DNA of 64,000 nt. It comes from a virus. How positions within the stretch are numbered: the stretch's first letter is position 1; each line of letters starts with the position of its first letter. Shown here piece by piece: positions 1 to 64,000 of the stretch. The translations under genes and the position numbers were made by a program. A model generated the notes under the pieces. The model had not been told where the DNA came from and did no database searches. It saw only the letters and a list, made by a program, of their open reading frames with translations. Location: IMG/VR virus record IMGVR_UViG_3300028864_000014, positions 62,001 through 126,000 of that record; one strand, given 5' to 3'.

Positions 1-2
1 TT

Positions 3-236
3 AAAAATAATAGTGGTAAAATAGTAGCATCAAAAAAATCAGGAGTTGGTGTTACTTATATGATAAAGTATAATAATATACCTGAGTATTTAAAAAAATA
101 TTTTGTTAGTTTTAACTTTACAAATGACGCAGAACATAAATATATGAGAGCAATAAAAAGACATAACACAATTGAATTCATAGGATCAAAAGAAGAATGT
201 GAAATTAAAATATCAACAAAAAAATATAATTTATAA
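3..236 (+). CDS. C-terminal part of a small hypothetical protein (5' end outside window)
   Basis: The frame is open from the first bases of the window and closes at TAA 234-236, giving at least 77 residues. No known domain is recognised. The protein ends in KKYNL, the K-[FY]-N-[IL] ending shared with eleven other small proteins here. Its stop overlaps the next start (TAATG), so the two are probably cotranslated. Function unknown. Confidence 0.7.
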   Translation, partial: KNNSGKIVASKKSGVGVTYMIKYNNIPEYLKKYFVSFNFTNDAEHKYMRAIKRHNTIEFIGSKEECEIKISTKKYNL

Positions 237-679
237 TGATAATACATTTCAAGGAATTTATAACAGAAGGATTTTTAAATATATTCAATAAAAAAAAAGA
301 ATCTATTGAAAATGATAATGAGAAAATTCTCAGAATGATTTATGATAAAGAGCCAGAACTACAAAAGTATAAATTTGAAGTAGATTCTTGGAATAGAAGA
401 GGAGATTTATTACCAAGAGAAAAAAGAAATGATGAAATAATAACCAACCTAAATGGAATTGATGTTATTTTTGATACAGTAACAAAAATTTACGAAATTT
501 CTATTGCGCCTAGATACGATTTTGATTTTTCTCTTAGAATACTCAATTTAATTGATGAAAATTATGACACACTTTCTCATAATTTATACAAATCTAGTAT
601 ATCAACAAAATCAATATTATTCACAGAAATGAGTGAAGAAAGAAAATTTGAATTAGACACAAAAAAATATAATCTATAA
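236..679 (+). CDS. Small hypothetical protein with capsid-targeting-like N-terminus and KKYNL end
   Basis: This 147-residue protein has no recognised enzymatic domain. Its start, MIIHFKEFITEG, looks like the T4 capsid-targeting peptide, and ITE|G fits the (I/L)-x-E|(A/G/S) cleavage consensus of the T4 prohead protease gp21. Its end, KKYNL, is the shared C-terminal tetrapeptide motif. The body is charged and lacks membrane segments. It overlaps the upstream gene by one base and is followed after one base by the next gene. Packaging into the head is inferred only from the peptide. Confidence 0.75.
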   Translation: MIIHFKEFITEGFLNIFNKKKESIENDNEKILRMIYDKEPELQKYKFEVDSWNRRGDLLPREKRNDEIITNLNGIDVIFDTVTKIYEISIAPRYDFDFSLRILNLIDENYDTLSHNLYKSSISTKSILFTEMSEERKFELDTKKYNL

Positions 680-680
680 G

Positions 681-1073
681 ATGAAAAAATTTGATGAATT
701 TATAAAAGAAGATGCATTTGCAACTATGGGAAACACAGGAGGAATGGGTGCTATTGTAGCTGCTCAACCAGGAAGTATTCCAGGATCTCAAGGAACTACT
801 GGTTCTGGTGATATTAGTCAGCCTCTTGCTACATATTCTAAACCCGTAGTAAATTTAAAAAGACATAAAAAATCTAAGAAAAATAAAATGAGAAAAGTAG
901 AATCATTTGATATTTTCATGAAAGAAGAAAATGAGATAATAGACAATTTCACTGCAAGATATTATGATAATTATGATGATGAAGAAGAACCAAGTTATGA
1001 AGTAAATATTCAAGATATTGAAGAAAATAATATTAAAAAAATTCAAATGTACGAAAAAGATGAAAATAAATAA
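681..1073 (+). CDS. CTS-like protein with Gly/Ser-rich linker and a second internal CTS-like peptide
   Basis: The 130-residue product starts MKKFDEFIKEDA, a capsid-targeting-like peptide. A Gly/Ser/Pro-rich stretch follows (about residues 17-50), then a basic patch RHKKSKKNK. Met70 then begins a second copy of the motif (MRKVESFDIFMKEE), and the C-terminus is acidic. This looks like a fusion of two CTS-bearing proteins, or one gene with an in-frame internal start at 888. No enzymatic function is recognised. It overlaps the following broken gene by 14 bases. Confidence 0.7.
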   Translation: MKKFDEFIKEDAFATMGNTGGMGAIVAAQPGSIPGSQGTTGSGDISQPLATYSKPVVNLKRHKKSKKNKMRKVESFDIFMKEENEIIDNFTARYYDNYDDEEEPSYEVNIQDIEENNIKKIQMYEKDENK

Positions 1074-1356
1074 ATTTAGCCAACTAAATGAATCTAATGA
1101 AATACCATATAATAAATCATTAGGATATGATATGTCAATGATAGATTATCTAGCCAAAAGTTTTCAATTATGGACAGATGCATAAGATTTATCACCAAAA
1201 TCCGCTGATGAATATAGCATAGATGAATTAACAGATGTTCAGTATGATTATATAAAAAAATTCATAATTTTATGGGATTCAACTGAAGAATTTGAGAGAG
1301 ATTATAATATAAATGGAATTAAATTAGAACAAAAAGCAAAAAAATTTAATATATAA
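1060..1356 (+). pseudogene. Small CTS/KFNI protein interrupted by an in-frame TAA
   Basis: One frame runs from ATG 1060 to TAA 1354-1356 (98 codons) with a single in-frame TAA at 1183-1185, codon 42. The part before the stop begins MKINKFSQLNES, a CTS-like start. The part after it reads on without further stops and ends KKFNI, the shared C-terminal motif, so both halves look like one gene. Nonsense mutation, sequencing error or readthrough are all possible. TAA ends most neighbouring genes, so general recoding of TAA is unlikely. Confidence 0.65.
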
Positions 1357-1367
1357 AATAAGAAATA

Positions 1368-1913
1368 ATGGATAGTATAAGATCAAAATATCAGAAATAT
1401 GGAGTTAAAAATTTCTATGAATGGAATTTTGATCAATATAATAATCCGCATGAGCCAATAATACAAAAATCAATAAAATTTGTAAATGATAATTGGAATA
1501 TAAATTTCAACAAATCATTAGATTTGGCTGCAGGTAAAGGAGAAATTTCTAAAACATTAATAAATCTTGGATATAAAAACATTGATGCTTGTGATGCATA
1601 TTCATGTGATTACTACAAAACAAACGACAACACAAAATGTGAAAAAATATCATTTGATGATATCATAAACGGTTCATTAGATAATAAAAAATATAATATC
1701 ATAATTTGCAGTTTTGCACTACACTTATTAGAGCAATCAAAATTACCAACATTTCTATATAAATTAACTCAAATTAGTAACCAATTACTAATATTATCAC
1801 CTCACAAAAGACCAGAAATAAGAGAAGAATGGGGCTGGAAACTTCAAAATGAAATAGTTATAGAAAAAGTCAGAACTAGACTATTTGATAATATTTTTTC
1901 TAAACAATCTTAA
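1368..1913 (+). CDS. Class I SAM-dependent methyltransferase-like protein
   Basis: The 181-residue protein carries a motif I-like glycine loop LDLAAGKGE (residues 51-59), followed by an acidic strand end (IDACDAY) and a motif IV-like strand (NIIICSFALHLL). Together these fit a Rossmann-fold SAM methyltransferase, and the HLL segment resembles the UbiE/Methyltransf_11 group. The substrate cannot be told. No DNA-methylase catalytic motif (DPPY or PC) is visible, so a small-molecule or protein substrate is as likely as nucleic acid. It is followed by an AT-rich 40-base gap and dnaJ. Confidence 0.75.
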   Translation: MDSIRSKYQKYGVKNFYEWNFDQYNNPHEPIIQKSIKFVNDNWNINFNKSLDLAAGKGEISKTLINLGYKNIDACDAYSCDYYKTNDNTKCEKISFDDIINGSLDNKKYNIIICSFALHLLEQSKLPTFLYKLTQISNQLLILSPHKRPEIREEWGWKLQNEIVIEKVRTRLFDNIFSKQS

Positions 1914-1953
1914 TAATTTTTTATATAACATTATAAAATAAAATTATAAAATA

Positions 1954-2961
1954 ATGGACTATAAAAAGGATTATTATAAAGAATTAGGATTAAATAAAGA
2001 TTCATCTGAGGAAGAAATAAAAAAGAAATATCGAAAGCTTGCAATAAAATATCATCCTGACAAAAATCAAGGAGATAAAGAAAGCGAGGAAAAATTCAAA
2101 TCAGTATCAGAAGCTTACGAAGTATTATCTGATAATTCAAAAAAACAAGAATATGACACGCGTAGTCCAAATGGAAATTCATTTTCACAATTTGGTGGGC
2201 AAGAATCAAGTTTTTTTGGAGGAGGCATGAATTCTAGTTTTTTCAATCAATTCTTTGGTGGAAATAGTCCATTTGGAAATTTTTCCGGTAAAGAAGAATT
2301 TTCTGAAAACTTAGACATAAACATAAATGTAGATATAGATTTTAAACAGATATATAAAAATGATAAAATTAAAGTAAAATACAACAAATTAATTAGTTGT
2401 GATGACTGCAAAGGTACTGGATTTGATAAATCTGGACATTCAGATGATTGTGATGTATGTGATGGTACAGGAATAAATAATGGAAGAGATTGTGAGTACT
2501 GTCAAGGTACTGGAAAAATTCATAGTGATAAATGCAAAAAATGTAATGGGGAAAAAGTAATATTAAAAGAAACTGAAATAGAATTACAAAACATATCGGA
2601 AATTAGATCCTCCAATAGAAATTTGCAATATGGTTATGGTAGTCAATCAAAATACTATAAAGATAGAGTAGGAAGCTTAATTTTAAATATAAATATTATA
2701 AATAGAAGTAAATGCAGCATAATAAATAATTATGATTTAATTTCAGAATTAGATATACATTTTCAAGATGCCATTGATGGAAGCAAAATATATTATACTC
2801 ATGTTGATGATACTAAATTAGAAATTAAATTACCTAATAAAACCAAGGACAAAGATACAATAAAAATAAAAGAAAAAGGTTTATTAAGACAGAATGGCAA
2901 AAGAGCAGATTTATATCTGAAATTAAATATTGTCATAGACTATGACAAATTAAATATATAA
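1954..2961 (+). CDS. dnaJ: DnaJ-type (Hsp40) co-chaperone
   Basis: The protein stimulates the ATPase of a DnaK partner and delivers clients. No dnaK is in the window, so it presumably works with host DnaK. The J domain has YHPDK with HPD at residues 34-36. A Gly/Phe/Ser-rich linker covers about 72-112. Four zinc-binding CxxC pairs follow (C149/C152, C166/C169, C180/C183, C194/C197), the first three with the usual GTG and the last degraded to CNGEK. The C-terminal beta-sandwich region is shorter than in cellular DnaJ (335 versus about 375 residues). Its end, KLNI, weakly resembles the local KFNI ending. Confidence 0.93.
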
Positions 2962-2982
2962 TAAAAATAAAAATAAAATGAT

Positions 2983-3267
2983 ATGAAAAGAAACGATTTT
3001 GATGTTGCTGCAGGATTAATATATAGAATTGATAAACTTGAAAAAACCATTTTCGAATTACAATCAATAACAAAGTGTGATAAATTTAAAATAACAGGAC
3101 AAAGTTCTGATAAATTATTCAACATAAGTGAAGTTGAACTAAATACAGGTGACATTTCAACTGAAGTATTCTCTCAAGATATTCTTGAATATTTCATAAA
3201 TACACTAAATTTGGAATTAAATGAATTAAGAGAAAATTTTGATAAATTATTTTCAAAGGAAGACTAA
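2983..3267 (+). CDS. Small hypothetical protein, probable coiled coil
   Basis: This 94-residue protein is not recognised. Both ends are predicted helical with heptad-like leucines (YRIDKLEKTIFELQ; LNLELNELRENFDKLF). It lies 21 bases after dnaJ and just before a bidirectional terminator, so it is probably the last gene of the dnaJ unit. Confidence 0.65.
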   Translation: MKRNDFDVAAGLIYRIDKLEKTIFELQSITKCDKFKITGQSSDKLFNISEVELNTGDISTEVFSQDILEYFINTLNLELNELRENFDKLFSKED

Positions 3268-3291
3268 TAAATTTAAAATATTTATATAAAA

Positions 3292-3319
3292 AGAAAGTCA
3301 ATCATAAGATTGACTTTCT
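3292..3319. terminator. Bidirectional rho-independent terminator
   Basis: A perfect 12-bp stem (AGAAAGTCAATC with its complement, ATAA loop) is flanked by an A-run on the left and a T-run on the right. It lies between convergent genes and overlaps the stop codon of the minus-strand gene. Confidence 0.85.
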
Positions 3320-3801
3320 TTTTCATTATCAAATATTTCTTGTAATTTAAGTTTACGTACAATTCTTTTAGATTCTGATAAAATTTCATCTTTTGATTTA
3401 TAACAAATAATATTATTCAAATCAATATACAATCTATCACTACATATTGAAGTTCTATAATATCTATACGTATCCATAGGAATATAGTCATCATAATATA
3501 TAGGTCTGCGTATTAAATATTTAAGATCATTATCAAGTAAGTATTTAAAATTATGCTGTACCTTTTTTAATATTTCAGAATAAACATCATTCCAATTTTC
3601 ACCAATTTTAGAATCCAAAAAATCAGACAAAGGTTTATTGTCATAATGATGACAATGATAATTGTCTCCATATTTTTTCATTGATTCATGATAAGGTAAA
3701 TCTGAAAACAAATCAATATCATTATTTCTTTTTGTTTTAACATATTGATATTGTCGTCTTGAAAAATTAGATCTTCTATATAAAAATTTATTTTTAAGCA
3801 T
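3298..3801 (-). CDS. Hypothetical protein rich in Tyr, Arg and Asp
   Basis: This 167-residue protein is not recognised. The N-terminus is basic and aromatic (RRSNFSRRQYQY) and a cluster YHCHHY lies near residue 50. Near the end it carries VRKLKLQEI, a copy of the basic R-K-x-K-L tag found on many small proteins here. It is the last gene of the minus-strand unit that starts at 4674. Confidence 0.6.
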   Translation of the reverse strand: MLKNKFLYRRSNFSRRQYQYVKTKRNNDIDLFSDLPYHESMKKYGDNYHCHHYDNKPLSDFLDSKIGENWNDVYSEILKKVQHNFKYLLDNDLKYLIRRPIYYDDYIPMDTYRYYRTSICSDRLYIDLNNIICYKSKDEILSESKRIVRKLKLQEIFDNEKESQSYD

Positions 3802-3821
3802 AATTAGAAGTCATTAATTTT

Positions 3822-4268
3822 TTATGACTCCTTAATAAGATCTCTATATTTTGCAGCGGTTTCGTAATCTTCTACATTAACACAATCCAGCATTTTCTCA
3901 TTAAGAATTCCTTGTTGTATTCCACGTATTTCAGGATCATCATATTTATAATTTTCTATCAAATCTTGAAATATATTAAAATATTTTTCTGTTTCACGAA
4001 TAACATCTTCTTTTTTAAGATTAGCAACTTTAAACATATCTATCATATCAATATGTTCATTTACCTTTTTCATTTTATTATAAACACCATAAGCATCTAG
4101 CATAAGCTCATCAATATGTAAAACATTAGAATCCACTAAAACACTATCTATTGATATAGATTTATCAAGCAACATTTGATGATTAAATTTTTTGTGCTCA
4201 AATAAATAAAATGTTTGAACCCAAAAAATAAGGGTTCTGATGTCGTTAACATTAATCTTTGTTTTCAT
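3822..4268 (-). CDS. Small protein with C-terminal UVR (UvrB/UvrC-like) motif
   Basis: The last 35 residues (ILNEKMLDCVNVEDYETAAKYRD) follow the UVR consensus: a helical hairpin with the E-x-Y/F-E-x-A-A-x-x-R-D-x-I signature. This motif mediates UvrB-UvrC contacts and also occurs in Clp-associated McsA-like proteins. The first 100 residues are unrecognised helices. It sits in a three-gene minus-strand unit behind a host-type promoter. Whether it touches repair or a Clp partner is inference. Confidence 0.65.
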   Translation of the reverse strand: MKTKINVNDIRTLIFWVQTFYLFEHKKFNHQMLLDKSISIDSVLVDSNVLHIDELMLDAYGVYNKMKKVNEHIDMIDMFKVANLKKEDVIRETEKYFNIFQDLIENYKYDDPEIRGIQQGILNEKMLDCVNVEDYETAAKYRDLIKES

Positions 4269-4281
4269 AATTTCAATATAA

Positions 4282-4674
4282 TTATTTAAATTGTTTTATT
4301 TTTTCTTTTTCAATAATCTCATCAATAATAATCAAATCACTAAGAGATAAACTATTAAGAATATTATTAAAATCATCTAAATTTAGTGATTTTATTTTTT
4401 CTATTAATTCTTCAATAAATGGAATTTTTTCTAATCGTTCAAGTTTATCCGCTCTTTCTTTTTTTATATCTGGACCTGGTTTCAATTTACCTGATTTGTA
4501 TAAATCTATCAAATCTTTACTTTCTTTCAATCCTAATTTAGAATATTCTTTCATCATTTTAACAGACATAATATATTCAGTTCCTGAAATGTATGCTTCA
4601 AATTCAGATTTGTGATCAAATAAAATTTTTGCGCCTAATATTAAATGATCTGCATTAATAATTACTGAATTCAT
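4282..4674 (-). CDS. Small protein with ribosomal L7/L12 C-domain-like segment
   Basis: Within the 130 residues, MMKEYSKLGLKESKDLIDLYKSG (about 40-62) matches the L7/L12 C-terminal signature (GLGLKEAKDLV), the surface that binds translational GTPases. The rest is helical with an ERADKLERLEKI stretch and no hinge or dimerisation domain typical of L7/L12. It is the first gene after a strong host-type promoter (-33 at 4743-4746, -7 at 4716-4723). A role in ribosome interaction is conceivable but unproven. Confidence 0.6.
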   Translation of the reverse strand: MNSVIINADHLILGAKILFDHKSEFEAYISGTEYIMSVKMMKEYSKLGLKESKDLIDLYKSGKLKPGPDIKKERADKLERLEKIPFIEELIEKIKSLNLDDFNNILNSLSLSDLIIIDEIIEKEKIKQFK

Positions 4675-4715
4675 AATGAAATATTTTATTTAAAATTATA
4701 CATCTATTTATGCAG

Positions 4716-4746
4716 CAAAGATAATACAATATTTTTAAATAACAAA
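4716..4746 (-). promoter_or_regulatory. Bacteroidota-type promoter, TTTG-N19-TATCTTTG
   Basis: On the minus strand the -33 TTTG (4746-4743) and -7 TATCTTTG (4723-4716) match the Bacteroidota primary sigma consensus exactly, with a 19-base spacer. The leader to ATG at 4674 is about 35 bases. Confidence 0.85.
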
Positions 4747-4748
4747 AA

Positions 4749-5060
4749 CTAATTGAATATTTTTTTCAATTTCTTTTTTCTTAGCATTTTTATTCCACCA
4801 ATAATCTCTACATTATCAAACTTAAATTCTTCACGTTCATTTTTTTTAGAAACATACAAAGTACTATACATTACTAACAAAAAGTATTGTTCTTTGAAAA
4901 GTGGATGGTCTTTTTTTATTTTATTTTTCAATTGAAATGTTTTCAATTGAAATAAATATGTAATAAAAGCATCACTTTTTGAAGATAACTCAATAGGATT
5001 TTTATTTTTTATATGAAAATCAATATCCTTAATGAAATCATATAATTGATAATTTGACAT
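4749..5060 (-). CDS. Small hypothetical protein with basic C-terminal tag
   Basis: This 103-residue protein is not recognised. It has a helical N-terminal half and the C-terminus LRKKKLKKIFN, a variant of the R-K-x-K-L-x-x-[IL] tag. It ends just before the promoter for the next minus-strand unit and lies 5 bases downstream of the aromatic-repeat protein gene. Confidence 0.6.
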   Translation of the reverse strand: MSNYQLYDFIKDIDFHIKNKNPIELSSKSDAFITYLFQLKTFQLKNKIKKDHPLFKEQYFLLVMYSTLYVSKKNEREEFKFDNVEIIGGIKMLRKKKLKKIFN

Positions 5061-5065
5061 AATTT

Positions 5066-6268
5066 TTAATCTAAATAAATAGTAGGAACAGATGATAAAT
5101 AATACAGATTTAAATTTTGATTAATTAATATAGCATCTGATGGCTGATAGCCTAATTCTCCATCATTAAATACAACATCATTAAATAATCCACAAATAAA
5201 CAATCCATTGTTAATTGTTCCTCCTGACCAAAATCCATTCCACCAAGTTCCATTATTGAATGTTCCATTTTCCCATATTCCTTCTAACCAAGTTCCATTA
5301 TTAAATGTACCATTTAAATGAGTACCTCCATACCAAGTACCATTATTCCATGTTCCTCCTGACCAAATAGTTCTATTATGATTATCTGACAATGATGTTA
5401 AACCTGATTGAATATTCAATCCTGAATGAAATTCTCCTTGATAAAATATACCATCATGCCAAATAACAGAAGGGAAAGCCAATTCTGTTGTACCAGACAC
5501 AGGCCATGAACCAAATCTACTTCTAACATTAATATCTGTTTGATTAAATTCACCATTCCACCAATGACTAGCAGAAGAGCCCAATGATTGAACAACTTCA
5601 GTATTACCAATAAAATCTCCTCCATTAAATTTTCCATTCCACCATTCATACCCTTGAAATGTTCCATTTAAAAATGTTCCATTAACCCACTCACTATTAT
5701 AAAATATACCATCTTTAAATATACTATCATTAACATAATAGCTCAACCAAACAGCATTTCTAAAAATACCATTATTAAATATACCAGTTTCCCATCTAGT
5801 ATGATAATAAATAATCTCACTATTTAACATTTGATCCCAAGTATCAACGTCTTTATCAGTACCTTGATCAATTCCTGGTCCGAAATATCCATTAAAAAAT
5901 TCGCCTCTTCTCCAAATACCACGTCTAAATTGTGAATATATTGGATTATTTTTTTCTATAATTCTTATATTTCTTTGTAATAATTGATTAGTATCAAAGC
6001 GATAAGAATAGAATTTTCCATTTTTCCATTCACCATCTTCCCATATTCCAGAATACCAAGTACCATCTTCCCATTCTCCTGCTTTCCAAGTACCTGAATA
6101 CCAAACCAATCCATAATCATCCTGTCCTATTATTGCATTCTCAATAATTGCATTTAATAACCAAATATATTTTCTTTTGATAATATCTGGTGTTAATCCA
6201 TCAATCATAACACAATTTAATAATGCATCAGAATAATTGGTTATATTATAAATTTTTGTTGTTGCCAT
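5066..6268 (-). CDS. Virion or fibre protein built of aromatic pentapeptide repeats
   Basis: Most of the 400 residues consist of a five-residue repeat of the form G-[TIEKL]-[WFY]-x-x, often WxNG (for example GTWNN GTWYG GTHLN GTFNN near residues 315-335). Such short-period repeats usually fold as a beta-solenoid, as in pentapeptide-repeat or MORN-like proteins. The first about 60 residues are non-repetitive and may attach the protein to the particle. A T-run/TATATATA element precedes it, and a second solenoid fibre gene (7089-9434) lies upstream on the same strand. A tail-fibre or decoration role is inferred from composition and location. Confidence 0.75.
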   Translation of the reverse strand: MATTKIYNITNYSDALLNCVMIDGLTPDIIKRKYIWLLNAIIENAIIGQDDYGLVWYSGTWKAGEWEDGTWYSGIWEDGEWKNGKFYSYRFDTNQLLQRNIRIIEKNNPIYSQFRRGIWRRGEFFNGYFGPGIDQGTDKDVDTWDQMLNSEIIYYHTRWETGIFNNGIFRNAVWLSYYVNDSIFKDGIFYNSEWVNGTFLNGTFQGYEWWNGKFNGGDFIGNTEVVQSLGSSASHWWNGEFNQTDINVRSRFGSWPVSGTTELAFPSVIWHDGIFYQGEFHSGLNIQSGLTSLSDNHNRTIWSGGTWNNGTWYGGTHLNGTFNNGTWLEGIWENGTFNNGTWWNGFWSGGTINNGLFICGLFNDVVFNDGELGYQPSDAILINQNLNLYYLSSVPTIYLD

Positions 6269-6275
6269 ATTAACC

Positions 6276-6289
6276 TATATATAAAAAAA
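6276..6289 (-). promoter_or_regulatory. Candidate late promoter (T7-ATATATA)
   Basis: On the minus strand the element reads TTTTTTTATATATA, 7 bases before the ATG of the aromatic-repeat protein. It belongs to a group of similar elements before virion and late-looking genes and resembles the T4 late TATAAATA box. The AT-rich background limits confidence. Confidence 0.45.
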
Positions 6290-6353
6290 CTTCATTTAAA
6301 ATAAAACATATAAAAAAATAATGACTAAAAAATAAAAATTAAATTGAATTAAT

Positions 6354-6710
6354 ATGGATATGAAAAAAACAATATTTCTTGATATTGATGGTACATTATT
6401 TAAACACAAAGGTAATTTATCAAATATACTATTTGAAGAGTCTGAAATTTTACCAGGAGTTATTGAAAAAATAAATAAATGGAATTCAGATGGACACAAA
6501 ATAATATTAACTACTGGAAGAACAGAATCTATGAGAAAAAGAACAGATGAACAATTACAAAAAAATGGAATATTTTATGATCAATTAATAATGGGATTAA
6601 CAAGAGGAGAAAGAATAATTATAAATGACAAGAAGCCAGACAATGACATGATTACTGCATCTGCTGTTGAAATAAATAGAAATGTAGGCTTAATAAATAT
6701 TAATATTTGA
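6354..6710 (+). CDS. HAD-superfamily phosphatase
   Basis: The 118-residue protein has HAD motif I (FLDIDGTL, Asp10 and Asp12), motif II (ILTTGR) and a late IINDKKP segment supplying the lysine and a nearby acidic residue. It lacks a large cap domain, so it should act on accessible phosphates. Small phage HAD proteins of this type resemble the phosphatase half of polynucleotide kinase. A nucleotide or polynucleotide substrate is possible, but no kinase domain is attached. It is divergent from the fibre gene at 6268. Confidence 0.82.
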   Translation: MDMKKTIFLDIDGTLFKHKGNLSNILFEESEILPGVIEKINKWNSDGHKIILTTGRTESMRKRTDEQLQKNGIFYDQLIMGLTRGERIIINDKKPDNDMITASAVEINRNVGLININI

Positions 6711-6766
6711 TTTATATCAATGTAATTAAAATATTTTATATTACATTTACAAAAAATTAATGAATT

Positions 6767-7051
6767 ATGAAATTTTTTAGTATATTCAAAAAGAAAAAAG
6801 AAGAAGATAAAAAAGAAAAAAAGAAAAAATTCATACTTGATGACTCATCAAATATTGAAAAATTCAATTATTGGTTTTGTCATGAATATGAAGGTTATGA
6901 CGGAAGAAAAGGTGCAATTGGAATATTCAAAAGACTAGATAAACTATCACCTAACATGATAGAAGATTGGTTTAAACATTTGAATGTTTATTATGAATTC
7001 ACAGATATATCCAGAATGATAGATTTAATTAGATTAAATTGGAGAAATTAA
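6767..7051 (+). CDS. Small hypothetical protein
   Basis: This 94-residue protein is not recognised. It starts MKFFSIFKKKKEEDKKE, a short hydrophobic start followed by a Lys/Glu stretch, then an aromatic, mixed-charge body (NYWFCHEYEGYDGRKG). It is followed immediately by a bidirectional terminator. Confidence 0.6.
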   Translation: MKFFSIFKKKKEEDKKEKKKKFILDDSSNIEKFNYWFCHEYEGYDGRKGAIGIFKRLDKLSPNMIEDWFKHLNVYYEFTDISRMIDLIRLNWRN

Positions 7052-7085
7052 AATAAAACCAAAACTTAATTGTTTTGGTTTTATT
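7052..7085. terminator. Bidirectional rho-independent terminator
   Basis: A 14-bp perfect stem (AATAAAACCAAAAC with complement, TTAATT loop) lies between convergent genes. Its own A and T tracts serve both directions. Confidence 0.85.
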
Positions 7086-7088
7086 TTA

Positions 7089-9434
7089 TTAGGCTATTGC
7101 ATCTACTATCGTGGTTGCATCAAATACTAATTTATTAACTCCTGTTGAACTAACAAATAAAATTTTTGTGTATGTAAGATAAACATAAGTTGATATTGTA
7201 AAATTAGAATGTGAAAAATTATTATTAACCTGATTTGACTGAAAATTACTACCAATAACATTAAACATAAAGTTACATCCGATATTATTTCCAGTAAAAT
7301 TATTTCCAACAGTATTTTGTGTATATTCATTTCCTATTATATTAACACTAAAATCACTTCCGATTACATTAGTAACAAAATTGTCTTCTATTGAGTTAGC
7401 TTGAAAATTCGAAATAATGTTATTATTACTGAAATTGGTTCCAATTCTATTACCTGCAAAATTGTCACCTGATATGATATTAATTTGAAATCTATCACCA
7501 ACAATATTAGACGTAAAATTATTATCTATAGTATTCTGATAAAATCCATTACCAATATCATTTGAATCAAATCCAGATTTAATATTATTCTGATAAAATC
7601 CATTTTTAATTGAATTAGAATTAAAAAGATTTGTGATTATATTATATCGAAAATTATACCCAATAATATTAATTTTAAAATTGTCACCAATTTTATTATA
7701 TTGAAAATTATCACAAACAATATTATTAATAAAATTAATACCAATAATATTATGATGATGCAGATTATTCATTATATTATATTGAAAATTAGACTTAATA
7801 ATATTGTTAAAAAATTGAATTTTAATATTATTATACATAAATGTTGCTCCAATTGAATTAGTATAAAAAGAATATTTTATCACATTAAGTACAAAATTCT
7901 TTGAAATTATATTTTTTGAAAAATTTTGTCCAATTGAATTTTGACTAAATCCATAACCAATTGAATTACCTTCATTAATATTTCCGTTATAATAACCAAA
8001 ATAATTACCAATTGAATTATTATTAAAATTGGATCCAATTGAGTTGTGCATAAACCCACTTCCAATTGAGTTATTATAAAAACTTTCACCAATTGAGTTA
8101 TTAGTAAAATTAAATCCTATCGTGTTACCATAAAATATATTTCCAAAAATAACACTAGTACAATTATTAAGAATATTATTATATCCATTATAAGATCCTA
8201 TATGATTATTATAAATATTACTAGTATATGACACAAACATAGCATAGTCTGAATATAATGTTGTACAAGGTATATTTGAGTTTATGTTATTATAATTAAT
8301 TGCAGTTGTACTCACATAACTTAAATTATTCCATTCAAATAATTTCCAAACATTGTCATTATCAGAAGATGGATTAATTCCAGTCACTCCACTATTTAAA
8401 CAAACATAAATAGTTACTCCACTATATAAAACTACATCATTATTGTTATATGTAGTTGAAGGATCCCAAATATTAGTAACATTTATTTGCCATCTACGAA
8501 ACTTAACATTTCTAAAATCAAAAGGAATATTATTATTCTGAAGAGTATCAATTCTTCTATAAATATAACCCTTTGTACAACCAGGTACAATTGCTTGATC
8601 ACTTACTGAATTATAATAAATTATATCTTTAGGATATAAAACTGAATAAGCTTCAGGTTTTAATGTGTTTGAGCTACTTGCAGTTACTAATAAAGGTTCT
8701 GTTATTCCACTATTGATATCAGAAGTACCTACAATAGTATGAACTGTCTGATAATCTGTAATCGAATAAGTTCTATTAATATTTAATCCATTAGAAAGGA
8801 TCAAAGCTCTCAAATCTGCATATAATATATTAGTGACACCTGATGTAGTATTTATTCCATTTATTCCATTTATTCCATTTATTCCTGATGTTCCATTTGT
8901 ACCACTCGCACCTGATGATCCATTAGTTCCATTTGATCCATTAGTTCCATTTATACCTGATGTACCAGTTTGACCATTTATACCTGATGTACCAGTTTGA
9001 CCATTTATACCTGATGTACCTGATGACCCAGCTGGTCCAATTGGAATATTAGTATATGACAGCACTCCATCAACATCTGAAACTAATATTTTACCTACTC
9101 CATATCCAGGAGATAAACAAGTAATACCAGATTCAATATTTATATTTTTAGTGTGTAGAGTATCAGTATCTGAGTCAAAATATAAAGTATCAGTTGTTGT
9201 ACCAGAATCTTCAAAAAAATACATTTGTTTTATTGTATTTTCTCCTACTCTCATCCACACATTTTCATCCGTTTCATTAAGAAAAAACTCTCCGATATAA
9301 ATATCAGTTGTTCTCCATGATGGTAGCAATGTATGATCATCATGTGATCCTCCCAACGCTGGAATTGTTGCAACATCACCAGAAACAGTATTTCGTTTTA
9401 CAATAACTCTACTATATTTTTCAACTTTAGACAT
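7089..9434 (-). CDS. Tail-fibre-like protein with collagen-like stalk and decapeptide solenoid
   Basis: The start is taken at ATG 9434 (MSKVEKYSRV), because the upstream 14 codons read through AT-rich leader. In order there are about 140 residues of non-repetitive head-attachment-like sequence, a Gly-rich collagen-like stretch (GTSGINGQT units, near 145-200) and a globular part. About 30 tandem decapeptides of the form N-x-I-G-x-x-F-x-x-N follow (about residues 450-740), then a short tip. Collagen-like segments and short-period solenoids are common in phage fibres. It is probably a receptor-facing fibre. It lies 56 bases downstream of another tail-like gene and faces a terminator. Confidence 0.8.
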   Translation of the reverse strand: MSKVEKYSRVIVKRNTVSGDVATIPALGGSHDDHTLLPSWRTTDIYIGEFFLNETDENVWMRVGENTIKQMYFFEDSGTTTDTLYFDSDTDTLHTKNINIESGITCLSPGYGVGKILVSDVDGVLSYTNIPIGPAGSSGTSGINGQTGTSGINGQTGTSGINGTNGSNGTNGSSGASGTNGTSGINGINGINGINTTSGVTNILYADLRALILSNGLNINRTYSITDYQTVHTIVGTSDINSGITEPLLVTASSSNTLKPEAYSVLYPKDIIYYNSVSDQAIVPGCTKGYIYRRIDTLQNNNIPFDFRNVKFRRWQINVTNIWDPSTTYNNNDVVLYSGVTIYVCLNSGVTGINPSSDNDNVWKLFEWNNLSYVSTTAINYNNINSNIPCTTLYSDYAMFVSYTSNIYNNHIGSYNGYNNILNNCTSVIFGNIFYGNTIGFNFTNNSIGESFYNNSIGSGFMHNSIGSNFNNNSIGNYFGYYNGNINEGNSIGYGFSQNSIGQNFSKNIISKNFVLNVIKYSFYTNSIGATFMYNNIKIQFFNNIIKSNFQYNIMNNLHHHNIIGINFINNIVCDNFQYNKIGDNFKINIIGYNFRYNIITNLFNSNSIKNGFYQNNIKSGFDSNDIGNGFYQNTIDNNFTSNIVGDRFQINIISGDNFAGNRIGTNFSNNNIISNFQANSIEDNFVTNVIGSDFSVNIIGNEYTQNTVGNNFTGNNIGCNFMFNVIGSNFQSNQVNNNFSHSNFTISTYVYLTYTKILFVSSTGVNKLVFDATTIVDAIA

Positions 9435-9490
9435 TAATAATTTATTATTTTTATTATATATTATTTTATTAAACAAAAAATATACACTTT

Positions 9491-11644
9491 TTATATATTA
9501 GAATTTTTACCACCGTCAATTAATGTATATAATAACGGAGGATTATTTGGTCCAGGTAAACTAACATCTAATCCAGAATCCATAATATCTCCTAATTCAT
9601 TTCCTTTCATACCATTCAAAGAATCTTCATCACCTCCATTCAAAACATTCCAATAAATTTCAATGGTAGAACCAGACAATACTGTTAAAGGAACTGGTAA
9701 TCTTGATTTTCTATCAGAACCAATATATACCAATTCAATTGTAGAAAAATATAAAAGAGGATCAGCATTTTTATCAATATTAGATCCTAAATTGAATAAC
9801 TTTAATATGAATTCATTATTTTCATTTTCATATAATAGTCCAGTAGCGTACAATCTAAAATACTTATCTAATACTAAAATATCAGCATATGATTTACAGA
9901 TATATTTTCTTTCATTATCATTTTTTTGAATATACCAATCATATGGAACATTCATATAAACTTGATATAATATATCTGATATGTTTAATAAACCATCTAT
10001 ATTTTGAATTGATATTATATCAGTAGCAGGATAAAAAGGAAATGATGAAGGTTTTTCAATTATCATTTCTGTATCATGAACACTATAAATTAAAGACTTA
10101 CCATTAATTATTACTCCTGATATATTAATATATGTATATTCTTTAAATTTATTTAATAATCCTCCTTGTGCATAAATAATTCTTATTCTATTATTATCAG
10201 TATATTGATATGTGAATCCAGTAAGTAAAAAATTATTATAAAGAGAATAATCTTCTTTGAATCCATTAGGTTCTAGTCTATTCAAATTATCGAATAACTT
10301 ATAACTAACATATTGATTATATGTAATAAAAGAATGATCAATCCAATTATTATTATCATTTAACGATATTTTCAATCCATCATAATCAAAATATTTATCA
10401 TATTCACAAATTTTTGCAGTAAATCTTATATCTAAATAATTTGTATTATAAGTTCTAACTTTTATATCATAATAATCAGAATATGGTGAGTTAAAAGACA
10501 ATTTATCAAGAGCATCTTCCCAACTTATTCCAACATTTAGATTTTCCACCGAAAATGAATTGGGTTTTAAATCATTCATTATTCTATTTGGAATAGTTTC
10601 TTCTAAAATTAAATAACCTGATTTAATATCCTTTATAAAGGTATTTAATTTTAGAATACTTATTGAATTTAAATCTAATGTATCACCACTATAAATATTT
10701 AACTCAATATAATCTCCTATCACACAATCAAAATATTGTGAATAAGGAATAGCAGTAAATCCTTTTAATATATTATTACTAATTTTATTGGTAATACCAG
10801 TAAATTCTGAACTAATAGTTAATCCTGATCTAATAATATATGAATTGTGATGATAATCTATTTTAGCAATTTCTGAAGATAAATACAAACTATTAATATC
10901 AAAATCTATTTCGTTATATTTTTCTGCATTAGTATTTAATTGTTTTCTTGCAACATCATAATCTGTAAAAAAAATTTTAGATGTACTTCCAGAATCCGAA
11001 TATAATCTTTCTAAATCATATTTAACTAAATTTTTAAGTATAAAAGATTTACCTTCAATAAAATATTTAACTTCTCCTGTAATTGGAAAAGTAGAACCTG
11101 CATTAGATAAAAAGAATTGTTTATCAGAATTATTACCTAATTTAACACTACAACTAAATTTATCAGATTTTTCTCTATTATTTAAAACATTAGAATTTAT
11201 TAAAAAATTTTTATTTGTTACAGTATAAATATCATTTTCTGACTCACTACCTATATTTTGATTTTTTAACAAAATTAAATGTCCTGGCTTGATATTAACT
11301 CCATTAATTTGAGTCCATTGTTTAGATATGTCAATGTGGGTATCTGCTGCTACATCTACAAATATTATATTTTTAAGTACTCTATCAATAACATCATATT
11401 CATTATACATATTAACAATAGAATAACCATCTCCTGTTAATAGATTTTCTTTATTATAAATATCATCTAAACTATTAATATATGTATATGTGACTCCTGT
11501 TAAATATTTATTAAATCTAAAATAAATATCTCCAACTGCAATAAATTTATCTTCATCATATTTAACAGAACGAGTTTTCTGAACAAATGTTCCATCATTT
11601 TGTTTAATCCAATCAAATTTTCTAGATTTTCTATTTTTTTGCAT
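9491..11644 (-). CDS. Virion structural protein, probable tail or fibre component
   Basis: The 717-residue protein is Ser/Thr/Asn/Tyr-rich with many short beta-like segments. Near residues 95-145 it carries VDVAADTHIDI....INGVNIKPGHLILLKNQ...NDIYTV. This matches a motif common in phage tail-fibre proteins (V-A-T-T-A-N-I-T-L ... I-D-G-V ... D-R-V-L-V-K-N-Q ... N-G-I-Y). It probably forms a unit with the two downstream solenoid fibre genes. The precise tail position is unknown. Confidence 0.75.
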   Translation of the reverse strand: MQKNRKSRKFDWIKQNDGTFVQKTRSVKYDEDKFIAVGDIYFRFNKYLTGVTYTYINSLDDIYNKENLLTGDGYSIVNMYNEYDVIDRVLKNIIFVDVAADTHIDISKQWTQINGVNIKPGHLILLKNQNIGSESENDIYTVTNKNFLINSNVLNNREKSDKFSCSVKLGNNSDKQFFLSNAGSTFPITGEVKYFIEGKSFILKNLVKYDLERLYSDSGSTSKIFFTDYDVARKQLNTNAEKYNEIDFDINSLYLSSEIAKIDYHHNSYIIRSGLTISSEFTGITNKISNNILKGFTAIPYSQYFDCVIGDYIELNIYSGDTLDLNSISILKLNTFIKDIKSGYLILEETIPNRIMNDLKPNSFSVENLNVGISWEDALDKLSFNSPYSDYYDIKVRTYNTNYLDIRFTAKICEYDKYFDYDGLKISLNDNNNWIDHSFITYNQYVSYKLFDNLNRLEPNGFKEDYSLYNNFLLTGFTYQYTDNNRIRIIYAQGGLLNKFKEYTYINISGVIINGKSLIYSVHDTEMIIEKPSSFPFYPATDIISIQNIDGLLNISDILYQVYMNVPYDWYIQKNDNERKYICKSYADILVLDKYFRLYATGLLYENENNEFILKLFNLGSNIDKNADPLLYFSTIELVYIGSDRKSRLPVPLTVLSGSTIEIYWNVLNGGDEDSLNGMKGNELGDIMDSGLDVSLPGPNNPPLLYTLIDGGKNSNI

Positions 11645-11695
11645 CTATAAACTTTATTTCTTTAGTTGTATATATTAAAAATAAATAAGGTAATT

Positions 11696-11944
11696 ATGAA
11701 AGTCATAAAAAAAGGTAGCATTGTAACTCAGGATAAAAATTTTTTTTATTATTGGACATGTCCAAAATTTAAATTAGAAGTAATTAAAATTGATGGACGA
11801 ATAGCTTATTTTAAATATGACATTATAATGAAAAATTCAAATAATATAATGCAATCAACTAAAAGCATAAACATTGATTATATAAAAATAGACATATCAG
11901 AAACAAGAAAACAAAAATTATTAAAAATAAATGAGCGAATTTGA
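11696..11944 (+). CDS. Small SH3-like ORFan with basic C-terminal tag
   Basis: ATG 11696 is chosen because it follows an A-rich leader. The ten codons upstream lie in the divergent intergenic region. The 82-residue product starts MKVIKKGSIVTQ, like other KxGD/KGS SH3-like ORFans in this window, and ends ETRKQKLLKINERI, the R-K-x-K-L tag. The next gene starts within its last codons (ATGAGCGA overlap). Confidence 0.65.
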   Translation: MKVIKKGSIVTQDKNFFYYWTCPKFKLEVIKIDGRIAYFKYDIIMKNSNNIMQSTKSINIDYIKIDISETRKQKLLKINERI

Positions 11945-12263
11945 TGAAATAAATTCCTTAAAAGAAGGAACAGAAAAAATAGATAAACTAATAAATTTCT
12001 ATAAAGTAACGGTAAAAATTAATGAATGGTTAAATGGGACAAATAAAAATTCTATTATACACTTCAAAGATAGAATTGAATATAAAAGAAATAATCAATA
12101 TCATAGACTAAATGGACCTGCTATTGATTATGAGAATGAAGACAAAAATAAATATTACTATAAGGGAATATTATACAATTCAAAAGATGAATGGTCGAAG
12201 ATTACACAAAAAGAAGTAAGAAAAACAAAACTAAAAAGAATAAAAAAAGAAAGTTCAGAATAA
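11931..12263 (+). CDS. Small protein with HRxxGPA motif and basic C-terminal tag
   Basis: The 110-residue protein contains YHRLNGPAIDYENEDKNKYY, a version of the HR-x-x-G-P-A ... Y-Y-x-x-G unit seen in phage and giant-virus repeat proteins. Here it appears once. The C-terminus VRKTKLKRIKKESSE carries the R-K-x-K-L tag. The gene overlaps the upstream ORFan by 14 bases and its end lies within a terminator stem. Function unknown. Confidence 0.65.
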   Translation: MSEFDEINSLKEGTEKIDKLINFYKVTVKINEWLNGTNKNSIIHFKDRIEYKRNNQYHRLNGPAIDYENEDKNKYYYKGILYNSKDEWSKITQKEVRKTKLKRIKKESSE

Positions 12264-12277
12264 TCTGAACTTTCTTT
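12246..12277. terminator. Bidirectional rho-independent terminator
   Basis: A 14-bp perfect stem (AAAGAAAGTTCAGA with complement, ATAA loop) separates convergent genes and includes the stop codon of the plus-strand gene. Confidence 0.85.
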
Positions 12278-12549
12278 TATTTTTTATAAATTATACAAAA
12301 TGGAGTATTATCACATATCTCTAAATAACTTTGATATTTTTTTCTCACCAATTCTGGATCAGGATTAGGATTAGAATCTGACAATGGAATTATCTTCTTT
12401 AATAATTTATAATTTATATCATTAGGCTCTCCTTTATATAAAACTTTATCTATTTTATCTGATAATATAAAATCAACAATATCTTCATTTAATTTTACTC
12501 TTTTATCATATGTTTTAAAATAAATATTTTCTTTAATATTAATTTCCAC
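12277..12549 (-). CDS. Small hypothetical protein
   Basis: This 90-residue protein is not recognised. It is mixed charge, with SNPNPDPELVRKKYQSYLE near residue 60 and a CDNTPFCIIYKK end. No membrane segment or shared terminal tag is seen. It is the last gene of the minus-strand run that includes the 12630-13691 structural gene. Confidence 0.55.
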   Translation of the reverse strand: MEINIKENIYFKTYDKRVKLNEDIVDFILSDKIDKVLYKGEPNDINYKLLKKIIPLSDSNPNPDPELVRKKYQSYLEICDNTPFCIIYKK

Positions 12550-12629
12550 AATAATTTCATTTTTTCTTAATATATAACTATTTAAGAAAAAAGTTTATAT
12601 TTCAAATGTTCATATCTAAATCAAATATA

Positions 12630-13691
12630 TTATACTATAAACCAATTATATCCATCAGTTATAAATGTTACAGTTTTATAAGCTGGTATAGAATACGGCG
12701 GAGCTACTCCATCAATATTACCGCCTAAAGAACCTACTGTTATAATTGATGAAGATGTGTTGATATATCTATATAAAGTTTTTATTACTCCATTTCCAGG
12801 ACTCATAAGGGATTCAGAATGAGTAGAAAATGTCGTTACTACAGTTTCAAAATTGCTCACTATATTTCTATTATAAAGTTGGTTATTAGAAATACAATTC
12901 TCAATTTTAAGCAATGGTAAATTTCCAGTAATTGTAATTTGAAATGTTCCACAATTCAATCCTTTTATAAATACATCATTTCCTGTAATATTTATTCCAT
13001 CTATCATCACATCAGCATTACCTGTAAGAGAAACAATATCAATCCACTGTCCATCAACTGTAAATTTATTTGTACCAAAAGTATAATTTGAAGGTGGTAC
13101 AATTATAGTGAATCTATTAGTTGCATCCGAGCTATAATCTCTGGCATTGGTATATGCATCTTGTAATTCAGCAGCATTAACATTAGAATCATAGCTATCA
13201 CCTTTTAATAGAATATAATTACTTCCCTGAAGACCACTCTTTGGTTCTTCAATCATCATTCTTAATACAGTACCTTGTGAAGCATCCAATGCGGTTCCAG
13301 TAGAACCCATAGTAAGATTGTTAGTTAACGTAATAGCTTCAATAAGATTTGATCCAGTACCACACCATAATTTATAATCTAAAATATTTACATATAATTC
13401 TCCTTTAATAGGACTGCCTTTTACAATCCATCCGGAACCAGTTTTTTTGTATATTAAACTTTGTGTAGTATTATAAGTTAAATCATTCAAATTACCTGCT
13501 TGAATAGGAAGATTAGTTGGACCAAAACTAATCAATTTATTGACCCTTCCAGACAATAATGGAGATTCCCAAAGCTGACTCACTGGTATTAAGTTATTCT
13601 CATAATTAGGATTTACACCGTCTATAGCACAAAACATTGTTGTATTGTCTATATTTATAATAGGTTTCTGAGACCATTTTTCATTTGCCAT
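12630..13691 (-). CDS. Virion structural protein with beta-helix-like segment
   Basis: The 353-residue protein is Asn/Thr/Gly-rich. Its middle part (about 170-275: NAAELQDAYTNAR, then TIIVPPSNYTFG, IDIVSLTGNADVMIDGINITGNDVFIKGLN) has the strand periodicity of a pectin-lyase-like right-handed beta-helix. The C-terminus (AYKTVTFITDGYNWFIV) is a typical fibre or appendage ending. It is probably a tail appendage. No catalytic residues are assigned. Confidence 0.7.
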   Translation of the reverse strand: MANEKWSQKPIINIDNTTMFCAIDGVNPNYENNLIPVSQLWESPLLSGRVNKLISFGPTNLPIQAGNLNDLTYNTTQSLIYKKTGSGWIVKGSPIKGELYVNILDYKLWCGTGSNLIEAITLTNNLTMGSTGTALDASQGTVLRMMIEEPKSGLQGSNYILLKGDSYDSNVNAAELQDAYTNARDYSSDATNRFTIIVPPSNYTFGTNKFTVDGQWIDIVSLTGNADVMIDGINITGNDVFIKGLNCGTFQITITGNLPLLKIENCISNNQLYNRNIVSNFETVVTTFSTHSESLMSPGNGVIKTLYRYINTSSSIITVGSLGGNIDGVAPPYSIPAYKTVTFITDGYNWFIV

Positions 13692-13723
13692 ATTTTTTAT
13701 TTATTTTTTATACATTAAAAATA

Positions 13724-14626
13724 CTAATCAAATTTTTTCTTCAATTTTATATCTATATTACTCAAATATCCAGTTTTTATATGAACGTCATTTTCATCAT
13801 CATCAATAATATCATCAGTATCATATTCAAAATCAAAAATAAATAAGTCATAATCTTCTCTTTCTTTTGGTAATTTATCAAAATCATTATTCTTACTCAA
13901 ATACATATCATCATAATTCCAACCAACTACCAATTTATCTAATTCTTTATTTTTAATATTTAGTGGTTGATTATCTTCTATCATACCAGAATATTTAGAT
14001 GATTTATCTTTTTTGTATCCTCTCCAATATAAACAATAACCATGATTTATTTTTTTAATCGGATAATTAATAATACTATTAATCCATTCATCATCCTTTA
14101 TAATTTTAAATCCATCTTGAACATATATTTCTCCAAATAGTTCTTTTATTTTAGGTATGAATTTTTTAAGAAATTCAGGAATTGTCAATCTAACTCCATT
14201 ATAATATCCACCATCACTATCAAACCATCCAGAGTCTTTCAATCTTTCTATTTTTGATTTAATTATTATAAATTTTTTAGTATACTTACTAATATTTTTT
14301 ATTTTTTGAGTTTTTATCAATTCTTCATTTTCGTGAAACCATATTCGTTTTCTTGATCCATAACTTCCTACTTCAATTGAAGGGAATGCAAAAGGAGAAA
14401 TCTTATAATTATCACTTATTTTATCTCCATCTAATTCTAACTTAAATAAGGTAACAGGAGAATCACCAACATAATGATTCATACTTTTATTTCTTGTAGT
14501 TGAAATATTTGTAAATTTATAAGATGATATTGAATTTGTATTTAATATATATTCACACTTACTCAAATCAAATATATGATATAAACTACCCAATTGCTTA
14601 CCTTCATAACATTTTAAATACTTCAT
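13724..14626 (-). CDS. CTS-bearing protein with ADP-ribosyltransferase-like fold
   Basis: The 300-residue protein starts MKYLKCYEG, a capsid-targeting-like peptide (CYE|G fits gp21-type cleavage). The next about 100 residues (SLYHIFDLSKCEYIL, ISTTRN, TLFKLELDGDKISDNYKISPF, then HENEELIKT) follow a pattern seen in phage proteins of ART-like fold: a YH strand, an S/T-R-N strand, an LDGDKLS..YKI segment and an E-rich strand. The remaining half is unrecognised. T4 packages the ADP-ribosyltransferase Alt in its head, so an injected modifier is an attractive inference, but catalytic activity is not demonstrable from sequence. Confidence 0.6.
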   Translation of the reverse strand: MKYLKCYEGKQLGSLYHIFDLSKCEYILNTNSISSYKFTNISTTRNKSMNHYVGDSPVTLFKLELDGDKISDNYKISPFAFPSIEVGSYGSRKRIWFHENEELIKTQKIKNISKYTKKFIIIKSKIERLKDSGWFDSDGGYYNGVRLTIPEFLKKFIPKIKELFGEIYVQDGFKIIKDDEWINSIINYPIKKINHGYCLYWRGYKKDKSSKYSGMIEDNQPLNIKNKELDKLVVGWNYDDMYLSKNNDFDKLPKEREDYDLFIFDFEYDTDDIIDDDENDVHIKTGYLSNIDIKLKKKFD

Positions 14627-14648
14627 TTAGTTATTTATTTAATTTATA

Positions 14649-15074
14649 TTAAATATTGAATTTGCCTGCTATTGAATATAACTCAATATCAGATTCTTTC
14701 AAATTACGAATAATTTCAATCGCATCATTATAATATTTAACATCAAATGTAACAGAAAAATAATCCCAATAATTATCAATATGAGATTTATATGGCTCAA
14801 TTATAATATTATTTTCTATCAATTTATTTATAATTAAATCTGAAATAAATTCTATTTTAGGATCAAAATCATATGCAGTGAAACCTATACAAATTTTATT
14901 TTTATTTTTATTAATACTTATATAATTTTGATTTTTTTTATAATCATTACCTTCAAATTTAATTTCATTTTTTGATATGAAACAAGAAAAGTTATTATTT
15001 AATTTAAGACGCAAAGTATTTAATAATTCTGCTGAAAAAAATTTACTTTCGAATATTTTAAAATTTTTAATCAT
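14649..15074 (-). CDS. Small ORFan with CTS-like start and KFNI end
   Basis: ATG 15074 (MIKNFKIFESKFF) is chosen. A longer reading from 15152 would overlap the upstream gene and add an unrelated hydrophobic leader. The 141-residue product has the CTS-like start (IFE|S) and ends GKFNI, encoded AAA-TTC-AAT-ATT, so the motif is kept although the codons differ from other copies. No domain is recognised. It sits between two ART-like genes. Confidence 0.7.
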   Translation of the reverse strand: MIKNFKIFESKFFSAELLNTLRLKLNNNFSCFISKNEIKFEGNDYKKNQNYISINKNKNKICIGFTAYDFDPKIEFISDLIINKLIENNIIIEPYKSHIDNYWDYFSVTFDVKYYNDAIEIIRNLKESDIELYSIAGKFNI

Positions 15075-15084
15075 ATTTTTCTTT

Positions 15085-15438
15085 TTATTCGTAAATTGAT
15101 TGTCCATGTTTATCATTATGTAAATCATGAATAGCAACAAAGTAATCACCACTAATATACAATGAATCCAATTTTATATACATATTAAAAATTACAGGAG
15201 TTTTAGATCCTGTCATCAAACTATATCTTCTGGCAATATCTATATCAGGAGAAAACCAAGTTCCATTTTTAAATTTACCTGTTCTTATTATTTTTTTTGA
15301 ATTCTCTCTATTTGTACCATGATACAATAAAATATATACATCACCGTCGATATACATTTTTTCAATTCCTCTATCAGTAACATTTTTTAAGTATTCATCT
15401 GACAAATGATTCTCATATATTTTAAATTCTATTATCAT
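15085..15438 (-). CDS. CTS-bearing ADP-ribosyltransferase-like small protein
   Basis: The 117-residue protein starts MIIEFKIYENH (CTS-like). The body contains LYHGTNRENSKKIIRTG, then GTWFSPDIDIARRYS, then a PVIFNMYIKLDSL strand. This is the ART-fold order: HGT with the conserved His, a W-F-[ST]-x-D turn, and A-x-x-Y with the conserved Tyr. The third catalytic position (Glu/Gln) is not clear near FVAIHDLH. It is first in a minus-strand run with two other CTS-bearing genes. It probably binds NAD or a related ligand, and injection with the DNA is inferred. Confidence 0.65.
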   Translation of the reverse strand: MIIEFKIYENHLSDEYLKNVTDRGIEKMYIDGDVYILLYHGTNRENSKKIIRTGKFKNGTWFSPDIDIARRYSLMTGSKTPVIFNMYIKLDSLYISGDYFVAIHDLHNDKHGQSIYE

Positions 15439-15475
15439 AATATGTTATATATTATTTTTTACATATAAGAAATTG

Positions 15476-15499
15476 TTTTTTTATATATATAAGAAAAAA
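15476..15499 (+). promoter_or_regulatory. Candidate late promoter before the 1417-residue structural gene
   Basis: The element is a T-run, then TATATATATAAG, then an A-run, preceded by AAGAAATTG. Nearly the same string (AAGAACTTG, T-run, TTTATATATAA, A-run) stands before the resolvase gene at 20985-21009. Its presence argues that translation of the structural gene starts downstream at GTG 15509. Confidence 0.5.
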
Positions 15500-15508
15500 C
15501 CAATTTCT

Positions 15509-18500
15509 GTGGACAATTCAAAGTATATTTTTTTCAATAAAGAAGGGTTTCCTCACAATTTTACATACAATAAATATTCTGAAAGTTGGAATGGTAAAAT
15601 AATATTTGATGAAAATTCAGATCAGACATTTAAAACACAAAGTTTATATATGTTTGAAAGTGTTAATCCAATAGATTTTACTGTTCCTGCAAATTTACTA
15701 TCAATGAACTATAACAATAATAGTGGAATGACAATTTCAGGATTATCTAAATCTGGTGATACTATTTATCAAAATGAAACAATAACCAACATAACAAAAG
15801 TCAATGATTCTACTGATTTTTATTCTAAGTGGATATATGGAATAGATTTTCATAAAAAATTCCCAGTAGGTACAGTGATTAATTTTTCAGGTATAACAAA
15901 CTCATCAGATTTTAGTAATGATAAATACTTCAATGTATTATCAGTTAAAAAGAACGCTTTTTTAATTATAACAAATACAAGTAATGACATTTTCAATTAT
16001 ACATTTTCATCTGGTACAACAAGTTCATTAAACATGATTTCTATTAATGATTATAATAGAAAATTATCAGATAATAATTTATTAATTCAAAATTTATATT
16101 CAGGAAAAGTTTTTTCATTAATAAACACTACACATAATGATGGAATTGTTAGTGTAATAGAATCTGGAACAACTAAATCATATTTAAATGAAATACAAAT
16201 TGATGATGAAATAGATAAAATTTTTACATTAACAATAGAATTATTCACTGAAAGACCAACTATTTTACAAAATAATATCATATTAAATTCTTCTTCATAC
16301 AATACTGGAACTCTTAATATTGGTAAATATGCATATTTATTAGCTCCTACTACAATTTATACAGAATCAGGAATAGAGCAATCTAAAATGAACGTAATAT
16401 TTGAAGATGATTTAGGTAATAAATTATTCAGTGGATATACTTTTACAATTGAATCATTAGTGACAGACAATATTTTAGGCGATAAATTTTTGAATTTCAA
16501 GACATTTTACGATTCATCTAATGTAAAATATAAATCATATAGTGTAACTAGTAATACAACACAATGGAACACTATTCAATTTGAAGGAACATTAGATATT
16601 AAAATTGGTAGTATAATACAACTAAATGGAGTAAAAGACATTAATAATACAGGTTCTACATTTTTAATGGATAATAGAGAATTTAGTGTCATAAATGTTA
16701 GTTATGATTTAAGTTCAGATACAACTATGTTATTTGTATCTGGGTATATTATAGATGAAAATAATTCAACTTATACAATAACACAGAAACTACAATCAAA
16801 TCAAATAAAAAATGTATATTTCACATCATCTGGTGACATATCTGAATTTAACAGAACTACAATTAGTAATGCATATTGTTATTCAACATCAAATATTATA
16901 AATTTATCACAAATGTATATTAGTGGAAAAACTAATAATATATCATATGATACTATAACAGTTTTTCTAAATAAATATAAAAACATATTAAATAGATATG
17001 GTATAGATGCTTATTATTCAAATAGAAATAATATTGATTATTTGTCTATTGAAAGTCTATATGGCACAAATAGTAATTATTTTTCAGTTTCTGGCTATTC
17101 AAATAGTGTTAAAATAAATGATAATTTTTATTTAACGAACAGCGGAACAACTACAAAATATGACATTATAATAAATGAAACTTTAATACAAGAAAAAACA
17201 AATAAATCTGATTTAGATTTATATAAAACTGATGCGCATTCAGAAATAGTACTAAGATTACAAAATGATAATGATAGATTTGGATTCAATTTAAAATTAA
17301 ATGGAAATGAATATAGCATAGGTTTTTCTATTGATTCACAAACTACTATTAATAATTTCATTAATACATACGGTGATATCATGTATAGTAATGGTTATAC
17401 TATATATAGTGGATATAGTATTAATCACACAGGTTATACTTTAAATATCAAGTCAGATAACGATATTTGGGATTTAGGCGTAATAATAAATATATTATCT
17501 ACATATGAAATAATTGAAAATCAAAGAAATAATGCGATATTATTATCTGGAAATGAAATAAAAACAGATACAAATCTATTTGATTTAAACTTGGCTACAG
17601 GAATGTTATTAAAAATTACAGGCAGTACATATGAAATTAATAACAAAGAATATAATATATTATATTTATCTGAATCAGCTATAATATTATCATATCAAGG
17701 AGTATTTAACACTGAATATAATTCAATAATTGGAGGAACAACAAGAGAGTTCATCAGAAAGCCAAGAGGAGAATATAATAAAGATGTATATTTAAAAGCA
17801 TACTGGGAAGTACCATATCAAGATGAAATTGATGAATCAATATTCTTCTATGATATATCTGGGGATCAACTAACTCCTTTTAATGACATTGATAAATTAA
17901 AATACACAGGACAAAAACCATTAATTGATTTAACTAATAATATAGTATTTCTTAATAATATACCAAATACTAATATTACACAGGTGAAAAATCCTAAATA
18001 TCAGCAAACAGTTTTTACTGGATTGACGTATAAATTAGAACAATTAGATTCATCAATTTCTCATAATTATATACCAGAGCCATTAGAAATTTTCATAGGA
18101 TATAATTCTACTGAAGAAGGTGTAAATACTAGAACATTAAAAATTGATAAAATTATAACTCCTGTGAATAATACTAATTATTTATCATTAAGTGGATATA
18201 CAAACTCTGGAAATACACTTTCATTGAATAATTTTACATTAAGTGGAAATGTTATTAATTTTTTATCTACATTTGATTTTAATTTTAAAAATTATTTTGA
18301 AATAGATCAACTAATAACAATAAAATTTGAAGACAAAAATAATAAAAATCAAATAATAAATGAAAATATAAACATCTATAAAATATCAGATTTAACAAGA
18401 AATAAAATATTTATTGACACTGGTTATACTTATGTAAATGATTCAAGTGGTTATACATATGATGACTCTGGATTTACATATTTTAATACTACTGGATCAA

Positions 18501-19762
18501 CATTTTATTATGACATTGAAATTCAGCCTAAAGAAATATTATCTTGTGTATTATATGGACAAACTGAGATCGAAGACATTAGATTTAAAGTAAATCTAAA
18601 TAATGTAGGGGTACAATTAGAAGATGATGTTTATAACATTTTATATCTATCTGATATTGAAGATAACGCAATAGATTATACTCTATTCAATCGCAAAAGA
18701 AAAGAAATGTTATTAAATTATAGAGAGGTTTATGATTATATTGGTTCATATAAAGCATTAATAAATGCTATCAATTTCTTTGGTTATAATGATTTATATT
18801 TATCAGAATATTACAGAAATATAGATAAATCATCAACACTTTACGGTAGTTTGCATAAAATATTAATTCCTGATATATTTGATAATAGTGTTCCTGGTTG
18901 GAATGAAACAGATTTTATAAGTAGTAAATATCAAAATAAAATATCATGGAAAAAAACAAATTTATTCAATCTATCATATTCAATAACTGATTACGATGGA
19001 AACAATATTTTAATCTATTCATTAGATGAAGTTCAAACAAAATTGACTAAATTAAAAACTTGGTTGAGAAGACATATAGTACCATTATCCACCAATTTAG
19101 TTGATATAACAGGAGTTTCTGATACTAGTCAAACACTATATCAAAATTATGATGAATCAAATCAAGTTAAAAAATCAGTAGTAGACAGAAGTTCATCAGT
19201 AGTAAATTTCAATTACACGGCAACTTTAAATTTTGGTTCAGATTATTTAGTTACTGTTAATTTCTATACTTTATTCGGTGCAACAGGCACTACAATAGAT
19301 AATAATGAAATACCTAATGAGTTTTCTGTTAAAATAAAAACTTTCTATCTTTCTGGTACAACATTTATTGAACCAACAGAAACTTTAATACCTGTTCAAT
19401 ATTTTAAATTACATAAAAATGATTTATCATCATTTAGTTTTAGTTTAAATAAAGATGTTGATCCATATATTTATGTTGAAACAACTACTTATGATAATGG
19501 AGGAAGTGGAATTGGATATGTTAATAATAAATTATTCTATTATGATGAGCCAAGAAATTATTGGTTAGTTAATAATAATTTTGATTTAACAAAAATGAAA
19601 TATTATCAAACTACTGATCATATAACAAATACTGTTCAATATTGGGACAATTCAAATGCTACTTATAATAATAGCAGCACAATTATTTCATCACCAGTGG
19701 AAACTATCGTAAAAGTAAATTCTTTAAATAAAACATACATATCTAAAATAATACCAAAATAA
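15509..19762 (+). CDS. Very large virion structural protein (baseplate or tail)
   Basis: The start is taken at GTG 15509 (reads DNSKYIFFNKEGFPHNF), because the 12 codons before it coincide with a promoter-like element also found upstream of 21024. The 1417-residue product is Ser/Thr/Asn/Tyr-rich with many SGxT turns, typical of beta-rich tail proteins. Near the C-terminal quarter, a charged segment RKRKEMLLNYREVYDYIG...ALINAINFFGYNDLYLSEYYR precedes further beta-rich sequence, suggesting a structured core. By size and location it could be a baseplate wedge or long tail protein. Exact homology is not recognised. Confidence 0.75.
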   Translation: MDNSKYIFFNKEGFPHNFTYNKYSESWNGKIIFDENSDQTFKTQSLYMFESVNPIDFTVPANLLSMNYNNNSGMTISGLSKSGDTIYQNETITNITKVNDSTDFYSKWIYGIDFHKKFPVGTVINFSGITNSSDFSNDKYFNVLSVKKNAFLIITNTSNDIFNYTFSSGTTSSLNMISINDYNRKLSDNNLLIQNLYSGKVFSLINTTHNDGIVSVIESGTTKSYLNEIQIDDEIDKIFTLTIELFTERPTILQNNIILNSSSYNTGTLNIGKYAYLLAPTTIYTESGIEQSKMNVIFEDDLGNKLFSGYTFTIESLVTDNILGDKFLNFKTFYDSSNVKYKSYSVTSNTTQWNTIQFEGTLDIKIGSIIQLNGVKDINNTGSTFLMDNREFSVINVSYDLSSDTTMLFVSGYIIDENNSTYTITQKLQSNQIKNVYFTSSGDISEFNRTTISNAYCYSTSNIINLSQMYISGKTNNISYDTITVFLNKYKNILNRYGIDAYYSNRNNIDYLSIESLYGTNSNYFSVSGYSNSVKINDNFYLTNSGTTTKYDIIINETLIQEKTNKSDLDLYKTDAHSEIVLRLQNDNDRFGFNLKLNGNEYSIGFSIDSQTTINNFINTYGDIMYSNGYTIYSGYSINHTGYTLNIKSDNDIWDLGVIINILSTYEIIENQRNNAILLSGNEIKTDTNLFDLNLATGMLLKITGSTYEINNKEYNILYLSESAIILSYQGVFNTEYNSIIGGTTREFIRKPRGEYNKDVYLKAYWEVPYQDEIDESIFFYDISGDQLTPFNDIDKLKYTGQKPLIDLTNNIVFLNNIPNTNITQVKNPKYQQTVFTGLTYKLEQLDSSISHNYIPEPLEIFIGYNSTEEGVNTRTLKIDKIITPVNNTNYLSLSGYTNSGNTLSLNNFTLSGNVINFLSTFDFNFKNYFEIDQLITIKFEDKNNKNQIINENINIYKISDLTRNKIFIDTGYTYVNDSSGYTYDDSGFTYFNTTGSTFYYDIEIQPKEILSCVLYGQTEIEDIRFKVNLNNVGVQLEDDVYNILYLSDIEDNAIDYTLFNRKRKEMLLNYREVYDYIGSYKALINAINFFGYNDLYLSEYYRNIDKSSTLYGSLHKILIPDIFDNSVPGWNETDFISSKYQNKISWKKTNLFNLSYSITDYDGNNILIYSLDEVQTKLTKLKTWLRRHIVPLSTNLVDITGVSDTSQTLYQNYDESNQVKKSVVDRSSSVVNFNYTATLNFGSDYLVTVNFYTLFGATGTTIDNNEIPNEFSVKIKTFYLSGTTFIEPTETLIPVQYFKLHKNDLSSFSFSLNKDVDPYIYVETTTYDNGGSGIGYVNNKLFYYDEPRNYWLVNNNFDLTKMKYYQTTDHITNTVQYWDNSNATYNNSSTIISSPVETIVKVNSLNKTYISKIIPK

Positions 19763-19774
19763 ATATATAACAAC

Positions 19775-20080
19775 ATGACAGATTATGATACTCTTTATAT
19801 AAGAAGTTTTAGCGGTATGACTGGATCTACAATGAATAGTGGTATCACATCAAGTGGTACCACTGATTTTCATCAGTTTATAGATGAAAACGGTAATGTA
19901 TCTCAAATACCAAAAATTAAAAAAATAAGATATAAATATTACATTGACCCTGATACTCCTGATAGAATAATAACTGAATCTTGTGTAATAGGAGTAGATG
20001 ATGAAGAAAGTGGTCCATGTAGCTTCGGCGTAGCACTGGGCATTGGTGACGATACAATGTGCTTAGCTAAATATGATTAG
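19775..20080 (+). CDS. Small probable virion protein
   Basis: The 101-residue protein begins MTDYDTLYIRSFSGMTGS and is rich in Ser, Thr, Gly and Asp, like the large structural protein 12 bases upstream. It has three cysteines in the last 40 residues (ITESCVIG, GPCSFG, DTMCLAKYD). No known domain. It probably belongs to the same late transcript. Confidence 0.6.
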   Translation: MTDYDTLYIRSFSGMTGSTMNSGITSSGTTDFHQFIDENGNVSQIPKIKKIRYKYYIDPDTPDRIITESCVIGVDDEESGPCSFGVALGIGDDTMCLAKYD

Positions 20081-20384
20081 AAATATATTCTAAATATAAA
20101 TTATTCATAAATCTTTCAATATTAATACATATTGAAAATTTGCCATAGATATCATCTTTCTCATTATAACATCTGAATCCAACATTATCTACAAAAAACA
20201 ATCTAATAAGTTTATTATCAATTAATAAGCCTTGTCTTTTTGATAACATCTTAAGTTGTTCATCATCAAATTTAATCAATAAATTATCAATAGTATTATC
20301 AATGCTAATATCATATTTTTTGTTTTTAAGTTTTTCTAAACTATCTTTAAGTGAAAAAAAATCATTCATCATTTTTATCATCAT
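20067..20384 (-). CDS. Small hypothetical protein
   Basis: This protein of about 100 residues is not recognised. The precise start among Met at 20384, 20381 and 20369 is uncertain; the last gives the smallest overlap with the upstream gene. It contains a helical KLKNKKYDISIDNTIDNLL stretch and a FFVDNVGFRCYN strand. Its 3' end overlaps the convergent plus-strand gene by 14 bases. Confidence 0.55.
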   Translation of the reverse strand: MMIKMMNDFFSLKDSLEKLKNKKYDISIDNTIDNLLIKFDDEQLKMLSKRQGLLIDNKLIRLFFVDNVGFRCYNEKDDIYGKFSICINIERFMNNLYLEYISNHI

Positions 20385-20730
20385 TTTTTGAATCTGATAT
20401 GCATGTTTTTCCTACAATATTCAATTCTCCTTTTTTTATCATATCTAATAGAGTAGGAATTGTATATGTAATAACATCACTAATTAATATAAATGTATCA
20501 TATTTACCGTATTTATCACCATGTATAAATTCATCTAAATCCATTTTTGAGATTTCTTCTGTGCCATCTTTGAAAATTGTATTAACTACAACTAATTGAT
20601 TTTTTTTTAATTTATCATAACATTCATGAGTAGAAATATTTACACCATCTGTTAAATTATTTGTATCTGGATTAAGAACAAATAAAAATAAATTACCATC
20701 TATTCTTAATACCACGCCATCATACTTCAT
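20362..20730 (-). CDS. Small hypothetical protein
   Basis: This 122-residue protein starts MKYDGVVLRIDGNLFLFVL, suggesting an SH3/OB-like beta start, and has an acidic, Lys/Asp-rich C-terminus (SKNDDKNDE). Function unknown. It overlaps both neighbours, so the three minus-strand genes 20971-20067 form one translational unit. Confidence 0.6.
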   Translation of the reverse strand: MKYDGVVLRIDGNLFLFVLNPDTNNLTDGVNISTHECYDKLKKNQLVVVNTIFKDGTEEISKMDLDEFIHGDKYGKYDTFILISDVITYTIPTLLDMIKKGELNIVGKTCISDSKNDDKNDE

Positions 20731-20971
20731 ATATCTTTATTAATTTTAAATATCTACTTAACTTTTTATTATTTTCTACTAATCTGTTTATATCTATTAT
20801 AACATCATTTATTGATAAAAAATCAATATTATTTAAATTATATGCAAAAAATTCTATTACATCAATTCTTTTTTCAAAAAATTTATTTTTTGGACTTCCA
20901 CATTTTTTAGCATAAACTAAGTGAAAACCATCAAAACTATCTATCTTATCATCAATTATTCCTTTTAACAT
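20720..20971 (-). CDS. Small hypothetical protein
   Basis: This 83-residue protein is not recognised. A predicted helix runs through DVIIDINRLVENNKKLSRYLKLI near the C-terminus. It is divergent from the resolvase gene and first in a three-gene minus-strand unit. Confidence 0.55.
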   Translation of the reverse strand: MLKGIIDDKIDSFDGFHLVYAKKCGSPKNKFFEKRIDVIEFFAYNLNNIDFLSINDVIIDINRLVENNKKLSRYLKLIKIYEV

Positions 20972-20994
20972 CTATTTTAAGAACTTGTTTTTAT

Positions 20995-21009
20995 TTATAT
21001 ATAAAAAAA
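20995..21009 (+). promoter_or_regulatory. Candidate promoter, TTTATATATAA with A-run
   Basis: The element is preceded by TTGTTTTTA and closely matches the one at 15476-15499. It lies 15 bases before the resolvase ATG at 21024. Confidence 0.45.
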
Positions 21010-21023
21010 AATCAAAACAGTTT

Positions 21024-21737
21024 ATGATATTTATAGGATTAGATGTATCAAAAATTTCAACTGCACTATGTATTGAAAAAAATGGAATCACTAAATTATT
21101 TAGTTATTCTACTCAAAAAGATAATAATATATGGGTTAAAGATACCAACTCTATTATTAATTACAGACATATTAAATATTCATATCTAGATGAAGATGAT
21201 TATAGTAAATCTGAAATACTGAAGTTACAAAATTTTGATGAAGTTACAGATTTAATAATAAATGATATTTTTAATAATGTAGGAATATTAGATAGTATTA
21301 GAATAGGAATTGAAGGATTTTCTTATAATTCAAAAGGTCCAATATTTGATTTAATAGAATTTACAACTCTACTAAAATATAAATTATTACATAGAATAAA
21401 TAAATACGGGGAAATTCAAATTTTTTCACCAATAACACTTAAAATGGAAGCTTGTAAAATGGCATATAAACCTAGAATAGAAACTAAAGGAAAAAAGGTA
21501 ATTAAAGAAATAATACACAATGAAAATGATGAAGGTAAAAATGCTAAAGACTTTGATAAATGGGACATGCTTTACGCTTTAATTAAAAGTGATGTGAAAT
21601 TAGAACTAAAGGATTGGTGTGTAGAAAATATGGAAAAAATATCTAAGATAAAAAAAGTACCTAAGCCAATAGATGATGAGATTGATGCTATATTTCTATC
21701 ACAAATAATAAAAAAACAATATAATCAAAGAAAATAA
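21024..21737 (+). CDS. RuvC-like Holliday junction resolvase
   Basis: ATG 21024 is chosen (MIFIGLDVSKIS). The upstream in-frame TTG lies in promoter-like sequence. The 237-residue protein has the RNase H-fold resolvase residues: IGLD (Asp7), an acidic residue in IGIEGF (about residue 92) and a C-terminal DDEIDA pair near 221-225. These four carboxylates coordinate two metal ions in RuvC-type enzymes, which resolve branched DNA before packaging. T4 uses the unrelated gp49. It is larger than E. coli RuvC (173 aa) owing to an insert around residues 150-195. A phage-type RuvC/YqgF relative is the best reading. Confidence 0.78.
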   Translation: MIFIGLDVSKISTALCIEKNGITKLFSYSTQKDNNIWVKDTNSIINYRHIKYSYLDEDDYSKSEILKLQNFDEVTDLIINDIFNNVGILDSIRIGIEGFSYNSKGPIFDLIEFTTLLKYKLLHRINKYGEIQIFSPITLKMEACKMAYKPRIETKGKKVIKEIIHNENDEGKNAKDFDKWDMLYALIKSDVKLELKDWCVENMEKISKIKKVPKPIDDEIDAIFLSQIIKKQYNQRK

Positions 21738-21890
21738 TTAATATATAATCATTGTATATTTCAAGCATTTAAGTGGGGGAAATATATAATATATATAGTA
21801 TATATATCATGATCTTGCATCTTTTTTATAAATGATTGATTATTAATAATATACAAACTAAGAAAATTATACAAAATTTAAAATTTAAAT

Positions 21891-22793
21891 ATGTTTGAAG
21901 ACGGTAAAGAATACAAATTTAAAAATAAAGACATAAAAGTATTTGGTCCAAAAGCTAATGAGGCTCAGCAGATTGATCCTAATATCATACCAAAATTTCC
22001 TATCAATAAACCTGTTAAATTTGATGTAGAACTAATGAAAAAGGCAATTAAGTATGGATTAGTTATACTTATTAATTATAGAGGTGAAGAAGATCGTTGG
22101 AAAGGTGGTAGAGAAAGAACTATTCAGCCTATGGTACTTGGTGTTAATAAAAATACTAAAAATATGTTGGTGAGAGGGTTTCATCTTGAAGGATGGTCAG
22201 TGTCTCAAAAAGCAGAAACAAAAAAAGTGTGGAGATTATTTAAAACTGATAATATTGTATCAATGACATTCACAGGAAACTTTTTCCGTTTACCTCCTAT
22301 TGGATATAAGATGAATGATAGGGTAATGACAGAAAAAATATTAGCCAAAGCAGATTTTAATGAAATAAGAAGAAACCAGAACACTTTATTAAAAGGTGGA
22401 CAGATACAATCAGAAGAAGAAACAACTATCTCCACCCCAACGGGAGGAGTAGTGAGCATTGAAATAACCAACTCTAATAGTCAGATAGATTTAAAAACAC
22501 CGTCAAAGAATTTACTTATAAACAAAAACAATTATGATCCTAATAGATTTTTGAGAGATTCAAGTACAAAATCTATGAAATTTTCAGTTATGAAAAGTAT
22601 GTTTGGTAATAATTATCTTGTATTAGTAGGTGCGATGGGTACAATTAATAGACAAATTAAAGTATATGATGGTAAAAAATTAATAGGTAATTATAGATGT
22701 ATTAAAACATTTTTAGGATCTGATTTAAGTAATAATAAAATTGTAGATGGTAAAAATATATTTGACTTATACGTATTTAATAGAAAAATTTAA
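21891..22793 (+). CDS. WYL-domain-like protein
   Basis: In the 300-residue protein, residues about 50-120 (AIKYGLVILINYRG, RERTIQPMVLGVNKNTKNMLVRGFHLEGWS, VWRLFKTDNIVSM) match the WYL domain pattern: an h-x-Y strand, an R-x-I-x-P strand, an L-x-x-x turn and a W-R-x-F/x-x-I strand. WYL domains bind nucleic acid or nucleotide ligands and regulate defence and DNA-damage genes. No N-terminal HTH is present. The C-terminal 100 residues are unrecognised. It follows a 153-base AT-rich intergenic region and precedes two CTS-bearing ORFans. Confidence 0.55.
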   Translation: MFEDGKEYKFKNKDIKVFGPKANEAQQIDPNIIPKFPINKPVKFDVELMKKAIKYGLVILINYRGEEDRWKGGRERTIQPMVLGVNKNTKNMLVRGFHLEGWSVSQKAETKKVWRLFKTDNIVSMTFTGNFFRLPPIGYKMNDRVMTEKILAKADFNEIRRNQNTLLKGGQIQSEEETTISTPTGGVVSIEITNSNSQIDLKTPSKNLLINKNNYDPNRFLRDSSTKSMKFSVMKSMFGNNYLVLVGAMGTINRQIKVYDGKKLIGNYRCIKTFLGSDLSNNKIVDGKNIFDLYVFNRKI

Positions 22794-22796
22794 AAT

Positions 22797-23144
22797 ATGA
22801 AGCACTTAAGATTATTTGAGAATGAGTTATCGTATAAATATAAAGTAGGTGATTATGTATTAATTAACTATGATACTAAATCTAAAACATTATCAAAGTT
22901 GAAGGATTTTGTAAATATTCATATAGGAAAAATACTGTTTATTGACGATAAAAGTTTAATTATTCAATATAATAATCCACCAGATAAATTGAATCATTTT
23001 TTTTCTGATAAAGTAGTAGGCAATAAAAATATTAAAAATTCTGTGTTTTTTTGGAATAAAATAAATACAATAAGAAGATTGGCAACAGAAGATGAAATAT
23101 CAGAATATGAAGTAGTTAAAAATACAAATAAATTTAATATATGA
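22797..23144 (+). CDS. CTS-like / SH3-like / KFNI small protein
   Basis: The 115-residue protein starts MKHLRLFENE (CTS-like) and continues with YKYKVGDYVLINY, an SH3-like or KOW-like first strand pair. It ends NKFNI. Its stop overlaps the next start (ATATGA). It is a paralogue of the next gene in its first 30 residues and last 5, with an unrelated middle. Confidence 0.7.
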   Translation: MKHLRLFENELSYKYKVGDYVLINYDTKSKTLSKLKDFVNIHIGKILFIDDKSLIIQYNNPPDKLNHFFSDKVVGNKNIKNSVFFWNKINTIRRLATEDEISEYEVVKNTNKFNI

Positions 23145-23482
23145 AACATTTGAAATTATATGAATCTAATCTCATACCTAAATATAAAGTAGGTGATTAT
23201 GTTCATTTAGGTATGGAGCCAGATTTTACTTATGATGATTGCTTAGGACAAATACTTAAAATAGATAAAAACGGATTCATAAAAGAACCTGAAGAAACAG
23301 ATTCAGATAAAAATCATGATTATTATATTAATACATTAAATCCTTACCCATATAAAGTTAAAATATTAGATGGTAAATTCGATGCAGAAGAAGGTTTAAT
23401 AGATAGATATCTGAATAAAGATGAAATAGAATATTTTGAGTATTTATTAAAGAATAATGATACTAAAAAATTTAATATATGA
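23141..23482 (+). CDS. CTS-like / SH3-like / KKFNI small protein, paralogue of upstream gene
   Basis: The 113-residue protein starts MKHLKLYESN (LYE|S fits a gp21-type site). It then has PKYKVGDYVHLG and a second KVKILDGKF strand, suggesting a small SH3-like barrel. It ends KKFNI and overlaps the next gene by four bases. Function unknown. Confidence 0.7.
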   Translation: MKHLKLYESNLIPKYKVGDYVHLGMEPDFTYDDCLGQILKIDKNGFIKEPEETDSDKNHDYYINTLNPYPYKVKILDGKFDAEEGLIDRYLNKDEIEYFEYLLKNNDTKKFNI

Positions 23483-23739
23483 GTAAATTAATTAATGATA
23501 TACATAAAATGTTGGGGTATATTAAAATCATACAACAATATAATTTTTTTTCACAATTAGGAAACGAAGAAGAAATTGATTATTTAAGAGATAAAGTAGA
23601 TAACCTTTATTATATCGATGATACAGATAAACTCATAAAAGATTTTGAATGGTGTGCTGATATGGTTAATCAGCTTTACAATGAAGTTGATCCTGAATTC
23701 AAAAAGAAATTATTAAAAGAAGAACAAGAGCAAGATTAA
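23479..23739 (+). CDS. Small hypothetical protein
   Basis: This 86-residue protein is helical and acidic (LRDKVDNLYYIDDTDKLIKDFEW; KKLLKEEQEQD) and not recognised. It is the last gene of the unit before a bidirectional terminator. Confidence 0.6.
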   Translation: MSKLINDIHKMLGYIKIIQQYNFFSQLGNEEEIDYLRDKVDNLYYIDDTDKLIKDFEWCADMVNQLYNEVDPEFKKKLLKEEQEQD

Positions 23740-23740
23740 C

Positions 23741-23771
23741 AAAAAAACTCAGATTAAATCTGAGTTTTTTT
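23741..23771. terminator. Bidirectional rho-independent terminator
   Basis: A 14-bp stem (A7-CTCAGAT with complement, TAA loop) lies between convergent genes. Confidence 0.85.
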
Positions 23772-24244
23772 TATCTACCATATCTATCACCAGGATATTT
23801 CTTATCAATTTCTTTCCACATTTCAAATGAACGTTTAAATAACTCAAATTTATTTTCAATGAAATCAGTTACCCCGTCATCTGTTGTACTATCTATATTA
23901 AAATGTTCAATAACATTTGATGGTAAATTCTCAAGATTGTTTTTTATTCCTAAAAAATAATATTTACTTTTTTCAGTTAAATAATAATTTATAGATTCAA
24001 TTAATTTTTTAATATAATCTGATTCACCATAATCCGATAATGTATCACCCATTAGACTTATTTTTCTTTCATCATTTTTCTCTCTTTCCACTGTATATGC
24101 ATCACTTGTTATTCCTTTTTGACTAGGATTTTTATCAAAGTCTTCATCTGAAATTGGTTTTTTATGTTCGCCATCAATTTTTCCACCATATGGAAATTTT
24201 ATATATTCTTTTATATATTCTCCATAGTCTACTATTTTTTTCAT
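23771..24244 (-). CDS. Hypothetical protein with CTS-like start
   Basis: The 157-residue protein starts MKKIVDYGEYIKEYI, a looser CTS-like peptide (YIKE|Y). A polar, Asp/Glu/Lys-rich body follows and a helical C-terminal half (NKFELFKRSFEMWKEID). Not recognised. It is the last gene of the minus-strand run starting at 26343. Confidence 0.6.
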   Translation of the reverse strand: MKKIVDYGEYIKEYIKFPYGGKIDGEHKKPISDEDFDKNPSQKGITSDAYTVEREKNDERKISLMGDTLSDYGESDYIKKLIESINYYLTEKSKYYFLGIKNNLENLPSNVIEHFNIDSTTDDGVTDFIENKFELFKRSFEMWKEIDKKYPGDRYGR

Positions 24245-24262
24245 GCCTTTTATATTTTTTTT

Positions 24263-24607
24263 TTATATATTAAATTTATTAGTTGATATTAATAAATCCA
24301 AATCATCTCTTGTTATTATTGACCAATTATCCTTATTATTCCAATCATAATCTGGATATTTGTCTAATATATAATCTAATCTACGCTCTGCTTGTTTTGT
24401 TGTAAAAAAACAAGCTGTGTTATTAATATTATAAATTGTATTTGAATTAAATTTATTAATATCAATAGAAGATATTACATCACTAGATTCATATGGAAGA
24501 TTCATCAATATCAATTTATCACCTTTAGTTGGTCTATTCAAAATTAATAAATATTTTTGTTTATTTTCTTCTTTCTTTTTAAATATGTTAAATTTTTCTA
24601 CTATCAT
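24263..24607 (-). CDS. CTS/KFNI small protein, paralogue of 24610-24948
   Basis: The 114-residue protein starts MIVEKFNIFKKKEE and ends STNKFNI. It aligns with the upstream gene over its whole length (YLLILNRPTKGD versus YFLILHRPNEGD; RRLDYILDKYPDYDWNNKDNW versus DRLDNILHKYSDSQWTNRNNW), so the pair arose by tandem duplication. The central ILxRPxxGD segment is the best-kept part. Function unknown. Confidence 0.72.
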   Translation of the reverse strand: MIVEKFNIFKKKEENKQKYLLILNRPTKGDKLILMNLPYESSDVISSIDINKFNSNTIYNINNTACFFTTKQAERRLDYILDKYPDYDWNNKDNWSIITRDDLDLLISTNKFNI

Positions 24608-24609
24608 AA

Positions 24610-24948
24610 TTATAAATTAAATTTATTTGTAGTGAATAAAAAATTCAACTCGTCAAAAGTTTTTATCATCCAATTATTTCTATTAGTCCATTGAGAATCA
24701 CTATATTTATGTAGTATATTATCTAATCTATCATTGGCTAATTCAATTGTAGGAAAACTTTCAATATTATTATTTTTCCCTTTTAGAATATTTATATTAC
24801 TTGAATTTATTTCATCAGTAGTAATAAAATCCTCAATTCCGTGAGTAAGTTTATATAATATAGAATAATCTCCTTCATTTGGTCTGTGTAAAATCAAGAA
24901 ATATTTTTCTTCTTTGTTTTTAAATATATTAAATCTTTCTATTATCAC
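24610..24948 (-). CDS. CTS/KFNL small protein, paralogue of 24263-24607
   Basis: The 112-residue protein starts MIIERFNIFKNKEE and ends TTNKFNL. It shares the ILxRPxxGD and RLDxILxKYxDxxWxNxxNW segments with the next gene. No known family is recognised. The two genes are two bases apart. Confidence 0.72.
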   Translation of the reverse strand: MIIERFNIFKNKEEKYFLILHRPNEGDYSILYKLTHGIEDFITTDEINSSNINILKGKNNNIESFPTIELANDRLDNILHKYSDSQWTNRNNWMIKTFDELNFLFTTNKFNL

Positions 24949-24963
24949 ATTCTAATATTATTT

Positions 24964-25395
24964 TTATAAATTAAATTTCATAGTAGATTTTATCCATGTT
25001 GGAGTATAATTTACCGCATTTAGAAATAAATAGAATGAAAAAATGAAATATGAACTCTTCCAATCCATTGATGTTTTATTCGTATATTCTTCTATTTCAT
25101 AATATAATTTAGGAGTATTTTCTATTTTTGTTATTATAGAATTTAATGTATATTTTTTTATTTCTCTTTGAGTTTTTTTATCTTTCTTTTTATCCTCTGT
25201 TTTCCAGACATCAGGATGTTTATACATAAATATTAGCATAGAAAATTCATCATAACAAGAAATTGGTATATTTCTATATGTGTAATTATCAGTTATTTTT
25301 TCACCATATTTATTCTTATATATTTTTTCATAATTATTTATAAAAATTTCAGTATCAGAGCTAATTTTTATGACTATATTATTTTTTTCTATCAT
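24964..25395 (-). CDS. Small hypothetical protein ending MKFNL
   Basis: The 143-residue protein lacks the CTS-like start (MIEKNNIVIKISSD) but ends TMKFNL, so the terminal motifs occur independently. A hydrophobic-aromatic stretch near residues 113-125 (SSYFIFSFYLFLNAV) could be a membrane segment or buried helix. Not recognised. Confidence 0.65.
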   Translation of the reverse strand: MIEKNNIVIKISSDTEIFINNYEKIYKNKYGEKITDNYTYRNIPISCYDEFSMLIFMYKHPDVWKTEDKKKDKKTQREIKKYTLNSIITKIENTPKLYYEIEEYTNKTSMDWKSSYFIFSFYLFLNAVNYTPTWIKSTMKFNL

Positions 25396-25486
25396 ATTAA
25401 ATTTGTTTATAAGTACAATTTACAAAATTATAAAAAATACTCACAAAATATTAATAAATTGCATATTATTATATTTTTTTATATTA

Positions 25487-25924
25487 TTACAAGTTAAATT
25501 TGTTCGCATTTCTTATTAAATTCAATTCTTCAATAATAATTTTTTGTTTTTCTGTTATATTTCCATAAATAGTAAATGGTGAATTGACATTAATTCTATA
25601 TTCAATATTAGGATAATTTTTTAATATTAATGATAATATCACAAATTCTTTTTCTTTGTGTTGTAGTGTTCCTTTATATCCAACAGTACATTCATGAACT
25701 TTATCAATAATACCTGTACATCCTTCTACAATTGGTATGAATTCAAATAAACTATTATCATAACCATAATTAAAATTAAATTTAACTACTTTACCAGGAG
25801 CTAACAAATCTGTAATAAATTTTTTTATTTTATTCTGGTTTCCATTATAATAAATCATCAAATCATTTAAAATTAATGTTGTTTCATTTTCTACATTCTC
25901 AAATACTTTAAAATTTGTTATCAT
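25487..25924 (-). CDS. CTS/KFNL small protein, paralogue of 25921-26343
   Basis: The 145-residue protein starts MITNFKVFENVEN and ends ANKFNL, encoded AAA-TTT-AAC-TTG. It aligns with the upstream gene (TLILNDLMIYYNGNQNKIKKFI versus TIILNDVIDYFDGDDDSIRNFI; NSPFTIYGNI versus NSPTTIYGYV). Function unknown. The two genes overlap by four bases. Confidence 0.72.
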   Translation of the reverse strand: MITNFKVFENVENETTLILNDLMIYYNGNQNKIKKFITDLLAPGKVVKFNFNYGYDNSLFEFIPIVEGCTGIIDKVHECTVGYKGTLQHKEKEFVILSLILKNYPNIEYRINVNSPFTIYGNITEKQKIIIEELNLIRNANKFNL

Positions 25925-26343
25925 ATATTAAATTTTTTTGCTTCTCTTTTTATATTTATATCATTAACAATTTTTTTAATTTCATCAGGAACATAGCCAT
26001 AAATAGTAGTTGGAGAATTTGTGTCTACATCATGATCATATTTTATTCTTTTTAATATTATTGTTAAATATATATAATGAAATTCATTACTAAATCCATA
26101 TGATCTACCTCGTATTACACCTTTGTGATGTTTATTTGAATGCATAAAATTGGTTACTCCATTAATCATCATGGTACATTTTTTACAATCAAATTCAACT
26201 ATATTGTTATCATTATAATCAAGTAATTTAAATATGAAATTTCTTATTGAGTCATCATCACCATCGAAATAATCTATTACGTCATTTAAAATTATTGTAA
26301 TCTTATCTTCTGAGTTCTCAAATATTTTGAATTCTGTTATCAT
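25921..26343 (-). CDS. CTS/KKFNI small protein, paralogue of 25487-25924
   Basis: ATG 26343 (MITEFKIFENSED) is chosen over the Met nine codons upstream because it restores the CTS-like start found in the paralogue. The product is 140 residues and ends AKKFNI. It has a CKKC pair near residue 60. No known domain. It is the first gene of a six-gene minus-strand run and is divergent from the recombination nuclease gene. Confidence 0.72.
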   Translation of the reverse strand: MITEFKIFENSEDKITIILNDVIDYFDGDDDSIRNFIFKLLDYNDNNIVEFDCKKCTMMINGVTNFMHSNKHHKGVIRGRSYGFSNEFHYIYLTIILKRIKYDHDVDTNSPTTIYGYVPDEIKKIVNDINIKREAKKFNI

Positions 26344-26455
26344 GTAGGTATATATATAATTATTTTTCAAAAAATATAAACAATTTAAATATTTTTCTAT
26401 AATATAAAAAGTATAATTTTTTCAAATAATTATACAATATTTCAAATTAAATTGT

Positions 26456-26463
26456 TATCTTTG
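26456..26463 (+). promoter_or_regulatory. Bacteroidota-type -7 element TATCTTTG
   Basis: The -7 matches TAnnTTTG exactly, about 40 bases before the ATG of the gp47/gp46-like gene. A clear -33 TTTG is not present. Confidence 0.7.
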
Positions 26464-26503
26464 TAAAAACCACATAAGATAAAAAATAATATTCAATAAA
26501 TAT

Positions 26504-29500
26504 ATGAAAATTGCACACTTAGCTGATGTTCACATTAGAAATCTAGAAAGACATGAAGAATATGATAAGATTTTTCAAAAAATTATAAAAAAATTACAAG
26601 AATTACAACCAGATAGAATAGTTATTGTAGGAGATTTATTTGAAAGTTACATTGAAATTTCAAATGAAGCTGAAATTATCGCTGGAGATTTCTTGAATAA
26701 GTTATCAAATATTGCGAAAGTAATAATAGTCAGAGGTAATCATGACATAAGAAAGAAAAGTTTAAATAGAGTTGATAGTATAGAAACTGTAGTTAAACTT
26801 ATGAATAATCCAAATGTAACTTACTATGATAAAACTGGTTTTTATGATGATGATAATGATAATTTCGTTTGGGTTGTGTATGAGCACTCAGATAAAGATA
26901 ATGATCCATGGTTAAATAATAAAAAAACTGATGATAAAATTCATATTGGATTATTTCATGATCCAGTTTTAAATGTAACATCAAATACAGGAAAAGTATT
27001 TAATGATGCTAATAAATATAAAAATATAAATTATTTTAATAATAATGATTTTGTTCTTATTGGTGATATTCACAAGCGTCAATATTTAAGAAACGATAAA
27101 TCTGCAGCATATTGTGGTTCAACAATCCAACAATCTTATGGTGAAACTGTTGAGAATCATGGTTTTTTATTATGGAATATTAAATCACCTTCTGATTTTA
27201 ATGTTACTGAATATGATATTGAAAATGATCATACATTTATAAATTTATATATTGATGAATCATCAGACTATGATAATTTAAATTTATCTGCTAATAATAT
27301 TGGAAAAGACACTGAGATTAAAGTTCATTGGAAAGAATACTCTTCAATCATTAATACAGTAAATGAAAAGAAGATACGAGATTATATTAAAAATAAATTT
27401 AACACAATTAAGGTAGTTTTTGAAAAAAATTATTTATATACAGATATATTATCATCTAAGATGTTATCAGAATCTATTGATTTGACTGATACTGAAACTC
27501 AAAGAGAAATATTTAATGAGTATTTAGTAGAACAGAAGTATAAAAAAGATGACATTGAATCTATACTTAATATTGATGATATCATCAATAGTAGAATACA
27601 ATTAGTAGATGTTTTGAAGAATACAGAATGGAGTATTGATAAATTCTGGTTTAGTAATTTTAAGTCTTATGGAGACGACAATGTAATAGAATGGAAAGAT
27701 ATTAATGGAATTGTACAGATTCATGGTGAAAATCAGGAAGGAAAAACTACGATTCTTGATGCTCTTACTTATATTCTATATGGTAAAACTACAACAACAT
27801 TAAGTCCTGAAAAATTTGGAGACTCTAGATACATAAATAATAAAAGAGAATTAGATTTTGTTAATGGTGGAGCAGTAATTAATTCAAATGGTAATAAATT
27901 TGTAATTCAGAGAAAGACTGAAAGAGTTTGGAATAAGGCACACACATCTTTAACAAGTTGTCCTACATCTTTAGATTTCTATAAGAGTGAAGATATTTGT
28001 GAAAAAAATAAATTAACTGATGAAGTTAAAAGTAAAACTCAAAAAGAATTAGATTCTATTTTAGGAGATTTGAAGGATTTTATTAGACTATCATTCACCA
28101 ACGCTGATAATTTAAATGATTTATTATCTGAAAATAGAAGTATTTTCATGGATAATATTATTAGAGATGCTGGATATGATATATTTGAAACTAAATCAAA
28201 TGAATTTAAAGAATATAAAAAAGAAATTATAGAAGAAAAATTAATTGTAAATATTCAAGATTCAGAAGAAAATATAAAAGAATTAAATTCTGATATAGTT
28301 GATATTAAAGCAATAGTAGATACTAATATTTCTGAAATTGAAAGAATAGAAAAAGAATTATTATTGTATAATATCACTAGAGATGAATTAAATAAAAAAT
28401 TAAGTAATATTGATTTATCAATGTTAACTTTCAATGAAGATTTGAATTTAAATACAATTAAGAATTATAATACTAAAATTGAAGAATCTAAAATACAAAG
28501 AGTTAATTTAGAAAAAGAAATTGATAAATTACCTACTGAGTTTGATTCATCTAAACTTGATGATTTTAAAATTAAATTGAAGCAAACAAATTTAAAAATT
28601 TCAGAGTTAAAAGATAAAATTTCAACTTTAAAAAATTCATTGTTAGAATCAGATGGAAAGATTGATAAAGTTAATGTTAAGATTGAAGAACTGAAGCAAA
28701 ATGAGATTAAAAAAATACTATCAAAAATAACAGCAAATGATTTGCAAATTGAAGTTATTAAAAATAAAAAATCTAATATTATAAAAGATGAGATAAAAAA
28801 AATAACTTCTCAAATTCAAGTTTTTGAATTAGAATCCATAGAATTAGCATCGAATATAAAACTTTTACAAAAAGATGGTATTAATGCTAAAAAATCAAAT
28901 GATGAATTAGATAAAGAAATTGAAACATTTAAAAATTCAAAATCATGTCCTAGTTGCGGTAGAGCTTATGATAAAAATGATCCAAATTACTCAGAACACT
29001 TAGCTCATTTAGAAGATAAAATTAGAAGTCTTGAAATTAAAAAAGAACCAAATTTATTAATAATAAAAGATTGTTTATTGAAATATAAAGAATTGAAAAA
29101 TGATTCAATTGATTGTAATTCAAATATCTTTAATTATGAAGATATGAAAAAAAGATTAGAACAAGGTGATTATAATGAAGATATATTATCAAAATTAAAA
29201 GATGTCGGTAGTAGCAAGACATTGAGACAAGATAATATAGAATTGAATATATCAATTGAAAATATTGAAAATAATAACTTTGATAATTATTTAACATTAA
29301 ATGAAAATATTGATAAGGGTAAAACTCTAATAACAAACATAGAAAAAGGAAAAGATAATACTTTACAATTAATAAAAAACATCGAAGTAGAATTAAAAGA
29401 AATCAATATCGATGATATTGAAAATAATATTACAATAGAAGAAATTAAGAAAGATAATTTTGATTTGAGAAATAAAAAAATATCGAATAGAGATAATATT

Positions 29501-30256
29501 ATTTTGACACTTGAAAATTTTAATTTTAAAATTAAAGAATTAAAATCAGAAATTGAAAAATACCAAGAATATAAAGTTAAAATTGATGAAAATAAAAAAA
29601 TTCAAATTTCAATTGATGATGTAGATTATAATATTAAAAATTATAAAGAAAAAATAAAAGATTTTTCAAAAATAAATATTGATTTAGAAAAAAACATTCT
29701 TCTTAAAGAAACTGACATATTTAATATATCTACTAAAATAAAAAAATATTTAAAGCAAAAGAAACGAGATGAGTTATTAAAGGAGTATCAAAAATGTATT
29801 AGTCGTGATGGATTACCTACATTTTTATTAAAAAAATCCATTCATTTAATAAATAAAGAATTGAATGATTTACTGAGTAATGTTGATTTTACATTATTCT
29901 TTGATGAAAATTTGAATTTGAGACTTAGTGCAGATGATAGACTTGATACTAGTCAAAATGCTATTGAAAGCTCTGGTAAGGAAAGGACATTTTGTGCCCT
30001 TGCTTTGAAAATATCTTTGAGACAAATAAATGTAAAATCCAAATCTACTTTCATTGTTTTAGATGAAATTATGGGTAAATTAATTGATGGTAAGAAAACA
30101 AAATCTGTTCAACAATTTTTAGAATTTATTGATGAATTGAAATATAAAGTAAATAAAATAGTAATTATTGAGCAAGTGCATAATATAAATTTTGATGCTT
30201 CAATTGAAGTTGATAAAGACGATGAATTAATTTCTCACTTAGAATTAGTTTATTAA
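26504..30256 (+). CDS. Fused recombination endonuclease, gp47-gp46 (SbcD-SbcC) in one polypeptide
   Basis: The 1250-residue protein joins both subunits of the Mre11/Rad50-type complex, which processes DNA ends for recombination-dependent replication. Residues 1-about 330 are the Mre11/SbcD phosphoesterase: ADVHI (Asp8, His10), VGDLFE, RGNHD, a later HDP and GDIHK. From about 375 the Rad50/SbcC ATPase follows: Walker A ENQEGKTT (about 407-415), long coiled coils, zinc hook CPSCG (815-819), signature SSGKERTF (about 1155) and Walker B IVLDE (about 1183). In T4 and in cells the two halves are separate genes. No frameshift or internal stop is seen. A host-type promoter lies upstream. Confidence 0.93.
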   Translation: MKIAHLADVHIRNLERHEEYDKIFQKIIKKLQELQPDRIVIVGDLFESYIEISNEAEIIAGDFLNKLSNIAKVIIVRGNHDIRKKSLNRVDSIETVVKLMNNPNVTYYDKTGFYDDDNDNFVWVVYEHSDKDNDPWLNNKKTDDKIHIGLFHDPVLNVTSNTGKVFNDANKYKNINYFNNNDFVLIGDIHKRQYLRNDKSAAYCGSTIQQSYGETVENHGFLLWNIKSPSDFNVTEYDIENDHTFINLYIDESSDYDNLNLSANNIGKDTEIKVHWKEYSSIINTVNEKKIRDYIKNKFNTIKVVFEKNYLYTDILSSKMLSESIDLTDTETQREIFNEYLVEQKYKKDDIESILNIDDIINSRIQLVDVLKNTEWSIDKFWFSNFKSYGDDNVIEWKDINGIVQIHGENQEGKTTILDALTYILYGKTTTTLSPEKFGDSRYINNKRELDFVNGGAVINSNGNKFVIQRKTERVWNKAHTSLTSCPTSLDFYKSEDICEKNKLTDEVKSKTQKELDSILGDLKDFIRLSFTNADNLNDLLSENRSIFMDNIIRDAGYDIFETKSNEFKEYKKEIIEEKLIVNIQDSEENIKELNSDIVDIKAIVDTNISEIERIEKELLLYNITRDELNKKLSNIDLSMLTFNEDLNLNTIKNYNTKIEESKIQRVNLEKEIDKLPTEFDSSKLDDFKIKLKQTNLKISELKDKISTLKNSLLESDGKIDKVNVKIEELKQNEIKKILSKITANDLQIEVIKNKKSNIIKDEIKKITSQIQVFELESIELASNIKLLQKDGINAKKSNDELDKEIETFKNSKSCPSCGRAYDKNDPNYSEHLAHLEDKIRSLEIKKEPNLLIIKDCLLKYKELKNDSIDCNSNIFNYEDMKKRLEQGDYNEDILSKLKDVGSSKTLRQDNIELNISIENIENNNFDNYLTLNENIDKGKTLITNIEKGKDNTLQLIKNIEVELKEINIDDIENNITIEEIKKDNFDLRNKKISNRDNIILTLENFNFKIKELKSEIEKYQEYKVKIDENKKIQISIDDVDYNIKNYKEKIKDFSKINIDLEKNILLKETDIFNISTKIKKYLKQKKRDELLKEYQKCISRDGLPTFLLKKSIHLINKELNDLLSNVDFTLFFDENLNLRLSADDRLDTSQNAIESSGKERTFCALALKISLRQINVKSKSTFIVLDEIMGKLIDGKKTKSVQQFLEFIDELKYKVNKIVIIEQVHNINFDASIEVDKDDELISHLELVY

Positions 30257-30279
30257 AATAAAAATGATCATAAAAGTAA

Positions 30280-30519
30280 ATGGGAGTTGTAAGAACTATT
30301 AAAGGAGATGATGGTAAGCCATATATATCATTGGAGGATTTGATTGGTGAAGTTGAAGAAGCCAGGAATTTTAGTATAGAATACAATAAAGAGGGTAAGA
30401 GAAAAATTGATTTTGTGGAGATTATATTATCAACATTACATAATATGGAAAAAGATTATTATGAGAAATATCTATTTAGAAGAAATGATGACGAAAAAAA
30501 AGATAATGATAAATTATGA
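30280..30519 (+). CDS. Small hypothetical protein
   Basis: This 79-residue charged, helical protein (SLEDLIGEVEEARNF; Lys/Asp-rich end) is not recognised. It follows the recombination nuclease by 23 bases and overlaps the next gene by four, so it is probably cotranscribed. Confidence 0.6.
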   Translation: MGVVRTIKGDDGKPYISLEDLIGEVEEARNFSIEYNKEGKRKIDFVEIILSTLHNMEKDYYEKYLFRRNDDEKKDNDKL

Positions 30520-31085
30520 TAACAATCGACAGTAATTTTATTAATCGTGCGATCATTAAATGGAGTCCTATTATTAATACTTTAAATATCGATAAAAGAT
30601 TTGAAGAACCTATTTCTATTTTTTCTGAATTGTGCTCATTTAATCACAATAATTTACATATATCAAATAGTATTTATGATGATAATATTTTACCGATTTC
30701 AATAAGAACGTTATCAAAATTAAAATTAGAAAATGTCAAATTAGTTATAGGCACAAAAAATTATTATGAATTTAATACATATCAAATAAAAATTAAATTT
30801 TCTATTAATCAAGAAGAAGAATTTAAAATGATATCTGGAACAGATGTTATTACCATGTTATCATCATCATTTGTAGAAGAAATTTCCACCAATATTAATG
30901 ATAAAATAGAAAAAGAAAAACTTAACATTCTTATAATAGATAGTAATTTTATTAGTAATATTGAAAGATTTCCAGAGTGTGTTTTATTGTCATATAGATT
31001 TATATTAACCAGCATAAAAAAAGAAAGATGTGATAAGATAAATAAGATAAATAAGATAAATAAATATAAGCCTGGTGACTTATAA
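30516..31085 (+). CDS. Hypothetical protein with KIN-repeat C-terminus
   Basis: The 189-residue protein is not recognised. Its C-terminus contains three tandem KIN units encoded by a nine-base repeat, preceded by KKERCDKI, which may be a diverged R-K-x-K-L tag. The last codons (KYKPGDL) lie in the first of three 28-29-base repeats that continue past the stop. Confidence 0.6.
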   Translation: MITIDSNFINRAIIKWSPIINTLNIDKRFEEPISIFSELCSFNHNNLHISNSIYDDNILPISIRTLSKLKLENVKLVIGTKNYYEFNTYQIKIKFSINQEEEFKMISGTDVITMLSSSFVEEISTNINDKIEKEKLNILIIDSNFISNIERFPECVLLSYRFILTSIKKERCDKINKINKINKYKPGDL

Positions 31086-31141
31086 ATTATATTATAAGCC
31101 TTATGACTTATAAATTATGTTTATAAGCCTTATGACTTATA
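31065..31141. repeat. Three tandem 28-29-base repeats, each with a small hairpin
   Basis: Units start at 31066, 31094 and 31123 and share ATAAGCC(TTA/TGG)TGACTTAT. The ATAAG and CTTAT ends can pair. The first unit overlaps the end of a coding sequence, the others are intergenic and lie between convergent genes. They may act as a weak terminator or 3' stabiliser. Confidence 0.75.
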
Positions 31142-31146
31142 TTTTA

Positions 31147-31407
31147 TTAATATATTTTCCAATTTTTGCTATTAACTTCATCTCTTTTTTTAGGATAATA
31201 TAAATTGCAGCAGCCATCAGAACTAACTTTGGATTTAACTTTTACATTTTTACAATAGTCATGCTCATAAAAAGAGCACTCATTACAACGAAATTTACTT
31301 TTCATTAATTCCATATATGATACATCTGGAGATTTCAGACGTTTTATGTTTTCATTATCATAATTTTCATTATCATAATTTTCAAATACTATAATATTAT
31401 TCATCAT
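31147..31407 (-). CDS. Small cysteine-rich, probably zinc-binding protein
   Basis: The 86-residue protein (or from the second Met, 31404) has CNECSFYEHDYCKN followed by DGCCNLYYP, enough cysteines for one zinc or an Fe-S site. The start MNNIIVFENYDNE resembles the CTS-like peptides and contains a short YDNEN duplication. Function unknown. It is divergent from the ClpS gene. Confidence 0.65.
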   Translation of the reverse strand: MMNNIIVFENYDNENYDNENIKRLKSPDVSYMELMKSKFRCNECSFYEHDYCKNVKVKSKVSSDGCCNLYYPKKRDEVNSKNWKIY

Positions 31408-31596
31408 TATTATTACTCAGTTATTTTTTATAACTGTATATATTAATTATAAAAACCTTGTTTTTAGCTTAATTTTTAAGTATTTAATGATTTTCACTGA
31501 TTAATATATACATATCATAAAATATAAAATATGTATTTTTTATTTTGTTTATAATCAGATAGTTAAATATATTATTGAAATATTATTATAATAAGT

Positions 31597-31627
31597 TTTG
31601 ATATTAGGAAAAAATGTTGTAAATTTG
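31597..31627 (+). promoter_or_regulatory. Bacteroidota-type promoter, TTTG-N19-TAAATTTG
   Basis: The -33 TTTG (31597-31600) and -7 TAAATTTG (31620-31627) match the consensus with exactly 19 bases between them. It drives the clpS-clpC unit with a leader of about 60 bases. The 31408-31596 region upstream is AT-rich and holds a hairpin (31508-31536) followed by a T-run. Confidence 0.85.
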
Positions 31628-31693
31628 CATTATCAATTACAATAAATAATTAAATGAAACTTTACAATAAAGTTTATATACATATAATAAGTT

Positions 31694-31987
31694 ATGGAGA
31701 AAACAAAAACAAAATCATTAGATGAAATTTTATCAGAAAATGGAATTTCTACTAATACTGAAGAAGAATTTAAATTGATATTATGGAATGATGATGTAAA
31801 TTCATTTGAATGGGTTATCACATGCTTAATGGCTTATTTAAAATTTCCACCTAAAAAAGCAGAAGCATCAGCCTATAATGTACATCTTATTGGTAAAGAT
31901 GTTATTAAAACTGGTTCAAGAGAAACATTAGAGCCTTATAAAAAATTATTAGAAGAGAGAGGATTATCTCTCACAATAGAACAATAG
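31694..31987 (+). CDS. clpS: ClpS adaptor protein
   Basis: The 97-residue protein carries the ClpS core: LWNDDVNSFEWVI (Asn-Asp-Asp 32-34, which contacts substrate alpha-amino groups), then YLKFPPKKAEASAYNVHLIGKDVI and the final GLSLTIEQ strand. ClpS recognises N-degrons and presents them to ClpA/ClpC. The N-terminal 20 residues form the usual flexible arm. It is followed by a membrane protein and a Clp ATPase, so adaptor and unfoldase are encoded together. Confidence 0.9.
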   Translation: MEKTKTKSLDEILSENGISTNTEEEFKLILWNDDVNSFEWVITCLMAYLKFPPKKAEASAYNVHLIGKDVIKTGSRETLEPYKKLLEERGLSLTIEQ

Positions 31988-31988
31988 A

Positions 31989-32267
31989 ATGAAAAAATTT
32001 ACAATAGATTATATATTATATATTTATAAAACTTTTATATTAAAAAATAAAAGCGGAGATATTTATAAAAAATGGGCGAAATCATTAATGAGATTATTAG
32101 AATATACATACGATTTGTATATTTGGATTTTTGCCTTGATGTTATTTTTACCAGTTTTATTAATTTCTGTTACAATTGGTAAAAAAATAAAAATGAAAAA
32201 ATTTCAATTAATGAAAGCGTTCATTAAATACACTAACGATTACAATAACAATAATAAAATTAATTAA
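31989..32267 (+). CDS. Small protein with one transmembrane segment
   Basis: The 92-residue protein has one strong hydrophobic segment (about residues 42-63: LYIWIFALMLFLPVLLISVTIG) flanked by Lys-rich sides. The start MKKFTIDYILYIYKTFIL may be a second, amphipathic helix. It lies one base after clpS and nine before clpC. A link to the Clp machine at the membrane is inferred from context only. A holin-like role cannot be excluded. Confidence 0.65.
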   Translation: MKKFTIDYILYIYKTFILKNKSGDIYKKWAKSLMRLLEYTYDLYIWIFALMLFLPVLLISVTIGKKIKMKKFQLMKAFIKYTNDYNNNNKIN

Positions 32268-32276
32268 TTAAAGCCT

Positions 32277-34811
32277 ATGAATTACTCAAAAGAAGTAGAA
32301 GAAGTCATTAAAAAAAGTAAGGACATTGCTATTAAGATTAAGTCTAAATCAATCAGACCTGAACATTTATTTCTATCAATGATAGATGATGAATATTCTG
32401 ATGCATCTCAAATTATGAGGGATCTTAATCTAAATATTGATGCCATTAAGAAAACAATATCTGAGTGGTCTTCTGTGATGCAAGAACAAATTGGAGTAAA
32501 TTCACTCAGAAAAAATGCTTCAATTCCACTGGAATTAGAAACTGAAAAAATTCTAAAAGATTCTGTTGTTTTTGCGAAATCAATGGATTCAGATGAAGTT
32601 TGTATTGAACATGTTTTTTATTCAATATTGGATAATAGCAATAATCTTGTTTCAGAGTTATTTAATAAATCACCTGAAATTTTAAGAAGTTTGAAAAATA
32701 GATTGAAGAATGAAGAAGAAGAACTTAATATTAATGATGAATTAGAAAATGTTAATAATATGGACGAAGAACAAGAAGAAGTAACAGGAAGTTCAAAAAG
32801 TAAGTCAAAAACTAAATTGATTGATCAATTTGGTACAAATCTTACAAATCTCGCAAAAGAAGGAAAACTTGATCCAGTAGTTGGACGTGCAGATGAAATT
32901 AAAAGAATTACACAAATTTTATCCAGACGTAAGAAAAACAATCCTGTATTAGTTGGAGAACCTGGTGTAGGTAAATCAGCAATTGTTGAAGGATTAGCTC
33001 AATTAATCGTAGATGGACTTGTTCCTGAAAATTTACAAAACAAGAAAGTTATCACTCTTGATATGGGTTCATTAGTAGCAGGAACTAAATATCGTGGTGA
33101 ATTTGAGCAACGATTAAGAGGTATTGTAAAAGAGATGGAAGAAAATCCTGATATCATTCTATTTATAGATGAAATTCACACTATTATTGGAGCTGGAGGT
33201 GCTCAAGGATCACTTGATGCTTCTAATATGTTGAAACCAGGATTGGCAAGAGGAACATTCAGATGTATTGGTGCTACTACTCTTGAAGAATATCGTAAAT
33301 ATATTGAAAAAGATGCAGCATTAGAACGTAGATTTCAGAAAGTTGTTGTAGAAGCAACTAGCAAATCAGAAACATTAGAAATTCTTAAGAATATCAAAAA
33401 ACAATATGAAGATCATCACAAAGTTACTTATACTGATGATGCATTAGAAGCTTGTGTCAATTTATCTGACAAATATATATCAGAAAAATTCTTTCCTGAT
33501 AAAGCAATTGATGTTCTAGATGAGGCTGGTGCTATGGTTCATGTGAATGGTACAAGTGCTATTCCTGAAAAAATTGTTGAGCTTAGTAAGAAAATAAAAA
33601 TATCTATAGTAGAAAAACTTGATTGTATTTCTTCACAAAAATATGAACTTGCTGCTGATCATAGAGATAATGAAAAACAATGGAAAGCTGAACTTGAAAG
33701 TGAAAGAGAAGTATGGAGTCAAGAGCACTCAGATAATCGTGCAATGGTAACAGAAAAAGATATTGCTGAGGTTGTCGCTCTTATGACAAAAATTCCAGTA
33801 GATAATGTTTCTATTGATGAAAACAATAAGCTTAAATTTATGGCTGATAAAGTAAAAACTATTGTAATTGGACAAAACGAAGCTGTTGATAAGATAGTTC
33901 AATCAGTCAAGAGATCAAGAGTTGGAATTAATAGTCATGATAAGCCAGTTGGATCATTTATTTTCTCTGGTCCTACAGGAGTAGGTAAAACCTATCTTGC
34001 AAAAATTATGGCAAAAGAATTATTTGGTTCTGAAGATGCGATGATTAGAATTGATATGAGTGAATTTATGGAAAAATTCTCCGTATCTAGATTAGTAGGA
34101 GCACCTCCAGGTTATGTTGGATATGAAGATGGAGGTAAATTAACTGAAGCAGTAAGACGTAAGCCTTATTCTATTATTCTTCTTGATGAAATAGAAAAAG
34201 CTCATCCTGATGTTCAAAATATTCTACTTCAAGTATTGGATGATGGGGTATTAACTGATAGTAATGGCCGTAAAGTGGATTTTAAAAATACTATCATTGT
34301 TATGACAACAAATGCAGGTTCAAGAAAATTGAAAGATTTTGGAACTGGTATTGGATTTGGACTTTCTAAAAACAATCAAGATTCTAAAAATTCTGTTCTT
34401 AAAAAAGAATTAGAAAAAGTGTTTAGTCCAGAATTTTTAAATCGTGTTGATGAAGTTATAAATTTCAATTCATTAAGTAAAGAAAATATTTGTGGTATTA
34501 TTGATGTTGAATGTAAATCATTAATCTCAAATCTTAAAGAAAAAGGATATGATGTAATTATATCTCAATCACTTAAAGATTATTTATTTGAAAATGGTTA
34601 TGATGAAAACTATGGTGCAAGACCATTGAAGAGAGCTATTCAGAGTAATATTGAAGATAAACTTACTGATGCGATTATTGATCAAGAAATCTCAGTTGGT
34701 GATACATTATCATTAATATACGACAAAGATAGTTCATCTGTAAAAATTTCAAAATTATCATCTAAAGAAATTAAAAGTGGTAATATTTTAACTGAAAATA
34801 CCACAGTTTAA
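32277..34811 (+). CDS. clpC: ClpC/ClpA-type AAA+ unfoldase
   Basis: The 844-residue protein has a Clp N-domain duplicate (1-about 145), AAA1 with GEPGVGKSA (about 226-234) and IDEIHT, and a middle stretch with charged coiled coil (about 440-500). AAA2 follows with GPTGVGKTY (about 562-570), LLDEIEKAH and a sensor NRVDE. The loop [11 protein letters not shown] (about 680-690) is the ClpP-binding IGF/IGL loop and is close to Bacteroidota ClpC. The M-domain is short, as in ClpC rather than ClpB. No clpP is in the window, so host ClpP is the likely partner. Acquisition from a Bacteroidota host is probable. Confidence 0.93.
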
Positions 34812-34813
34812 TA

Positions 34814-35137
34814 ATGTCTAAATGGAAAGATTTAAATATAAATGATGAAATATTCTATGTTATCTTAAATAAAGATAACATAGAATCTTTTCTTAATAGT
34901 GAAATGAAAATAAAGGAGCTTAATATACTCAATATTACTAACAACAATGAAATTGTTATATTTGATACTGATATATTTGGTGATATTGAATTAACAATTC
35001 ATGAGTATAATTATGATAGCTATATTACTTCATATTTAGAAGAATCACTTATCATTTTATCCATAAATCACACTGGAATAATAAATGAATTAACAAAAAT
35101 ATTAGCAGAATTAAGAAAAAATAATTTTTATTCTTAA
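34814..35137 (+). CDS. Small hypothetical protein
   Basis: This 107-residue protein is not recognised. It starts MSKWKDLNINDEIFYVIL and alternates beta strands with polar turns, compatible with a small barrel. It follows clpC by two bases and ends at a terminator, so it is the last gene of the clp unit. Confidence 0.6.
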   Translation: MSKWKDLNINDEIFYVILNKDNIESFLNSEMKIKELNILNITNNNEIVIFDTDIFGDIELTIHEYNYDSYITSYLEESLIILSINHTGIINELTKILAELRKNNFYS

Positions 35138-35144
35138 TAAAAAA

Positions 35145-35171
35145 CCTCTGATTTTTCAGAGGCTTTTTTTA
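35145..35171 (+). terminator. Rho-independent terminator of the clp unit
   Basis: The stem CCTCTGA-TTTT-TCAGAGG is followed by C and a run of seven T. An A-run precedes it. Confidence 0.85.
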
Positions 35172-35188
35172 TTAAAATTGAATTGATA

Positions 35189-35203
35189 TTTTTTTATATA
35201 TAA
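35189..35203 (+). promoter_or_regulatory. Candidate late promoter (T7-ATATATAA)
   Basis: TTTTTTTATATATAA lies 44 bases before the ATG of the GH15-like gene. It is the same element type as at 15476, 37707 and 62281. Confidence 0.45.
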
Positions 35204-35247
35204 TGTTTAAAATTTGTTAAATAATTAGTATAAAAAATATCAAAAAT

Positions 35248-36351
35248 ATGTCAGATAAACATTATAAAATATATTTCCAGAGAAATTTTAAAACTTGTAA
35301 AAGATATAATGATTTTTACAATACATTACTAGACTTAGATATAAAAAATTTATTTGAAGTTCTACACAAATTAAGATTACCAAATGGTTTTTATAAAGCA
35401 TCAGTATCGACTGATTATAGTTATAGTTGGTTAAGAGATAATTTTTTTTGCTCATTTCCAGAATTATGGAATGATACAGAAAAATATATTCAAACATACC
35501 AAACATGGTTAGATTATTACAAAAATATAGAAGATCAGTATGGAAAATTTTCATCTTTGATTAAAAAAAAGAAAATAGATTTTGATTGGGAATTTCCAAA
35601 TCCAAGAATAAATCCAGATTTGACAGAGATTCATTCTGGTTGGAATCACATACAAATAGATCAAATAGGCTATTTTTTGTATGGTATTTCAATAGGAGAA
35701 AATAATGGATTGAGAATAATTAGGAATGAATCTGATATTAATATTATATCAAAAGTTATTCAATTACTAGATGCCATTGACTATCAAACTGTACCTGAAT
35801 CAGGTGCTTGGGAAGAAGGTAAAGAAGCTCCTAGAGCATCCACAATAGGAGTAATAGTTTCTGGCTTAAAATCAATTAAAATGTGTGATAATATTGATGT
35901 AGAAATTCCTGAGCATTTAATAGAAAATGGAATCAAAGCATTAAATAGTATATTACCAAATGAAACTCCTACCAGAAAATATGACTTAGCACAATTATTT
36001 CTTATTTATCCATTTAATTTATTGACAATTGAAATGACAAAAACAATATTAAAAAATATTGAAGATAATTTATTGGATGATAATGGAGTGTATAGATATT
36101 TAGATGATAAATATTATAATCATAATGGAGAAGCAACTTGGATATTTGGATTGAGCTATTTAGGATTAATATATTGTCAATTAGGAGATAAAGAAAAAGC
36201 AAGATATTTTTATGAAAAAATTATTAACGAATCAATTGATTATGAAATACCAGAGTTATATTATCATGGAACAAAAACTCCAAATGATAATAATCCTTTG
36301 AGTTGGAGTATTGCAATGACTATTGAATTGGCTCACATGCTCAAATCATAA
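35248..36351 (+). CDS. GH15-like (glucoamylase / phosphorylase-kinase alpha-like) protein
   Basis: The 367-residue protein matches the (alpha/alpha)-barrel GH15 pattern in several places: NGFYKAS..YSYSWLRDNFF near the start, GWNHIQIDQIGYFLYGI near 140, and SGAWEEGKEAPRASTIGVIVSGLKS near 190. The last has the acidic pair used as catalytic residues in the family. The final part (GEATWIFGLSYLGLIY; NPLSWSIAMTIELAHML) also fits. GH15 enzymes cut alpha-glucosidic bonds. In a phage it could act on host glycogen or surface glycan, or regulate. It stands alone between a terminator and a hairpin. Confidence 0.75.
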   Translation: MSDKHYKIYFQRNFKTCKRYNDFYNTLLDLDIKNLFEVLHKLRLPNGFYKASVSTDYSYSWLRDNFFCSFPELWNDTEKYIQTYQTWLDYYKNIEDQYGKFSSLIKKKKIDFDWEFPNPRINPDLTEIHSGWNHIQIDQIGYFLYGISIGENNGLRIIRNESDINIISKVIQLLDAIDYQTVPESGAWEEGKEAPRASTIGVIVSGLKSIKMCDNIDVEIPEHLIENGIKALNSILPNETPTRKYDLAQLFLIYPFNLLTIEMTKTILKNIEDNLLDDNGVYRYLDDKYYNHNGEATWIFGLSYLGLIYCQLGDKEKARYFYEKIINESIDYEIPELYYHGTKTPNDNNPLSWSIAMTIELAHMLKS

Positions 36352-36362
36352 TATTATAAAAA

Positions 36363-36391
36363 ATGCATCATTATCAATGATAATGATGCAT
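36363..36391. terminator. Strong hairpin between convergent genes
   Basis: A 13-bp perfect stem (ATGCATCATTATC with complement, AAT loop) is preceded by an A-run but lacks a clean T-run on the right. It probably ends transcription of the minus-strand gene, and perhaps both. Confidence 0.65.
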
Positions 36392-36422
36392 AATATTAAT
36401 ATTTAATTTTGATACACAATTA

Positions 36423-37052
36423 TCAAACAACGTTATCATTATATCTTTCCTTATTAGAGCATTCTGGAATGACTCTTATTTTAGGTATTATAGGTATTTT
36501 TAGTTCTTTTTCTTCAGATTCTTTAATCTTAATTAATCCAAAAATTGCATAATTAATCATATCAAAATAATTTGCATCGATACCTTCCGATATTATTGTT
36601 TTTCCATCATTATCTTCAATTTGTTTAGTTCTATAAATTTTCATTAAAATCAAATCTGTATAAGATTCCATTCTCATTGATCTCCATGCCTCACCATAAT
36701 CATGATTTTTATTCATCATCAATTCCTTAGATTTCTGTATATATTTATCGTATAATTTTATTCCATCATCATATGATAAATCATCTGAATTTGAATATCC
36801 TAGTTCTAATTGAATTAACCCCATTATTCCATAATTTACAATAGCTATCAACTCAGAATTTATTCCTTCATTTATTTTTATTACCGATTTGGTTTCAATA
36901 CTTCTGATTCTATTCGCTTTTATGAATATCTGATCTGTAACAGAGGTAGGTCTTAATATTCTCCAAGCTGCACCATAATCTTTCATTTTTTTAGCGTAAA
37001 TATCAGAGCAATTGTTTATTATTTGATTAAATTGTTCATTTGTTTTATTCAT
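36423..37052 (-). CDS. DUF1599 (Nmad1-type) protein, tandem duplicate
   Basis: The 209-residue protein contains two copies of the same domain: DIYAKKMKDYGAAWRILRPTS...IKANRIRSIE...INEGINSELIAIVNYGIMGLIQLEL (first half) and ELMMNKNHDYGEAWRSMRMES...MKIYRTKQIED...ISEGIDANYFDMINYAIFGLIKI (second half). This is the two-repeat architecture of DUF1599, common in Bacteroidota and named a nucleotide-modification-associated domain. A role in nucleotide metabolism is plausible. It overlaps the upstream gene by eight bases. Confidence 0.8.
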   Translation of the reverse strand: MNKTNEQFNQIINNCSDIYAKKMKDYGAAWRILRPTSVTDQIFIKANRIRSIETKSVIKINEGINSELIAIVNYGIMGLIQLELGYSNSDDLSYDDGIKLYDKYIQKSKELMMNKNHDYGEAWRSMRMESYTDLILMKIYRTKQIEDNDGKTIISEGIDANYFDMINYAIFGLIKIKESEEKELKIPIIPKIRVIPECSNKERYNDNVV

Positions 37053-37662
37053 TGTTTTTTAATATTTTATTTAGTTTATCTGATCTTTTTTCCTTCACTG
37101 ATAATCTTTCATTATCATATAGAATTTTATCAAATTTGAATTTTACTTTCAATTTACTTAAACTACAGTACCCATTATTGAATTTGAAATTATTTTCAAT
37201 GTCAATAAATTGAAATTTTGTGTAACATAATGTTAATAAGTCAGATATCACAATTTTTACTGATATTTCTTTTTTGTCACTTATTAATTCCATTAATTTT
37301 TCATACGGTTGCATTCTATTGCCAATCATCTTACAATTAAAAACAAAAGTATTATCATTAATTTCACATATAGTATCAGATAATATTTTATCATCATCAT
37401 CTAATTCAAAATAAACAGAATAAGACAAATCATCTAACTCATCTTTTTTTTCACTTGATTTCCACATGGAACCATATGAGCTAACAGGTACTCCAGTATA
37501 AACACCAGGAGAACCATTATAAATAGTAGAATAATATGGATTTGTATTTGTATTTGTATATGTATCAGAACATGCACTAAAAATACCTGATGATATGTTT
37601 GATATTGAAGTAGCTGCAGATTTTGATTTACTTGATGCGTATGAACTTGTGTTTAATGACAT
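37045..37662 (-). CDS. Probable virion-associated protein, relative of 53535-54002
   Basis: The 205-residue protein has a low-complexity Ser/Thr/Tyr/Asn N-terminus (first about 65 residues) and a beta-rich C-terminal half. That half shares segments with the 53535-54002 product (MQPYEKLMELI versus LQPFQIINNMI; LKVKFKFDKI versus LRVKFKYDKM). It ends EKRSDKLNKILKNNE, a diverged R-K-x-K-L tag. A small structural or chaperone role is inferred. It is divergent from a structural gene. Confidence 0.6.
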   Translation of the reverse strand: MSLNTSSYASSKSKSAATSISNISSGIFSACSDTYTNTNTNPYYSTIYNGSPGVYTGVPVSSYGSMWKSSEKKDELDDLSYSVYFELDDDDKILSDTICEINDNTFVFNCKMIGNRMQPYEKLMELISDKKEISVKIVISDLLTLCYTKFQFIDIENNFKFNNGYCSLSKLKVKFKFDKILYDNERLSVKEKRSDKLNKILKNNE

Positions 37663-37706
37663 TTTATTTTTTATTATTTTTATTATTTTTCTATTACAAA
37701 GTTTAA

Positions 37707-37720
37707 TTTTTTATATATAG
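37707..37720 (+). promoter_or_regulatory. Candidate late promoter (T6-ATATATAG)
   Basis: TTTTTTATATATAG followed by an A-run lies 22 bases before ATG 37743 of a structural gene. Confidence 0.5.
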
Positions 37721-37742
37721 AAAAAAATATAATAACGACAAT

Positions 37743-39629
37743 ATGTCCAGTACTAAAAAAATGATAAAGATTAATCCAAATGTCTTAATGGAATGGACAT
37801 TTGATAATGAAAATAATGTAACAGAAAATTATAAAGTTATAACTAATCTTAATGAAAACAAAAAGAGAAGTTTTCTTTCTACTATAAGCAATAATAATAT
37901 AAATAATAATTTATTTTTATTAGATACTGTTCTTAGAAAATATACTACAATTAATACTGAAAAGTATAATTTTTTACAATATCAAGATTATAATACTGCT
38001 CCTATACCATATGATAATGTAAAATTATATTTACCTACAAATTATAATTTTGTTTTAAATGAATATGTTGGATTATATGTTAAAATTTATACATACGATT
38101 ATTATAATGAGAGTATGTATGAGTTAGCTAATATTTTTTTCGATTCAACAACAAAATCAACTTCAGGTATGACTTTATCTGTTCCATTTTTATATGATGG
38201 ACAAGAATGGGGTAAATATTATGAATTTCAAATACCTTCAATTGATTATGTTTCTAATCAAAGAACAACTACATTAACAGATAATTCTGTATTAAGTAAT
38301 ACAATCAATGATAATTTTACTCTTGGAATAGGATTAAGTCAAACATCTCCAATATTTGTAGATTTTAAATATTTAGTAACAAAAGAAAATGTTCTAGGTA
38401 CTACATATTATTATTCATCTGAATCTTATAATACGTCTTTTTCAAAAAGCGCAGATTATAATACATTAGCTGTTAATATTAAAGAATCTACTGAAGGTGA
38501 TTTCTTTGAAATTAATGGTACATATGGTAATTCAAATCAAAATTTAGATAATTTTATAAGAGAAATGGAAAATAAAGGTCGTAGAATGAGAATAGAATAC
38601 GATATTTATTTATTAGAAGAAAATATTCAAACTAATATGCAAACCGTTGTTGTTTCAGGAATAGGAATAAATGATGATTTTACAAAAACTATATTATATA
38701 GACCTATTTTAACTTTTTCAAATACCACTGCTGCAATAAGAGTTGTTATGAGGGTTATTGATTTGGTTGATATGAGTACCATTGAAAGAACATCAACATT
38801 AGGATTAGATAATAACATTCAAAAATACGGCAAAAAATTAATTAGTTTAAATATACAAAATTTGAATAAAATTAAAATTTATAATGCCAAACCAGATGAA
38901 ATTGTATTAGGAAATGATTATTTATCAGGAAATATAACAACAGAAATTGTTAAAGTAAATTCTCCTCAATTAATAGAAGTTGGAAAATTGATAGTTAATA
39001 GTTCTTCTAATAGTTCTTCTACTGCTTTAACAAATAATGATTATAAAACTATGGGATTATTGAATATTGTAATTACTCCATTTGATAATATTATTCAATT
39101 TAGATTAGCATCTCTTCAATCAACAAATAGTACAACAAATCAATTAGTTATATATGATTTATCTACAATCTTAAATAATTCTGAATTAGTTCTAATATTT
39201 AAATCTGATTCTGAAACTATAGAAAAATCAATATATAAAGAAGCTACAAACGATTATGTAAATGGTATAGTCAATTTTAAAATTTTAGAAAATGATTTAA
39301 CGGTATTGAAATCAATTTATAATAAAGGATTTACAAATTTTTATTTAACATTAGTTTCAAATAATCAATCATCAACTAGCTCAAGTCAAGTTATCGGATT
39401 AGATAAAGTAAGAACTTTATTATATTCTGGTACATTTACTTTATTTGAAGATATTACATTTGTTGATAATAGTGTTAATTATATATCTGATTCAAGTAGC
39501 TCTGTTCCTATATCATCAAGTATAACATCAACTGACACCACGACATCATCAGAGTCAATATGGCCTATGGCAGGAAGAACAGTTATAATTTATACTAAAT
39601 ATAAAGATACATCTTCTACATCAAATTAA
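37743..39629 (+). CDS. Virion structural protein
   Basis: The 628-residue protein is rich in Asn, Ser, Thr and Tyr with short beta strands and Ser/Thr stretches (SSNSSSTAL; SDSSSSVPISSS), as in tail-sheath-adjacent or tail-fibre proteins. The start MSSTKKMIKINPNVLMEWTFDNE resembles particle-attached proteins of large myophages, but no named homologue is recognised. It heads a five-gene plus-strand run behind a late-type promoter. Confidence 0.7.
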   Translation: MSSTKKMIKINPNVLMEWTFDNENNVTENYKVITNLNENKKRSFLSTISNNNINNNLFLLDTVLRKYTTINTEKYNFLQYQDYNTAPIPYDNVKLYLPTNYNFVLNEYVGLYVKIYTYDYYNESMYELANIFFDSTTKSTSGMTLSVPFLYDGQEWGKYYEFQIPSIDYVSNQRTTTLTDNSVLSNTINDNFTLGIGLSQTSPIFVDFKYLVTKENVLGTTYYYSSESYNTSFSKSADYNTLAVNIKESTEGDFFEINGTYGNSNQNLDNFIREMENKGRRMRIEYDIYLLEENIQTNMQTVVVSGIGINDDFTKTILYRPILTFSNTTAAIRVVMRVIDLVDMSTIERTSTLGLDNNIQKYGKKLISLNIQNLNKIKIYNAKPDEIVLGNDYLSGNITTEIVKVNSPQLIEVGKLIVNSSSNSSSTALTNNDYKTMGLLNIVITPFDNIIQFRLASLQSTNSTTNQLVIYDLSTILNNSELVLIFKSDSETIEKSIYKEATNDYVNGIVNFKILENDLTVLKSIYNKGFTNFYLTLVSNNQSSTSSSQVIGLDKVRTLLYSGTFTLFEDITFVDNSVNYISDSSSSVPISSSITSTDTTTSSESIWPMAGRTVIIYTKYKDTSSTSN

Positions 39630-39640
39630 ATTAATTAATA

Positions 39641-40906
39641 ATGATAAATAATACTAATATAATATCAAATAGTAAAACCGATTTACTTAATGCATTAAAT
39701 ATGTCATCAGGTACAACCTTGAGTTATAATTCATCAATAGAAAATATTATAAATACGCAAGGAGGTACTATTTTATATTCATATGATAATATTATTATTG
39801 CTTCTGAAATTACAGAATCTTTTTATAATGAATTAAGCAAAAATCCTTATATTGAATATATTGATTCATTGCCTCTAAAAAAATATGGAGATATAAATTA
39901 TGATCTTATAAATCAAATTCAAACAAATACAGGAGGTACTTCAAATTTGAGTTCTATTCCTGCATCAAATTCAGGATCAACTCTTAATGGTCCAGGTAGT
40001 CAATACACTAACATATTCACAACTGGAATAAATGTAACAGGATTCACAAATGATATAACAAATTCAATAAATACTTTAAATACACTTACTACCACACTTC
40101 AAGATGGAGTATCAGGTAAGACTACTTTATCGAATAGTGGTGATATTCATCCAACTATAACAAATGAAATTTTTTCATTAAGTGCTGAAACAAATAGTTC
40201 ATTTAACTACATTATAACGGCAACAGGAACATTTCCTATTAAATATGAAATAATACCACCAAGTAATTATACTGGTACAATAGGAATTAATTTAAATAAA
40301 ATAAGTGGTGTCACATCTATGAATGGAGTATATAATTTTACATATAGTGCAATAAATTATTACGGATCAGCATCAAAAGATTTAGTTCTAACTGTTGTCG
40401 AGTATGTTAAAATAACTAACACAAATCTTATAATTAATAGTAGTTTTGGATCAAATATTACATACCAAATATTATCAAATGGTAATCCAATTTCATATGA
40501 TGCAAAATCTTTACCTGATGGATTAAGTATAAATCATTCAACTGGAGTAATTAGTGGAATTTGTAATTCTACTGGTAGTACAATTTCTGATATATCTGCA
40601 TCAGGATTAACAGGGAGTGATTCTAAACCATTATCTATTAATTCTGGATATTATCCTATCATTTCTAGTTCTGGCTCAGTTTCAGGTAGTCCATACACAC
40701 AATTTAGTTATGTTATATTATCAAATGATAGTAAATCTACATATAAAATCATAGGAAATTTACCATCAGGATTAAATTTTAGTAATAATACTATAAGTGG
40801 AACACCTAATTCTCCTGGAATAACAAATGTTTCAATTAAAGCGATTAACTCATTTGGAGAATCTACTAAAAATTTGACAATTACAATTTCAAATATTGTT
40901 ATATAA
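39641..40906 (+). CDS. Virion protein with Ig-like/cadherin-like repeats
   Basis: The 421-residue protein starts with a domain of about 90 residues shared with the next gene (GGTILYSYDNIIIASEITE...PYIEYIDSLPLKKYG). From about residue 175 it has three repeats of the putative-Ig (He_PIG) type: ...YKIIGNLPSGLNFSNNTISGTPNSPG..NVSIKAINSFGESTKNLTITIS and two earlier versions. Such repeats decorate phage capsids and tails and bind carbohydrates weakly. It is probably a surface-exposed particle protein. Confidence 0.75.
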   Translation: MINNTNIISNSKTDLLNALNMSSGTTLSYNSSIENIINTQGGTILYSYDNIIIASEITESFYNELSKNPYIEYIDSLPLKKYGDINYDLINQIQTNTGGTSNLSSIPASNSGSTLNGPGSQYTNIFTTGINVTGFTNDITNSINTLNTLTTTLQDGVSGKTTLSNSGDIHPTITNEIFSLSAETNSSFNYIITATGTFPIKYEIIPPSNYTGTIGINLNKISGVTSMNGVYNFTYSAINYYGSASKDLVLTVVEYVKITNTNLIINSSFGSNITYQILSNGNPISYDAKSLPDGLSINHSTGVISGICNSTGSTISDISASGLTGSDSKPLSINSGYYPIISSSGSVSGSPYTQFSYVILSNDSKSTYKIIGNLPSGLNFSNNTISGTPNSPGITNVSIKAINSFGESTKNLTITISNIVI

Positions 40907-40922
40907 AATAATAAAATAATAA

Positions 40923-41171
40923 ATGGCAACATCGACTCAAAGTTCTCTATTCCAAGGATTAACATATAATGATGATATAACAAATGAAATAATATCAAGT
41001 GGAGGAACTATTGTTTTCACTAAGGATAATGTAATAATGGCATCTGAAATATCAGAAGCTGAATATAGATCATTATTAAGTAATCCAAATATATACAAAT
41101 TAGATGTATTACCATTAAAAAGATATGGAAATCAAGGAATTACTTCTACTGAAATAACAACAACACCATAA
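40923..41171 (+). CDS. Small virion protein, single copy of the N-domain of the upstream gene
   Basis: The 82-residue protein aligns with the first 90 residues of the preceding product (GGTIVFTKDNVIMASEISEAEYRSLLSNPNIYKLDVLPLKRYG). It lacks the Ig-like repeats. It is likely a duplicated attachment or assembly domain. A resemblance to inhibitor-I9/prodomain folds (VIMASEIS, then P-x-[IV]) is only suggestive. Confidence 0.7.
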   Translation: MATSTQSSLFQGLTYNDDITNEIISSGGTIVFTKDNVIMASEISEAEYRSLLSNPNIYKLDVLPLKRYGNQGITSTEITTTP

Positions 41172-41193
41172 AACATAAAACATAAAATATAAA

Positions 41194-41583
41194 ATGAACT
41201 ATTTAAAAACATTTGAAAAATATGATAACTCTGATATTGATGATATTTTAAATCAGATTTCAAAATTCATAAAATCTAATTTGCGAAATCTATGGATATC
41301 TAATGATGAAATAAAAATATATATTAGAAAATCTAAAAGAAATTTTAAAGGTAATATGTATGATTTTTTTGATTTTGCTAGTATAGATGTAACTGAACCA
41401 AATAGTGGATTGTTCACAAAAATACTTAAAAAATTTGAAGAAGAATACCCAGATAAAAAAATATTTATTGAATCTGTATTAACTGAAAGATTTGCAGATT
41501 ATATTAAAAATGTTTTAAAATTTGAAGAAGAAACTCCAAATTATAGCAACAATTTTTATAAAATAAAAAGTAATATAATATAA
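41194..41583 (+). CDS. CTS-bearing GNAT-like protein
   Basis: The 129-residue protein starts MNYLKTFEKYD, a CTS-like peptide. The body resembles a small GNAT-like fold found in phage genomes: FFDFASIDVTEPNSGLFTKILKKFEEEYP, then IFIESVLTERFADYIKNVLKFEE. Usual GNATs have R/Q-x-x-G-x-G/A here; only N-S-G-L-F remains, so acetyl-CoA binding is uncertain. It overlaps the next gene start by one base and sits among virion genes. Confidence 0.62.
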   Translation: MNYLKTFEKYDNSDIDDILNQISKFIKSNLRNLWISNDEIKIYIRKSKRNFKGNMYDFFDFASIDVTEPNSGLFTKILKKFEEEYPDKKIFIESVLTERFADYIKNVLKFEEETPNYSNNFYKIKSNII

Positions 41584-42230
41584 TGAGAATAAGTTCGCAA
41601 AACAATCAGGTACTTTTTCAATTACCAACAGATATTATATCTAAGGATGTTAATGATAGAATGAGTAAATATTTATATAAAAATTGGATACCATATTTAG
41701 ATCCAATATCATACCTTAACTCTACAATAAAAGAAGTTGTCTTTCCAAGTATTACATATGAAGGTTCTGAACAAACACTTAAATTTGGAAAGAAATTTGA
41801 GCACAAACCATCAACTAATGTTTATGATACTTATAATAGTACATTAGATATTACATTTAGAAGTGTAGATTCTCATTCTAATTATTTTATGATGCAACAG
41901 ATATTCAATGAATATTATAATAATACTAGAAAATATTATTTGCCACATATTAATTTATTTATTTTAGATAAAGATGGTGATTTTTTATATTCAGTAGTAT
42001 TCAGATCAGCATTATTTAAATCATTATCAGAGGTTAGATTTATGTATCAATCAATGGATGTGTCTGAGCAAACTTTTACTGTACAATTCAAATTTAATTT
42101 TATGGATGTTTATTGGGATATAAGTGAAACTCCTGATTATAAGCAAGATAATATATTTTCTTCTGAAACTTGGGATCACACCAAAGAAATATTGCCAATG
42201 ACTAGACCCCAGAATAATTATAATTTATAA
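41583..42230 (+). CDS. Probable tail-tube or baseplate-tube protein
   Basis: The 215-residue protein has strand patterns of the T4 gp19/gp54-like tube fold (LNSTIKEVVFPSITYEG..; STLDITFRSVDSHSNYFMMQQIFNEYY; DGDFLYSVVFRSALFKSLSEVRFMYQSMDVSEQTFTVQFKFNFMDVYW). The last, a strand pair with an aspartate-rich turn before a hydrophobic strand, is typical of tail-tube proteins. It ends NNYNL, a weak form of the KFNL ending. No partner sheath gene is nearby, so a tube-initiator role is possible. Confidence 0.6.
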   Translation: MRISSQNNQVLFQLPTDIISKDVNDRMSKYLYKNWIPYLDPISYLNSTIKEVVFPSITYEGSEQTLKFGKKFEHKPSTNVYDTYNSTLDITFRSVDSHSNYFMMQQIFNEYYNNTRKYYLPHINLFILDKDGDFLYSVVFRSALFKSLSEVRFMYQSMDVSEQTFTVQFKFNFMDVYWDISETPDYKQDNIFSSETWDHTKEILPMTRPQNNYNL

Positions 42231-42252
42231 TAAATAAAACTTTTTATCTCAT

Positions 42253-42294
42253 ATGGTATATAATCTATCATAACAGTTATATTATGGTATATAA
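42253..42294 (+). repeat. Duplicated start region with six-codon mini-ORF
   Basis: ATGGTATATAA occurs at 42253-42263 and again at 42284-42294. The second copy is the start of the next gene. The first opens a six-codon reading frame (MVYNLS) that ends at 42273. It may be a duplicated initiation region or a leader peptide. Confidence 0.55.
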
Positions 42295-42508
42295 GAATTA
42301 CGGTAATTGGAATTTAGAAAATTCAATAGAGATTGATGATTTAGCTTATAAATTATATCTTATTGAGTTTGATAAAAAATATTTAAAAGGAAGTCCATAT
42401 TTAGATCAAAAAACTTTTCGTATGTATTATGTAAATGAAGATAAATATTACAAAAATGCAAAAAGAAAAATTAGACTTAAAAAAATAAAACAATTAGAAA
42501 AAAAATAA
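42284..42508 (+). CDS. Small ORFan, paralogue of 56618-56881, with basic C-terminal tag
   Basis: The 74-residue protein shares GNWNLENSIEIDDLAYKLY with the GYWDLKNSTRLDDIAYYSF of the 56618 gene 14 kb away. It ends KRKIRLKKIKQLEKK, the R-K-x-K-L tag. Function unknown. Confidence 0.65.
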   Translation: MVYKNYGNWNLENSIEIDDLAYKLYLIEFDKKYLKGSPYLDQKTFRMYYVNEDKYYKNAKRKIRLKKIKQLEKK

Positions 42509-42581
42509 ACTTTCTAATATTTATAATATACAATAAAAACAAACAAACAAATAAATTATTAACTTTTTAAAAAAAAATAAA

Positions 42582-43736
42582 ATGAATACAGAATTAATAG
42601 TAGGTGTAAATATTGGTAGTTTACCTGATCCATTTCCAGAATTGAATAATAATAAAATTCGAAAAATAAAGAGTACTGGAGACTTGAATCAAGAATATCG
42701 AGATATGTACGAACAAATGGAGAAATCTTTATCAGGAATTAAAGAGGTTAAAGAAAATCAAGTTGTTACAGGTACAATATCATCAATTAATCAAAAAGAA
42801 ATCTTAATTGATTTTGGATTTAAAGATTTTATCTATGTAGAAAAACCTAAATTGAATACAGTTGTAACTGAATTACTAGTTGGTGATTCAATTGATGTTT
42901 TAATTACATCAGTTTCAGATAAACCATATTTAATCAAAGGCTCAATTACAGAACTCATCAAACAAAATGTTCATAATAAAATGAAAGAATATTATGAACA
43001 AAGATTACCACTTATTTCTGAAGTTAAATCAATGATACCAGCAGGTTATATGATGGACATTCTTATGGATAATGTTAGAGTTGAAGCATTTATGCCTAAT
43101 ACATTAGCAGATGTTAATAAATTATCTGATTCAGAATCTATATTGGGTGTAACATTTGAAGTAATGTTAGAAACATTACAACAAGAAAAAGGTGTTTATG
43201 TAGTATCAAGAAAGAAATATTTACAATCATTAATTCCAGATGAAGTAAGAAAATTGAAGCATGATATTACCTATGAAGGTGTTATCACAGGTACAACTCC
43301 ATTTGGTGTTTTCGTTCAATTTAAAGCCACTGAAAATGGTCCTAATTGTTTAACTGGAATGGTACATAAAGCTAATATTGGTGAAAAATGGCAAGAAAAA
43401 TGGAATGAAATATTACCTGGTATGACAATTGAATTCTATGTTAAGGAAGTTATCAAAAATAATAAAATTATTCTTACTCAAATTTTAAAAGAATCTATGT
43501 GGGATAGCATTAAAGTTGGTAAAGTATTAACAGGAAAAATCAGAGACATTAAAAACTTTGGTGCTCTTATTACTTTGGATGATGAAACAACTGGACTAAT
43601 TCAAACTGCATATATTAACAGAAATGAGAAAAAATATAATGTTGGAGATGAAGTCAAAGTGAAAGTAATCTCATTAATTAAAGATGATAGAAAAATTTAT
43701 CTAAACTTTGCTGATGTGAAGACAAAATTAGATTAA
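42582..43736 (+). CDS. Ribosomal protein S1-like RNA-binding protein
   Basis: The 384-residue protein has several S1 (OB-fold) domains: about 58-125 (VVTGTISSINQKEILIDFGFKDF), a diverged one at 140-215, about 228-305 (YEGVITGTTPFGVFVQF, LTGMVHKANI) and about 312-380 (GKVLTGKIRDIKNFGALITL). Cellular S1 has six. S1 binds single-stranded mRNA and helps load Shine-Dalgarno-less messages, which suits this phage. A phage copy could steer translation. It is preceded by an A-rich leader and followed by a bidirectional terminator. Confidence 0.88.
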   Translation: MNTELIVGVNIGSLPDPFPELNNNKIRKIKSTGDLNQEYRDMYEQMEKSLSGIKEVKENQVVTGTISSINQKEILIDFGFKDFIYVEKPKLNTVVTELLVGDSIDVLITSVSDKPYLIKGSITELIKQNVHNKMKEYYEQRLPLISEVKSMIPAGYMMDILMDNVRVEAFMPNTLADVNKLSDSESILGVTFEVMLETLQQEKGVYVVSRKKYLQSLIPDEVRKLKHDITYEGVITGTTPFGVFVQFKATENGPNCLTGMVHKANIGEKWQEKWNEILPGMTIEFYVKEVIKNNKIILTQILKESMWDSIKVGKVLTGKIRDIKNFGALITLDDETTGLIQTAYINRNEKKYNVGDEVKVKVISLIKDDRKIYLNFADVKTKLD

Positions 43737-43753
43737 TATCACAATACATTAAT

Positions 43754-43785
43754 AAAAAAAGAGAATCAAATGATTCTCTTTTTTT
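43754..43785. terminator. Bidirectional rho-independent terminator
   Basis: A 15-bp stem (A7-GAGAATCA with complement, AA loop) lies between the S1-like gene and a convergent minus-strand gene. Confidence 0.85.
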
Positions 43786-43792
43786 ATTATAA

Positions 43793-44302
43793 TTATTTTT
43801 CAAGAACATAAGTTTTTATTTCCTCTTTAAATTTATCATTCCATTTTTTTAAATATTCATCATATAAATTTTTATATGGTTGTAAAGTTTTGATATAAGG
43901 AAAATTTTTTCTCATATCTCTCAATAGTTTTGTTGATGCCTCAAAATTTGAAGGTTTCAGTGCTGCAATTAAAGCTGATCTTAACTCATCAATTGATATA
44001 TAATCTTTTTCTACTGTATAATCAACATTTTCAAATGTTCCTTCTGGTTTATATAAATCTAAATCTACTTTAAATTTATTATACCATTTTTTCAAAAATG
44101 CCATATAAATTTCTTTGTATGGAGATTCTGTTTTAATATAAGGATGATCATTTTTAATACTTCTAAGAAGTTTTACTGATGCCTCAAAATTATTAATCTG
44201 AAATATAGAATCTAACTGTTCTTCTAATTCTTCTGTTGATAAATATTCTTTTTGAATTATATTATCAGCATTATTCTCATTGAATGTTTTTAATTTTCTC
44301 AT
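43793..44302 (-). CDS. CTS-bearing protein with two copies of a helical domain
   Basis: The 169-residue protein starts MRKLKTFNENNAD and holds two repeats of a domain of about 70 residues (QKEYLSTEELEEQLDSIFQ...NFEASVKLLRSIKNDHPYIKTESPYKEIY; then EKDYISIDELRSALIAALKPSNFEASTKLLRDMRKNFPYIKT). The neighbouring gene 44445-44705 has one copy. Both carry the same CTS-like start, which indicates duplication within one family. Function unknown. Confidence 0.7.
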   Translation of the reverse strand: MRKLKTFNENNADNIIQKEYLSTEELEEQLDSIFQINNFEASVKLLRSIKNDHPYIKTESPYKEIYMAFLKKWYNKFKVDLDLYKPEGTFENVDYTVEKDYISIDELRSALIAALKPSNFEASTKLLRDMRKNFPYIKTLQPYKNLYDEYLKKWNDKFKEEIKTYVLEK

Positions 44303-44408
44303 GTTTTTTATAATATATATATAATATCACATAATAATGTGCTATCATTTATATATTTTATATGTTAATTAACACATTTTATATTTTTATTATTATTTTA
44401 TTGTATAA

Positions 44409-44440
44409 AAAAACCCTTGAAATGTATTTCAAGGGTTTTC
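44409..44440 (-). terminator. Rho-independent terminator
   Basis: AAAACCCTTGAAAT with its complement around a GT loop. On the minus strand it is followed by a T-run, ending the 44445-44705 transcript. Confidence 0.82.
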
Positions 44441-44444
44441 TTTT

Positions 44445-44705
44445 TTAATGTTCATATGAATTTATATCTTCTATAAATTTATCATGCCATTTATTTGTAT
44501 ATTCATTCCATAATTCTGAATATGGAGATTCAGTTTTTACATAAGGATATTCTTCTTTAATTCTTCTCAGAATATTCAAAGATTCTTCAAAATTGTTTGT
44601 TTGTATCACAGAGTCCAATTCGTCTCTTAGTTCTTCAATTGATACATATTCTTTTTGTAATATATCATCAGAAATGTTTTCATTAAATGTTTTTAATTTT
44701 CTCAT
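44445..44705 (-). CDS. CTS-bearing protein, single copy of the 43793-44302 domain
   Basis: The 86-residue protein starts MRKLKTFNENISDDILQ, almost identical to the start of the 43793-44302 product. It has one domain (VSIEELRDELDSVIQTNNFEESLNILRRIKEEYPYVKTESPY). Function unknown. It lies 25 bases downstream of the NusG-like gene, with a late-type promoter element in between. Confidence 0.7.
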   Translation of the reverse strand: MRKLKTFNENISDDILQKEYVSIEELRDELDSVIQTNNFEESLNILRRIKEEYPYVKTESPYSELWNEYTNKWHDKFIEDINSYEH

Positions 44706-44710
44706 TATTG

Positions 44711-44730
44711 TTTTTTTTTGTATATATAAA
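44711..44730 (-). promoter_or_regulatory. Candidate late promoter (TTTATATATAC with A-run)
   Basis: On the minus strand TTTATATATAC and nine A precede ATG 44705. The 54427 gene has the same TTTATATATAC-A7 arrangement. Confidence 0.45.
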
Positions 44731-45243
44731 TTATTCTGAATCTTTTATAAATTGAGAATAAGTTAAATCTAAAATTACTTCTCTATCAAAAACGTTAACT
44801 GATACTTTAGATTTTTGCTTAGAATTATCCAATGTCTTAATGATTCCTTTGAACGTACTAAAAGGTCCATCTATTATTTTAACTTTTTCTTTGATATAAT
44901 ACATATCACCATTAACAAAAACTTCTTCTGTTGTCTTTTTTTCAAGTAATCTATCAACTTCAGATTGTCTCAAAGGTTTTTTTAATACTCCTTGAACTCC
45001 ACTAATATATTTAATATATCCTTCAACATTATCTATTGATTCACATTCAATAAAAATATAGCCAGGAATATTTATTTTTTCAATGTTAATTTTTTTGCCA
45101 TTCCTTAATTGCTGTGTTTTTACTGATGGTACTAAAATATTAGAAATTATATTTTCAATAGGATTAACTTTCAATTCAGTTTCTATTAATTCTTTGACTT
45201 TTTTCTCTTTGCCATTAGCAACTTTTATTACATAGTATTTCAT
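44731..45243 (-). CDS. NusG-like transcription factor
   Basis: The 170-residue protein starts MKYYVIKVANGKEKKVKELIE, the NGN domain start. It has the NIPGYIFIECE strand and ISGVQGVLKKP near 80-95, then a KOW motif VKIIDGPFSTFKGIIKTLD (about 118-137) and a closing strand. NusG binds the RNA polymerase clamp, and specialised paralogues (RfaH, UpxY) act as antiterminators. A phage paralogue may make host polymerase read through the many terminators here (inference). Confidence 0.9.
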   Translation of the reverse strand: MKYYVIKVANGKEKKVKELIETELKVNPIENIISNILVPSVKTQQLRNGKKINIEKINIPGYIFIECESIDNVEGYIKYISGVQGVLKKPLRQSEVDRLLEKKTTEEVFVNGDMYYIKEKVKIIDGPFSTFKGIIKTLDNSKQKSKVSVNVFDREVILDLTYSQFIKDSE

Positions 45244-45300
45244 TTTTTAAAATTATTTTTATAATTAGTATATTAACATTTAATTAAAAAGTTCAAATAA

Positions 45301-45330
45301 AAATTCCTTATATTTTTATATAAGGAATTT
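45301..45330. terminator. Rho-independent terminator
   Basis: A 13-bp stem (AAATTCCTTATAT with complement, TTTT loop) has A and T runs on both sides. It follows the stop of the 45332-45802 gene and precedes the NusG-like gene on the minus strand. Confidence 0.82.
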
Positions 45331-45331
45331 T

Positions 45332-45802
45332 TTAAAATCTTCTAATAATAGTTTTTCTTTTTTGAGGTTCTATTGCAGGTTGTGAATAAGGTTCAAAAGA
45401 TTTATTGTCATTATATTCATCAGGAAAAAATTTATCATTGTCTGTATTATGATGTCTTTTTTTAGGCTCAAAGAAAGAATCATTACTCTCTCCTTTTTCT
45501 TCATCTCTCTTTAATCTTTGATTTATAAATTCTCTAACATAATTGTGTGCATCTTTCAAATCATCTTTCTTTTTATTTCTCAATCTTACACTTTCTCCAT
45601 CTTTATTTTTTTTGAAAATTTTACATATAAAAAAACCGCCTTTTTTCTGTATTCTTGCGAAGTAATATGGCTCAGAATTTCCTGATTTATATTTTATAAT
45701 TCCACCAAATACTGTTGGATCATATTTAGCTTTGCCACTAGTGAATAATTTATCATCTATAATATTGTCTTTCCAAGTTTCAAATGTTTTAATATTTTTC
45801 AT
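45332..45802 (-). CDS. CTS-bearing hypothetical protein with charged tail
   Basis: The 156-residue protein starts MKNIKTFETWKDN. A beta-rich first half (GGIIKYKSGNSEPYYFARIQKKGGFFICKIF) is followed by a long polar, Lys/Glu/His-rich tail (KKRHHNTDNDKFF) that is probably disordered. Not recognised. Confidence 0.62.
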   Translation of the reverse strand: MKNIKTFETWKDNIIDDKLFTSGKAKYDPTVFGGIIKYKSGNSEPYYFARIQKKGGFFICKIFKKNKDGESVRLRNKKKDDLKDAHNYVREFINQRLKRDEEKGESNDSFFEPKKRHHNTDNDKFFPDEYNDNKSFEPYSQPAIEPQKRKTIIRRF

Positions 45803-45806
45803 ATGT

Positions 45807-45821
45807 GTTATATATAAAACT
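45807..45821 (-). promoter_or_regulatory. Candidate late promoter (TTTATATATAAC)
   Basis: On the minus strand AGTTTTATATATAAC lies 4 bases before ATG 45802. It is consistent with the other T-run/TATATATA elements, but weak in this composition. Confidence 0.35.
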
Positions 45822-45865
45822 TTTTATATTATTTTTTATATATTATAAAAAATGAATAATATTCA

Positions 45866-46000
45866 ATGGGCAAAACTAGAAAAGTAAAAGTAGCGAAAGT
45901 AAAAAGAAATAATCAAAATTATTATAAAAATAGAAAAAGAATGCAATCTAATATTATAATAATTAATGAATTAAAAAAGATTAATGAATTAGAAAAATAA
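45866..46000 (+). CDS. Very small basic protein (44 residues)
   Basis: ATG 45866 opens 44 codons to TAA 45998-46000. The product starts MGKTRKVKVAKVKRNNQNYY and is strongly basic in the first 27 residues, then a short helix. It could bind nucleic acid. It precedes the RHH gene by 17 bases and is probably cotranscribed. Supported only by an open frame, composition and position. Confidence 0.5.
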   Translation: MGKTRKVKVAKVKRNNQNYYKNRKRMQSNIIIINELKKINELEK

Positions 46001-46017
46001 TAAATAAAATAATTAGA

Positions 46018-46293
46018 ATGAAAAATTCTTTCTTAAAATTGAGAATAGATGATGATGAATATCAAAAATTTCAAGATGTATGTGAAAATAAAGGAAAATC
46101 TATGAGTGAAGTCATGAGATCTTTCATCAGTTCATATAACAATGGAAAAAATATTATTTTATTAGATATAGACAATGAAACATTTAATCAAAGTTTAGAA
46201 ATGTGCAAAAGTAAAAAAATTAAGCTTAATGATGTTGTAAAATATTTATTAAATAAAGCAATTAAAAATAAAGACAAAATATCATTCAAATAA
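46018..46293 (+). CDS. Ribbon-helix-helix (CopG/Arc-like) DNA-binding protein
   Basis: In the 91-residue protein the first 45 residues (FLKLRIDDDEYQKFQDVCENKGKSMSEVMRSFI) have the RHH pattern: a short strand with alternating basic residues, then two helices with a G/S-x-S turn. A second, weaker copy follows (NIILLDIDNETFNQSLEMCKSKKIKLNDVVKYLL), so one chain may form a pseudo-dimer. It is probably a small transcriptional regulator. Palindromic sites at 46753-46785 are candidate operators (inference). Confidence 0.7.
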   Translation: MKNSFLKLRIDDDEYQKFQDVCENKGKSMSEVMRSFISSYNNGKNIILLDIDNETFNQSLEMCKSKKIKLNDVVKYLLNKAIKNKDKISFK

Positions 46294-46313
46294 ATCTGAA
46301 TAATATAAAAAAA

Positions 46314-46356
46314 ATCATGAAAAATTTTATTTTTTCAAGATTTTTTTGTATCTTTG
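46314..46356 (+). promoter_or_regulatory. Fused terminator and TATCTTTG promoter
   Basis: An 11-bp stem with one mismatch (ATCATGAAAAA with TTTTTCAAGAT) and a T-run ends the RHH unit. TATCTTTG (46349-46356) follows 8 bases later. The next plus-strand structure is a terminator at 46382, so the transcript would be about 55 bases. Confidence 0.6.
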
Positions 46357-46381
46357 CATTTGAAATAAATTAAAAAATATT

Positions 46382-46416
46382 AAAAAAAGAGTTCTGTTTT
46401 CACAGAACTCTTTTTT
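46382..46416. terminator. Bidirectional rho-independent terminator
   Basis: A GAGTTCTG stem with perfect complement (TTTTCA loop), A7 to the left and T6 to the right, overlaps the stop of the minus-strand gene. Confidence 0.85.
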
Positions 46417-46621
46417 ATACCCATTCTTCTTCTTCAAGAAGTTCTGGCTCATATCTTAATCCAAGTTCAAATATTTTTTCATAAATCTCATTTTTACTTT
46501 TTGCTTCAAAAATCTCATTTACTGTTTCAAAATCTCCTTCAATTTGTTTTAGTAATAAAACATCTTTGGTTTCATAATCCCAAACCAATTTCCATACATT
46601 GTTCTTTTCAATTTTTTTCAT
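46415..46621 (-). CDS. Small hypothetical acidic protein
   Basis: The 68-residue protein (MKKIEKNNVWKLVWDYETKD start, acidic ELLEEEEWV end) is not recognised. Two beta hairpins are likely in the first half. It is a single gene between the regulator unit and the thymidine kinase region. Confidence 0.6.
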   Translation of the reverse strand: MKKIEKNNVWKLVWDYETKDVLLLKQIEGDFETVNEIFEAKSKNEIYEKIFELGLRYEPELLEEEEWV

Positions 46622-46752
46622 AGAGAATTAATTTTTTTTATTGTAAATTAAGTTGAATATTATTCAACTTTTTAAAAAATTTTGATATATAATTATAGTA
46701 TTTCTTACCCAAGTATATATTAATTAACATCTTTCAGATATTTCTATTTTTT

Positions 46753-46785
46753 ATAAGTAACTTATTATCATATACTTATAAGTAT
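46753..46785. promoter_or_regulatory. Paired dyads upstream of thymidine kinase, candidate operator
   Basis: ATAAGT-A-ACTTAT (46753-46765) and the perfect palindrome ATACTTATAAGTAT (46772-46785) share the ACTTATA/TATAAGT half-site and are six bases apart. They lie 61-93 bases before the thymidine kinase ATG. RHH proteins often bind such paired short dyads. Confidence 0.45.
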
Positions 46786-46845
46786 CTGATTATTAGATAT
46801 TAAAAAAATAATTAGAAATAATTAAAAACAATTAAATATAAATAA

Positions 46846-47436
46846 ATGGCAAAACTCTATTTTAGATATTCCACAATGAATGCAGGAAAAAGTATAGATT
46901 TAATAAAAACAAACTTTAATTATACTGAGAATGGAAAAAAAACAATGTGTTTCACATCTAGTAAGGATGTTAGATATGGTTTAGGTAAAATAACATCAAG
47001 AATAGGATTATCAATTGATGCTATACCAGTTAATGATGATACAAATATTTATGATATAGTTGAAAAAGAATTAGATATATCTTGTGTTTTTGTAGATGAA
47101 GTTCAGTTCTTAACTAAGAATCACATTTTTCAATTGACAAATATAGTGGATGAATTAGATATTCCTGTGATTTGTTACGGATTGAGATCGTCCTATCTTC
47201 TTCAACCTTTTGAAAGTTCGAAATATTTAATGTCACTATCAGATTCAATTGAAGAGATTAAAACTATTTGTAGTCATTGTAAAACTAAAAAAGCAATAAT
47301 CAATGCTAAAATAACTGATAATAAAATAATTACAGAAGGTGAAGAAATTATAATAGGAGGTAACGATAGTTACAAACCTTTATGTAGAAAATGTTATAAA
47401 AAATTATTAAAAGAACAGAAATGGAAAAAAATTTAA
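46846..47436 (+). CDS. tdk: Thymidine kinase (TK1 type)
   Basis: The 196-residue enzyme phosphorylates thymidine for dTTP supply. It has the P-loop STMNAGKSID (9-18), Walker B VFVDEVQF (81-88, with the DE pair), the YGLRSSY strand and lasso region, and two zinc CxxC pairs (C142/C145 and C179/C182). Length and order match bacterial TK1. It overlaps the next gene by 16 bases. Confidence 0.93.
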   Translation: MAKLYFRYSTMNAGKSIDLIKTNFNYTENGKKTMCFTSSKDVRYGLGKITSRIGLSIDAIPVNDDTNIYDIVEKELDISCVFVDEVQFLTKNHIFQLTNIVDELDIPVICYGLRSSYLLQPFESSKYLMSLSDSIEEIKTICSHCKTKKAIINAKITDNKIITEGEEIIIGGNDSYKPLCRKCYKKLLKEQKWKKI

Positions 47437-47624
47437 AAGAAAAAATAGAAGAAGGATATAAAAGACTTTGTATAGTAAATGTGATTTGGTCATTAATATT
47501 ATTTCCTTTTGTTTTTTTATTCAGTGAAAATAATATACCAATATTTACAATTTTGTGGATGATTTGGGTTCTTATAGGATTATATTTATCACCTAAAATA
47601 ACTAAGAGAATATGGCGAAAGTAG
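47421..47624 (+). CDS. Small membrane protein with two transmembrane helices
   Basis: The 67-residue protein has two hydrophobic segments (about 19-36 VNVIWSLILFPFVFLF and 41-58 IPIFTILWMIWVLIGLYL), a positively charged N-terminus and an RIWRK end. The hairpin topology would suit a holin or other small membrane effector, but there is no lysis gene beside it. It overlaps both neighbours. Confidence 0.65.
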   Translation: MEKNLKEKIEEGYKRLCIVNVIWSLILFPFVFLFSENNIPIFTILWMIWVLIGLYLSPKITKRIWRK

Positions 47625-48022
47625 ATTTTATAACACTTGCTAATATTATATTTAAAGATAAAGAAAAATATAAATTTGTAACTGATGATGAGAAAAAAGA
47701 TGCATTTTTTGTTCTCAATAGAAAGTTTGCATATAAAGATTTAAGAAAAGCTCAATTCTTTAATAATAAAAATATTAATAAATCATCTTCATTAGACATT
47801 TGGAATCAGTTTTTTTATGGATCAACTAATGGAACACCTGATTGGTGGTGGAAAACAAAAAATCCTTCAAAAAACAAAATAAAATCAGAATTTAGTAATA
47901 ATGATATTACATTAATTAAAGATTATTATGAAATTAAAAATAATGATATTCAATTCTTAATTAAATATTATAGTCAAGATTTGAAAGATGATATTAAAAG
48001 ACTGAAGAAATTTAAAAATTAA
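47612..48022 (+). CDS. Possible clamp-loader small subunit (gp62-like)
   Basis: The 136-residue protein has the general pattern of the phage clamp-loader A subunit: a start with FITLANIIF, then DAFFVLNRKFAYKDLRKAQFFN (F-x-x-N-R and a later N), DIWNQFF, a PDWWWK motif, and a C-terminal helix set ending YYSQDLKDDIKRLKKF. In T4, gp62 partners gp44 to load the sliding clamp. No gp44 is in the window. The match is by pattern only. It lies between thymidine kinase and a terminator. Confidence 0.5.
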   Translation: MAKVDFITLANIIFKDKEKYKFVTDDEKKDAFFVLNRKFAYKDLRKAQFFNNKNINKSSSLDIWNQFFYGSTNGTPDWWWKTKNPSKNKIKSEFSNNDITLIKDYYEIKNNDIQFLIKYYSQDLKDDIKRLKKFKN

Positions 48023-48023
48023 T

Positions 48024-48059
48024 AAAAAAAAGAGTAGATTTAAAATCTACTCTTTTTTT
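48024..48059. terminator. Bidirectional rho-independent terminator
   Basis: A long stem (A8-GAGTAGATTT with complement) separates the convergent genes at 48022 and 48058. Confidence 0.85.
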
Positions 48060-48900
48060 AGTTTTTTTTGTTTATTTTATTAGTTATATAATTATTACCT
48101 TCAATTTTTATTTTATCCTTATTTGTTCCATTTTGTAATATTATTATATCGTATGTATATTTTTTATTGATGTTTATTTCTTTGTATAGTACCAAATAAT
48201 GAGTATTAAATGACATTGATCCATTAGAACAAATTTCAAGATTATCTTCATTATACGTCTTCGATATAAATGGTTTTACTTGAACTGTGAATGTTTGATT
48301 GTTGAAAATGAATGAACCATCTATTCCATTAAAATCCTCTTTTGCGTTTTTTGGATAATTAACTTTAATCAAATCAGTCATGTTAATGTTTGGATTTGTT
48401 ATTTTTTTTGTTTCTTCATTGATATGTTTAATTTCTTTATATTTGTCATTTATAAACATTTCAAAATTACCTCTAGCGTATATTTCTGCTCTTGATCCTT
48501 TTGTAGAGCACTCTTCAACCGTATTATAATTATGAAAAAACATTTTACCAGAATAATGATATTGATTGAATAACTCACCATATCTTAAAAACCTAATGAA
48601 TGATTCTTTGTCTCTTATATCATTAATTTTCATCATATTCTCATATGTTTTTCTATTATTTGTGAATTTATTAATATATTCTGTATGATAATAAAATCCA
48701 CCAATCTCTAATAACTTATCATCAATATCACTACTATATAATGGATTTTTATAACCATGACTTTGGTATACTCTATATACATAATTACCAACCATATTTT
48801 TTATTTTCTTGAATTCTTCAAACGGTATATTAACCTGAACACATATATTATTATCATCTTTCCAACAAAATAATATATCACTTTTATCATTTTCTATCAT
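48058..48900 (-). CDS. Probable PD-(D/E)xK-fold endonuclease
   Basis: In the 280-residue protein, residues about 188-212 (AKEDFNGIDGSFIFNNQTFTVQVKPF) have the D...(Q/E)xK arrangement: Asp in GIDG at the end of one strand and QVK in the next, preceded by a conserved Glu/Asp. A helix with R-x-R-A-E lies 60 residues earlier. This fits restriction-endonuclease-like nucleases, which some phages use against host DNA. The rest is unrecognised. A host-type promoter fused to a terminator lies just upstream. Confidence 0.6.
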   Translation of the reverse strand: MIENDKSDILFCWKDDNNICVQVNIPFEEFKKIKNMVGNYVYRVYQSHGYKNPLYSSDIDDKLLEIGGFYYHTEYINKFTNNRKTYENMMKINDIRDKESFIRFLRYGELFNQYHYSGKMFFHNYNTVEECSTKGSRAEIYARGNFEMFINDKYKEIKHINEETKKITNPNINMTDLIKVNYPKNAKEDFNGIDGSFIFNNQTFTVQVKPFISKTYNEDNLEICSNGSMSFNTHYLVLYKEININKKYTYDIIILQNGTNKDKIKIEGNNYITNKINKKN

Positions 48901-48953
48901 TTATTTAAAAAACCTTAATTATTGTATTTTTAACTGTTTATTTTTTACTATTA

Positions 48954-48993
48954 CAAATATAATAAAAAAAAGTGAAACAACCTAATGTTCCAC
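48954..48993 (-). promoter_or_regulatory. Fused terminator and TATATTTG promoter
   Basis: On the minus strand the hairpin GTGGAAC...GTTTCAC (48993-48972, one mismatch) is followed by a run of T and then TATATTTG (48961-48954). The nuclease-like gene starts 54 bases on. The arrangement matches those at 60839 and 63472. Confidence 0.65.
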
Positions 48994-49020
48994 CTTCTTT
49001 CTTTTGTAAAATTGAAAAAA

Positions 49021-49090
49021 GAGAGATAGCTTACACACACCTAATGTAATTTTTTATATTACTTAGTCAGGACATTAACCTGAATCTCTC
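49021..49090 (-). ncRNA. Cloverleaf-like structured RNA candidate
   Basis: A 70-base element is closed by a 7-bp stem (GAGAGAT with ATCTCTC). It contains two perfect 5-bp hairpins with 7-base loops (TCAGG/CCTGA and GTAAT/ATTAC) and a weak 3-bp one. On the minus strand the closing stem is followed by TTTTTTC, like a terminator. The layout is tRNA-like, but the D-loop GG and the T-loop TTC are absent on both strands, so it is not called a tRNA. Strand is inferred from the T-run and flanking minus-strand signals. The whole 48901-49233 gap contains this element and flanking hairpins and no gene. Confidence 0.5.
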
Positions 49091-49110
49091 ATTTGTTATA
49101 TAAATACAAA

Positions 49111-49144
49111 AACCTAGCAAACTTTAAAAAAGTCTTACTAGGTT
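49111..49144 (-). terminator. Terminator of the YkuK-like gene
   Basis: AACCTAG pairs with CTAGGTT, with an inner ACTTT/AAAGT stem. On the minus strand it runs into TTTTTG, about 90 bases after the stop at 49234. Confidence 0.7.
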
Positions 49145-49233
49145 ATTTTCATTTAATATTTTTATTATTAGATTTTTACTCATAATTATATACCTTATAT
49201 ATAAATATTTTTTATCTATTTTTCTATATATTT

Positions 49234-49785
49234 TTATTTACACAAACGATCAGATGCTGAACTAGACGCAAAACTATCTGGCTTACTCATTACTTTATAT
49301 TTATCTCCACATAACCAACCCATAACAGCAGTATAAACTTTATTTGATTTATTGTCTGATAATTTTGCTCCGTTTCTTGTATTTTTACTGGCATTTAAAT
49401 CAACATGAATTTCAACTAACTTATTGGGAGTAGATCCATCATAAAGATTAGTATCAAATTTATGTTTATAATCAATTTCAATTAATTTTTCATTTATAGA
49501 TTCCGCAACAGAATGAGCCAAATATACTTCATTCCACAATTTAGTTACAAGATCTTTAACCTTTGGCTCAGTATATGTTGCATAAACAACATGGGCACCT
49601 TTTTTTTTGTTCTCATTATAAAAAACTACAGTTACCGCATATTTAGTTCTATGCATATGACTATCTGAATCACATCCAACTATTACTTTGGATCCATTAT
49701 CAATGTTTTTTACATAATTTAGAACATAATCATTAATGTTTTCAATTTTTTCTCCATTTACTTTCTTCCATGCTAACTTTTTCAT
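49234..49785 (-). CDS. RNase H-like YkuK family (DUF458) protein
   Basis: The 183-residue protein has the YkuK pattern: KVIVGCDSDSHMHRTKYAVTVVFY near residue 35 (Asp pair on the first strand), AHVVYATYTE, EIHVDLNAS near 125 and the C-terminal KPDSFASSSASDRLCK, typical of the family. Members have an RNase H-like fold with acidic residues consistent with nuclease activity, but the biological role is unsettled. It has its own transcription unit with a 3' terminator. Confidence 0.82.
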   Translation of the reverse strand: MKKLAWKKVNGEKIENINDYVLNYVKNIDNGSKVIVGCDSDSHMHRTKYAVTVVFYNENKKKGAHVVYATYTEPKVKDLVTKLWNEVYLAHSVAESINEKLIEIDYKHKFDTNLYDGSTPNKLVEIHVDLNASKNTRNGAKLSDNKSNKVYTAVMGWLCGDKYKVMSKPDSFASSSASDRLCK

Positions 49786-49965
49786 TTCTGTTATAATTTT
49801 TTGTTTTTTATATTAATGATAATGTATTTTATATTTTCAAATAAGTTTATTTTTATTTTAAAAAAGATAATGATTTATAACTTTATTTAAGTACAAATTA
49901 TAAACTTATCTATCAATTGTAAGTATAAACATCAATTCTATATGTAATAATTAAAATATAATGAT

Positions 49966-50679
49966 ATGTCTAAGATAAAAATTAATAATGAGTACGCTGT
50001 AAGAATAAATCATCCAGAACTTGGAGTTTTCTATTTCTCATATTGCGGGCTCAATGAAAAATTTAATCCGTTTGTTTTTACTAAAATTTTATCTAAAGTT
50101 CAAACTTGGAAAACTATAAAATTTGCAGAAAAACAAATAAATATAATTATATCACAGTTGGAATCTAATGAAGGTAAAATTTATTTATCTCTTGGAACAA
50201 ATATAGAGTGTGAATATACATCTAAAATTTTTCAATCCAGAAAAAAATATTATTATCTTATTGACTCGATACAAAATGTTAGATCAAAAATAAATTTAAT
50301 AACAGCAAATAAAAACGTTAACAATTTAAATGTTACATTAATTGAAGATTCAGAAGAAATTTGTAATGTTTATAAAAATATAAAAAATAATTTTTTCATA
50401 AATAAAATTAAAAAACTAGATAATTGTGATGTTGATTTTGATGAAATATTAAAATATTCAAATGATACATTATTATCTATAAATACATACAATGCAATTC
50501 AAAATGAATTAGTACTTAAAGTGAATAACTATCTTGAAGATATCTCATTATATAAAAAAGATATTTCAATCTTAGAAGATTCTAAAACTTATAAAGGATT
50601 ATATTTAGATATTATAGATGCATCTTATGGATTTAGAAGATTAAAATTAAATACACTTAATTTATTACAAGATAATTAA
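49966..50679 (+). CDS. Hypothetical helical protein
   Basis: The 237-residue protein starts MSKIKINNEYAVRINHPELGVFYF, suggesting a beta start, and then is mainly helical with heptad-like leucines and Lys/Asp-rich segments (NELVLKVNNYLEDISLYKKDISILED). Its end, GFRRLKLNTLNLLQDN, resembles the basic tag. It overlaps the convergent protease-like gene by four bases. Function unknown. The 180-base region upstream is AT-rich with no clear promoter. Confidence 0.6.
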   Translation: MSKIKINNEYAVRINHPELGVFYFSYCGLNEKFNPFVFTKILSKVQTWKTIKFAEKQINIIISQLESNEGKIYLSLGTNIECEYTSKIFQSRKKYYYLIDSIQNVRSKINLITANKNVNNLNVTLIEDSEEICNVYKNIKNNFFINKIKKLDNCDVDFDEILKYSNDTLLSINTYNAIQNELVLKVNNYLEDISLYKKDISILEDSKTYKGLYLDIIDASYGFRRLKLNTLNLLQDN

Positions 50680-51899
50680 TTATACACTAATCCTGCCTGC
50701 CAATAAGTTTTTCCAGACACAGTTATATATTCATAGTCACTTAATCCATCAACAGTAATTTCATCTATTTCTGTTTCACTTGAATAATTAACTGGTTCTC
50801 CATTCCATGCTGATATATTAATTAAACTTGAAATTCTATCAATTCTGCAAGCCAAACCTACTTTATCAGAACCAGAAAAACATAATCCTATTATTTTTTT
50901 AGTTCCTGAAAAATCTGCAATTAACGCAGAACCAGAATCTCCATGCCAAATAGGATAATCACACATATCACTTATTGGTTGAGTTGTACCAGTTGTTGCT
51001 ACAAAAACTATAAGATCAGAAAACACAATAGGAGTACTAACTCCTTGAATATTATATGATACTGTTGCTACTGCAGGAGATTGATAAACTAATAATTTAG
51101 TGATATATTCACCTTTAGCTCCTGTTGTTCTACCTGCACTATATAATAATGGATTATATGATATATTACCTGGTTTTAATAAGTTATTTATTTCGTCTGT
51201 TGTTGCAAATGAGTAAGAAGATGATTCTAATCCTTCTTGATTATATGATGTTTTTTTATTTATGTAAGTTTGTCCAGAATAAATTGTTGTCAATGAAACC
51301 TCTGCATAATTATATTCAGTTTGCCTTATAGGATAATATCTTTTAACTATTCCAATTGGAAACATATCATTTGGTGTTTCATGTTTTTGTCCTACTATAT
51401 TACCTTTGATATTATATATTTCTCCATCTATTGATCTTTCTGAACATATAGAAGAATCATCAGAAAATACATGATTATTTGATACTCCAACTAATGAATT
51501 TGTTTCATTATCTATAGCTAAAAATCCCAATGTACCAGAATAATTATACATTGATGTAATATTACTACAAGAAACTCCACATTTCAATGGACGAAATGTA
51601 TTTCTGTTTGATGGGGGAATTGTTTCCCAATCATAAAAAGAATCATCACAAAATTTTTCATAGCTACCAATTACTACATCAGTTTTTATTGTTTCATCAC
51701 CAATAACTAATGAATCTGGTAATAATTGTTCTGGTTTCAATTTATCATTATCAATTTTATCTTTAACAGTAAAAACTATTGATAACTCATCAGATATTAT
51801 TCCACTAGTGGTTTTATACCCATATCCAACTCCAATTATATTATCATCAGTATTTTTATGATACTCTTCTAATTTTTTTAATAACTCTTCTTGATTCAT
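50676..51899 (-). CDS. Trypsin-like (NAL1-type) serine protease-like protein
   Basis: The 407-residue protein follows the NAL1-type layout: GVGYGYKT near 22-30, DELSIVFTVKDKI, TDVVIGSYE near 75, GTLGFLA, then VSNNHVFSD with His143, and WHGDSGSALIA with Ser322 in GDSG. The usual catalytic Asp segment (D-A-A/V) appears as NYAEVSL (197-203), so the Asp is replaced or shifted. It may be a virion-associated maturation protease or a host-acting enzyme. The last 50 residues are beta-rich and virion-like (GLSDYEYITVSGKTYW). It is downstream of two genes of the same strand. Confidence 0.75.
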   Translation of the reverse strand: MNQEELLKKLEEYHKNTDDNIIGVGYGYKTTSGIISDELSIVFTVKDKIDNDKLKPEQLLPDSLVIGDETIKTDVVIGSYEKFCDDSFYDWETIPPSNRNTFRPLKCGVSCSNITSMYNYSGTLGFLAIDNETNSLVGVSNNHVFSDDSSICSERSIDGEIYNIKGNIVGQKHETPNDMFPIGIVKRYYPIRQTEYNYAEVSLTTIYSGQTYINKKTSYNQEGLESSSYSFATTDEINNLLKPGNISYNPLLYSAGRTTGAKGEYITKLLVYQSPAVATVSYNIQGVSTPIVFSDLIVFVATTGTTQPISDMCDYPIWHGDSGSALIADFSGTKKIIGLCFSGSDKVGLACRIDRISSLINISAWNGEPVNYSSETEIDEITVDGLSDYEYITVSGKTYWQAGLVYN

Positions 51900-52492
51900 A
51901 TTTTTTTTATTTCATTTGGTATATGTATAAACAATGTCTTAACTTTAAGTTTTTTGTCAATTATCTCGAATGCATTATTTGTTATTGTGGTTGTTGTGGT
52001 TGTAGTGTATATATCATTTGATATAGTTGATGTGATAATTATTACCGTTGTATTGGCTGTACTTGTATTTATCTTTGATTCTAATTGTGAAACATTTAAT
52101 ACTTGTTCATTTGATTGATATAACGGATGACTAGATATTATTTTAGTGTTTTTCCATGTACTACCATTTGATATTCTAAAAACCAATTTATCTTCTGATT
52201 CGTATCTTATATCTAATATTGATGTTATAAAATATTGTAAAAATTTCTTTGTTGAAGTATTGTCAAAATTATAAGATAAATACTCATTTAAAGTATTTAT
52301 TTTTTTATTGATAAATTCTATAGGAATATTATTAATATTCAATTTCATATCTGCTAAAAATGAAATATTATTTATATTTAAAAAATCTTTTATGTTTTTG
52401 GACTCTCCTATATGAAGACTAAATGTCACCCAATGATCAATAAACCAGCATTTCGCAATTGGTAATTTTGAATATTCAACTGATTTTTTCAT
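51896..52492 (-). CDS. Hypothetical protein, possible virion or assembly protein
   Basis: The 198-residue protein is not recognised. It has a low-complexity TTTTTTTI stretch near 165 and beta-rich C-terminus. Its location between a packaged-protein-like domain gene and the protease gene suggests a shared minus-strand unit (53119-50676). Confidence 0.6.
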   Translation of the reverse strand: MKKSVEYSKLPIAKCWFIDHWVTFSLHIGESKNIKDFLNINNISFLADMKLNINNIPIEFINKKINTLNEYLSYNFDNTSTKKFLQYFITSILDIRYESEDKLVFRISNGSTWKNTKIISSHPLYQSNEQVLNVSQLESKINTSTANTTVIIITSTISNDIYTTTTTTTITNNAFEIIDKKLKVKTLFIHIPNEIKKI

Positions 52493-52498
52493 TTTATT

Positions 52499-53119
52499 TT
52501 ATTTTTTTATCAAATCATTTACTTTATCTAATTTACTTAATGGAAAAATCCATCCAGCCTTTTTTTCGCCAGTTTTAGGATCAGTCAAAAATTTATTATA
52601 TCTACATCCTAATTCTAATAAATCTTCTTTAATTTCTTTTGTTCCTTTTCCAAAAATAGCATATGCTTTATCTGAATATTTAACTAATTCAATATCAGAG
52701 TATTCTTTTTTATCAAATGTGGATATTGATTTTATGTGTTTTAATTCTGATATCTCTTTTTTTGGTTCTTTCAAAATATCCTTTTTATGTAGCATAAATA
52801 ATTCAGATAAAAGCATTTGATTTCCTTCTTCATCTTCCCAATGTTTAGAAAATTTGTGCTGAGATATCACATATTTTTTAAGCAGTGAATTTACTAAAAC
52901 AGAATCTATTTTTGTTTTTAAATTTCCTATTTTTATAAATTCCAAATCATCTTTCCACTCTCCTTTACCTAATCCTGTTTTAGCTTTAAAGCTATTTAAT
53001 TTAAGATATAAATCATCGTTACTCATATCTAATAATATTTTAGCCTCAACAGACTTATAATCATAATCCCATGAGTAATAAGACTTATTTGTTGCTAATA
53101 ATTTAAGATTTTCATTCAT
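52499..53119 (-). CDS. Protein with C-terminal (A-x-x-G-x-[TK]-K-x-I) domain
   Basis: The 206-residue protein ends with a domain of about 55 residues seen attached to many phage and mobile-element proteins: AIFGKGTKEIKEDLLELGCRYNKFLTDPKTGEKKAGWIFPLSKLDKV. The G-x-T/K-K-x-I, L-G-x-R/C-x-N and G-W-I-F elements are typical. It is an accessory domain of unknown role. The rest (a DYDYKSVEAKI start and a central helical region) is not recognised. A late-type element precedes it. Confidence 0.65.
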   Translation of the reverse strand: MNENLKLLATNKSYYSWDYDYKSVEAKILLDMSNDDLYLKLNSFKAKTGLGKGEWKDDLEFIKIGNLKTKIDSVLVNSLLKKYVISQHKFSKHWEDEEGNQMLLSELFMLHKKDILKEPKKEISELKHIKSISTFDKKEYSDIELVKYSDKAYAIFGKGTKEIKEDLLELGCRYNKFLTDPKTGEKKAGWIFPLSKLDKVNDLIKK

Positions 53120-53156
53120 TTTATATAAAATATGTTTTTTATTACTATTAATTAAA

Positions 53157-53172
53157 TTATATATAAATAAAA
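53157..53172 (-). promoter_or_regulatory. Candidate late promoter (TTTATTTATATATAA)
   Basis: On the minus strand GTTTTATTTATATATA lies about 38 bases before ATG 53119. It matches the core before the resolvase gene (TTTTTATTTATATATAA). Confidence 0.45.
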
Positions 53173-53214
53173 CTTTTTTTATTTTTTCTTTTATAATTAA
53201 AAAAACAAATTAAT

Positions 53215-53529
53215 ATGATTAACTTAGATATAAATATTGGTGTAGGTAATGGAAGTAATAAACTTACTATAAATGTAGAATCAATTAAATCATTCAATAG
53301 AAAAAAAGTAGAAATTGAAAAAATGTTAAGTTATTATTTTTTTGAATTTGATACAGAAAATGTCAGAAATGAGATAAAAGAAAATGTATTGAGAATTCTG
53401 AGTAATGATTTAATAAGTACCAGAATAGAAAAACTTAAAAAATTAAATGATATTTGTGAAGGTGATAATAAATTAAAAAATTATCATCAATACAATATCA
53501 TCAATAATATTGAAATAATAAAAAAATAA
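53215..53529 (+). CDS. Small hypothetical protein
   Basis: The 104-residue protein starts MINLDINIGVGNGSNKLTINV (beta) and continues helical with TRIEKLKKLNDI, a tag-like stretch, before the end. Not recognised. It is followed after five bases by the 53535 gene. Confidence 0.6.
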   Translation: MINLDINIGVGNGSNKLTINVESIKSFNRKKVEIEKMLSYYFFEFDTENVRNEIKENVLRILSNDLISTRIEKLKKLNDICEGDNKLKNYHQYNIINNIEIIKK

Positions 53530-53534
53530 TTATA

Positions 53535-54002
53535 ATGGCAATAGCACAGTTTTCTAATAGTTTGAATAGCTTACATGATGTAGAGCCTATTTATCTAACA
53601 CAATTTGAAGTTAGATTTAATAATACTTTTTTGACTGATAATTGTAGTTCTATAAAAAACGATATTATGATTTTTAATTTATATACTGTTAATGATGAAT
53701 TACAACCATTTCAGATTATAAATAATATGATTAATAATAATACTATTATAAATTATTTAGAAATTATAAATAGTAAAAAAGATGGTACTATAAAATATTG
53801 CTCTTTTTTGAAAAATTTCTCATTTGTCGAAATTTTAGGATTTCTTGATTTTGATTGGGATTCATGGGATAAAAGTGATTCAAAAATTAAAGATTTACGT
53901 GTAAAATTTAAATATGATAAAATGGATGTAGTCACATCAAAAAATTATAACAATTTTTTAAGAAAAATTAAACTTGAGTGCATAACTAAAAAAGATTCAT
54001 AA
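53535..54002 (+). CDS. Probable virion-associated protein, relative of 37045-37662
   Basis: The 155-residue protein starts MAIAQFSNSLNSLHDVEPIYL. It shares LQPFQIINNMI and LRVKFKYDKM segments with the 37045-37662 product. Both could be variants of one beta-rich particle protein. Function unknown. A terminator covers its stop codon. Confidence 0.6.
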   Translation: MAIAQFSNSLNSLHDVEPIYLTQFEVRFNNTFLTDNCSSIKNDIMIFNLYTVNDELQPFQIINNMINNNTIINYLEIINSKKDGTIKYCSFLKNFSFVEILGFLDFDWDSWDKSDSKIKDLRVKFKYDKMDVVTSKNYNNFLRKIKLECITKKDS

Positions 54003-54018
54003 TATATGAATCTTTTTT
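53988..54018. terminator. Bidirectional rho-independent terminator
   Basis: An AAAAAAGATTCATA stem with perfect complement (ATA loop) lies between convergent genes. Confidence 0.85.
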
Positions 54019-54022
54019 ATTT

Positions 54023-54427
54023 TTATTCTTCTTTTTCTTCTTCTAAGAATTCAATCTCATCATCATCATCAATATTTATCAATTTTATATTATCATCATA
54101 TACTACAAATTCTTTCAATTCTTCTATCATATCATAAAAATCTGATTCATCTAAACTATCAAGAAGGTCTGCCAATTCATCTTTTGATGGTTCATAATTA
54201 TCTTCATCTTTATATCCATCTAAACTATTTATACCTTGATTATCTAGAATTTCTAATATCTGATCAATAGCATCATGTTTATATTCCCAAAATGATTCAG
54301 TATTGTCATTCACTCTAACTTCCCATTTATTTTCTATTTCTTCATCATTAGTGGTATTTTCTATTTCCTCGTCATCAAGAATATTTTCTTTTATATATTC
54401 AAATTCATTAAATTTTTTAAGAGCCAT
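54023..54427 (-). CDS. Highly acidic small protein
   Basis: The 134-residue protein is extremely acidic (Asp/Glu stretches near residues 16-30, 60-100 and at the end). The start MALKKFNEFEYIKEN resembles the CTS-like peptides. Such acidity occurs in DNA-mimic inhibitors and in scaffold proteins; neither can be chosen from sequence. A late-type TATATATAC element lies upstream. Confidence 0.62.
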   Translation of the reverse strand: MALKKFNEFEYIKENILDDEEIENTTNDEEIENKWEVRVNDNTESFWEYKHDAIDQILEILDNQGINSLDGYKDEDNYEPSKDELADLLDSLDESDFYDMIEELKEFVVYDDNIKLINIDDDDEIEFLEEEKEE

Positions 54428-54443
54428 AATTTTTCTTTTTTTG

Positions 54444-54456
54444 TATATATAAAAAT
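54444..54456 (-). promoter_or_regulatory. Candidate late promoter (TTTTTATATATAC with A-run)
   Basis: On the minus strand TTTTTATATATAC then A7 lies 16 bases before ATG 54427. It is nearly identical to the element at 44711-44730. Confidence 0.45.
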
Positions 54457-54503
54457 ATAACTAACTATTTTTTATTTTCTTCTATTATATCATTTTTTAT
54501 TTG

Positions 54504-54511
54504 TATCTTTG
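54504..54511 (+). promoter_or_regulatory. Bacteroidota-type -7 element TATCTTTG
   Basis: TATCTTTG preceded by TTTATTTG stands 27 bases before ATG 54539 and would drive the long run of small genes 54539-60840. Confidence 0.7.
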
Positions 54512-54538
54512 TAATTCAAATAATTTAATAAAATTTAT

Positions 54539-55045
54539 ATGAAAAAATTTGAAACCGTATTTAAGACTTGGATAGGGAAAAATACGAATTCACAAATCAA
54601 AGCAATTGATAAAATTTCATCTGAAACAGGAATTGACGCCGAAGATTGGTTCTTTAATAATTTCTTACGTTTACAAACTGGTGATTTTAGTGGAACTGAT
54701 TTTTTAGAGGTACTACTTGAAAATTATTTATGTAATTTGACTCATAAATTTGAAAAAATTGTAGGAGAATATTTAGAAAGCACAGGAACTAGTTTTTATG
54801 GTGAGCCAATATATGATATAGATATTACATTGGATTATGATTATAAAAAAAATTGTATAGTTATTGACGAACAATATGGAAATAAATCTGATATTGAAAA
54901 AATAATAAAATCAATATCTCTTGATAATAAAATACTATTAACTAAAAATAAAATATTTACATACGTCATTAATGAAACAAAATTAAATATATTCTCAGAA
55001 AAAGAAGCAAGAATATTAAAATTGAAACAATTGAATGAAATATAA
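54539..55045 (+). CDS. Hypothetical protein with basic C-terminal tag
   Basis: The 168-residue protein starts MKKFETVFKTWIGK. It has an alpha/beta body with an IDITLDYDYKKNCIVIDEQYG strand pair and ends EARILKLKQLNEI, the R-x-x-K-L tag. Its last codons contain the start of the next gene (ATGAAATATAA). Function unknown. It is first in the 54.5-60.8 kb run. Confidence 0.68.
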   Translation: MKKFETVFKTWIGKNTNSQIKAIDKISSETGIDAEDWFFNNFLRLQTGDFSGTDFLEVLLENYLCNLTHKFEKIVGEYLESTGTSFYGEPIYDIDITLDYDYKKNCIVIDEQYGNKSDIEKIIKSISLDNKILLTKNKIFTYVINETKLNIFSEKEARILKLKQLNEI

Positions 55046-55256
55046 AATTGGCGATATTATCATTTTTAATAAATCTAAAAAATCAAAATCAATCATAATA
55101 GAAATTATTCATCAACATTTATTTCATTATTATAGATTTAGATTTATTGATGAAAATAATACTCACATTATGAGTTGTGAAAATGTAGATAATTCATCAG
55201 AATTCTATATTAATTATATAAGAAAAGAAAAATTAAAAAATATAAATGAAATATAA
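55035..55256 (+). CDS. SH3-like ORFan cassette 1 with RKEKL tag
   Basis: The 73-residue protein starts MKYKIGDIIIFNKSKK, an SH3-like strand start, and ends YIRKEKLKNINEI. It is a paralogue of the next two genes at both ends, with a different middle (HQHLFHYYRFRFIDENN). It overlaps both neighbours by 11 bases through the shared ATGAAATATAA. Confidence 0.72.
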   Translation: MKYKIGDIIIFNKSKKSKSIIIEIIHQHLFHYYRFRFIDENNTHIMSCENVDNSSEFYINYIRKEKLKNINEI

Positions 55257-55471
55257 AATAGGTGATATTATCATTTTTGAAAGTTTCAAAACAAAAATAG
55301 TAAGAATTATTAATAGTAATAATTGTTATGAAATACATACATTTTTTAATAATCAAACATACACACAAGTTGTTCAATCTGAATATGTAGATAGATGCTC
55401 AAAAATAGATATTAAATCTATGAGAAAAGAAAAATTAAAAAATTTAAATGAAATATAAAATAGGTGATATT
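55221..55471 (+). repeat. Two 49-base direct repeats at cassette junctions
   Basis: Positions 55221-55269 and 55423-55471 are identical except for one base. Each covers the end of one ORFan (RKEKLKNxNEI) and the start of the next (MKYKIGD). The sequences between them differ. This could allow recombination to delete or exchange the middle gene. Confidence 0.8.
55246..55458 (+). CDS. SH3-like ORFan cassette 2 with RKEKL tag
   Basis: The 70-residue protein starts MKYKIGDIIIFESFKT and ends MRKEKLKNLNEI. The middle (NSNNCYEIHTFFNNQTYTQVV) is unlike its neighbours. It is enclosed by the two 49-base direct repeats. Function unknown. Confidence 0.72.
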   Translation: MKYKIGDIIIFESFKTKIVRIINSNNCYEIHTFFNNQTYTQVVQSEYVDRCSKIDIKSMRKEKLKNLNEI

Positions 55472-55669
55472 GTGGTTGGCGAAATTTTAAAAATTAAAAT
55501 AGTAAGTATTTTAAATAATAAATATGAATATCGTTTAATGTGCTGTAAAAATCCAAAAGTCACAAATTGGACTACTGAATCAATAGACAATAAAACAGAA
55601 TTAGATAAACAATATTTAAGAAAAGAAAAATTAAAAAAATTATATGATACTTCAGCAATGGCTAAATAA
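55448..55669 (+). CDS. SH3-like ORFan cassette 3 with RKEKL tag
   Basis: The 73-residue protein starts MKYKIGDIVVGEILKIKIV and carries YLRKEKLKKLYDTSAMAK at the end, so the tag is followed by a short extension. It overlaps the next gene by 26 bases. Confidence 0.7.
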   Translation: MKYKIGDIVVGEILKIKIVSILNNKYEYRLMCCKNPKVTNWTTESIDNKTELDKQYLRKEKLKKLYDTSAMAK

Positions 55670-56225
55670 TCCTGATTTTTTGGATAAAAATCAGTTTGAA
55701 AAAAGAAAAGTATTAAAAAGAAGCATATTATCAGATAAATATTGTTTAGTAGGTAAAACATATATATGCTTTGATAATGAAAACTATTGCTCAAATATGA
55801 GATTTTATAGTTCTAATAGCTATTGTAATTTGACTATAGGTAAATCATATGAAATATTAGATCATAAAATTGGTAAGGTAAGAATACTAAATGATAGCAA
55901 CAAAAAAATTTGGACTACAATTAATAGATTTATATATTCAATAAAATATGAAAGAAAAGATAAATTAAAAAAAATATCTAAATCAGATGATGAAATTTTT
56001 ATTGACATATCAGAAAAAAAATTGATTTGTGTTTTATGCGGACAAGAATGGGGAATAGAAAATAAATTCACAAATACATGTGAAAATGTTGAATGTAATG
56101 GCTTTTGTACATGGGGATATTATCCAATGATACCAGAAAGTTTCACAATTGATGATAATGGATTTTGGCATTTAATACCTTTTCCTAAGGATTTAAAAGA
56201 ATTATATAATTATAAAATTAAATAA
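55644..56225 (+). CDS. SH3-like cassette fused to a cysteine-rich (zinc-ribbon-like) domain
   Basis: In the 193-residue protein, residues about 32-112 look like another SH3-like cassette (LVGKTYICFDNE; LTIGKSYEIL) that ends with the tag KYERKDKLKKIS (102-112). A second part then has CVLCGQEWG, C146, C151 and C155 and a final WHLIPFPKD. The tag in mid-protein suggests two genes joined by loss of a stop. A zinc site is likely. Function unknown. Confidence 0.65.
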   Translation: MILQQWLNNPDFLDKNQFEKRKVLKRSILSDKYCLVGKTYICFDNENYCSNMRFYSSNSYCNLTIGKSYEILDHKIGKVRILNDSNKKIWTTINRFIYSIKYERKDKLKKISKSDDEIFIDISEKKLICVLCGQEWGIENKFTNTCENVECNGFCTWGYYPMIPESFTIDDNGFWHLIPFPKDLKELYNYKIK

Positions 56226-56227
56226 AT

Positions 56228-56617
56228 ATGTTAGATAAAAAATCAACTCAACGTATAAAAGACTATGTTATCAGCACAGGTAAAAAGATAACAGTAAAAA
56301 GTGGTAGATGTAGATATAATTTTAGATGTCAAATGAATGCAGTAAATGATGCATTATGTAGTGGTCAAACAACAGTAGGAATGTGTGTTTGTATTAATAG
56401 TGATAATTGTTTTATTCATTTTGTTAATATTTCAAAAAATAACACATTCATTGATAATACATTGGGACAATGGTCAGTTAAATATAAATATTATTTAGTA
56501 AAAATTATTGAAAAAAAAGATTTTTTAAATATAAATGATATTTTTCTTAAATATAGAAAAGAATTGCATCAAAAATTACCTTTATACTTGAGAATGGTAA
56601 ATACAATTGAATTTTAA
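56228..56617 (+). CDS. Hypothetical protein with Cys/His/Asp pattern
   Basis: The 129-residue protein has CRYNFRCQMNAVNDAL near 30, then CFIHFVNISKNNTFIDNTLGQWS near 62-84. The Cys, His and Asp/Asn spacing resembles small papain-like folds, but this is only a pattern. It ends RKELHQKLPLYLRMVNTIEF. The next gene starts immediately after its stop. Confidence 0.55.
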   Translation: MLDKKSTQRIKDYVISTGKKITVKSGRCRYNFRCQMNAVNDALCSGQTTVGMCVCINSDNCFIHFVNISKNNTFIDNTLGQWSVKYKYYLVKIIEKKDFLNINDIFLKYRKELHQKLPLYLRMVNTIEF

Positions 56618-56881
56618 ATGATAATTGATAAAGGTTGGGGATATTGGGATTTGAAAAATTCCACAAGACTTGATGATATTGCATATTATTCATTTGTTCA
56701 AGATTATGTGAAGGACTATAAAGATTCAATATCATTTATGTCAAATATGGATTATGAACCACCTGATCAAACTTGGTTTTATTATCAAAGAAATAAAAAT
56801 AGTCATTATTCTTATCATTACAATAGTGCAAATAATTTTTTAAGAAAAGAAAAACTTGTTAAATTAAAAGAAATACAATAA
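56618..56881 (+). CDS. Small ORFan, paralogue of 42284-42508, with RKEKL tag
   Basis: The 87-residue protein starts MIIDKGWGYWDLKNSTRLDDIAYYSF (shared with the 42284 gene) and ends FLRKEKLVKLKEIQ. The middle is Tyr/Asn/Ser-rich. Function unknown. Confidence 0.68.
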   Translation: MIIDKGWGYWDLKNSTRLDDIAYYSFVQDYVKDYKDSISFMSNMDYEPPDQTWFYYQRNKNSHYSYHYNSANNFLRKEKLVKLKEIQ

Positions 56882-56884
56882 ATA

Positions 56885-57562
56885 ATGAAAAAGAAAATAG
56901 TAATATTCACTGGTGCTGGAATAAGTGCAGAAAGCGGAATTCAAACTTTCAGGGATTCTGACGGACTTTGGGAGCAATATGATGTAAAAGACGTTGCAAC
57001 TATTGATGGTTGGAGAAAAGATAGACAATTAGTTTTAAAATTTTATAATGAAAGACATAAACAATTAGATACTGTAGAACCTAATTCAGCTCATTACTTT
57101 CTTGCTGAATTGGAAAAAAAGTATGATGTTCAGATAGTTACTCAAAATGTCGACGATCTCCATGAGAGAGCAGGAAGTACAAATGTTCTACATCTTCATG
57201 GACAATTAACAAAGATGAGAGCATTTAATAATTTTACTGTTTATGATTGGCCAAAAGATTTTGACATACAAACAGATAGTGTGGATGAAAATGGCGATAC
57301 ATTAAGACCACATATTGTTTGGTTTGGAGAAGCTGTTCCAAATATGGGTAAAGCTGAAAAAATAACAAAAGAAGCAGATATACTTATTGTAATTGGAACA
57401 TCATTACAAGTTTATCCTGCAGCAAATTTATTATATAAAGCAAATTTTAGAGCACCTATATATTATATTGATCCTTCTGATTCTGATATTGGTATAGATA
57501 TTAAAAATTTTACTCATATAAAAGAAACAGCAACAGAAGGAGTTAAAAAATTAAAATTGTGA
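56885..57562 (+). CDS. cobB: Sir2-type NAD-dependent protein deacylase
   Basis: The 225-residue protein has the sirtuin motifs TGAGISAESGI (9-19), FRD (22-24), TQNVDDLH (86-93), the catalytic His in LHLHG (His105), HIVWFGEAVP and IVIGTSLQVYPA. Tyr54 and Arg57 (FYNER) are spaced as the Y-x-x-R pair that binds succinyl/malonyl groups in class III sirtuins, so desuccinylation is likely. The two CxxC pairs of the zinc module are absent, with a shorter insert instead. It could modify host enzymes or remove host NAD-linked marks. It overlaps the next gene by one base. Confidence 0.92.
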   Translation: MKKKIVIFTGAGISAESGIQTFRDSDGLWEQYDVKDVATIDGWRKDRQLVLKFYNERHKQLDTVEPNSAHYFLAELEKKYDVQIVTQNVDDLHERAGSTNVLHLHGQLTKMRAFNNFTVYDWPKDFDIQTDSVDENGDTLRPHIVWFGEAVPNMGKAEKITKEADILIVIGTSLQVYPAANLLYKANFRAPIYYIDPSDSDIGIDIKNFTHIKETATEGVKKLKL

Positions 57563-57879
57563 TGATAGAAAATAAAAGTGAAAAATACGGAAAATATTAT
57601 GGAGAGTTAGTTGATTTTGACTACACTGCAAATATGATATATTCAGATTGGAGCGAGAGAGAGACTTCAATGTTTTGTGAACAACTAGAAGAATACGGAG
57701 TAACAGAAATAATTTTTGACGTTGAAGATGGGGAAAATGAAAATAAATACTCATCAACATTATATATTGAAACAACAGATGAAACAGATTACAAAAAACT
57801 TATGATGTTAATTTTATCAAAACATCCTGATGAGTTTTCAGAAGAAACAAATAATCACTTTAGATTTTGGGTTGATTAA
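57562..57879 (+). CDS. Small hypothetical protein
   Basis: ATG 57562 overlaps the sirtuin stop (TGATG). The 105-residue product is acidic, with EIIFDVEDGENENKYSSTLYIETTDETD forming probable strands and HFRFWVD at the end. Not recognised. It is translationally coupled to the sirtuin. Confidence 0.62.
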   Translation: MIENKSEKYGKYYGELVDFDYTANMIYSDWSERETSMFCEQLEEYGVTEIIFDVEDGENENKYSSTLYIETTDETDYKKLMMLILSKHPDEFSEETNNHFRFWVD

Positions 57880-57909
57880 AAACATTAAACAAATTAAAAA
57901 TATAATATT

Positions 57910-58350
57910 ATGCCAAGTGTTACAGAAAAATTAGAAGAATATTTAAAATTTTTAAAAACTCCTGAGGGAGAAGAAAGCATTCTTGAATTTCAAAAAGTAA
58001 TTCAATTGGAAGAAGATATCAAAAATATAAACATTGAAAGAGTAAAAAAAATGTTCAATGATCAAGAAACTTTTGATTCTTTAGTCAATAGAATAATAAG
58101 AAAAAATGGAGAAGAATGGAGGGACAAATGTTACAAAAATGGTTGTACCCCATATCCAACTCAACTATTATACTCGTTGTTTGATTTAGCAGAAAAAGAA
58201 GGAACTGAAATAACAGAATCTATTGATGATTTTACAAGTCATTTTCCGTCTGACATCTGTGAATATAACGGTTGGCAATTTGCTTTGACATATGGTCAAG
58301 GTACATGTAGTAGTATATACTACAATAAAAAATTAATGTATAGAGATTGA
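57910..58350 (+). CDS. Hypothetical protein
   Basis: The 146-residue protein has a helical acidic first half, then WRDKCYKNGCTPYPTQLLYSLFDLAEKEG, and ends GWQFALTYGQGTCSSIYY. Three cysteines are present. It resembles conserved phage hypothetical proteins, but no function can be assigned. It overlaps the next reading frame by four bases. Confidence 0.62.
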   Translation: MPSVTEKLEEYLKFLKTPEGEESILEFQKVIQLEEDIKNINIERVKKMFNDQETFDSLVNRIIRKNGEEWRDKCYKNGCTPYPTQLLYSLFDLAEKEGTEITESIDDFTSHFPSDICEYNGWQFALTYGQGTCSSIYYNKKLMYRD

Positions 58351-58604
58351 ATTCAATTAAAACAGTAAAATCAAGATATAGTATAACTACAATTTCACCA
58401 AATTTTTATAGTAATTTGTCATTAAGTGGCAATACAAATGATATTATTTCTGGTTCAACTGGATTATTAGAGCAAGGTTATATATTTGTTCCTTATATAA
58501 TGGCTACAACAACATCAATTATTACTGAATCAAGAGAACGTAAGATAAACAGACTAAGAGAAGAAAGAGTAGAAAAACTTAAAAAATTAGGATGGAATGA
58601 CTGA
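58347..58604 (+). CDS. Small protein resembling the end of a virion protein, with RVEKLKKL tag
   Basis: There is no ATG at the 5' end. A TTG at 58347 or ATG 58500 would have to serve as start. The first 50 residues (VKSRYSITTISPNFYSNLSLSG, GYIFVPYIMATTTS) look like the C-terminal tail of a phage capsid or tail protein, followed by EERVEKLKKLGWND. It may be a relic of a structural gene captured into the cassette array, or a real short protein. It overlaps the next gene by eight bases. Confidence 0.5.
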   Translation: MNSIKTVKSRYSITTISPNFYSNLSLSGNTNDIISGSTGLLEQGYIFVPYIMATTTSIITESRERKINRLREERVEKLKKLGWND

Positions 58605-58875
58605 TAAAAAATATAAACAAGGAGATGAAGTTGTATGTATTAATAATGATGGAGGTTATGATAAATATTTAACAATTGGAAAAAAATATAAAATTCATTA
58701 TATTTATAAAGGAAAATTAACCAATTTAGATCATTTTAGGATAAAATCTGACAAAATAAATTCATTTTTTATAAGTCCATTAGGAATAATTTTTTTATCA
58801 CCAAATGAGTTTAAAATTAAGAAAAGAAAAGAAAAATTAGAAAAAATCAATAAATTAATTTTTAATGATATTTAA
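58597..58875 (+). CDS. SH3-like ORFan with RKEKL tag
   Basis: The 92-residue protein starts MTDKKYKQGDEVVCINNDGG and continues YLTIGKKYKIHYIYKG, the KxGDxVxCI...LTIGKxYKI pattern of small SH3-like phage proteins. It ends KKRKEKLEKINKLIFNDI. It is paralogous to the next gene and overlaps it by 11 bases. Confidence 0.7.
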   Translation: MTDKKYKQGDEVVCINNDGGYDKYLTIGKKYKIHYIYKGKLTNLDHFRIKSDKINSFFISPLGIIFLSPNEFKIKKRKEKLEKINKLIFNDI

Positions 58876-59113
58876 TCAAGGAGATGAAGTTGTTTGTATT
58901 CAAAATGTTGGTTATACTGATTTTTTAACAATTAGCAAATCATATAAAGTTTTACTTTCCTACTATGGAAGTGTAACAGAAACTGAACATATACGTGTTC
59001 AGAAAGATGATAAAAATGGTCATGTTGATATATTTAGTAGTAGATTTATATCTATCAAAGAATTCAAAAAAATAAAAAGAAAAGAAAAACTAAATATATT
59101 AAATCTAATATAA
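58865..59113 (+). CDS. SH3-like ORFan with RKEKL tag, paralogue of upstream gene
   Basis: The 82-residue protein has FNQGDEVVCIQNVGYTDFLTISKSYKVLLSY (aligned with the upstream protein) and ends KIKRKEKLNILNLI. Function unknown. Its start lies inside the upstream gene's last codons. Confidence 0.7.
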   Translation: MIFNQGDEVVCIQNVGYTDFLTISKSYKVLLSYYGSVTETEHIRVQKDDKNGHVDIFSSRFISIKEFKKIKRKEKLNILNLI

Positions 59114-59141
59114 CATATAAATAATAAAAATAAAATAGGAT

Positions 59142-59363
59142 ATGAAAATTTTAAGAAAAAAAGACACTTTTAAGAAAGTACCTGACGCAAGCATTAATGA
59201 TGTTGTAGCTATCAAATCTTATATTGAACAAGGATGGAAGCATTGTTCAAAAAAAGAATATAAAGATTTTTTCAAAACTGCAGTTTCTGAGAAATTAGTT
59301 GAAAAGAAAATTGAAAAAGAAGAAATTAAAGAAAAAAAGAAAGAAAAGAAGCACGGCAAATGA
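59142..59363 (+). CDS. Small Lys/Glu-rich protein
   Basis: The 73-residue protein starts MKILRKKDTFKKVPDASINDVVAIKSYIEQGWKHC, plausibly a small folded start, and ends with an extended Lys/Glu helix (EEIKEKKKEKKHGK). Not recognised. It overlaps the deformylase gene by four bases. Confidence 0.6.
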   Translation: MKILRKKDTFKKVPDASINDVVAIKSYIEQGWKHCSKKEYKDFFKTAVSEKLVEKKIEKEEIKEKKKEKKHGK

Positions 59364-59794
59364 TTTTAGATATAATCAAATATGATGATTCTAACTCAGG
59401 AAAATTAAGAAAACTAAATGTAAATGTAAAAAAGGAAAATCCTTTTTTGCTTTCACTTATTAAAAATATGTTTGAAACTCTTAATTATCACAAATTTGAA
59501 TTTGGGTTATCTGCTCCACAAGTTGGACATAACTTAAATTTATTTGTTATTAATAATCCTGATTTAAAAGAAGTATTTATTAATCCAGAAATATATTTAG
59601 AAGGACTTTTTATTCAAAACAAAGAAAGATGTTTAAGCTTACCAAATTTAGAATTTCCTATAAATAGGAGATCAATTGTTAAGATTAAATATTATGATAT
59701 AAATTGGAATTATAAAATGTCTTCGTTTAAAGATTTAAATGCCATAGCTATTCAACATCAATTTGATCATATTAACGGAAAATTAATTATTTGA
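59360..59794 (+). CDS. def: Peptide deformylase-like protein with altered HEXXH motif
   Basis: The 144-residue protein has deformylase motif 1 as GLSAPQ (49-54), motif 2 as ERCLSLP with Cys91, and motif 3 as IQHQFDH with His133 and His137. In active enzymes motif 3 is HExDH; here the catalytic Glu is Gln134. Metal ligands (Cys91, His133, His137) are kept, so metal binding is likely, but activity may be low or altered. Phages of marine bacteria often carry short deformylases. It overlaps neighbours on both sides. Confidence 0.85.
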   Translation: MILDIIKYDDSNSGKLRKLNVNVKKENPFLLSLIKNMFETLNYHKFEFGLSAPQVGHNLNLFVINNPDLKEVFINPEIYLEGLFIQNKERCLSLPNLEFPINRRSIVKIKYYDINWNYKMSSFKDLNAIAIQHQFDHINGKLII

Positions 59795-60177
59795 TGAATA
59801 TATTTAATAGAAAAAAAAGGGAATTAAAAAGGGAACTAAAATACAATGAACTGAACAAATTATTCAGGATTAAACATGGTATAATTTGTAATTGGAGGAT
59901 TAAAAAATATACTTTGCATCCAACTACAGTTGAAGGACTTGTTTTTGATGAAAAGTTTAATTCATTTTTTTTGAGAGAATATGGAATATTTCCACATTCC
60001 TTTAATGAGTTTGCTTGTATTAACTATTCCTTTGATCCAAAATTTGATAATTTTCCAGTTGATAAATTACAGGAATTATATAATAAAATTGAGTCTGTTT
60101 TTCCTGATCCATTTATTAAAATTAATAGATTAAAAAAATTAAAAAATATTAATTCTGTTAAATATGAAGAACGGTGA
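59794..60177 (+). CDS. Hypothetical protein with tag-like C-terminus
   Basis: ATG 59794 overlaps the deformylase stop. The 127-residue product starts MNIFNRKKRELKRELKYNELNKLFRI, a basic helix, and near the end has INRLKKLKNINSVKYEER, a diverged R-K-x-K-L tag. Not recognised. It overlaps the next gene by 14 bases. Confidence 0.6.
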   Translation: MNIFNRKKRELKRELKYNELNKLFRIKHGIICNWRIKKYTLHPTTVEGLVFDEKFNSFFLREYGIFPHSFNEFACINYSFDPKFDNFPVDKLQELYNKIESVFPDPFIKINRLKKLKNINSVKYEER

Positions 60178-60394
60178 TAAAATTACTTATATTAGTAACG
60201 ATATTTGTGTTTTTGATAAATATAAAACATATACTATTATTAATATACACAATGATATTATAACATATGTGAGTTATCTTGATAATTATAAAAAGTTATG
60301 GTATATAGGTTGTAGTTATACTATGAATAAATTCATAACATATAATCAATATAGAAAATTAAAATTAAATAAAATTAATGAAAAAATATGTTAG
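60164..60394 (+). CDS. SH3-like ORFan with RKLKL tag
   Basis: The 76-residue protein has MKNGDKITYISNDICVFDKYKTYTIINI, matching the KxGDxI...DKYKTYTI strand pattern, and ends YRKLKLNKINEKIC. It is another member of the tagged SH3-like series. Confidence 0.68.
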   Translation: MKNGDKITYISNDICVFDKYKTYTIINIHNDIITYVSYLDNYKKLWYIGCSYTMNKFITYNQYRKLKLNKINEKIC

Positions 60395-60570
60395 TAAAAG
60401 AATTAATAGAAAAAATAGAAGAATTAAGAGTAATATATCCTAATATTGATGATATTGAAATTGGACCACTTTTTAATGGTGATTTAGTGATGATGATTAG
60501 TGATTTGACAATAGAAGAAGGCTCAGGATGGGAAACTGACGATGCAATTGGCATTATTTGGAATTGTTAA
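60388..60570 (+). CDS. Very small hypothetical protein
   Basis: The 60-residue acidic protein (MLVKELIEKIEELRVIYPNIDD start, helix then strands with GDLVMMISDLTIEEG) is not recognised. It overlaps the upstream gene by seven bases and is followed by a 27-base gap. Confidence 0.55.
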   Translation: MLVKELIEKIEELRVIYPNIDDIEIGPLFNGDLVMMISDLTIEEGSGWETDDAIGIIWNC

Positions 60571-60597
60571 GTTTTTATAAAAAATAATAAATATTAA

Positions 60598-60840
60598 ATG
60601 TTAGAAGAAATCATAAATAACTATCCAGATGAAGGAATTTTATCTGCTGATGGATTGGATGATGCAGTAATTGGATTAGAAATGAATTCAATGAGGTTAA
60701 TATATTCAGTATCTAAATGTATTGAAATTTTTATCAATGATGGAATGACAGAAGAAGAAGCATTAGAATTCTTTGAATTTAATACAGCAGGATCTTATAT
60801 GGGTGAACACACTCCAATATGGTGCTACGATGATTTTTAA
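60598..60840 (+). CDS. Conserved phage hypothetical protein
   Basis: The 80-residue protein (YPDEGILSADGLDDAVIG, RLIYSVSKCIEIFI, EEEALEFFEFNTAGSYMGEHTPIWCYDD) matches a pattern common in small phage proteins of unknown function. It ends at a terminator, closing the 54.5-60.8 kb unit. Confidence 0.7.
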   Translation: MLEEIINNYPDEGILSADGLDDAVIGLEMNSMRLIYSVSKCIEIFINDGMTEEEALEFFEFNTAGSYMGEHTPIWCYDDF

Positions 60841-60891
60841 TTGATATAAAAATAAATAATTTTTTTATATCAATTATTTTCATTATATTTG
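60839..60891 (+). promoter_or_regulatory. Fused terminator and TATATTTG promoter
   Basis: A 14-bp stem (AATTGATATAAAAA with TTTTTATATCAATT, 60839-60875) overlaps the stop of the upstream gene. TATATTTG (60884-60891) follows 8 bases after the stem. ATG 60901 is only 9 bases after the -7 box, so the transcript would be nearly leaderless. Confidence 0.7.
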
Positions 60892-60900
60892 TAAAAAAAT

Positions 60901-61101
60901 ATGAAAGATAAAAAATCAGATGAAATATATTCAAATTGGGTCAAAGAATCAGGAATAAAAGATTTAACTGGTAACCAATCAAAATTTGTCAAAATGATTA
61001 TATCAAATAGAAAAATTATCTGTGAAATCGGAAGTTTTAATAAAGTTTTTGTTAGCATTTATAAATATTTGAAAAATAATCGTGAAAAATTAGAAGATTA
61101 A
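60901..61101 (+). CDS. Small hypothetical basic protein
   Basis: The 66-residue protein (MKDKKSDEIYSNWVKESGIKDLTGNQSKFVKMIISN) is helical and basic and not recognised. It is the first gene after the promoter at 60884. Its predicted message has almost no leader. Confidence 0.6.
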   Translation: MKDKKSDEIYSNWVKESGIKDLTGNQSKFVKMIISNRKIICEIGSFNKVFVSIYKYLKNNREKLED

Positions 61102-61103
61102 AT

Positions 61104-61361
61104 ATGAAATCAATACTTTACAAAAAAGGTGAAAAATTTGTTTGTATAGATAATACATCTAGATATACTGGAGTAGAATTAGGCTATTCTTCTTTGACGT
61201 TATTGAAAATTGGCGGTGTTTACACATTTCGTGATATTAATAGTTATGGCGAAATGAATTTTTTGGAACTACGCGGATATAGTTTCAGAAAGCAAAGGTT
61301 TGTGAAATATTCAGAGTTAAGAAAGATAAAATTAGAAAAATTAAATACTATAAACATATAA
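61104..61361 (+). CDS. SH3-like ORFan with RKIKL tag
   Basis: The 85-residue protein starts MKSILYKKGEKFVCIDNTSRYTG and has LLKIGGVYTFRDI, matching the SH3-like KxGxKFVCIDN...LKIGxVYTF pattern. It ends LRKIKLEKLNTINI. It is another member of the tagged series. Confidence 0.7.
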   Translation: MKSILYKKGEKFVCIDNTSRYTGVELGYSSLTLLKIGGVYTFRDINSYGEMNFLELRGYSFRKQRFVKYSELRKIKLEKLNTINI

Positions 61362-61363
61362 TC

Positions 61364-62251
61364 ATGAGTCTAAAAGCATATGACGGTATGATGACCAGAA
61401 ATGGTTTAGCATACATACAAGAAGAAATCTTAAAAAGAATTGATAGATTTGAAGATGCATCACAAAATGAATTAGCAAAATGTTATGCTAAAGATATTAT
61501 ATTACATGTAGATGAAAAATGTGACATTATTCATCAAATGGAATATTTATCAATTAATGATAGTGAAGAATTAAAAAATAAAATAAAAGAAATTAGTATA
61601 AAAGAAGATACTACTTTGATGTCTTATTTATTTCAATCAGGTAAAATATTATCAAAAAGTCAATATAAAAATGATTTTATGGTTGATCTTAGTTTATCAA
61701 TTGATTGTAGAGATGATAAAATACTAATTTTTCCAAATATAAATGTAGGCGAGCATAGAACAATCCTTTTAGAATTTCTAAATGATTGGTATTGTCAAAA
61801 CCAATCTGATCCAGATGAAAATGTAAAAGAAGATGAATGGGATGAAAGAGAAAAAGATTGGTATGTATTTAATGAACATAAAGGATTATCAATGAAGATT
61901 ATGATATTTGATACAAATAATTATTCTAAAAATTTAAATGAACATTTTAGAGGTGAAATATTATATCAAAAAATACTCGAAAATATTCCTTCAGATGATA
62001 TTAGAAAAAGGAAAATAGTAACTAATATTTTAATTAGTGAGAAATTAAAAGATAATGATGATTATTCAACTGTTTGGAATATATTGGGAGAGTTAAAGAA
62101 AGATGACAACTCAGAAATAACTGAATATATAAACTCACATGATATTCAATTATTTAAAATTGATAAAGAATTTCTTGATACTGAATTATTAAAACCTAAA
62201 ACAGAACTTGATGAGTATATAAAAACTCATAATATTGAATTAAAAAAATAA
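61364..62251 (+). CDS. Conserved hypothetical protein
   Basis: The 295-residue protein starts MSLKAYDGMMTRNGLAYIQEEILKRI, a conserved-looking phage N-terminus, and has a central acidic stretch (SDPDENVKEDEWDEREKDWYVFNEHKG). Two C-terminal helical repeats end in SHDIQLFKI and THNIELKK. Function unknown. It is followed by a terminator. Confidence 0.65.
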   Translation: MSLKAYDGMMTRNGLAYIQEEILKRIDRFEDASQNELAKCYAKDIILHVDEKCDIIHQMEYLSINDSEELKNKIKEISIKEDTTLMSYLFQSGKILSKSQYKNDFMVDLSLSIDCRDDKILIFPNINVGEHRTILLEFLNDWYCQNQSDPDENVKEDEWDEREKDWYVFNEHKGLSMKIMIFDTNNYSKNLNEHFRGEILYQKILENIPSDDIRKRKIVTNILISEKLKDNDDYSTVWNILGELKKDDNSEITEYINSHDIQLFKIDKEFLDTELLKPKTELDEYIKTHNIELKK

Positions 62252-62257
62252 CAATTT

Positions 62258-62286
62258 AAATCCATCTATTTAAGATGGATTTTTTT
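62258..62286 (+). terminator. Rho-independent terminator
   Basis: An AAATCCATCT stem with complement (ATTTA loop) and T-run. The T-run is shared with the TATATATAA element that follows. Confidence 0.85.
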
Positions 62287-62294
62287 ATATATAA
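62281..62294 (+). promoter_or_regulatory. Candidate late promoter (T6-ATATATAA)
   Basis: TTTTTTATATATAA overlaps the terminator T-run and lies 24 bases before ATG 62318. Confidence 0.45.
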
Positions 62295-62317
62295 TAATAA
62301 ATAAAAAATAATTTATT

Positions 62318-62647
62318 ATGACAGTATATAGTTTTGATGAATATTATGGCAAGAAATATCAAGTAGATAGATATTATGATAATATGATGAGAGTAGTTGA
62401 TGATTATGTAAATACTAATGATGAATTTAGAAAAAACCACAAAGTTCAAAATTCACCTTATTTTGTTATAAAATCAGATAGTATACATAAAAGTTCACTT
62501 AAACCAGGAGGATATAATATAAATTACACTTTGAAAAAAAATTATCAAAAGGGAACAATAAATATAACTGATGAAGAATATAATGATTTAGTTGAATATA
62601 TGAAAGATACAGAATTATATAAATCTACAAAAAAATTCAATTTATAA
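62318..62647 (+). CDS. Small hypothetical protein ending KKFNL
   Basis: The 109-residue protein starts MTVYSFDEYYGKKYQVDRYYD, Tyr/Asp-rich, and ends STKKFNL (AAA-TTC-AAT-TTA). Its stop overlaps the next start by one base. Not recognised. Confidence 0.68.
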   Translation: MTVYSFDEYYGKKYQVDRYYDNMMRVVDDYVNTNDEFRKNHKVQNSPYFVIKSDSIHKSSLKPGGYNINYTLKKNYQKGTINITDEEYNDLVEYMKDTELYKSTKKFNL

Positions 62648-63447
62648 TGAGCAAAAAAGTCAAAGATTGGAATTCATTTATTTTAGAACAACAGAGTATA
62701 GAAAACTCTATATATTCAATATTTGATATTGATGATAATTTACTTATCATGAATACTCCTTTACACTTTCAACATTTTGAAAATGGTAAATGGATAAATA
62801 AAGATATATCAATTCAAGATTTTTCTAAAATAAGACTTGAATATCCAGATAATTATATTGATAATAATGAATGGAAATCAGACACTAAATATACATTTTC
62901 TGAATTTGGAGACAACGGTCCAAGATTAGATAATTCACTTGTTGATGATATTAAAAAATCAATAAAGAATAAAAATTTTGGTCCATCATGGGAGTCATTT
63001 TTAACAACTCTAAAAGAAGGTAGATTATTTGCTATCATTACCACAAGAGGACATGAACCTAATACTATACATTCATCAGTAAGATATATAATAGATAATG
63101 TATTAGACATAGATGATAAAAATATAATGATAACAAATATAGAAAAATATAATAAATTATTCAAATTTGAATCAACTGATAAAATAGAAAATTATTTAGA
63201 CTGCTGTTATTTTATTGGATTAATGTCTCAAGCATTCAAAGATGAGTTTTATTTTACTCCAACAATGAAAACAAGACATTTAGCTATACAAGATGCAACT
63301 AACAAATTTTCAAATTACGTTAAAGAAATTTCTCCTGGTACAATAGATTCATTCATTAGTAATGAGAAATCATTAGACTTTCCTGAATTTTATAGCATTT
63401 CTAATTCTGTCACCAATAAAACAGAACAAGTAAAAGTTAAAATATAA
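62647..63447 (+). CDS. HAD-fold protein with CTS-like N-terminus
   Basis: The 266-residue protein starts MSKKVKDWNSFILEQQ, in which WNSFILE|Q resembles the capsid-targeting peptide. HAD motif I follows as FDIDDNLL (Asp27, Asp29). Motif II is AIITTRG near 132-138, and the helical segments between form a cap. No further motif is assigned with certainty. It may be a packaged phosphatase or nucleotidase. It is the last gene before a terminator. Confidence 0.68.
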   Translation: MSKKVKDWNSFILEQQSIENSIYSIFDIDDNLLIMNTPLHFQHFENGKWINKDISIQDFSKIRLEYPDNYIDNNEWKSDTKYTFSEFGDNGPRLDNSLVDDIKKSIKNKNFGPSWESFLTTLKEGRLFAIITTRGHEPNTIHSSVRYIIDNVLDIDDKNIMITNIEKYNKLFKFESTDKIENYLDCCYFIGLMSQAFKDEFYFTPTMKTRHLAIQDATNKFSNYVKEISPGTIDSFISNEKSLDFPEFYSISNSVTNKTEQVKVKI

Positions 63448-63471
63448 TAAATATCAAATATTTAATAAATA

Positions 63472-63515
63472 TATCTTGAATAATTTTTTTATTCAAGATA
63501 TTTTTTTTATCTTTG
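63472..63515 (+). promoter_or_regulatory. Fused terminator and TATCTTTG promoter
   Basis: A 12-bp stem (TATCTTGAATAA with TTATTCAAGATA, 63472-63500) and T8 end the upstream unit. TATCTTTG (63508-63515) begins within the T-run and drives the ligase gene with a leader of about 20 bases. Confidence 0.75.
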
Positions 63516-63540
63516 TACTTCATAAACAAAAAATATAAAA

Positions 63541-64000
63541 AATGAAAATATCAGAAATTTATCAATTATTAGAATATGGTATGTTTAAATCTGCTTCAGT
63601 TGAAGTTAAGAAACTAAATCAGAAATATCGTGATGGAGAACCTGAAATAAGTGATCCAGAATATGATAAATTGATTTCAACATTTCAAAATTTGGATCCA
63701 GACAATGAAATATTTGAATCTGGTGTAATTGAAGATAGTGGAACTGTCAATCCAGACAGAAAAGAAAATTTAAAATTTCCAATGTATTCATTGAATAAAT
63801 TTCATACTATTGAGGAAATTCACAAATGGTTATCAAACAAAGGAATATCATTAGAAATAGAATTGGTTTGTACATCGAAATATGATGGAATGTCAATTCT
63901 TAAAGATGAATATAAACAACTTGCTTGGTCAAGAGGTGATGGCATAATTGGAGAAACTATGCATAAGCATTATGAAATGATAAATGATAATAGTAAAAAA
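63541..64000 (+). CDS. ligA: NAD-dependent DNA ligase, N-terminal part (runs off window)
   Basis: At least 153 residues are present. The start has the Ia-domain-like YxDGEPEISDPEYDKL pattern that binds nicotinamide mononucleotide, then the PMYSLNKF strand, then the nucleotidyltransferase motif I TSKYDGMSI with Lys113 as the AMP acceptor, and SRGDGIIGE (motif III region). Most T4-like phages use ATP ligases, so a bacterial-type LigA is notable, though not unique. It is truncated by the window edge. A host-type promoter lies upstream. Confidence 0.88.

Follow-up and report, generated by a model that had tools for sequence, protein, structure and literature searches.

About one in seven of the small proteins of this phage share a short N-terminal peptide, and these N-tags are probably capsid-targeting propeptides of a T4-type head assembly, that is, scaffold-mimicking packaging tags on accessory proteins. 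The analysis covered a 64-kb window (positions 62,001 to 126,000 of the 235-kb record IMGVR_UViG_3300028864_000014; coordinates below are those of the window) and 100 kb of sampled stretches from the rest of the record, 164 kb in total. The tag comes in two forms, the T form, M-x-x-[FY]-x-x-[FY]-[IL]-x-E-[SAN], which follows the pattern published for the T4 capsid-targeting sequence (CTS), and the commoner S form, MK[YH][LI]-K-x-[FY]-E-N.

Tagged genes and their frequency

A preliminary description of the window had listed such a peptide on about 19 proteins. The peptide is real and more extensive than that, and nearly all of the listed starts exist, but those of genes 24263 and 24610 lack the Glu, that of 1060 is weak and those of 14649 and 25921 appear only from internal ATGs. 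The size of the repertoire was thus underestimated, and a C-terminal peptide (C-tag) and the match to the scaffold were overlooked. The features are as follows:

236–268, plus strand: T-form N-tag MIIHFKEFITE of gene 236–679; C-tag KYNL at 665–676
681–710, plus strand: T-form N-tag MKKFDEFIKE of gene 681–1073
711–833, plus strand: region of gene 681 with homology to the major-capsid N-arm (ATMGNTGGMGAIVAAQPGSIPG versus STLGNLNGMGAVQAAQPASTPG)
888–929, plus strand: second tag-like copy in gene 681, MRKVESFDIFMKEE, at an internal Met
1060–1185, plus strand: 41-codon ORF with weak motif MKINKFSQLNES
13724–14626, minus strand: ART-like protein (LYHIFDLSKCEYIL..STTRNKS) with S-tag MKYLKCYEG; its homologs in relatives that have head genes bear T-form tags
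14649–15074, minus strand: start at an internal ATG (15074); S-tag MIKNFKIFESK; C-tag KFNI at 14652–14663
15085–15438, minus strand: small ART-PolyVal-like protein with S-tag MIIEFKIYENH
22797–23144, plus strand: S-tag MKHLRLFEN, VGDYV domain, C-tag KFNI at 23130–23141
23141–23482, plus strand: S-tag MKHLKLYES, VGDYV domain, C-tag KFNI at 23468–23479
23771–24244, minus strand: T-form tag MKKIVDYGEYIKE (..YGEYIKE)
24263–24607, minus strand: degenerate tag MIVEKFNIFK (no Glu); C-tag KFNI at 24266–24277
24610–24948, minus strand: degenerate tag MIIERFNIFK (no Glu); C-tag KFNL at 24613–24624
24964–25395, minus strand: no clear N-tag; C-tag KFNL at 24967–24978; S-tag MITNFKIFEK on its ortholog in G015 (L006:7114)
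25487–25924, minus strand: S-tag MITNFKVFEN; C-tag KFNL at 25490–25501
25921–26343, minus strand: start at an internal ATG (26343); S-tag MITEFKIFEN; C-tag KFNI at 25924–25935
31147–31407, minus strand: S-like tag MMNNIIVFEN
41194–41583, plus strand: S-tag MNYLKTFEK
43793–44302, minus strand: S-like tag MRKLKTFNEN (..FNE)
44445–44705, minus strand: S-like tag MRKLKTFNEN (..FNE); paralog of 43793
45332–45802, minus strand: S-tag MKNIKTFET
54023–54427, minus strand: mixed tag MALKKFNEFEYIKE, retained in the G015 ortholog (MGLKKFDEFEYINE)
62318–62647, plus strand: degenerate start MTVYSFDEYY; C-tag KFNL at 62633–62644
62647–63447, plus strand: T-form tag MSKKVKDWNSFILE (..WNSFILE); HAD-like by eye (DIDDNLL..ITTRG)

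With a strict regular expression and start codons picked blindly as the first ATG, 13 of 99 window genes matched, compared to a mean of 0.72 (maximum 5) in 1000 shuffles of residues 2–16. Since the expression was composed after the window had been read, the fair test is other genomes. The record outside the window had 27 tagged genes out of 186 (null 1.6, maximum 6), giving 40/285 over the 164 kb versus a shuffled mean of 2.4 and at most 10. Related phages had 8–14% tagged starts: 20/163 in G015 (shuffle maximum 7), 11/77 in G009 (5), 25/203 in G001 (6) and 47/584 in LR756501 (13). In unrelated AT-rich phages, on whose tag frequency the preliminary description had let its claim depend, numbers were about background (Tenacibaculum phage PTm1, 0/113; phage pT24, 2/72; Staphylococcus phage K, 0/49; T4-like Campylobacter phage CP220, 3/53). 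A genome of 76% A+T could yield Lys-, Phe- and Asn-rich starts by composition, but the shuffled N-termini of the same proteins, the AT-rich controls and internal protein stretches, which gave only about 2 matches, rule this out, and we give it practically no weight.

Homologs in LR756501 were found for none of 42 tagged but for 29 of 243 untagged genes; therefore, the tagged genes are accessory. The tag itself persisted in 18 of 18 true orthologs. The 42 tagged proteins fell into 31 sequence clusters, a shared leader on otherwise unrelated bodies, and the unrelatedness claimed before holds for most of them, but seven have a small “VGDYV” domain in common. Of the folds named earlier, ART was matched below threshold (15085 to ART-PolyVal, PF18760, 2.6e-5, 25.4 bits, family cut-off 31.2) and for HAD a tagged gene that lies outside the window matched NT5C (2e-11), but the Pfam search returned nothing for GNAT, nor any match above cut-off for 62647 despite its HAD-like look. 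Matches to Baculo_LEF-2, ALS_ss_C and SopD were below cut-off and taken as chance. In the predicted model of 22797, both tags are disordered, low-confidence ends around a folded domain, for which Foldseek found weak ribosomal-protein-like matches only (best E 0.01, TM 0.38). The AlphaFold model of 13724 (pLDDT 35) was uninformative and no reading was drawn from it.

The T form, the scaffold of relatives and the capsid

In the logo of 58 T-form sequences, positions 4 and 7 are hydrophobic or aromatic, position 8 is Ile/Leu and position 10 is Glu, as in the leaders of about 10 residues on T4 Ip1-3 and Alt. In the T4 CTS, residues 4 and 7 serve targeting and residues 8 and 10 processing (PMC9026906). 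The S-form logo shares the residues at 4 and 7, whereas position 8 is Glu and not Ile/Leu; the likeness to the T4 sequence noted in the preliminary description holds in full for the T form, not for the S form.

G009, LR756501 and some 50 related loci encode a gp21-family prohead protease, which is fused to a scaffold with 9–16 tandem 14-residue units YSEYIAENLDKSID in nearly all complete copies among 52 loci. Every unit includes the T motif, with agreement between unit and T tag at positions 4, 7, 8 and 10; each scaffold protein has 13–14 matches compared to 0.5 after shuffling (maximum 5). In 46 of 52 copies the protease starts with M-K-x-V-L-I-[IV]-E-[NH] or a variant close to it, with an S-tag-like spacing, and this VLI[VI]E start resembles the N-terminal LIE-9 site of T4 gp21 (PMC9026906). 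Unlike in T4, protease and scaffold are one protein in these phages, and the T4 scaffold protein gp22, which was checked, has no tandem CTS-like units.

In gene 681, the tag is followed directly by the major-capsid N-arm, and in 681 and its homologs the tag Glu is in register with the presumed maturation Glu of the capsid MNE|N site. The same motif is found in T4 gp23 (FGSFLTE, residues 59–65), directly before the mature N-terminus.

The gp21-like protease, for which the preliminary description had proposed a search, is thus present in close relatives, among them a contig syntenic with the record, but the 235-kb record yielded neither this protease nor a gene for a full capsid protein, a portal or a terminase. 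Pfam searches of the record (S77, Gp23, Portal_T4) gave no match, which leaves absence unproven as the positive control was without signal; the PTm1 protease, capsid and terminase proteins and the LR756501 protease also gave no match, and the LR756501 capsid protein matched gene 681 as the sole hit. The record appears to be a fragment, and the link to the head rests on relatives. Since the SbcCD marker was absent from every head-bearing contig tested, this link is made by the synteny of G009, which has orthologs of tagged genes of this phage together with portal, protease-scaffold and capsid genes on one contig. The SbcCD-like protein is 44% identical to its LR756501 counterpart and the G009 capsid is related to that of LR756501, pointing to a Mahaphage-like huge phage, a clade of 634–735 kb defined by terminase or capsid phylogeny; the host group is probably Bacteroidetes.

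The S form and the C-terminal peptide

The C-tag, K-[FY]-N-[IL]-stop, was present on 31 of 285 genes with 0.1 expected, and concentrated on tagged genes (19/30 S and 4/12 T genes versus 10/243 untagged; p=4e-15). It appears to be previously undescribed and probably serves the same cargo as a second sorting signal. The C-tag of G001 and G009 accompanies S tags for the most part, not T tags, and about 20 G001 proteins have it without an N-tag, so that the two tags can be separate.

Whether T and S are one system has to be weighed against the possibility that only T is true capsid targeting, S and the C-tag being a separate signal on proteins that never enter the virion and are placed, for example, at a site inside the infected cell. 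The S logo indeed departs from T (L/I at 4, K at 5, E at 8), lacks Glu at 10 and has no exact scaffold counterpart; many S members are without the [IL]-x-E protease site, and the association of the C-tag with S in G001 and G009 fits as well. However, S and T genes alternate within the same operons (L011:8402-11883), both carry the C-tag in this phage, S-T hybrids occur and one ART-like family is S-tagged here but T-tagged in relatives, and we consider a separate S signal unlikely, at perhaps one chance in a handful. An aromatic residue follows at +3 in 34 of 107 S tags, compared to 6–16 at other offsets. Of the capsid targeting proposed earlier, the T form is well supported at the sequence level by T4 logic, scaffold units and the register of gene 681; the case for the S form is indirect, and it would work like the T form.

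For the C-tag, a two-ended address is possible but tentative: dozens of accessory proteins may be directed into the head jointly by a scaffold-mimicking N-tag and a lineage-specific C-tag (K-[FY]-N-[IL] in this phage, K-[LM]-G-[LI]-x in G001 and perhaps DPYGEE-x-W in the 735-kb phage), and some head component would read the C-terminal peptide. Encapsulins load cargo into an HK97-fold shell by a short C-terminal peptide, a comparison that concerns the way of working only. Hydrophobic C-terminal peptides are also common degrons, and this phage encodes ClpS and ClpA (31694–34811), with ClpA-like genes in G001, G002 and LR756501. A role in degradation, with the peptide recognised by a protease and perhaps by the phage ClpS/ClpA, would concern the C-tag only; it gives no reason for the C-tag falling on N-tagged proteins, LR756501 has its ClpA-like gene but no K-F-N C-tag, and we regard it as improbable. 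Far less probable still is that the peptides are by-products of DNA elements at the gene ends, such as sequences for translation start or recombination, through which cassettes can be swapped. Tagged genes do stand in tandem with short overlaps and the pre-stop codon ends in A in 45 of 54 C-tag genes versus 210 of 394 others, but, the last codon excepted, synonymous choice in the tags follows genome usage, which argues for selection on the peptide and led us to reject this origin; moreover, upstream DNA had no shared block, orthologs keep the peptide though non-core residues differ, and the scaffold match is at the protein level.

A model for packaging of accessory proteins

In the packaging model, the tag would imitate one scaffold unit (Y-x-x-Y-I-A-E, every 14 residues) and the tagged protein would enter the prohead core together with the scaffold. 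The scaffold-fused protease would then cut after the tag Glu, and the released protein would remain in the filled head and be delivered along with the DNA. We infer scaffold binding, cleavage, packaging and injection; because the tag copies the scaffold repeat, it probably brings these proteins into the head and, with the virus, into the next cell. By analogy to T4 Alt and the internal proteins, it is plausible that they are injected effectors. T4 internal proteins, too, have otherwise unrelated small accessory bodies, and the ADP-ribosyltransferase Alt has its parallel in the ART-like proteins here, but T4 has a handful of CTS proteins and this phage about 40 in 164 kb. At least 10 were reported for related T-even phages (PMC12373910). 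No description of a C-terminal partner peptide or an S form was found for T4. The phiKZ-like phages SPN3US and 201phi2-1 also have many head proteins with propeptides cut after Glu, as in the model; these are mostly long (several >100 residues; A-x-E in SPN3US; PMC5694885) and, unlike the tags here, share no leader of 8–13 residues. Virion proteomics for this clade was not found in the literature, nor was a report of such tags in huge phages, in a search that covered few subscription papers.

The identity of tag and scaffold repeat unit suggests a possible mechanism of CTS targeting. The C-terminal tags are a separate problem that is now directly testable. Small size, rapid evolution and lack of resemblance to database entries have left most of the head cargo of huge phages uncharacterised; with a packaging tag recognisable from sequence, hundreds of hypothetical proteins would become candidates that can be tested as injected factors for anti-defence or takeover.

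Frequency of the N-terminal tag and its putative cargo

The window, positions 62001–126000 of the record, has a G+C content of 23.5%. Open reading frames were called mechanically, the N-termini at first-ATG starts were scored with a strict pattern for the two forms of a short N-terminal peptide (N-tag), and residues 2–16 of the same proteins were shuffled in 1000 rounds as null. The pattern stood at the start of 13 of 99 window genes, with 0.72 expected and a maximum of 5 in any round. Since it was composed after the window had been read, sequence from elsewhere is the weightier test. Beyond the window, 100 kb of the record gave 27 N-tagged genes among 186 (null 1.6), and in four related genomes 8–14% of the genes carried the tag. 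Control phages had 0 (PTm1) and 2 (pT24; both Tenacibaculum), 0 (Staphylococcus phage K) and 3 (T4-like Campylobacter phage CP220), and internal stretches of the same proteins about 2 per 285. The recurrence described preliminarily is therefore real and lies far above the shuffle null and the controls. In the T4-like CP220, two neighbouring paralogs (L106:35925-37275) share the CTS-like start MKFSDFLEEQA.

In the sampled parts of the record, 42 tagged proteins fell into 31 sequence clusters, so that the bodies behind the tag are mostly unrelated. The N-tag was kept in 18 of 18 true ortholog pairs examined while the remaining leader residues differ; gene 681 and the capsid protein itself form a further pair outside these. 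Among the sampled genes of the 735-kb relative LR756501, homologs were found for none of the 42 tagged but for 29 of 243 untagged genes, and the window core genes SbcCD, ClpA, ClpS, thymidine kinase, sirtuin, peptide deformylase and NusG have no N-tag. Few cargo domains were recognised: NT5C, ankyrin repeats, NUDIX and an ART-PolyVal-like domain (15085) in this phage, a methyltransferase and a DeoC-family aldolase in LR756501. For the ART-like fold proposed earlier, the match in 15085 scored under the cut-off. A 'VGDYV' domain occurs in multiple copies behind tags (window:22797-23482, L011, L012:13932, L013:15688, L006:4653-6008); its structure model points to a small alpha-beta fold, and the only structural matches are weak and ribosomal-protein-like. 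At L015:12585-16501 and L014:7260 of this phage, seven or more small paralogs (MSKEELSDWFWNKFN..) form an array whose members mostly lack tags.

Scaffold units and the two forms of the tag

LR756501 is a member of the Mahaphage clade, for the largest phages of which Bacteroidetes are the predicted hosts (PMC7162821). It shares an SbcCD-like protein (44%) with this phage. Among its head genes are those for the portal, for a fusion of protease and scaffold and for a T4-like capsid protein, which as query matched 52 loci. In nearly all complete protease-scaffold proteins, [YFWLIV]-x-x-[FYW]-[ILVM]-x-E occurred 9–16 times, mostly as tandem repeats with a 14-residue period, as in YSEYIAENLDKSID; one such protein, when shuffled, gave a mean of 0.5 matches (maximum 5). 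T4 gp22 had no matches to the motif; the T4 capsid protein has it as FGSFLTE (residues 59–65). A short prohead protease-domain paralog without scaffold, ending in DPYGEENWSE, is encoded at L016:11314-11850 of LR756501. Inserted between head genes is a recurring family of large genes (MILSNKIEIRINISN.., end YDSGNLKF..; L046:3723-5360, L038:3569-5311 and others), possibly mobile endonucleases.

In the T4 leader, residues 4 and 7 govern targeting and 8 and 10 processing (PMC9026906). All four are present in the T form, M-K-K-[YF]-N-E-[FY]-I-N-E-[SAN], whereas the S form, M-K-[YH]-[LI]-K-T-[FY]-E-N, the majority form in this phage, has only 4 and 7. By sequence, the T tag matches the scaffold unit (logo N-I-D-Y-S-E-Y-I-A-E-N-L) at all four key positions. 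S tags still extend the pattern: an aromatic residue follows three residues further on in 34 of 107, compared to 6–16 at other offsets, and a few full S-T hybrids exist, e.g. MKHLKQYESFLNE. The two forms are linked by the ART-like protein 13724, which has an S tag while its homologs in L039 and L105 have tags of the T form. That the S form acts like the T form is nevertheless the most doubtful step of the whole reading.

Capsid, portal, protease and terminase genes were not detected in the record itself (235,318 bases), which seems to be a fragment. The 61-kb contig G009 has 22 reciprocal-best pairs with it in the stretches read, mostly within its first 20 kb and including nine tagged genes (identity 65–92%); at its opposite end are portal, protease-scaffold and capsid genes. 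The search for a gp21-like protease was thus negative in the record, but protease-scaffold genes are present in syntenic relatives. Window gene 681, which relatives have kept with identities of 87, 60 and about 50%, encodes a capsid-protein N-arm behind MKKFDEFIKE. When the two are aligned (ATMGNTGGMGAIVAAQPGSIPG in gene 681, STLGNLNGMGAVQAAQPASTPG in the capsid protein), the tag Glu falls on the capsid Glu of MNE|N, which puts the tag in register with the capsid site.

A second tag at the C-terminus

Many full-length proteins have the C-terminal pattern [ND]-[TSA]-x-K-[FY]-N-[IL]-stop (C-tag), 31 of 285 genes compared to 0.12 expected from shuffling. With a slightly looser pattern it was found on 19 of 30 S-tagged, 4 of 12 T-tagged and 10 of 243 other genes (p=4e-15), and most of the latter ten have worn N-tags. 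Its codons vary save at the base preceding the stop, an exception that ATGA overlaps partly explain. The C-tag is also present in the related genomes G015, G009 and G005. In G001 K-[LM]-G-[LI]-x replaces it and occurs, too, on an array free of N-tags; at L082:2856-12841, small tandem paralogs without N-tag end in K-[LM]-G-L-[LIF]. LR756501 has neither form, and DPYGEE-x-W is present there in 44 of 584 genes, often at the extreme C-terminus (L004, L016-L023; e.g. L021:26611), enriched with the N-tag (15 of 57 tagged, 29 of 527 untagged).

The structure model of 22797 has a folded domain with low confidence at residues 1–12 and 112–115, as would be expected for two end tags. The C-tag may be a second packaging signal; alternatively, it may be a degradation signal. 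A phage ClpS (Pfam 4e-16) adjoins a ClpA-like ATPase at window:31694-34811, a pair kept in L006 and L008 and possibly a phage N-degron or C-degron pathway.

T4 provides the known precedent for this kind of system; for its scale here, the match to the scaffold, the S form and the C-tag, no description was found in the literature accessible to search. From the sequence match we infer that the N-tag copies a single scaffold unit. A tagged protein would enter the prohead core through packing of its tag with the scaffold, and the tagged proteins would be bound there, cleaved, packaged and injected.

Follow-up and report, generated by a model that had tools for sequence, protein, structure and literature searches.

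The gene at positions 13724-14626 of the DNA analysed here encodes, according to structure prediction, a protein of the ADP-ribosyltransferase (ART) fold, and its family carries the signature H (strand 1)/S-x-x-R/E-x-E. On balance we lean towards the reading, as modestly probable, that this protein is a head-packaged and injected ART which works like Alt of phage T4 and belongs to a different family.

The DNA analysed (the window) comprises 64,000 bases, i.e. bases 62001-126000 of a 235,318-base virus record (IMGVR_UViG_3300028864_000014; the contig). The source of the ART gene is a very large tailed phage (giant bacterial virus). The 636-kb phage LR756504 is a relative (tail sheath 36-50% identical), and the tail sheath with its adjoining genes shows about 30-50% identity and conserved gene order between the two. 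A terminase, a major capsid protein (Gp23-type) and an S77 prohead protease were searched for on the contig and none was found, hence the genome is probably incomplete. Two more IMG/VR contigs carry the DNA of the three genes described below with at most one mismatch.

The three open reading frames named in an earlier, sequence-only reading of this DNA are all present, as a run of minus-strand genes in the order 15438-15085 (117 aa), 15074-14649 (141 aa) and 14626-13724 (300 aa). Their features are as follows.

15085..15438, minus strand: 117-aa protein matching the N-terminal half of the ART-PolyVal domain (PF18760), without the strand-5 motif
15412..15438, minus strand: start peptide (tag) MIIEFKIYE, by the tag pattern
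14649..15074, minus strand: 141-aa ORFan with the tag MIKNFKIFES (start at 15074) and the end GKFNI (at 14649), without a family match in Pfam, PHROG or PADLOC
13724..14626, minus strand: 300-aa protein with predicted ART fold (AF2 model, PDB fold matches, conservation)
about 14057-14587, within 13724..14626, minus strand: predicted ART domain (about residues 14-190), followed by a low-confidence C-terminal tail (AF2)
14603..14626, minus strand: capsid-targeting-like tag MKYLKCYE, one of about 40 tagged starts

Predicted fold, putative active-site residues and family of the 300-residue protein

An AlphaFold (AF2) model of the 13724-14626 protein was built on a 52-row family alignment, and reached a pLDDT of 90-98 over most of residues 10-190. 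When the PDB was searched with this model, all of ranks 1-9 went to Tpt1/KptA or DarT, members of the ART superfamily, at E-values of 0.016-0.19 and probabilities of 0.77-1.00; the best match had E=0.016, and the top two had a probability of 0.99-1.00. TreTu, an ART toxin, took ranks 11, 13 and 14. None of the matches reaches E<0.001, and the TM-scores are low, partly from the low-confidence tail of the query. Model and top fold matches thus predict the split beta-sheet core of an ART, and the structural check that the earlier reading had proposed came out in its favour for this protein.

The product starts with MKYLKCYEG and contains Y16-H17, I41-S-T-T-R45 and E99-x-E101-E102. An alignment of 52 diverse members shows R45 and E101 without exception, and H17, S42, Y74 and E99 in at least 90% of the sequences; the family consensus is LYHxT...FLSTTR...LDGxKL...E-x-E-[DE]-R. 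Putative active-site positions are therefore conserved on strands 1, 2 and 5 (H17, S42/R45 and E99/E101, respectively). The ART-like pattern that had been read after MKYLKCYEG holds as to the fold but not as to the residues, which are H/S-x-x-R/E-x-E and not H...Y; likewise, the His that had been expected to persist in homologues does persist, whereas H...Y is not the conserved pattern. The family signature also differs from R-S-E of Alt, H-H-h of KptA and H-Y-D of ART-PolyVal.

No match to the 13724-14626 protein alone was obtained in Pfam or PHROG, and single-sequence searches returned near-identical contigs only. The family was reached through a weak tblastn match in LR756504, which was confirmed by alignment, and then through a homologue in the locus L023 (44% identical over the alignment). 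Further members were found in Salmonella phage Sen-NF, Pseudomonas phages Lu11 and HRDY3, Dickeya phage JA13, Salicola phage SCTP-2, Alishewanella phage Slickus01 and Vibrio phage K566; in all, the family extends to about 80 phage loci, including 70 IMG/VR loci. None of the 52 members matches PHROG at E<=0.001, and there is no convincing NCBIfam/Pfam match among them (among Pfam families of ART type, Tox-ART-HYD1 came closest with E=0.0038, and a weak match of one member to it had E=0.016), the KptA family being absent from their Pfam matches. The family profile gave a weak match to DarT1 (E=0.28) among PDB sequences. Neither Pfam nor PDB sequence searches connected the family with Alt-type ARTs, in agreement with the earlier claim that these proteins are unrelated in sequence to T4 Alt. 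The Pfam accession PF18823, tried on a guess, had no bearing on the family. A scan of bacterial genomes with one narrow pattern found no family member, which does not imply absence. The family appears to be new in that it is absent from the libraries searched; the supplements of PMC9503650 may already list some members.

Tandem paralogues and polyprotein fusions occur in the family. A 1,659-aa phage polyprotein (locus L101, 583-5562) comprises three tandem ART domains and repeated ESKSLLKE linkers; six linkers are of the [NQ]-E-[SN]-[KN]-x-LLKE type, three of which each stand before an ART domain (SLLKE). Such polyproteins, with protease-like sites between tandem ARTs, appear to be new as well. 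At seven loci (L058, L059, L065, L064, L066, L067 and L070) the ART domain is C-terminal to nucleotidyltransferase-like N-terminal domains in polyvalent proteins, and the protein of L065 also has a Cu/Zn superoxide-dismutase-like domain; these domains were named by eye.

The probably truncated ART-PolyVal-like protein and the ORFan

The HGT and A-R-R-Y motifs noticed earlier after MIIEFKIYEN are present in the product of 15085-15438, as Y39-H40-G41-T42 and A69-R70-R71-Y72, and they lie above chance: the Pfam family ART-PolyVal (PF18760) matches with E=2.6e-5 against the whole library, at 25.4 bits and thus below the curated cut-off of 31.2 bits. The match spans profile positions 8-62 of 140 (protein residues 37-92), and the protein ends 25 residues later; the region of strand 5, with the third catalytic motif, is therefore missing, and the product is probably a truncated ART. 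The signature of ART-PolyVal is His on strand 1, Tyr on strand 2 and Asp on strand 5 (PMC5512222). The first two are found here (H40 in YHGT, Y72 in ARRY) whereas the strand-5 Asp is missing with the C-terminal half, and the gene stands alone, in distinction to the polyvalent phage effectors of this family (HYD2 clade). From its sequence, the protein probably represents the N-terminal half of the domain and is probably inactive alone.

A weak similarity to the 13724 family is visible over YHxT...IL..GKF (hhalign E=7e-4, probability only 26%). Single-sequence searches found no homologue of the 15085 protein beyond two near-identical contigs, and none in an annotated phage. A single-sequence AlphaFold model was discarded (pLDDT 41.7). 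A frameshift that would join the gene to the next open reading frame was also considered and rejected; the overlapping frame is open, but the continuation has a tagged start of its own and no ART-like C-terminus is visible in it.

The ORFan at 14649-15074, between the two ART genes, has the capsid-targeting-like start and the KFNI end that had been described, and its tag resembles MITxFKxFE starts elsewhere on the contig. The products of this gene and of 15085-15438 are probably further cargo like that of 13724-14626.

Start peptides and protease-like sites

In T4, the first ten residues are enough to direct a protein to the head; positions 4 and 7 are the most important ones, and positions 8 and 10 determine cleavage. 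The proteases of giant phages cleave behind Glu and require little else (PMC9026906), and TFE is one of the sites after which cleavage takes place in 201phi2-1 (PMC5694885).

A tag of the form M-K-[YH]-[LI]-K-x-[FY]-E, with Leu/Ile at position 4, Phe/Tyr at 7 and Glu at 8, is found on about 40 otherwise unrelated genes of the contig, many of them for small and mostly uncharacterised proteins. The pattern occurs at 41 of 377 gene starts compared with 6 of 869 internal Met codons (p=1.7e-16), and 32 gene starts have the strict form. Synonymous codons and upstream DNA vary among the tags, which places the conservation at the protein level; an origin by duplication of DNA was rejected on the same grounds. 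The tag is also present on the homologues of the 13724-14626 protein in L023 and LR756504. Dozens of genes that are otherwise unrelated carry such start peptides, which are therefore no evidence for ART function. Examples of tagged and of T4-like starts in the window are as follows.

236..679, plus strand: gene with the canonical T4-like start MIIHFKEFITE|G (start sequence)
681..1073, plus strand: gene with the canonical T4-like start MKKFDEFIKE|D (start sequence)
22797..23482, plus strand: two adjoining tagged genes, MKHLRLFEN and MKHLKLYES (tag pattern)
25487..26343, minus strand: two adjoining tagged genes, MITNFKVFEN and MITEFKIFEN (tag pattern)
41194..41583, plus strand: tagged gene, MNYLKTFEK (tag pattern)
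45332..45802, minus strand: tagged gene, MKNIKTFET (tag pattern)

The contig tag is thus a short N-terminal peptide common to unrelated proteins, as is the capsid-targeting sequence of T4 internal proteins (MKTYQEFIAE-type, cleaved by gp21), and the two have in common a length of about 8-10 residues, an aromatic position 7 and a terminal Glu; the main tag ends in x-[FY]-E, whereas T4 has [LI]-x-E. The tag of the 13724-14626 protein ends in C-Y-E and does not fit the T4 rule, and P3 is Lys, Thr or another residue in more than half of the contig's tags. Of the seven clear starts of MKxxKxFE type in LR756504, six conform to [IL]-[FY]-E. Starts like those of T4 internal proteins are also found elsewhere on the contig (MIIHFKEFITE, MKKFDEFIKE, MKKYDQFINE, MKSFDQYINE).

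The strongest support for a targeting function comes from the ART family outside the source phage. Among the unique N-terminal flanks, 44 of 49 carry [LIVFM]-x-E no more than 14 residues ahead of the ART domain, compared with 16% of background 14-mers. For [LI]-x-E at residues 5-22, the counts are 32 of 43 starts in the family and 82 of 248 among the other genes at these loci (p=4e-7; p-values for such flank enrichment are approximate, as related sequences are not independent). Examples of family starts are MRAQDFLIE|GATDV, MRISDFLTE|AASAI and MKFYELLNE|SLS, and the member of Vibrio phage K566 starts with MKKFNEFANELAE. Long fusion proteins have the same site directly before the ART domain (LNERATDI|VYHYT, LSEGISPI|VYHYT). 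Within Slickus01 and within Lu11, the ART paralogues share phage-specific starts. Packaging is not universal in the family, because the members of Dickeya phages are without the N-terminal extension. The capsid-targeting-like starts that had been proposed for the adjacent ART genes are therefore real, with N-termini of homologues that are T4-like far above background, but on the contig they are genome-wide and not specific to ARTs. The close association of an ART family with such starts across many phages appears to be new, whereas head-packaged phage ARTs as such, e.g. T4 Alt, are an established theme (PMC5512222, PMC9503650).

Some further starts were noted. Three Lu11 paralogues (Lu11_0200, 0202 and 0206; L045, 740-4849) all begin with MKIQLA[VL]A, which may be a targeting peptide for a protease of another specificity. 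In LR756504, a predicted prohead protease (185342-187636; L118) has a long tail of Y[ST]xY[IVL]AE repeats, which likely represent its own cleavage sites in a self-cleaving scaffold and would be consistent with a T4-like [ILV]-x-E specificity. A Nudix-like protein of the contig (10182-10670, minus strand; L006 10182-10670) has the T4-like start MVKFDEYIVE; its LR756504 homologue (174327-174761, 32% identical) is without this extension, and the comparison therefore suggests that a targeting peptide was gained. Two AAA+ ATPases (phrog_1297; contig 152263-155255, minus strand; L011 8263-11255) start with MIKKYDSY and MKTLKNYDHF, respectively, and adjoin a phrog_1314 protein with the start MIKKFNAF. 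Many tagged proteins have a small VGDYV-type domain right after the tag (contig 50-56 kb, 84-86 kb, i.e. window 22797-23482, 139-140 kb and 199-200 kb).

Proposed mechanism and alternatives

The fold and the conserved residues of the 13724 protein were computed; its packaging, trimming, injection, catalysis and target are what we infer. The first eight residues would act like a T4 capsid-targeting sequence and lead to loading into the prohead core, where the prohead protease would probably trim the tag after Glu; the mature enzyme would then enter the host together with the DNA and use NAD+ to ADP-ribosylate a host molecule early in infection. Phage ARTs are often packaged in the head (PMC9503650). 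With T4 Alt (Alt/VIP2, R-S-E clade), the 13724 protein would have in common the ART fold, a short N-terminal peptide resembling a capsid-targeting propeptide, and action at the start of infection; unlike Alt, it has His and not Arg on strand 1, so that the R-S-E signature is absent, and it is without recognisable sequence relation and of a different family.

The main weakness of this packaging reading is the protein's own tag, x-[FY]-E in place of [LI]-x-E, together with the failure to find its protease on the contig. As an alternative, the ART might be real but made in the infected cell and left unpackaged, with the MKYLKxFE start as a phage-wide signal for translation, stability or localisation unrelated to the capsid; a tag on so many small proteins could have another function, the residue at P3 is often at odds with the rule for the T4 protease, and the search for head genes on the contig found none. 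We regard this explanation as rather unlikely, given that the starts of homologues from many other phages have the canonical T4-like [LI]-x-E, that nearly all clear starts of this type in LR756504 fit the rule, that canonical starts (MIIHFKEFITE, MKKFDEFIKE and MKKYDQFINE) are present on the contig itself, and that the aromatic position 7 is a targeting position in T4 (PMC9026906). The ART-fold proteins might also be catalytically dead or non-enzymatic remnants, packaged as filler or encoded by decaying genes. This would best suit the 15085 protein, with its partial profile match, early end and homologues confined to two near-identical contigs, but is improbable overall, as no columns in the alignment of the 13724 family are more conserved than those of the putative catalytic residues.

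A role of the 13724 protein as RNA-repair 2'-phosphotransferase (Tpt1/KptA), in place of a transferase acting on host targets, is considered very improbable. Tpt1/KptA and DarT are the nearest solved folds and share the strand-1 His, but RNA-repair ARTs are of the H-H-h clade (PMC9503650), whereas in the 13724 family the second site is made up of Ser and Arg and the third of the invariant E-x-E. It also gives no significant sequence match to Tpt1/KptA or DarT, and the 52 members give no Pfam KptA match; tandem paralogues and polyprotein fusions would suit effectors better than a housekeeping repair enzyme. KptA itself we take to belong to the H-H-h clade.

Beyond the packaging reading for this one protein, we tentatively propose, with slightly less than even confidence, a widespread and uncatalogued family of phage ARTs delivered from the head, which in giant phages would be part of a cargo of dozens of injected proteins that share an N-terminal code peculiar to the phage, and which some phages would make as a tandem ART polyprotein cut by the prohead protease. 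If so, T4 Alt and the catalogued phage ARTs would greatly understate how common and how varied head-delivered ADP-ribosylation is, and a short code in the sequence would be enough to predict which of the many uncharacterised proteins of giant phages enter the host when infection begins.

Two other gene sets of the contig were noted. PADLOC gave no result. A sirtuin-like protein, i.e. another NAD+-using enzyme, is encoded at window positions 56885-57562 (plus strand; named by eye from its motif), and about a dozen paralogous genes for proteins of 130-170 aa form a tandem array at contig positions 216157-222409 (L014, L015), with starts of the form M[ST]KEELSxWFWxKFNSCYPV.
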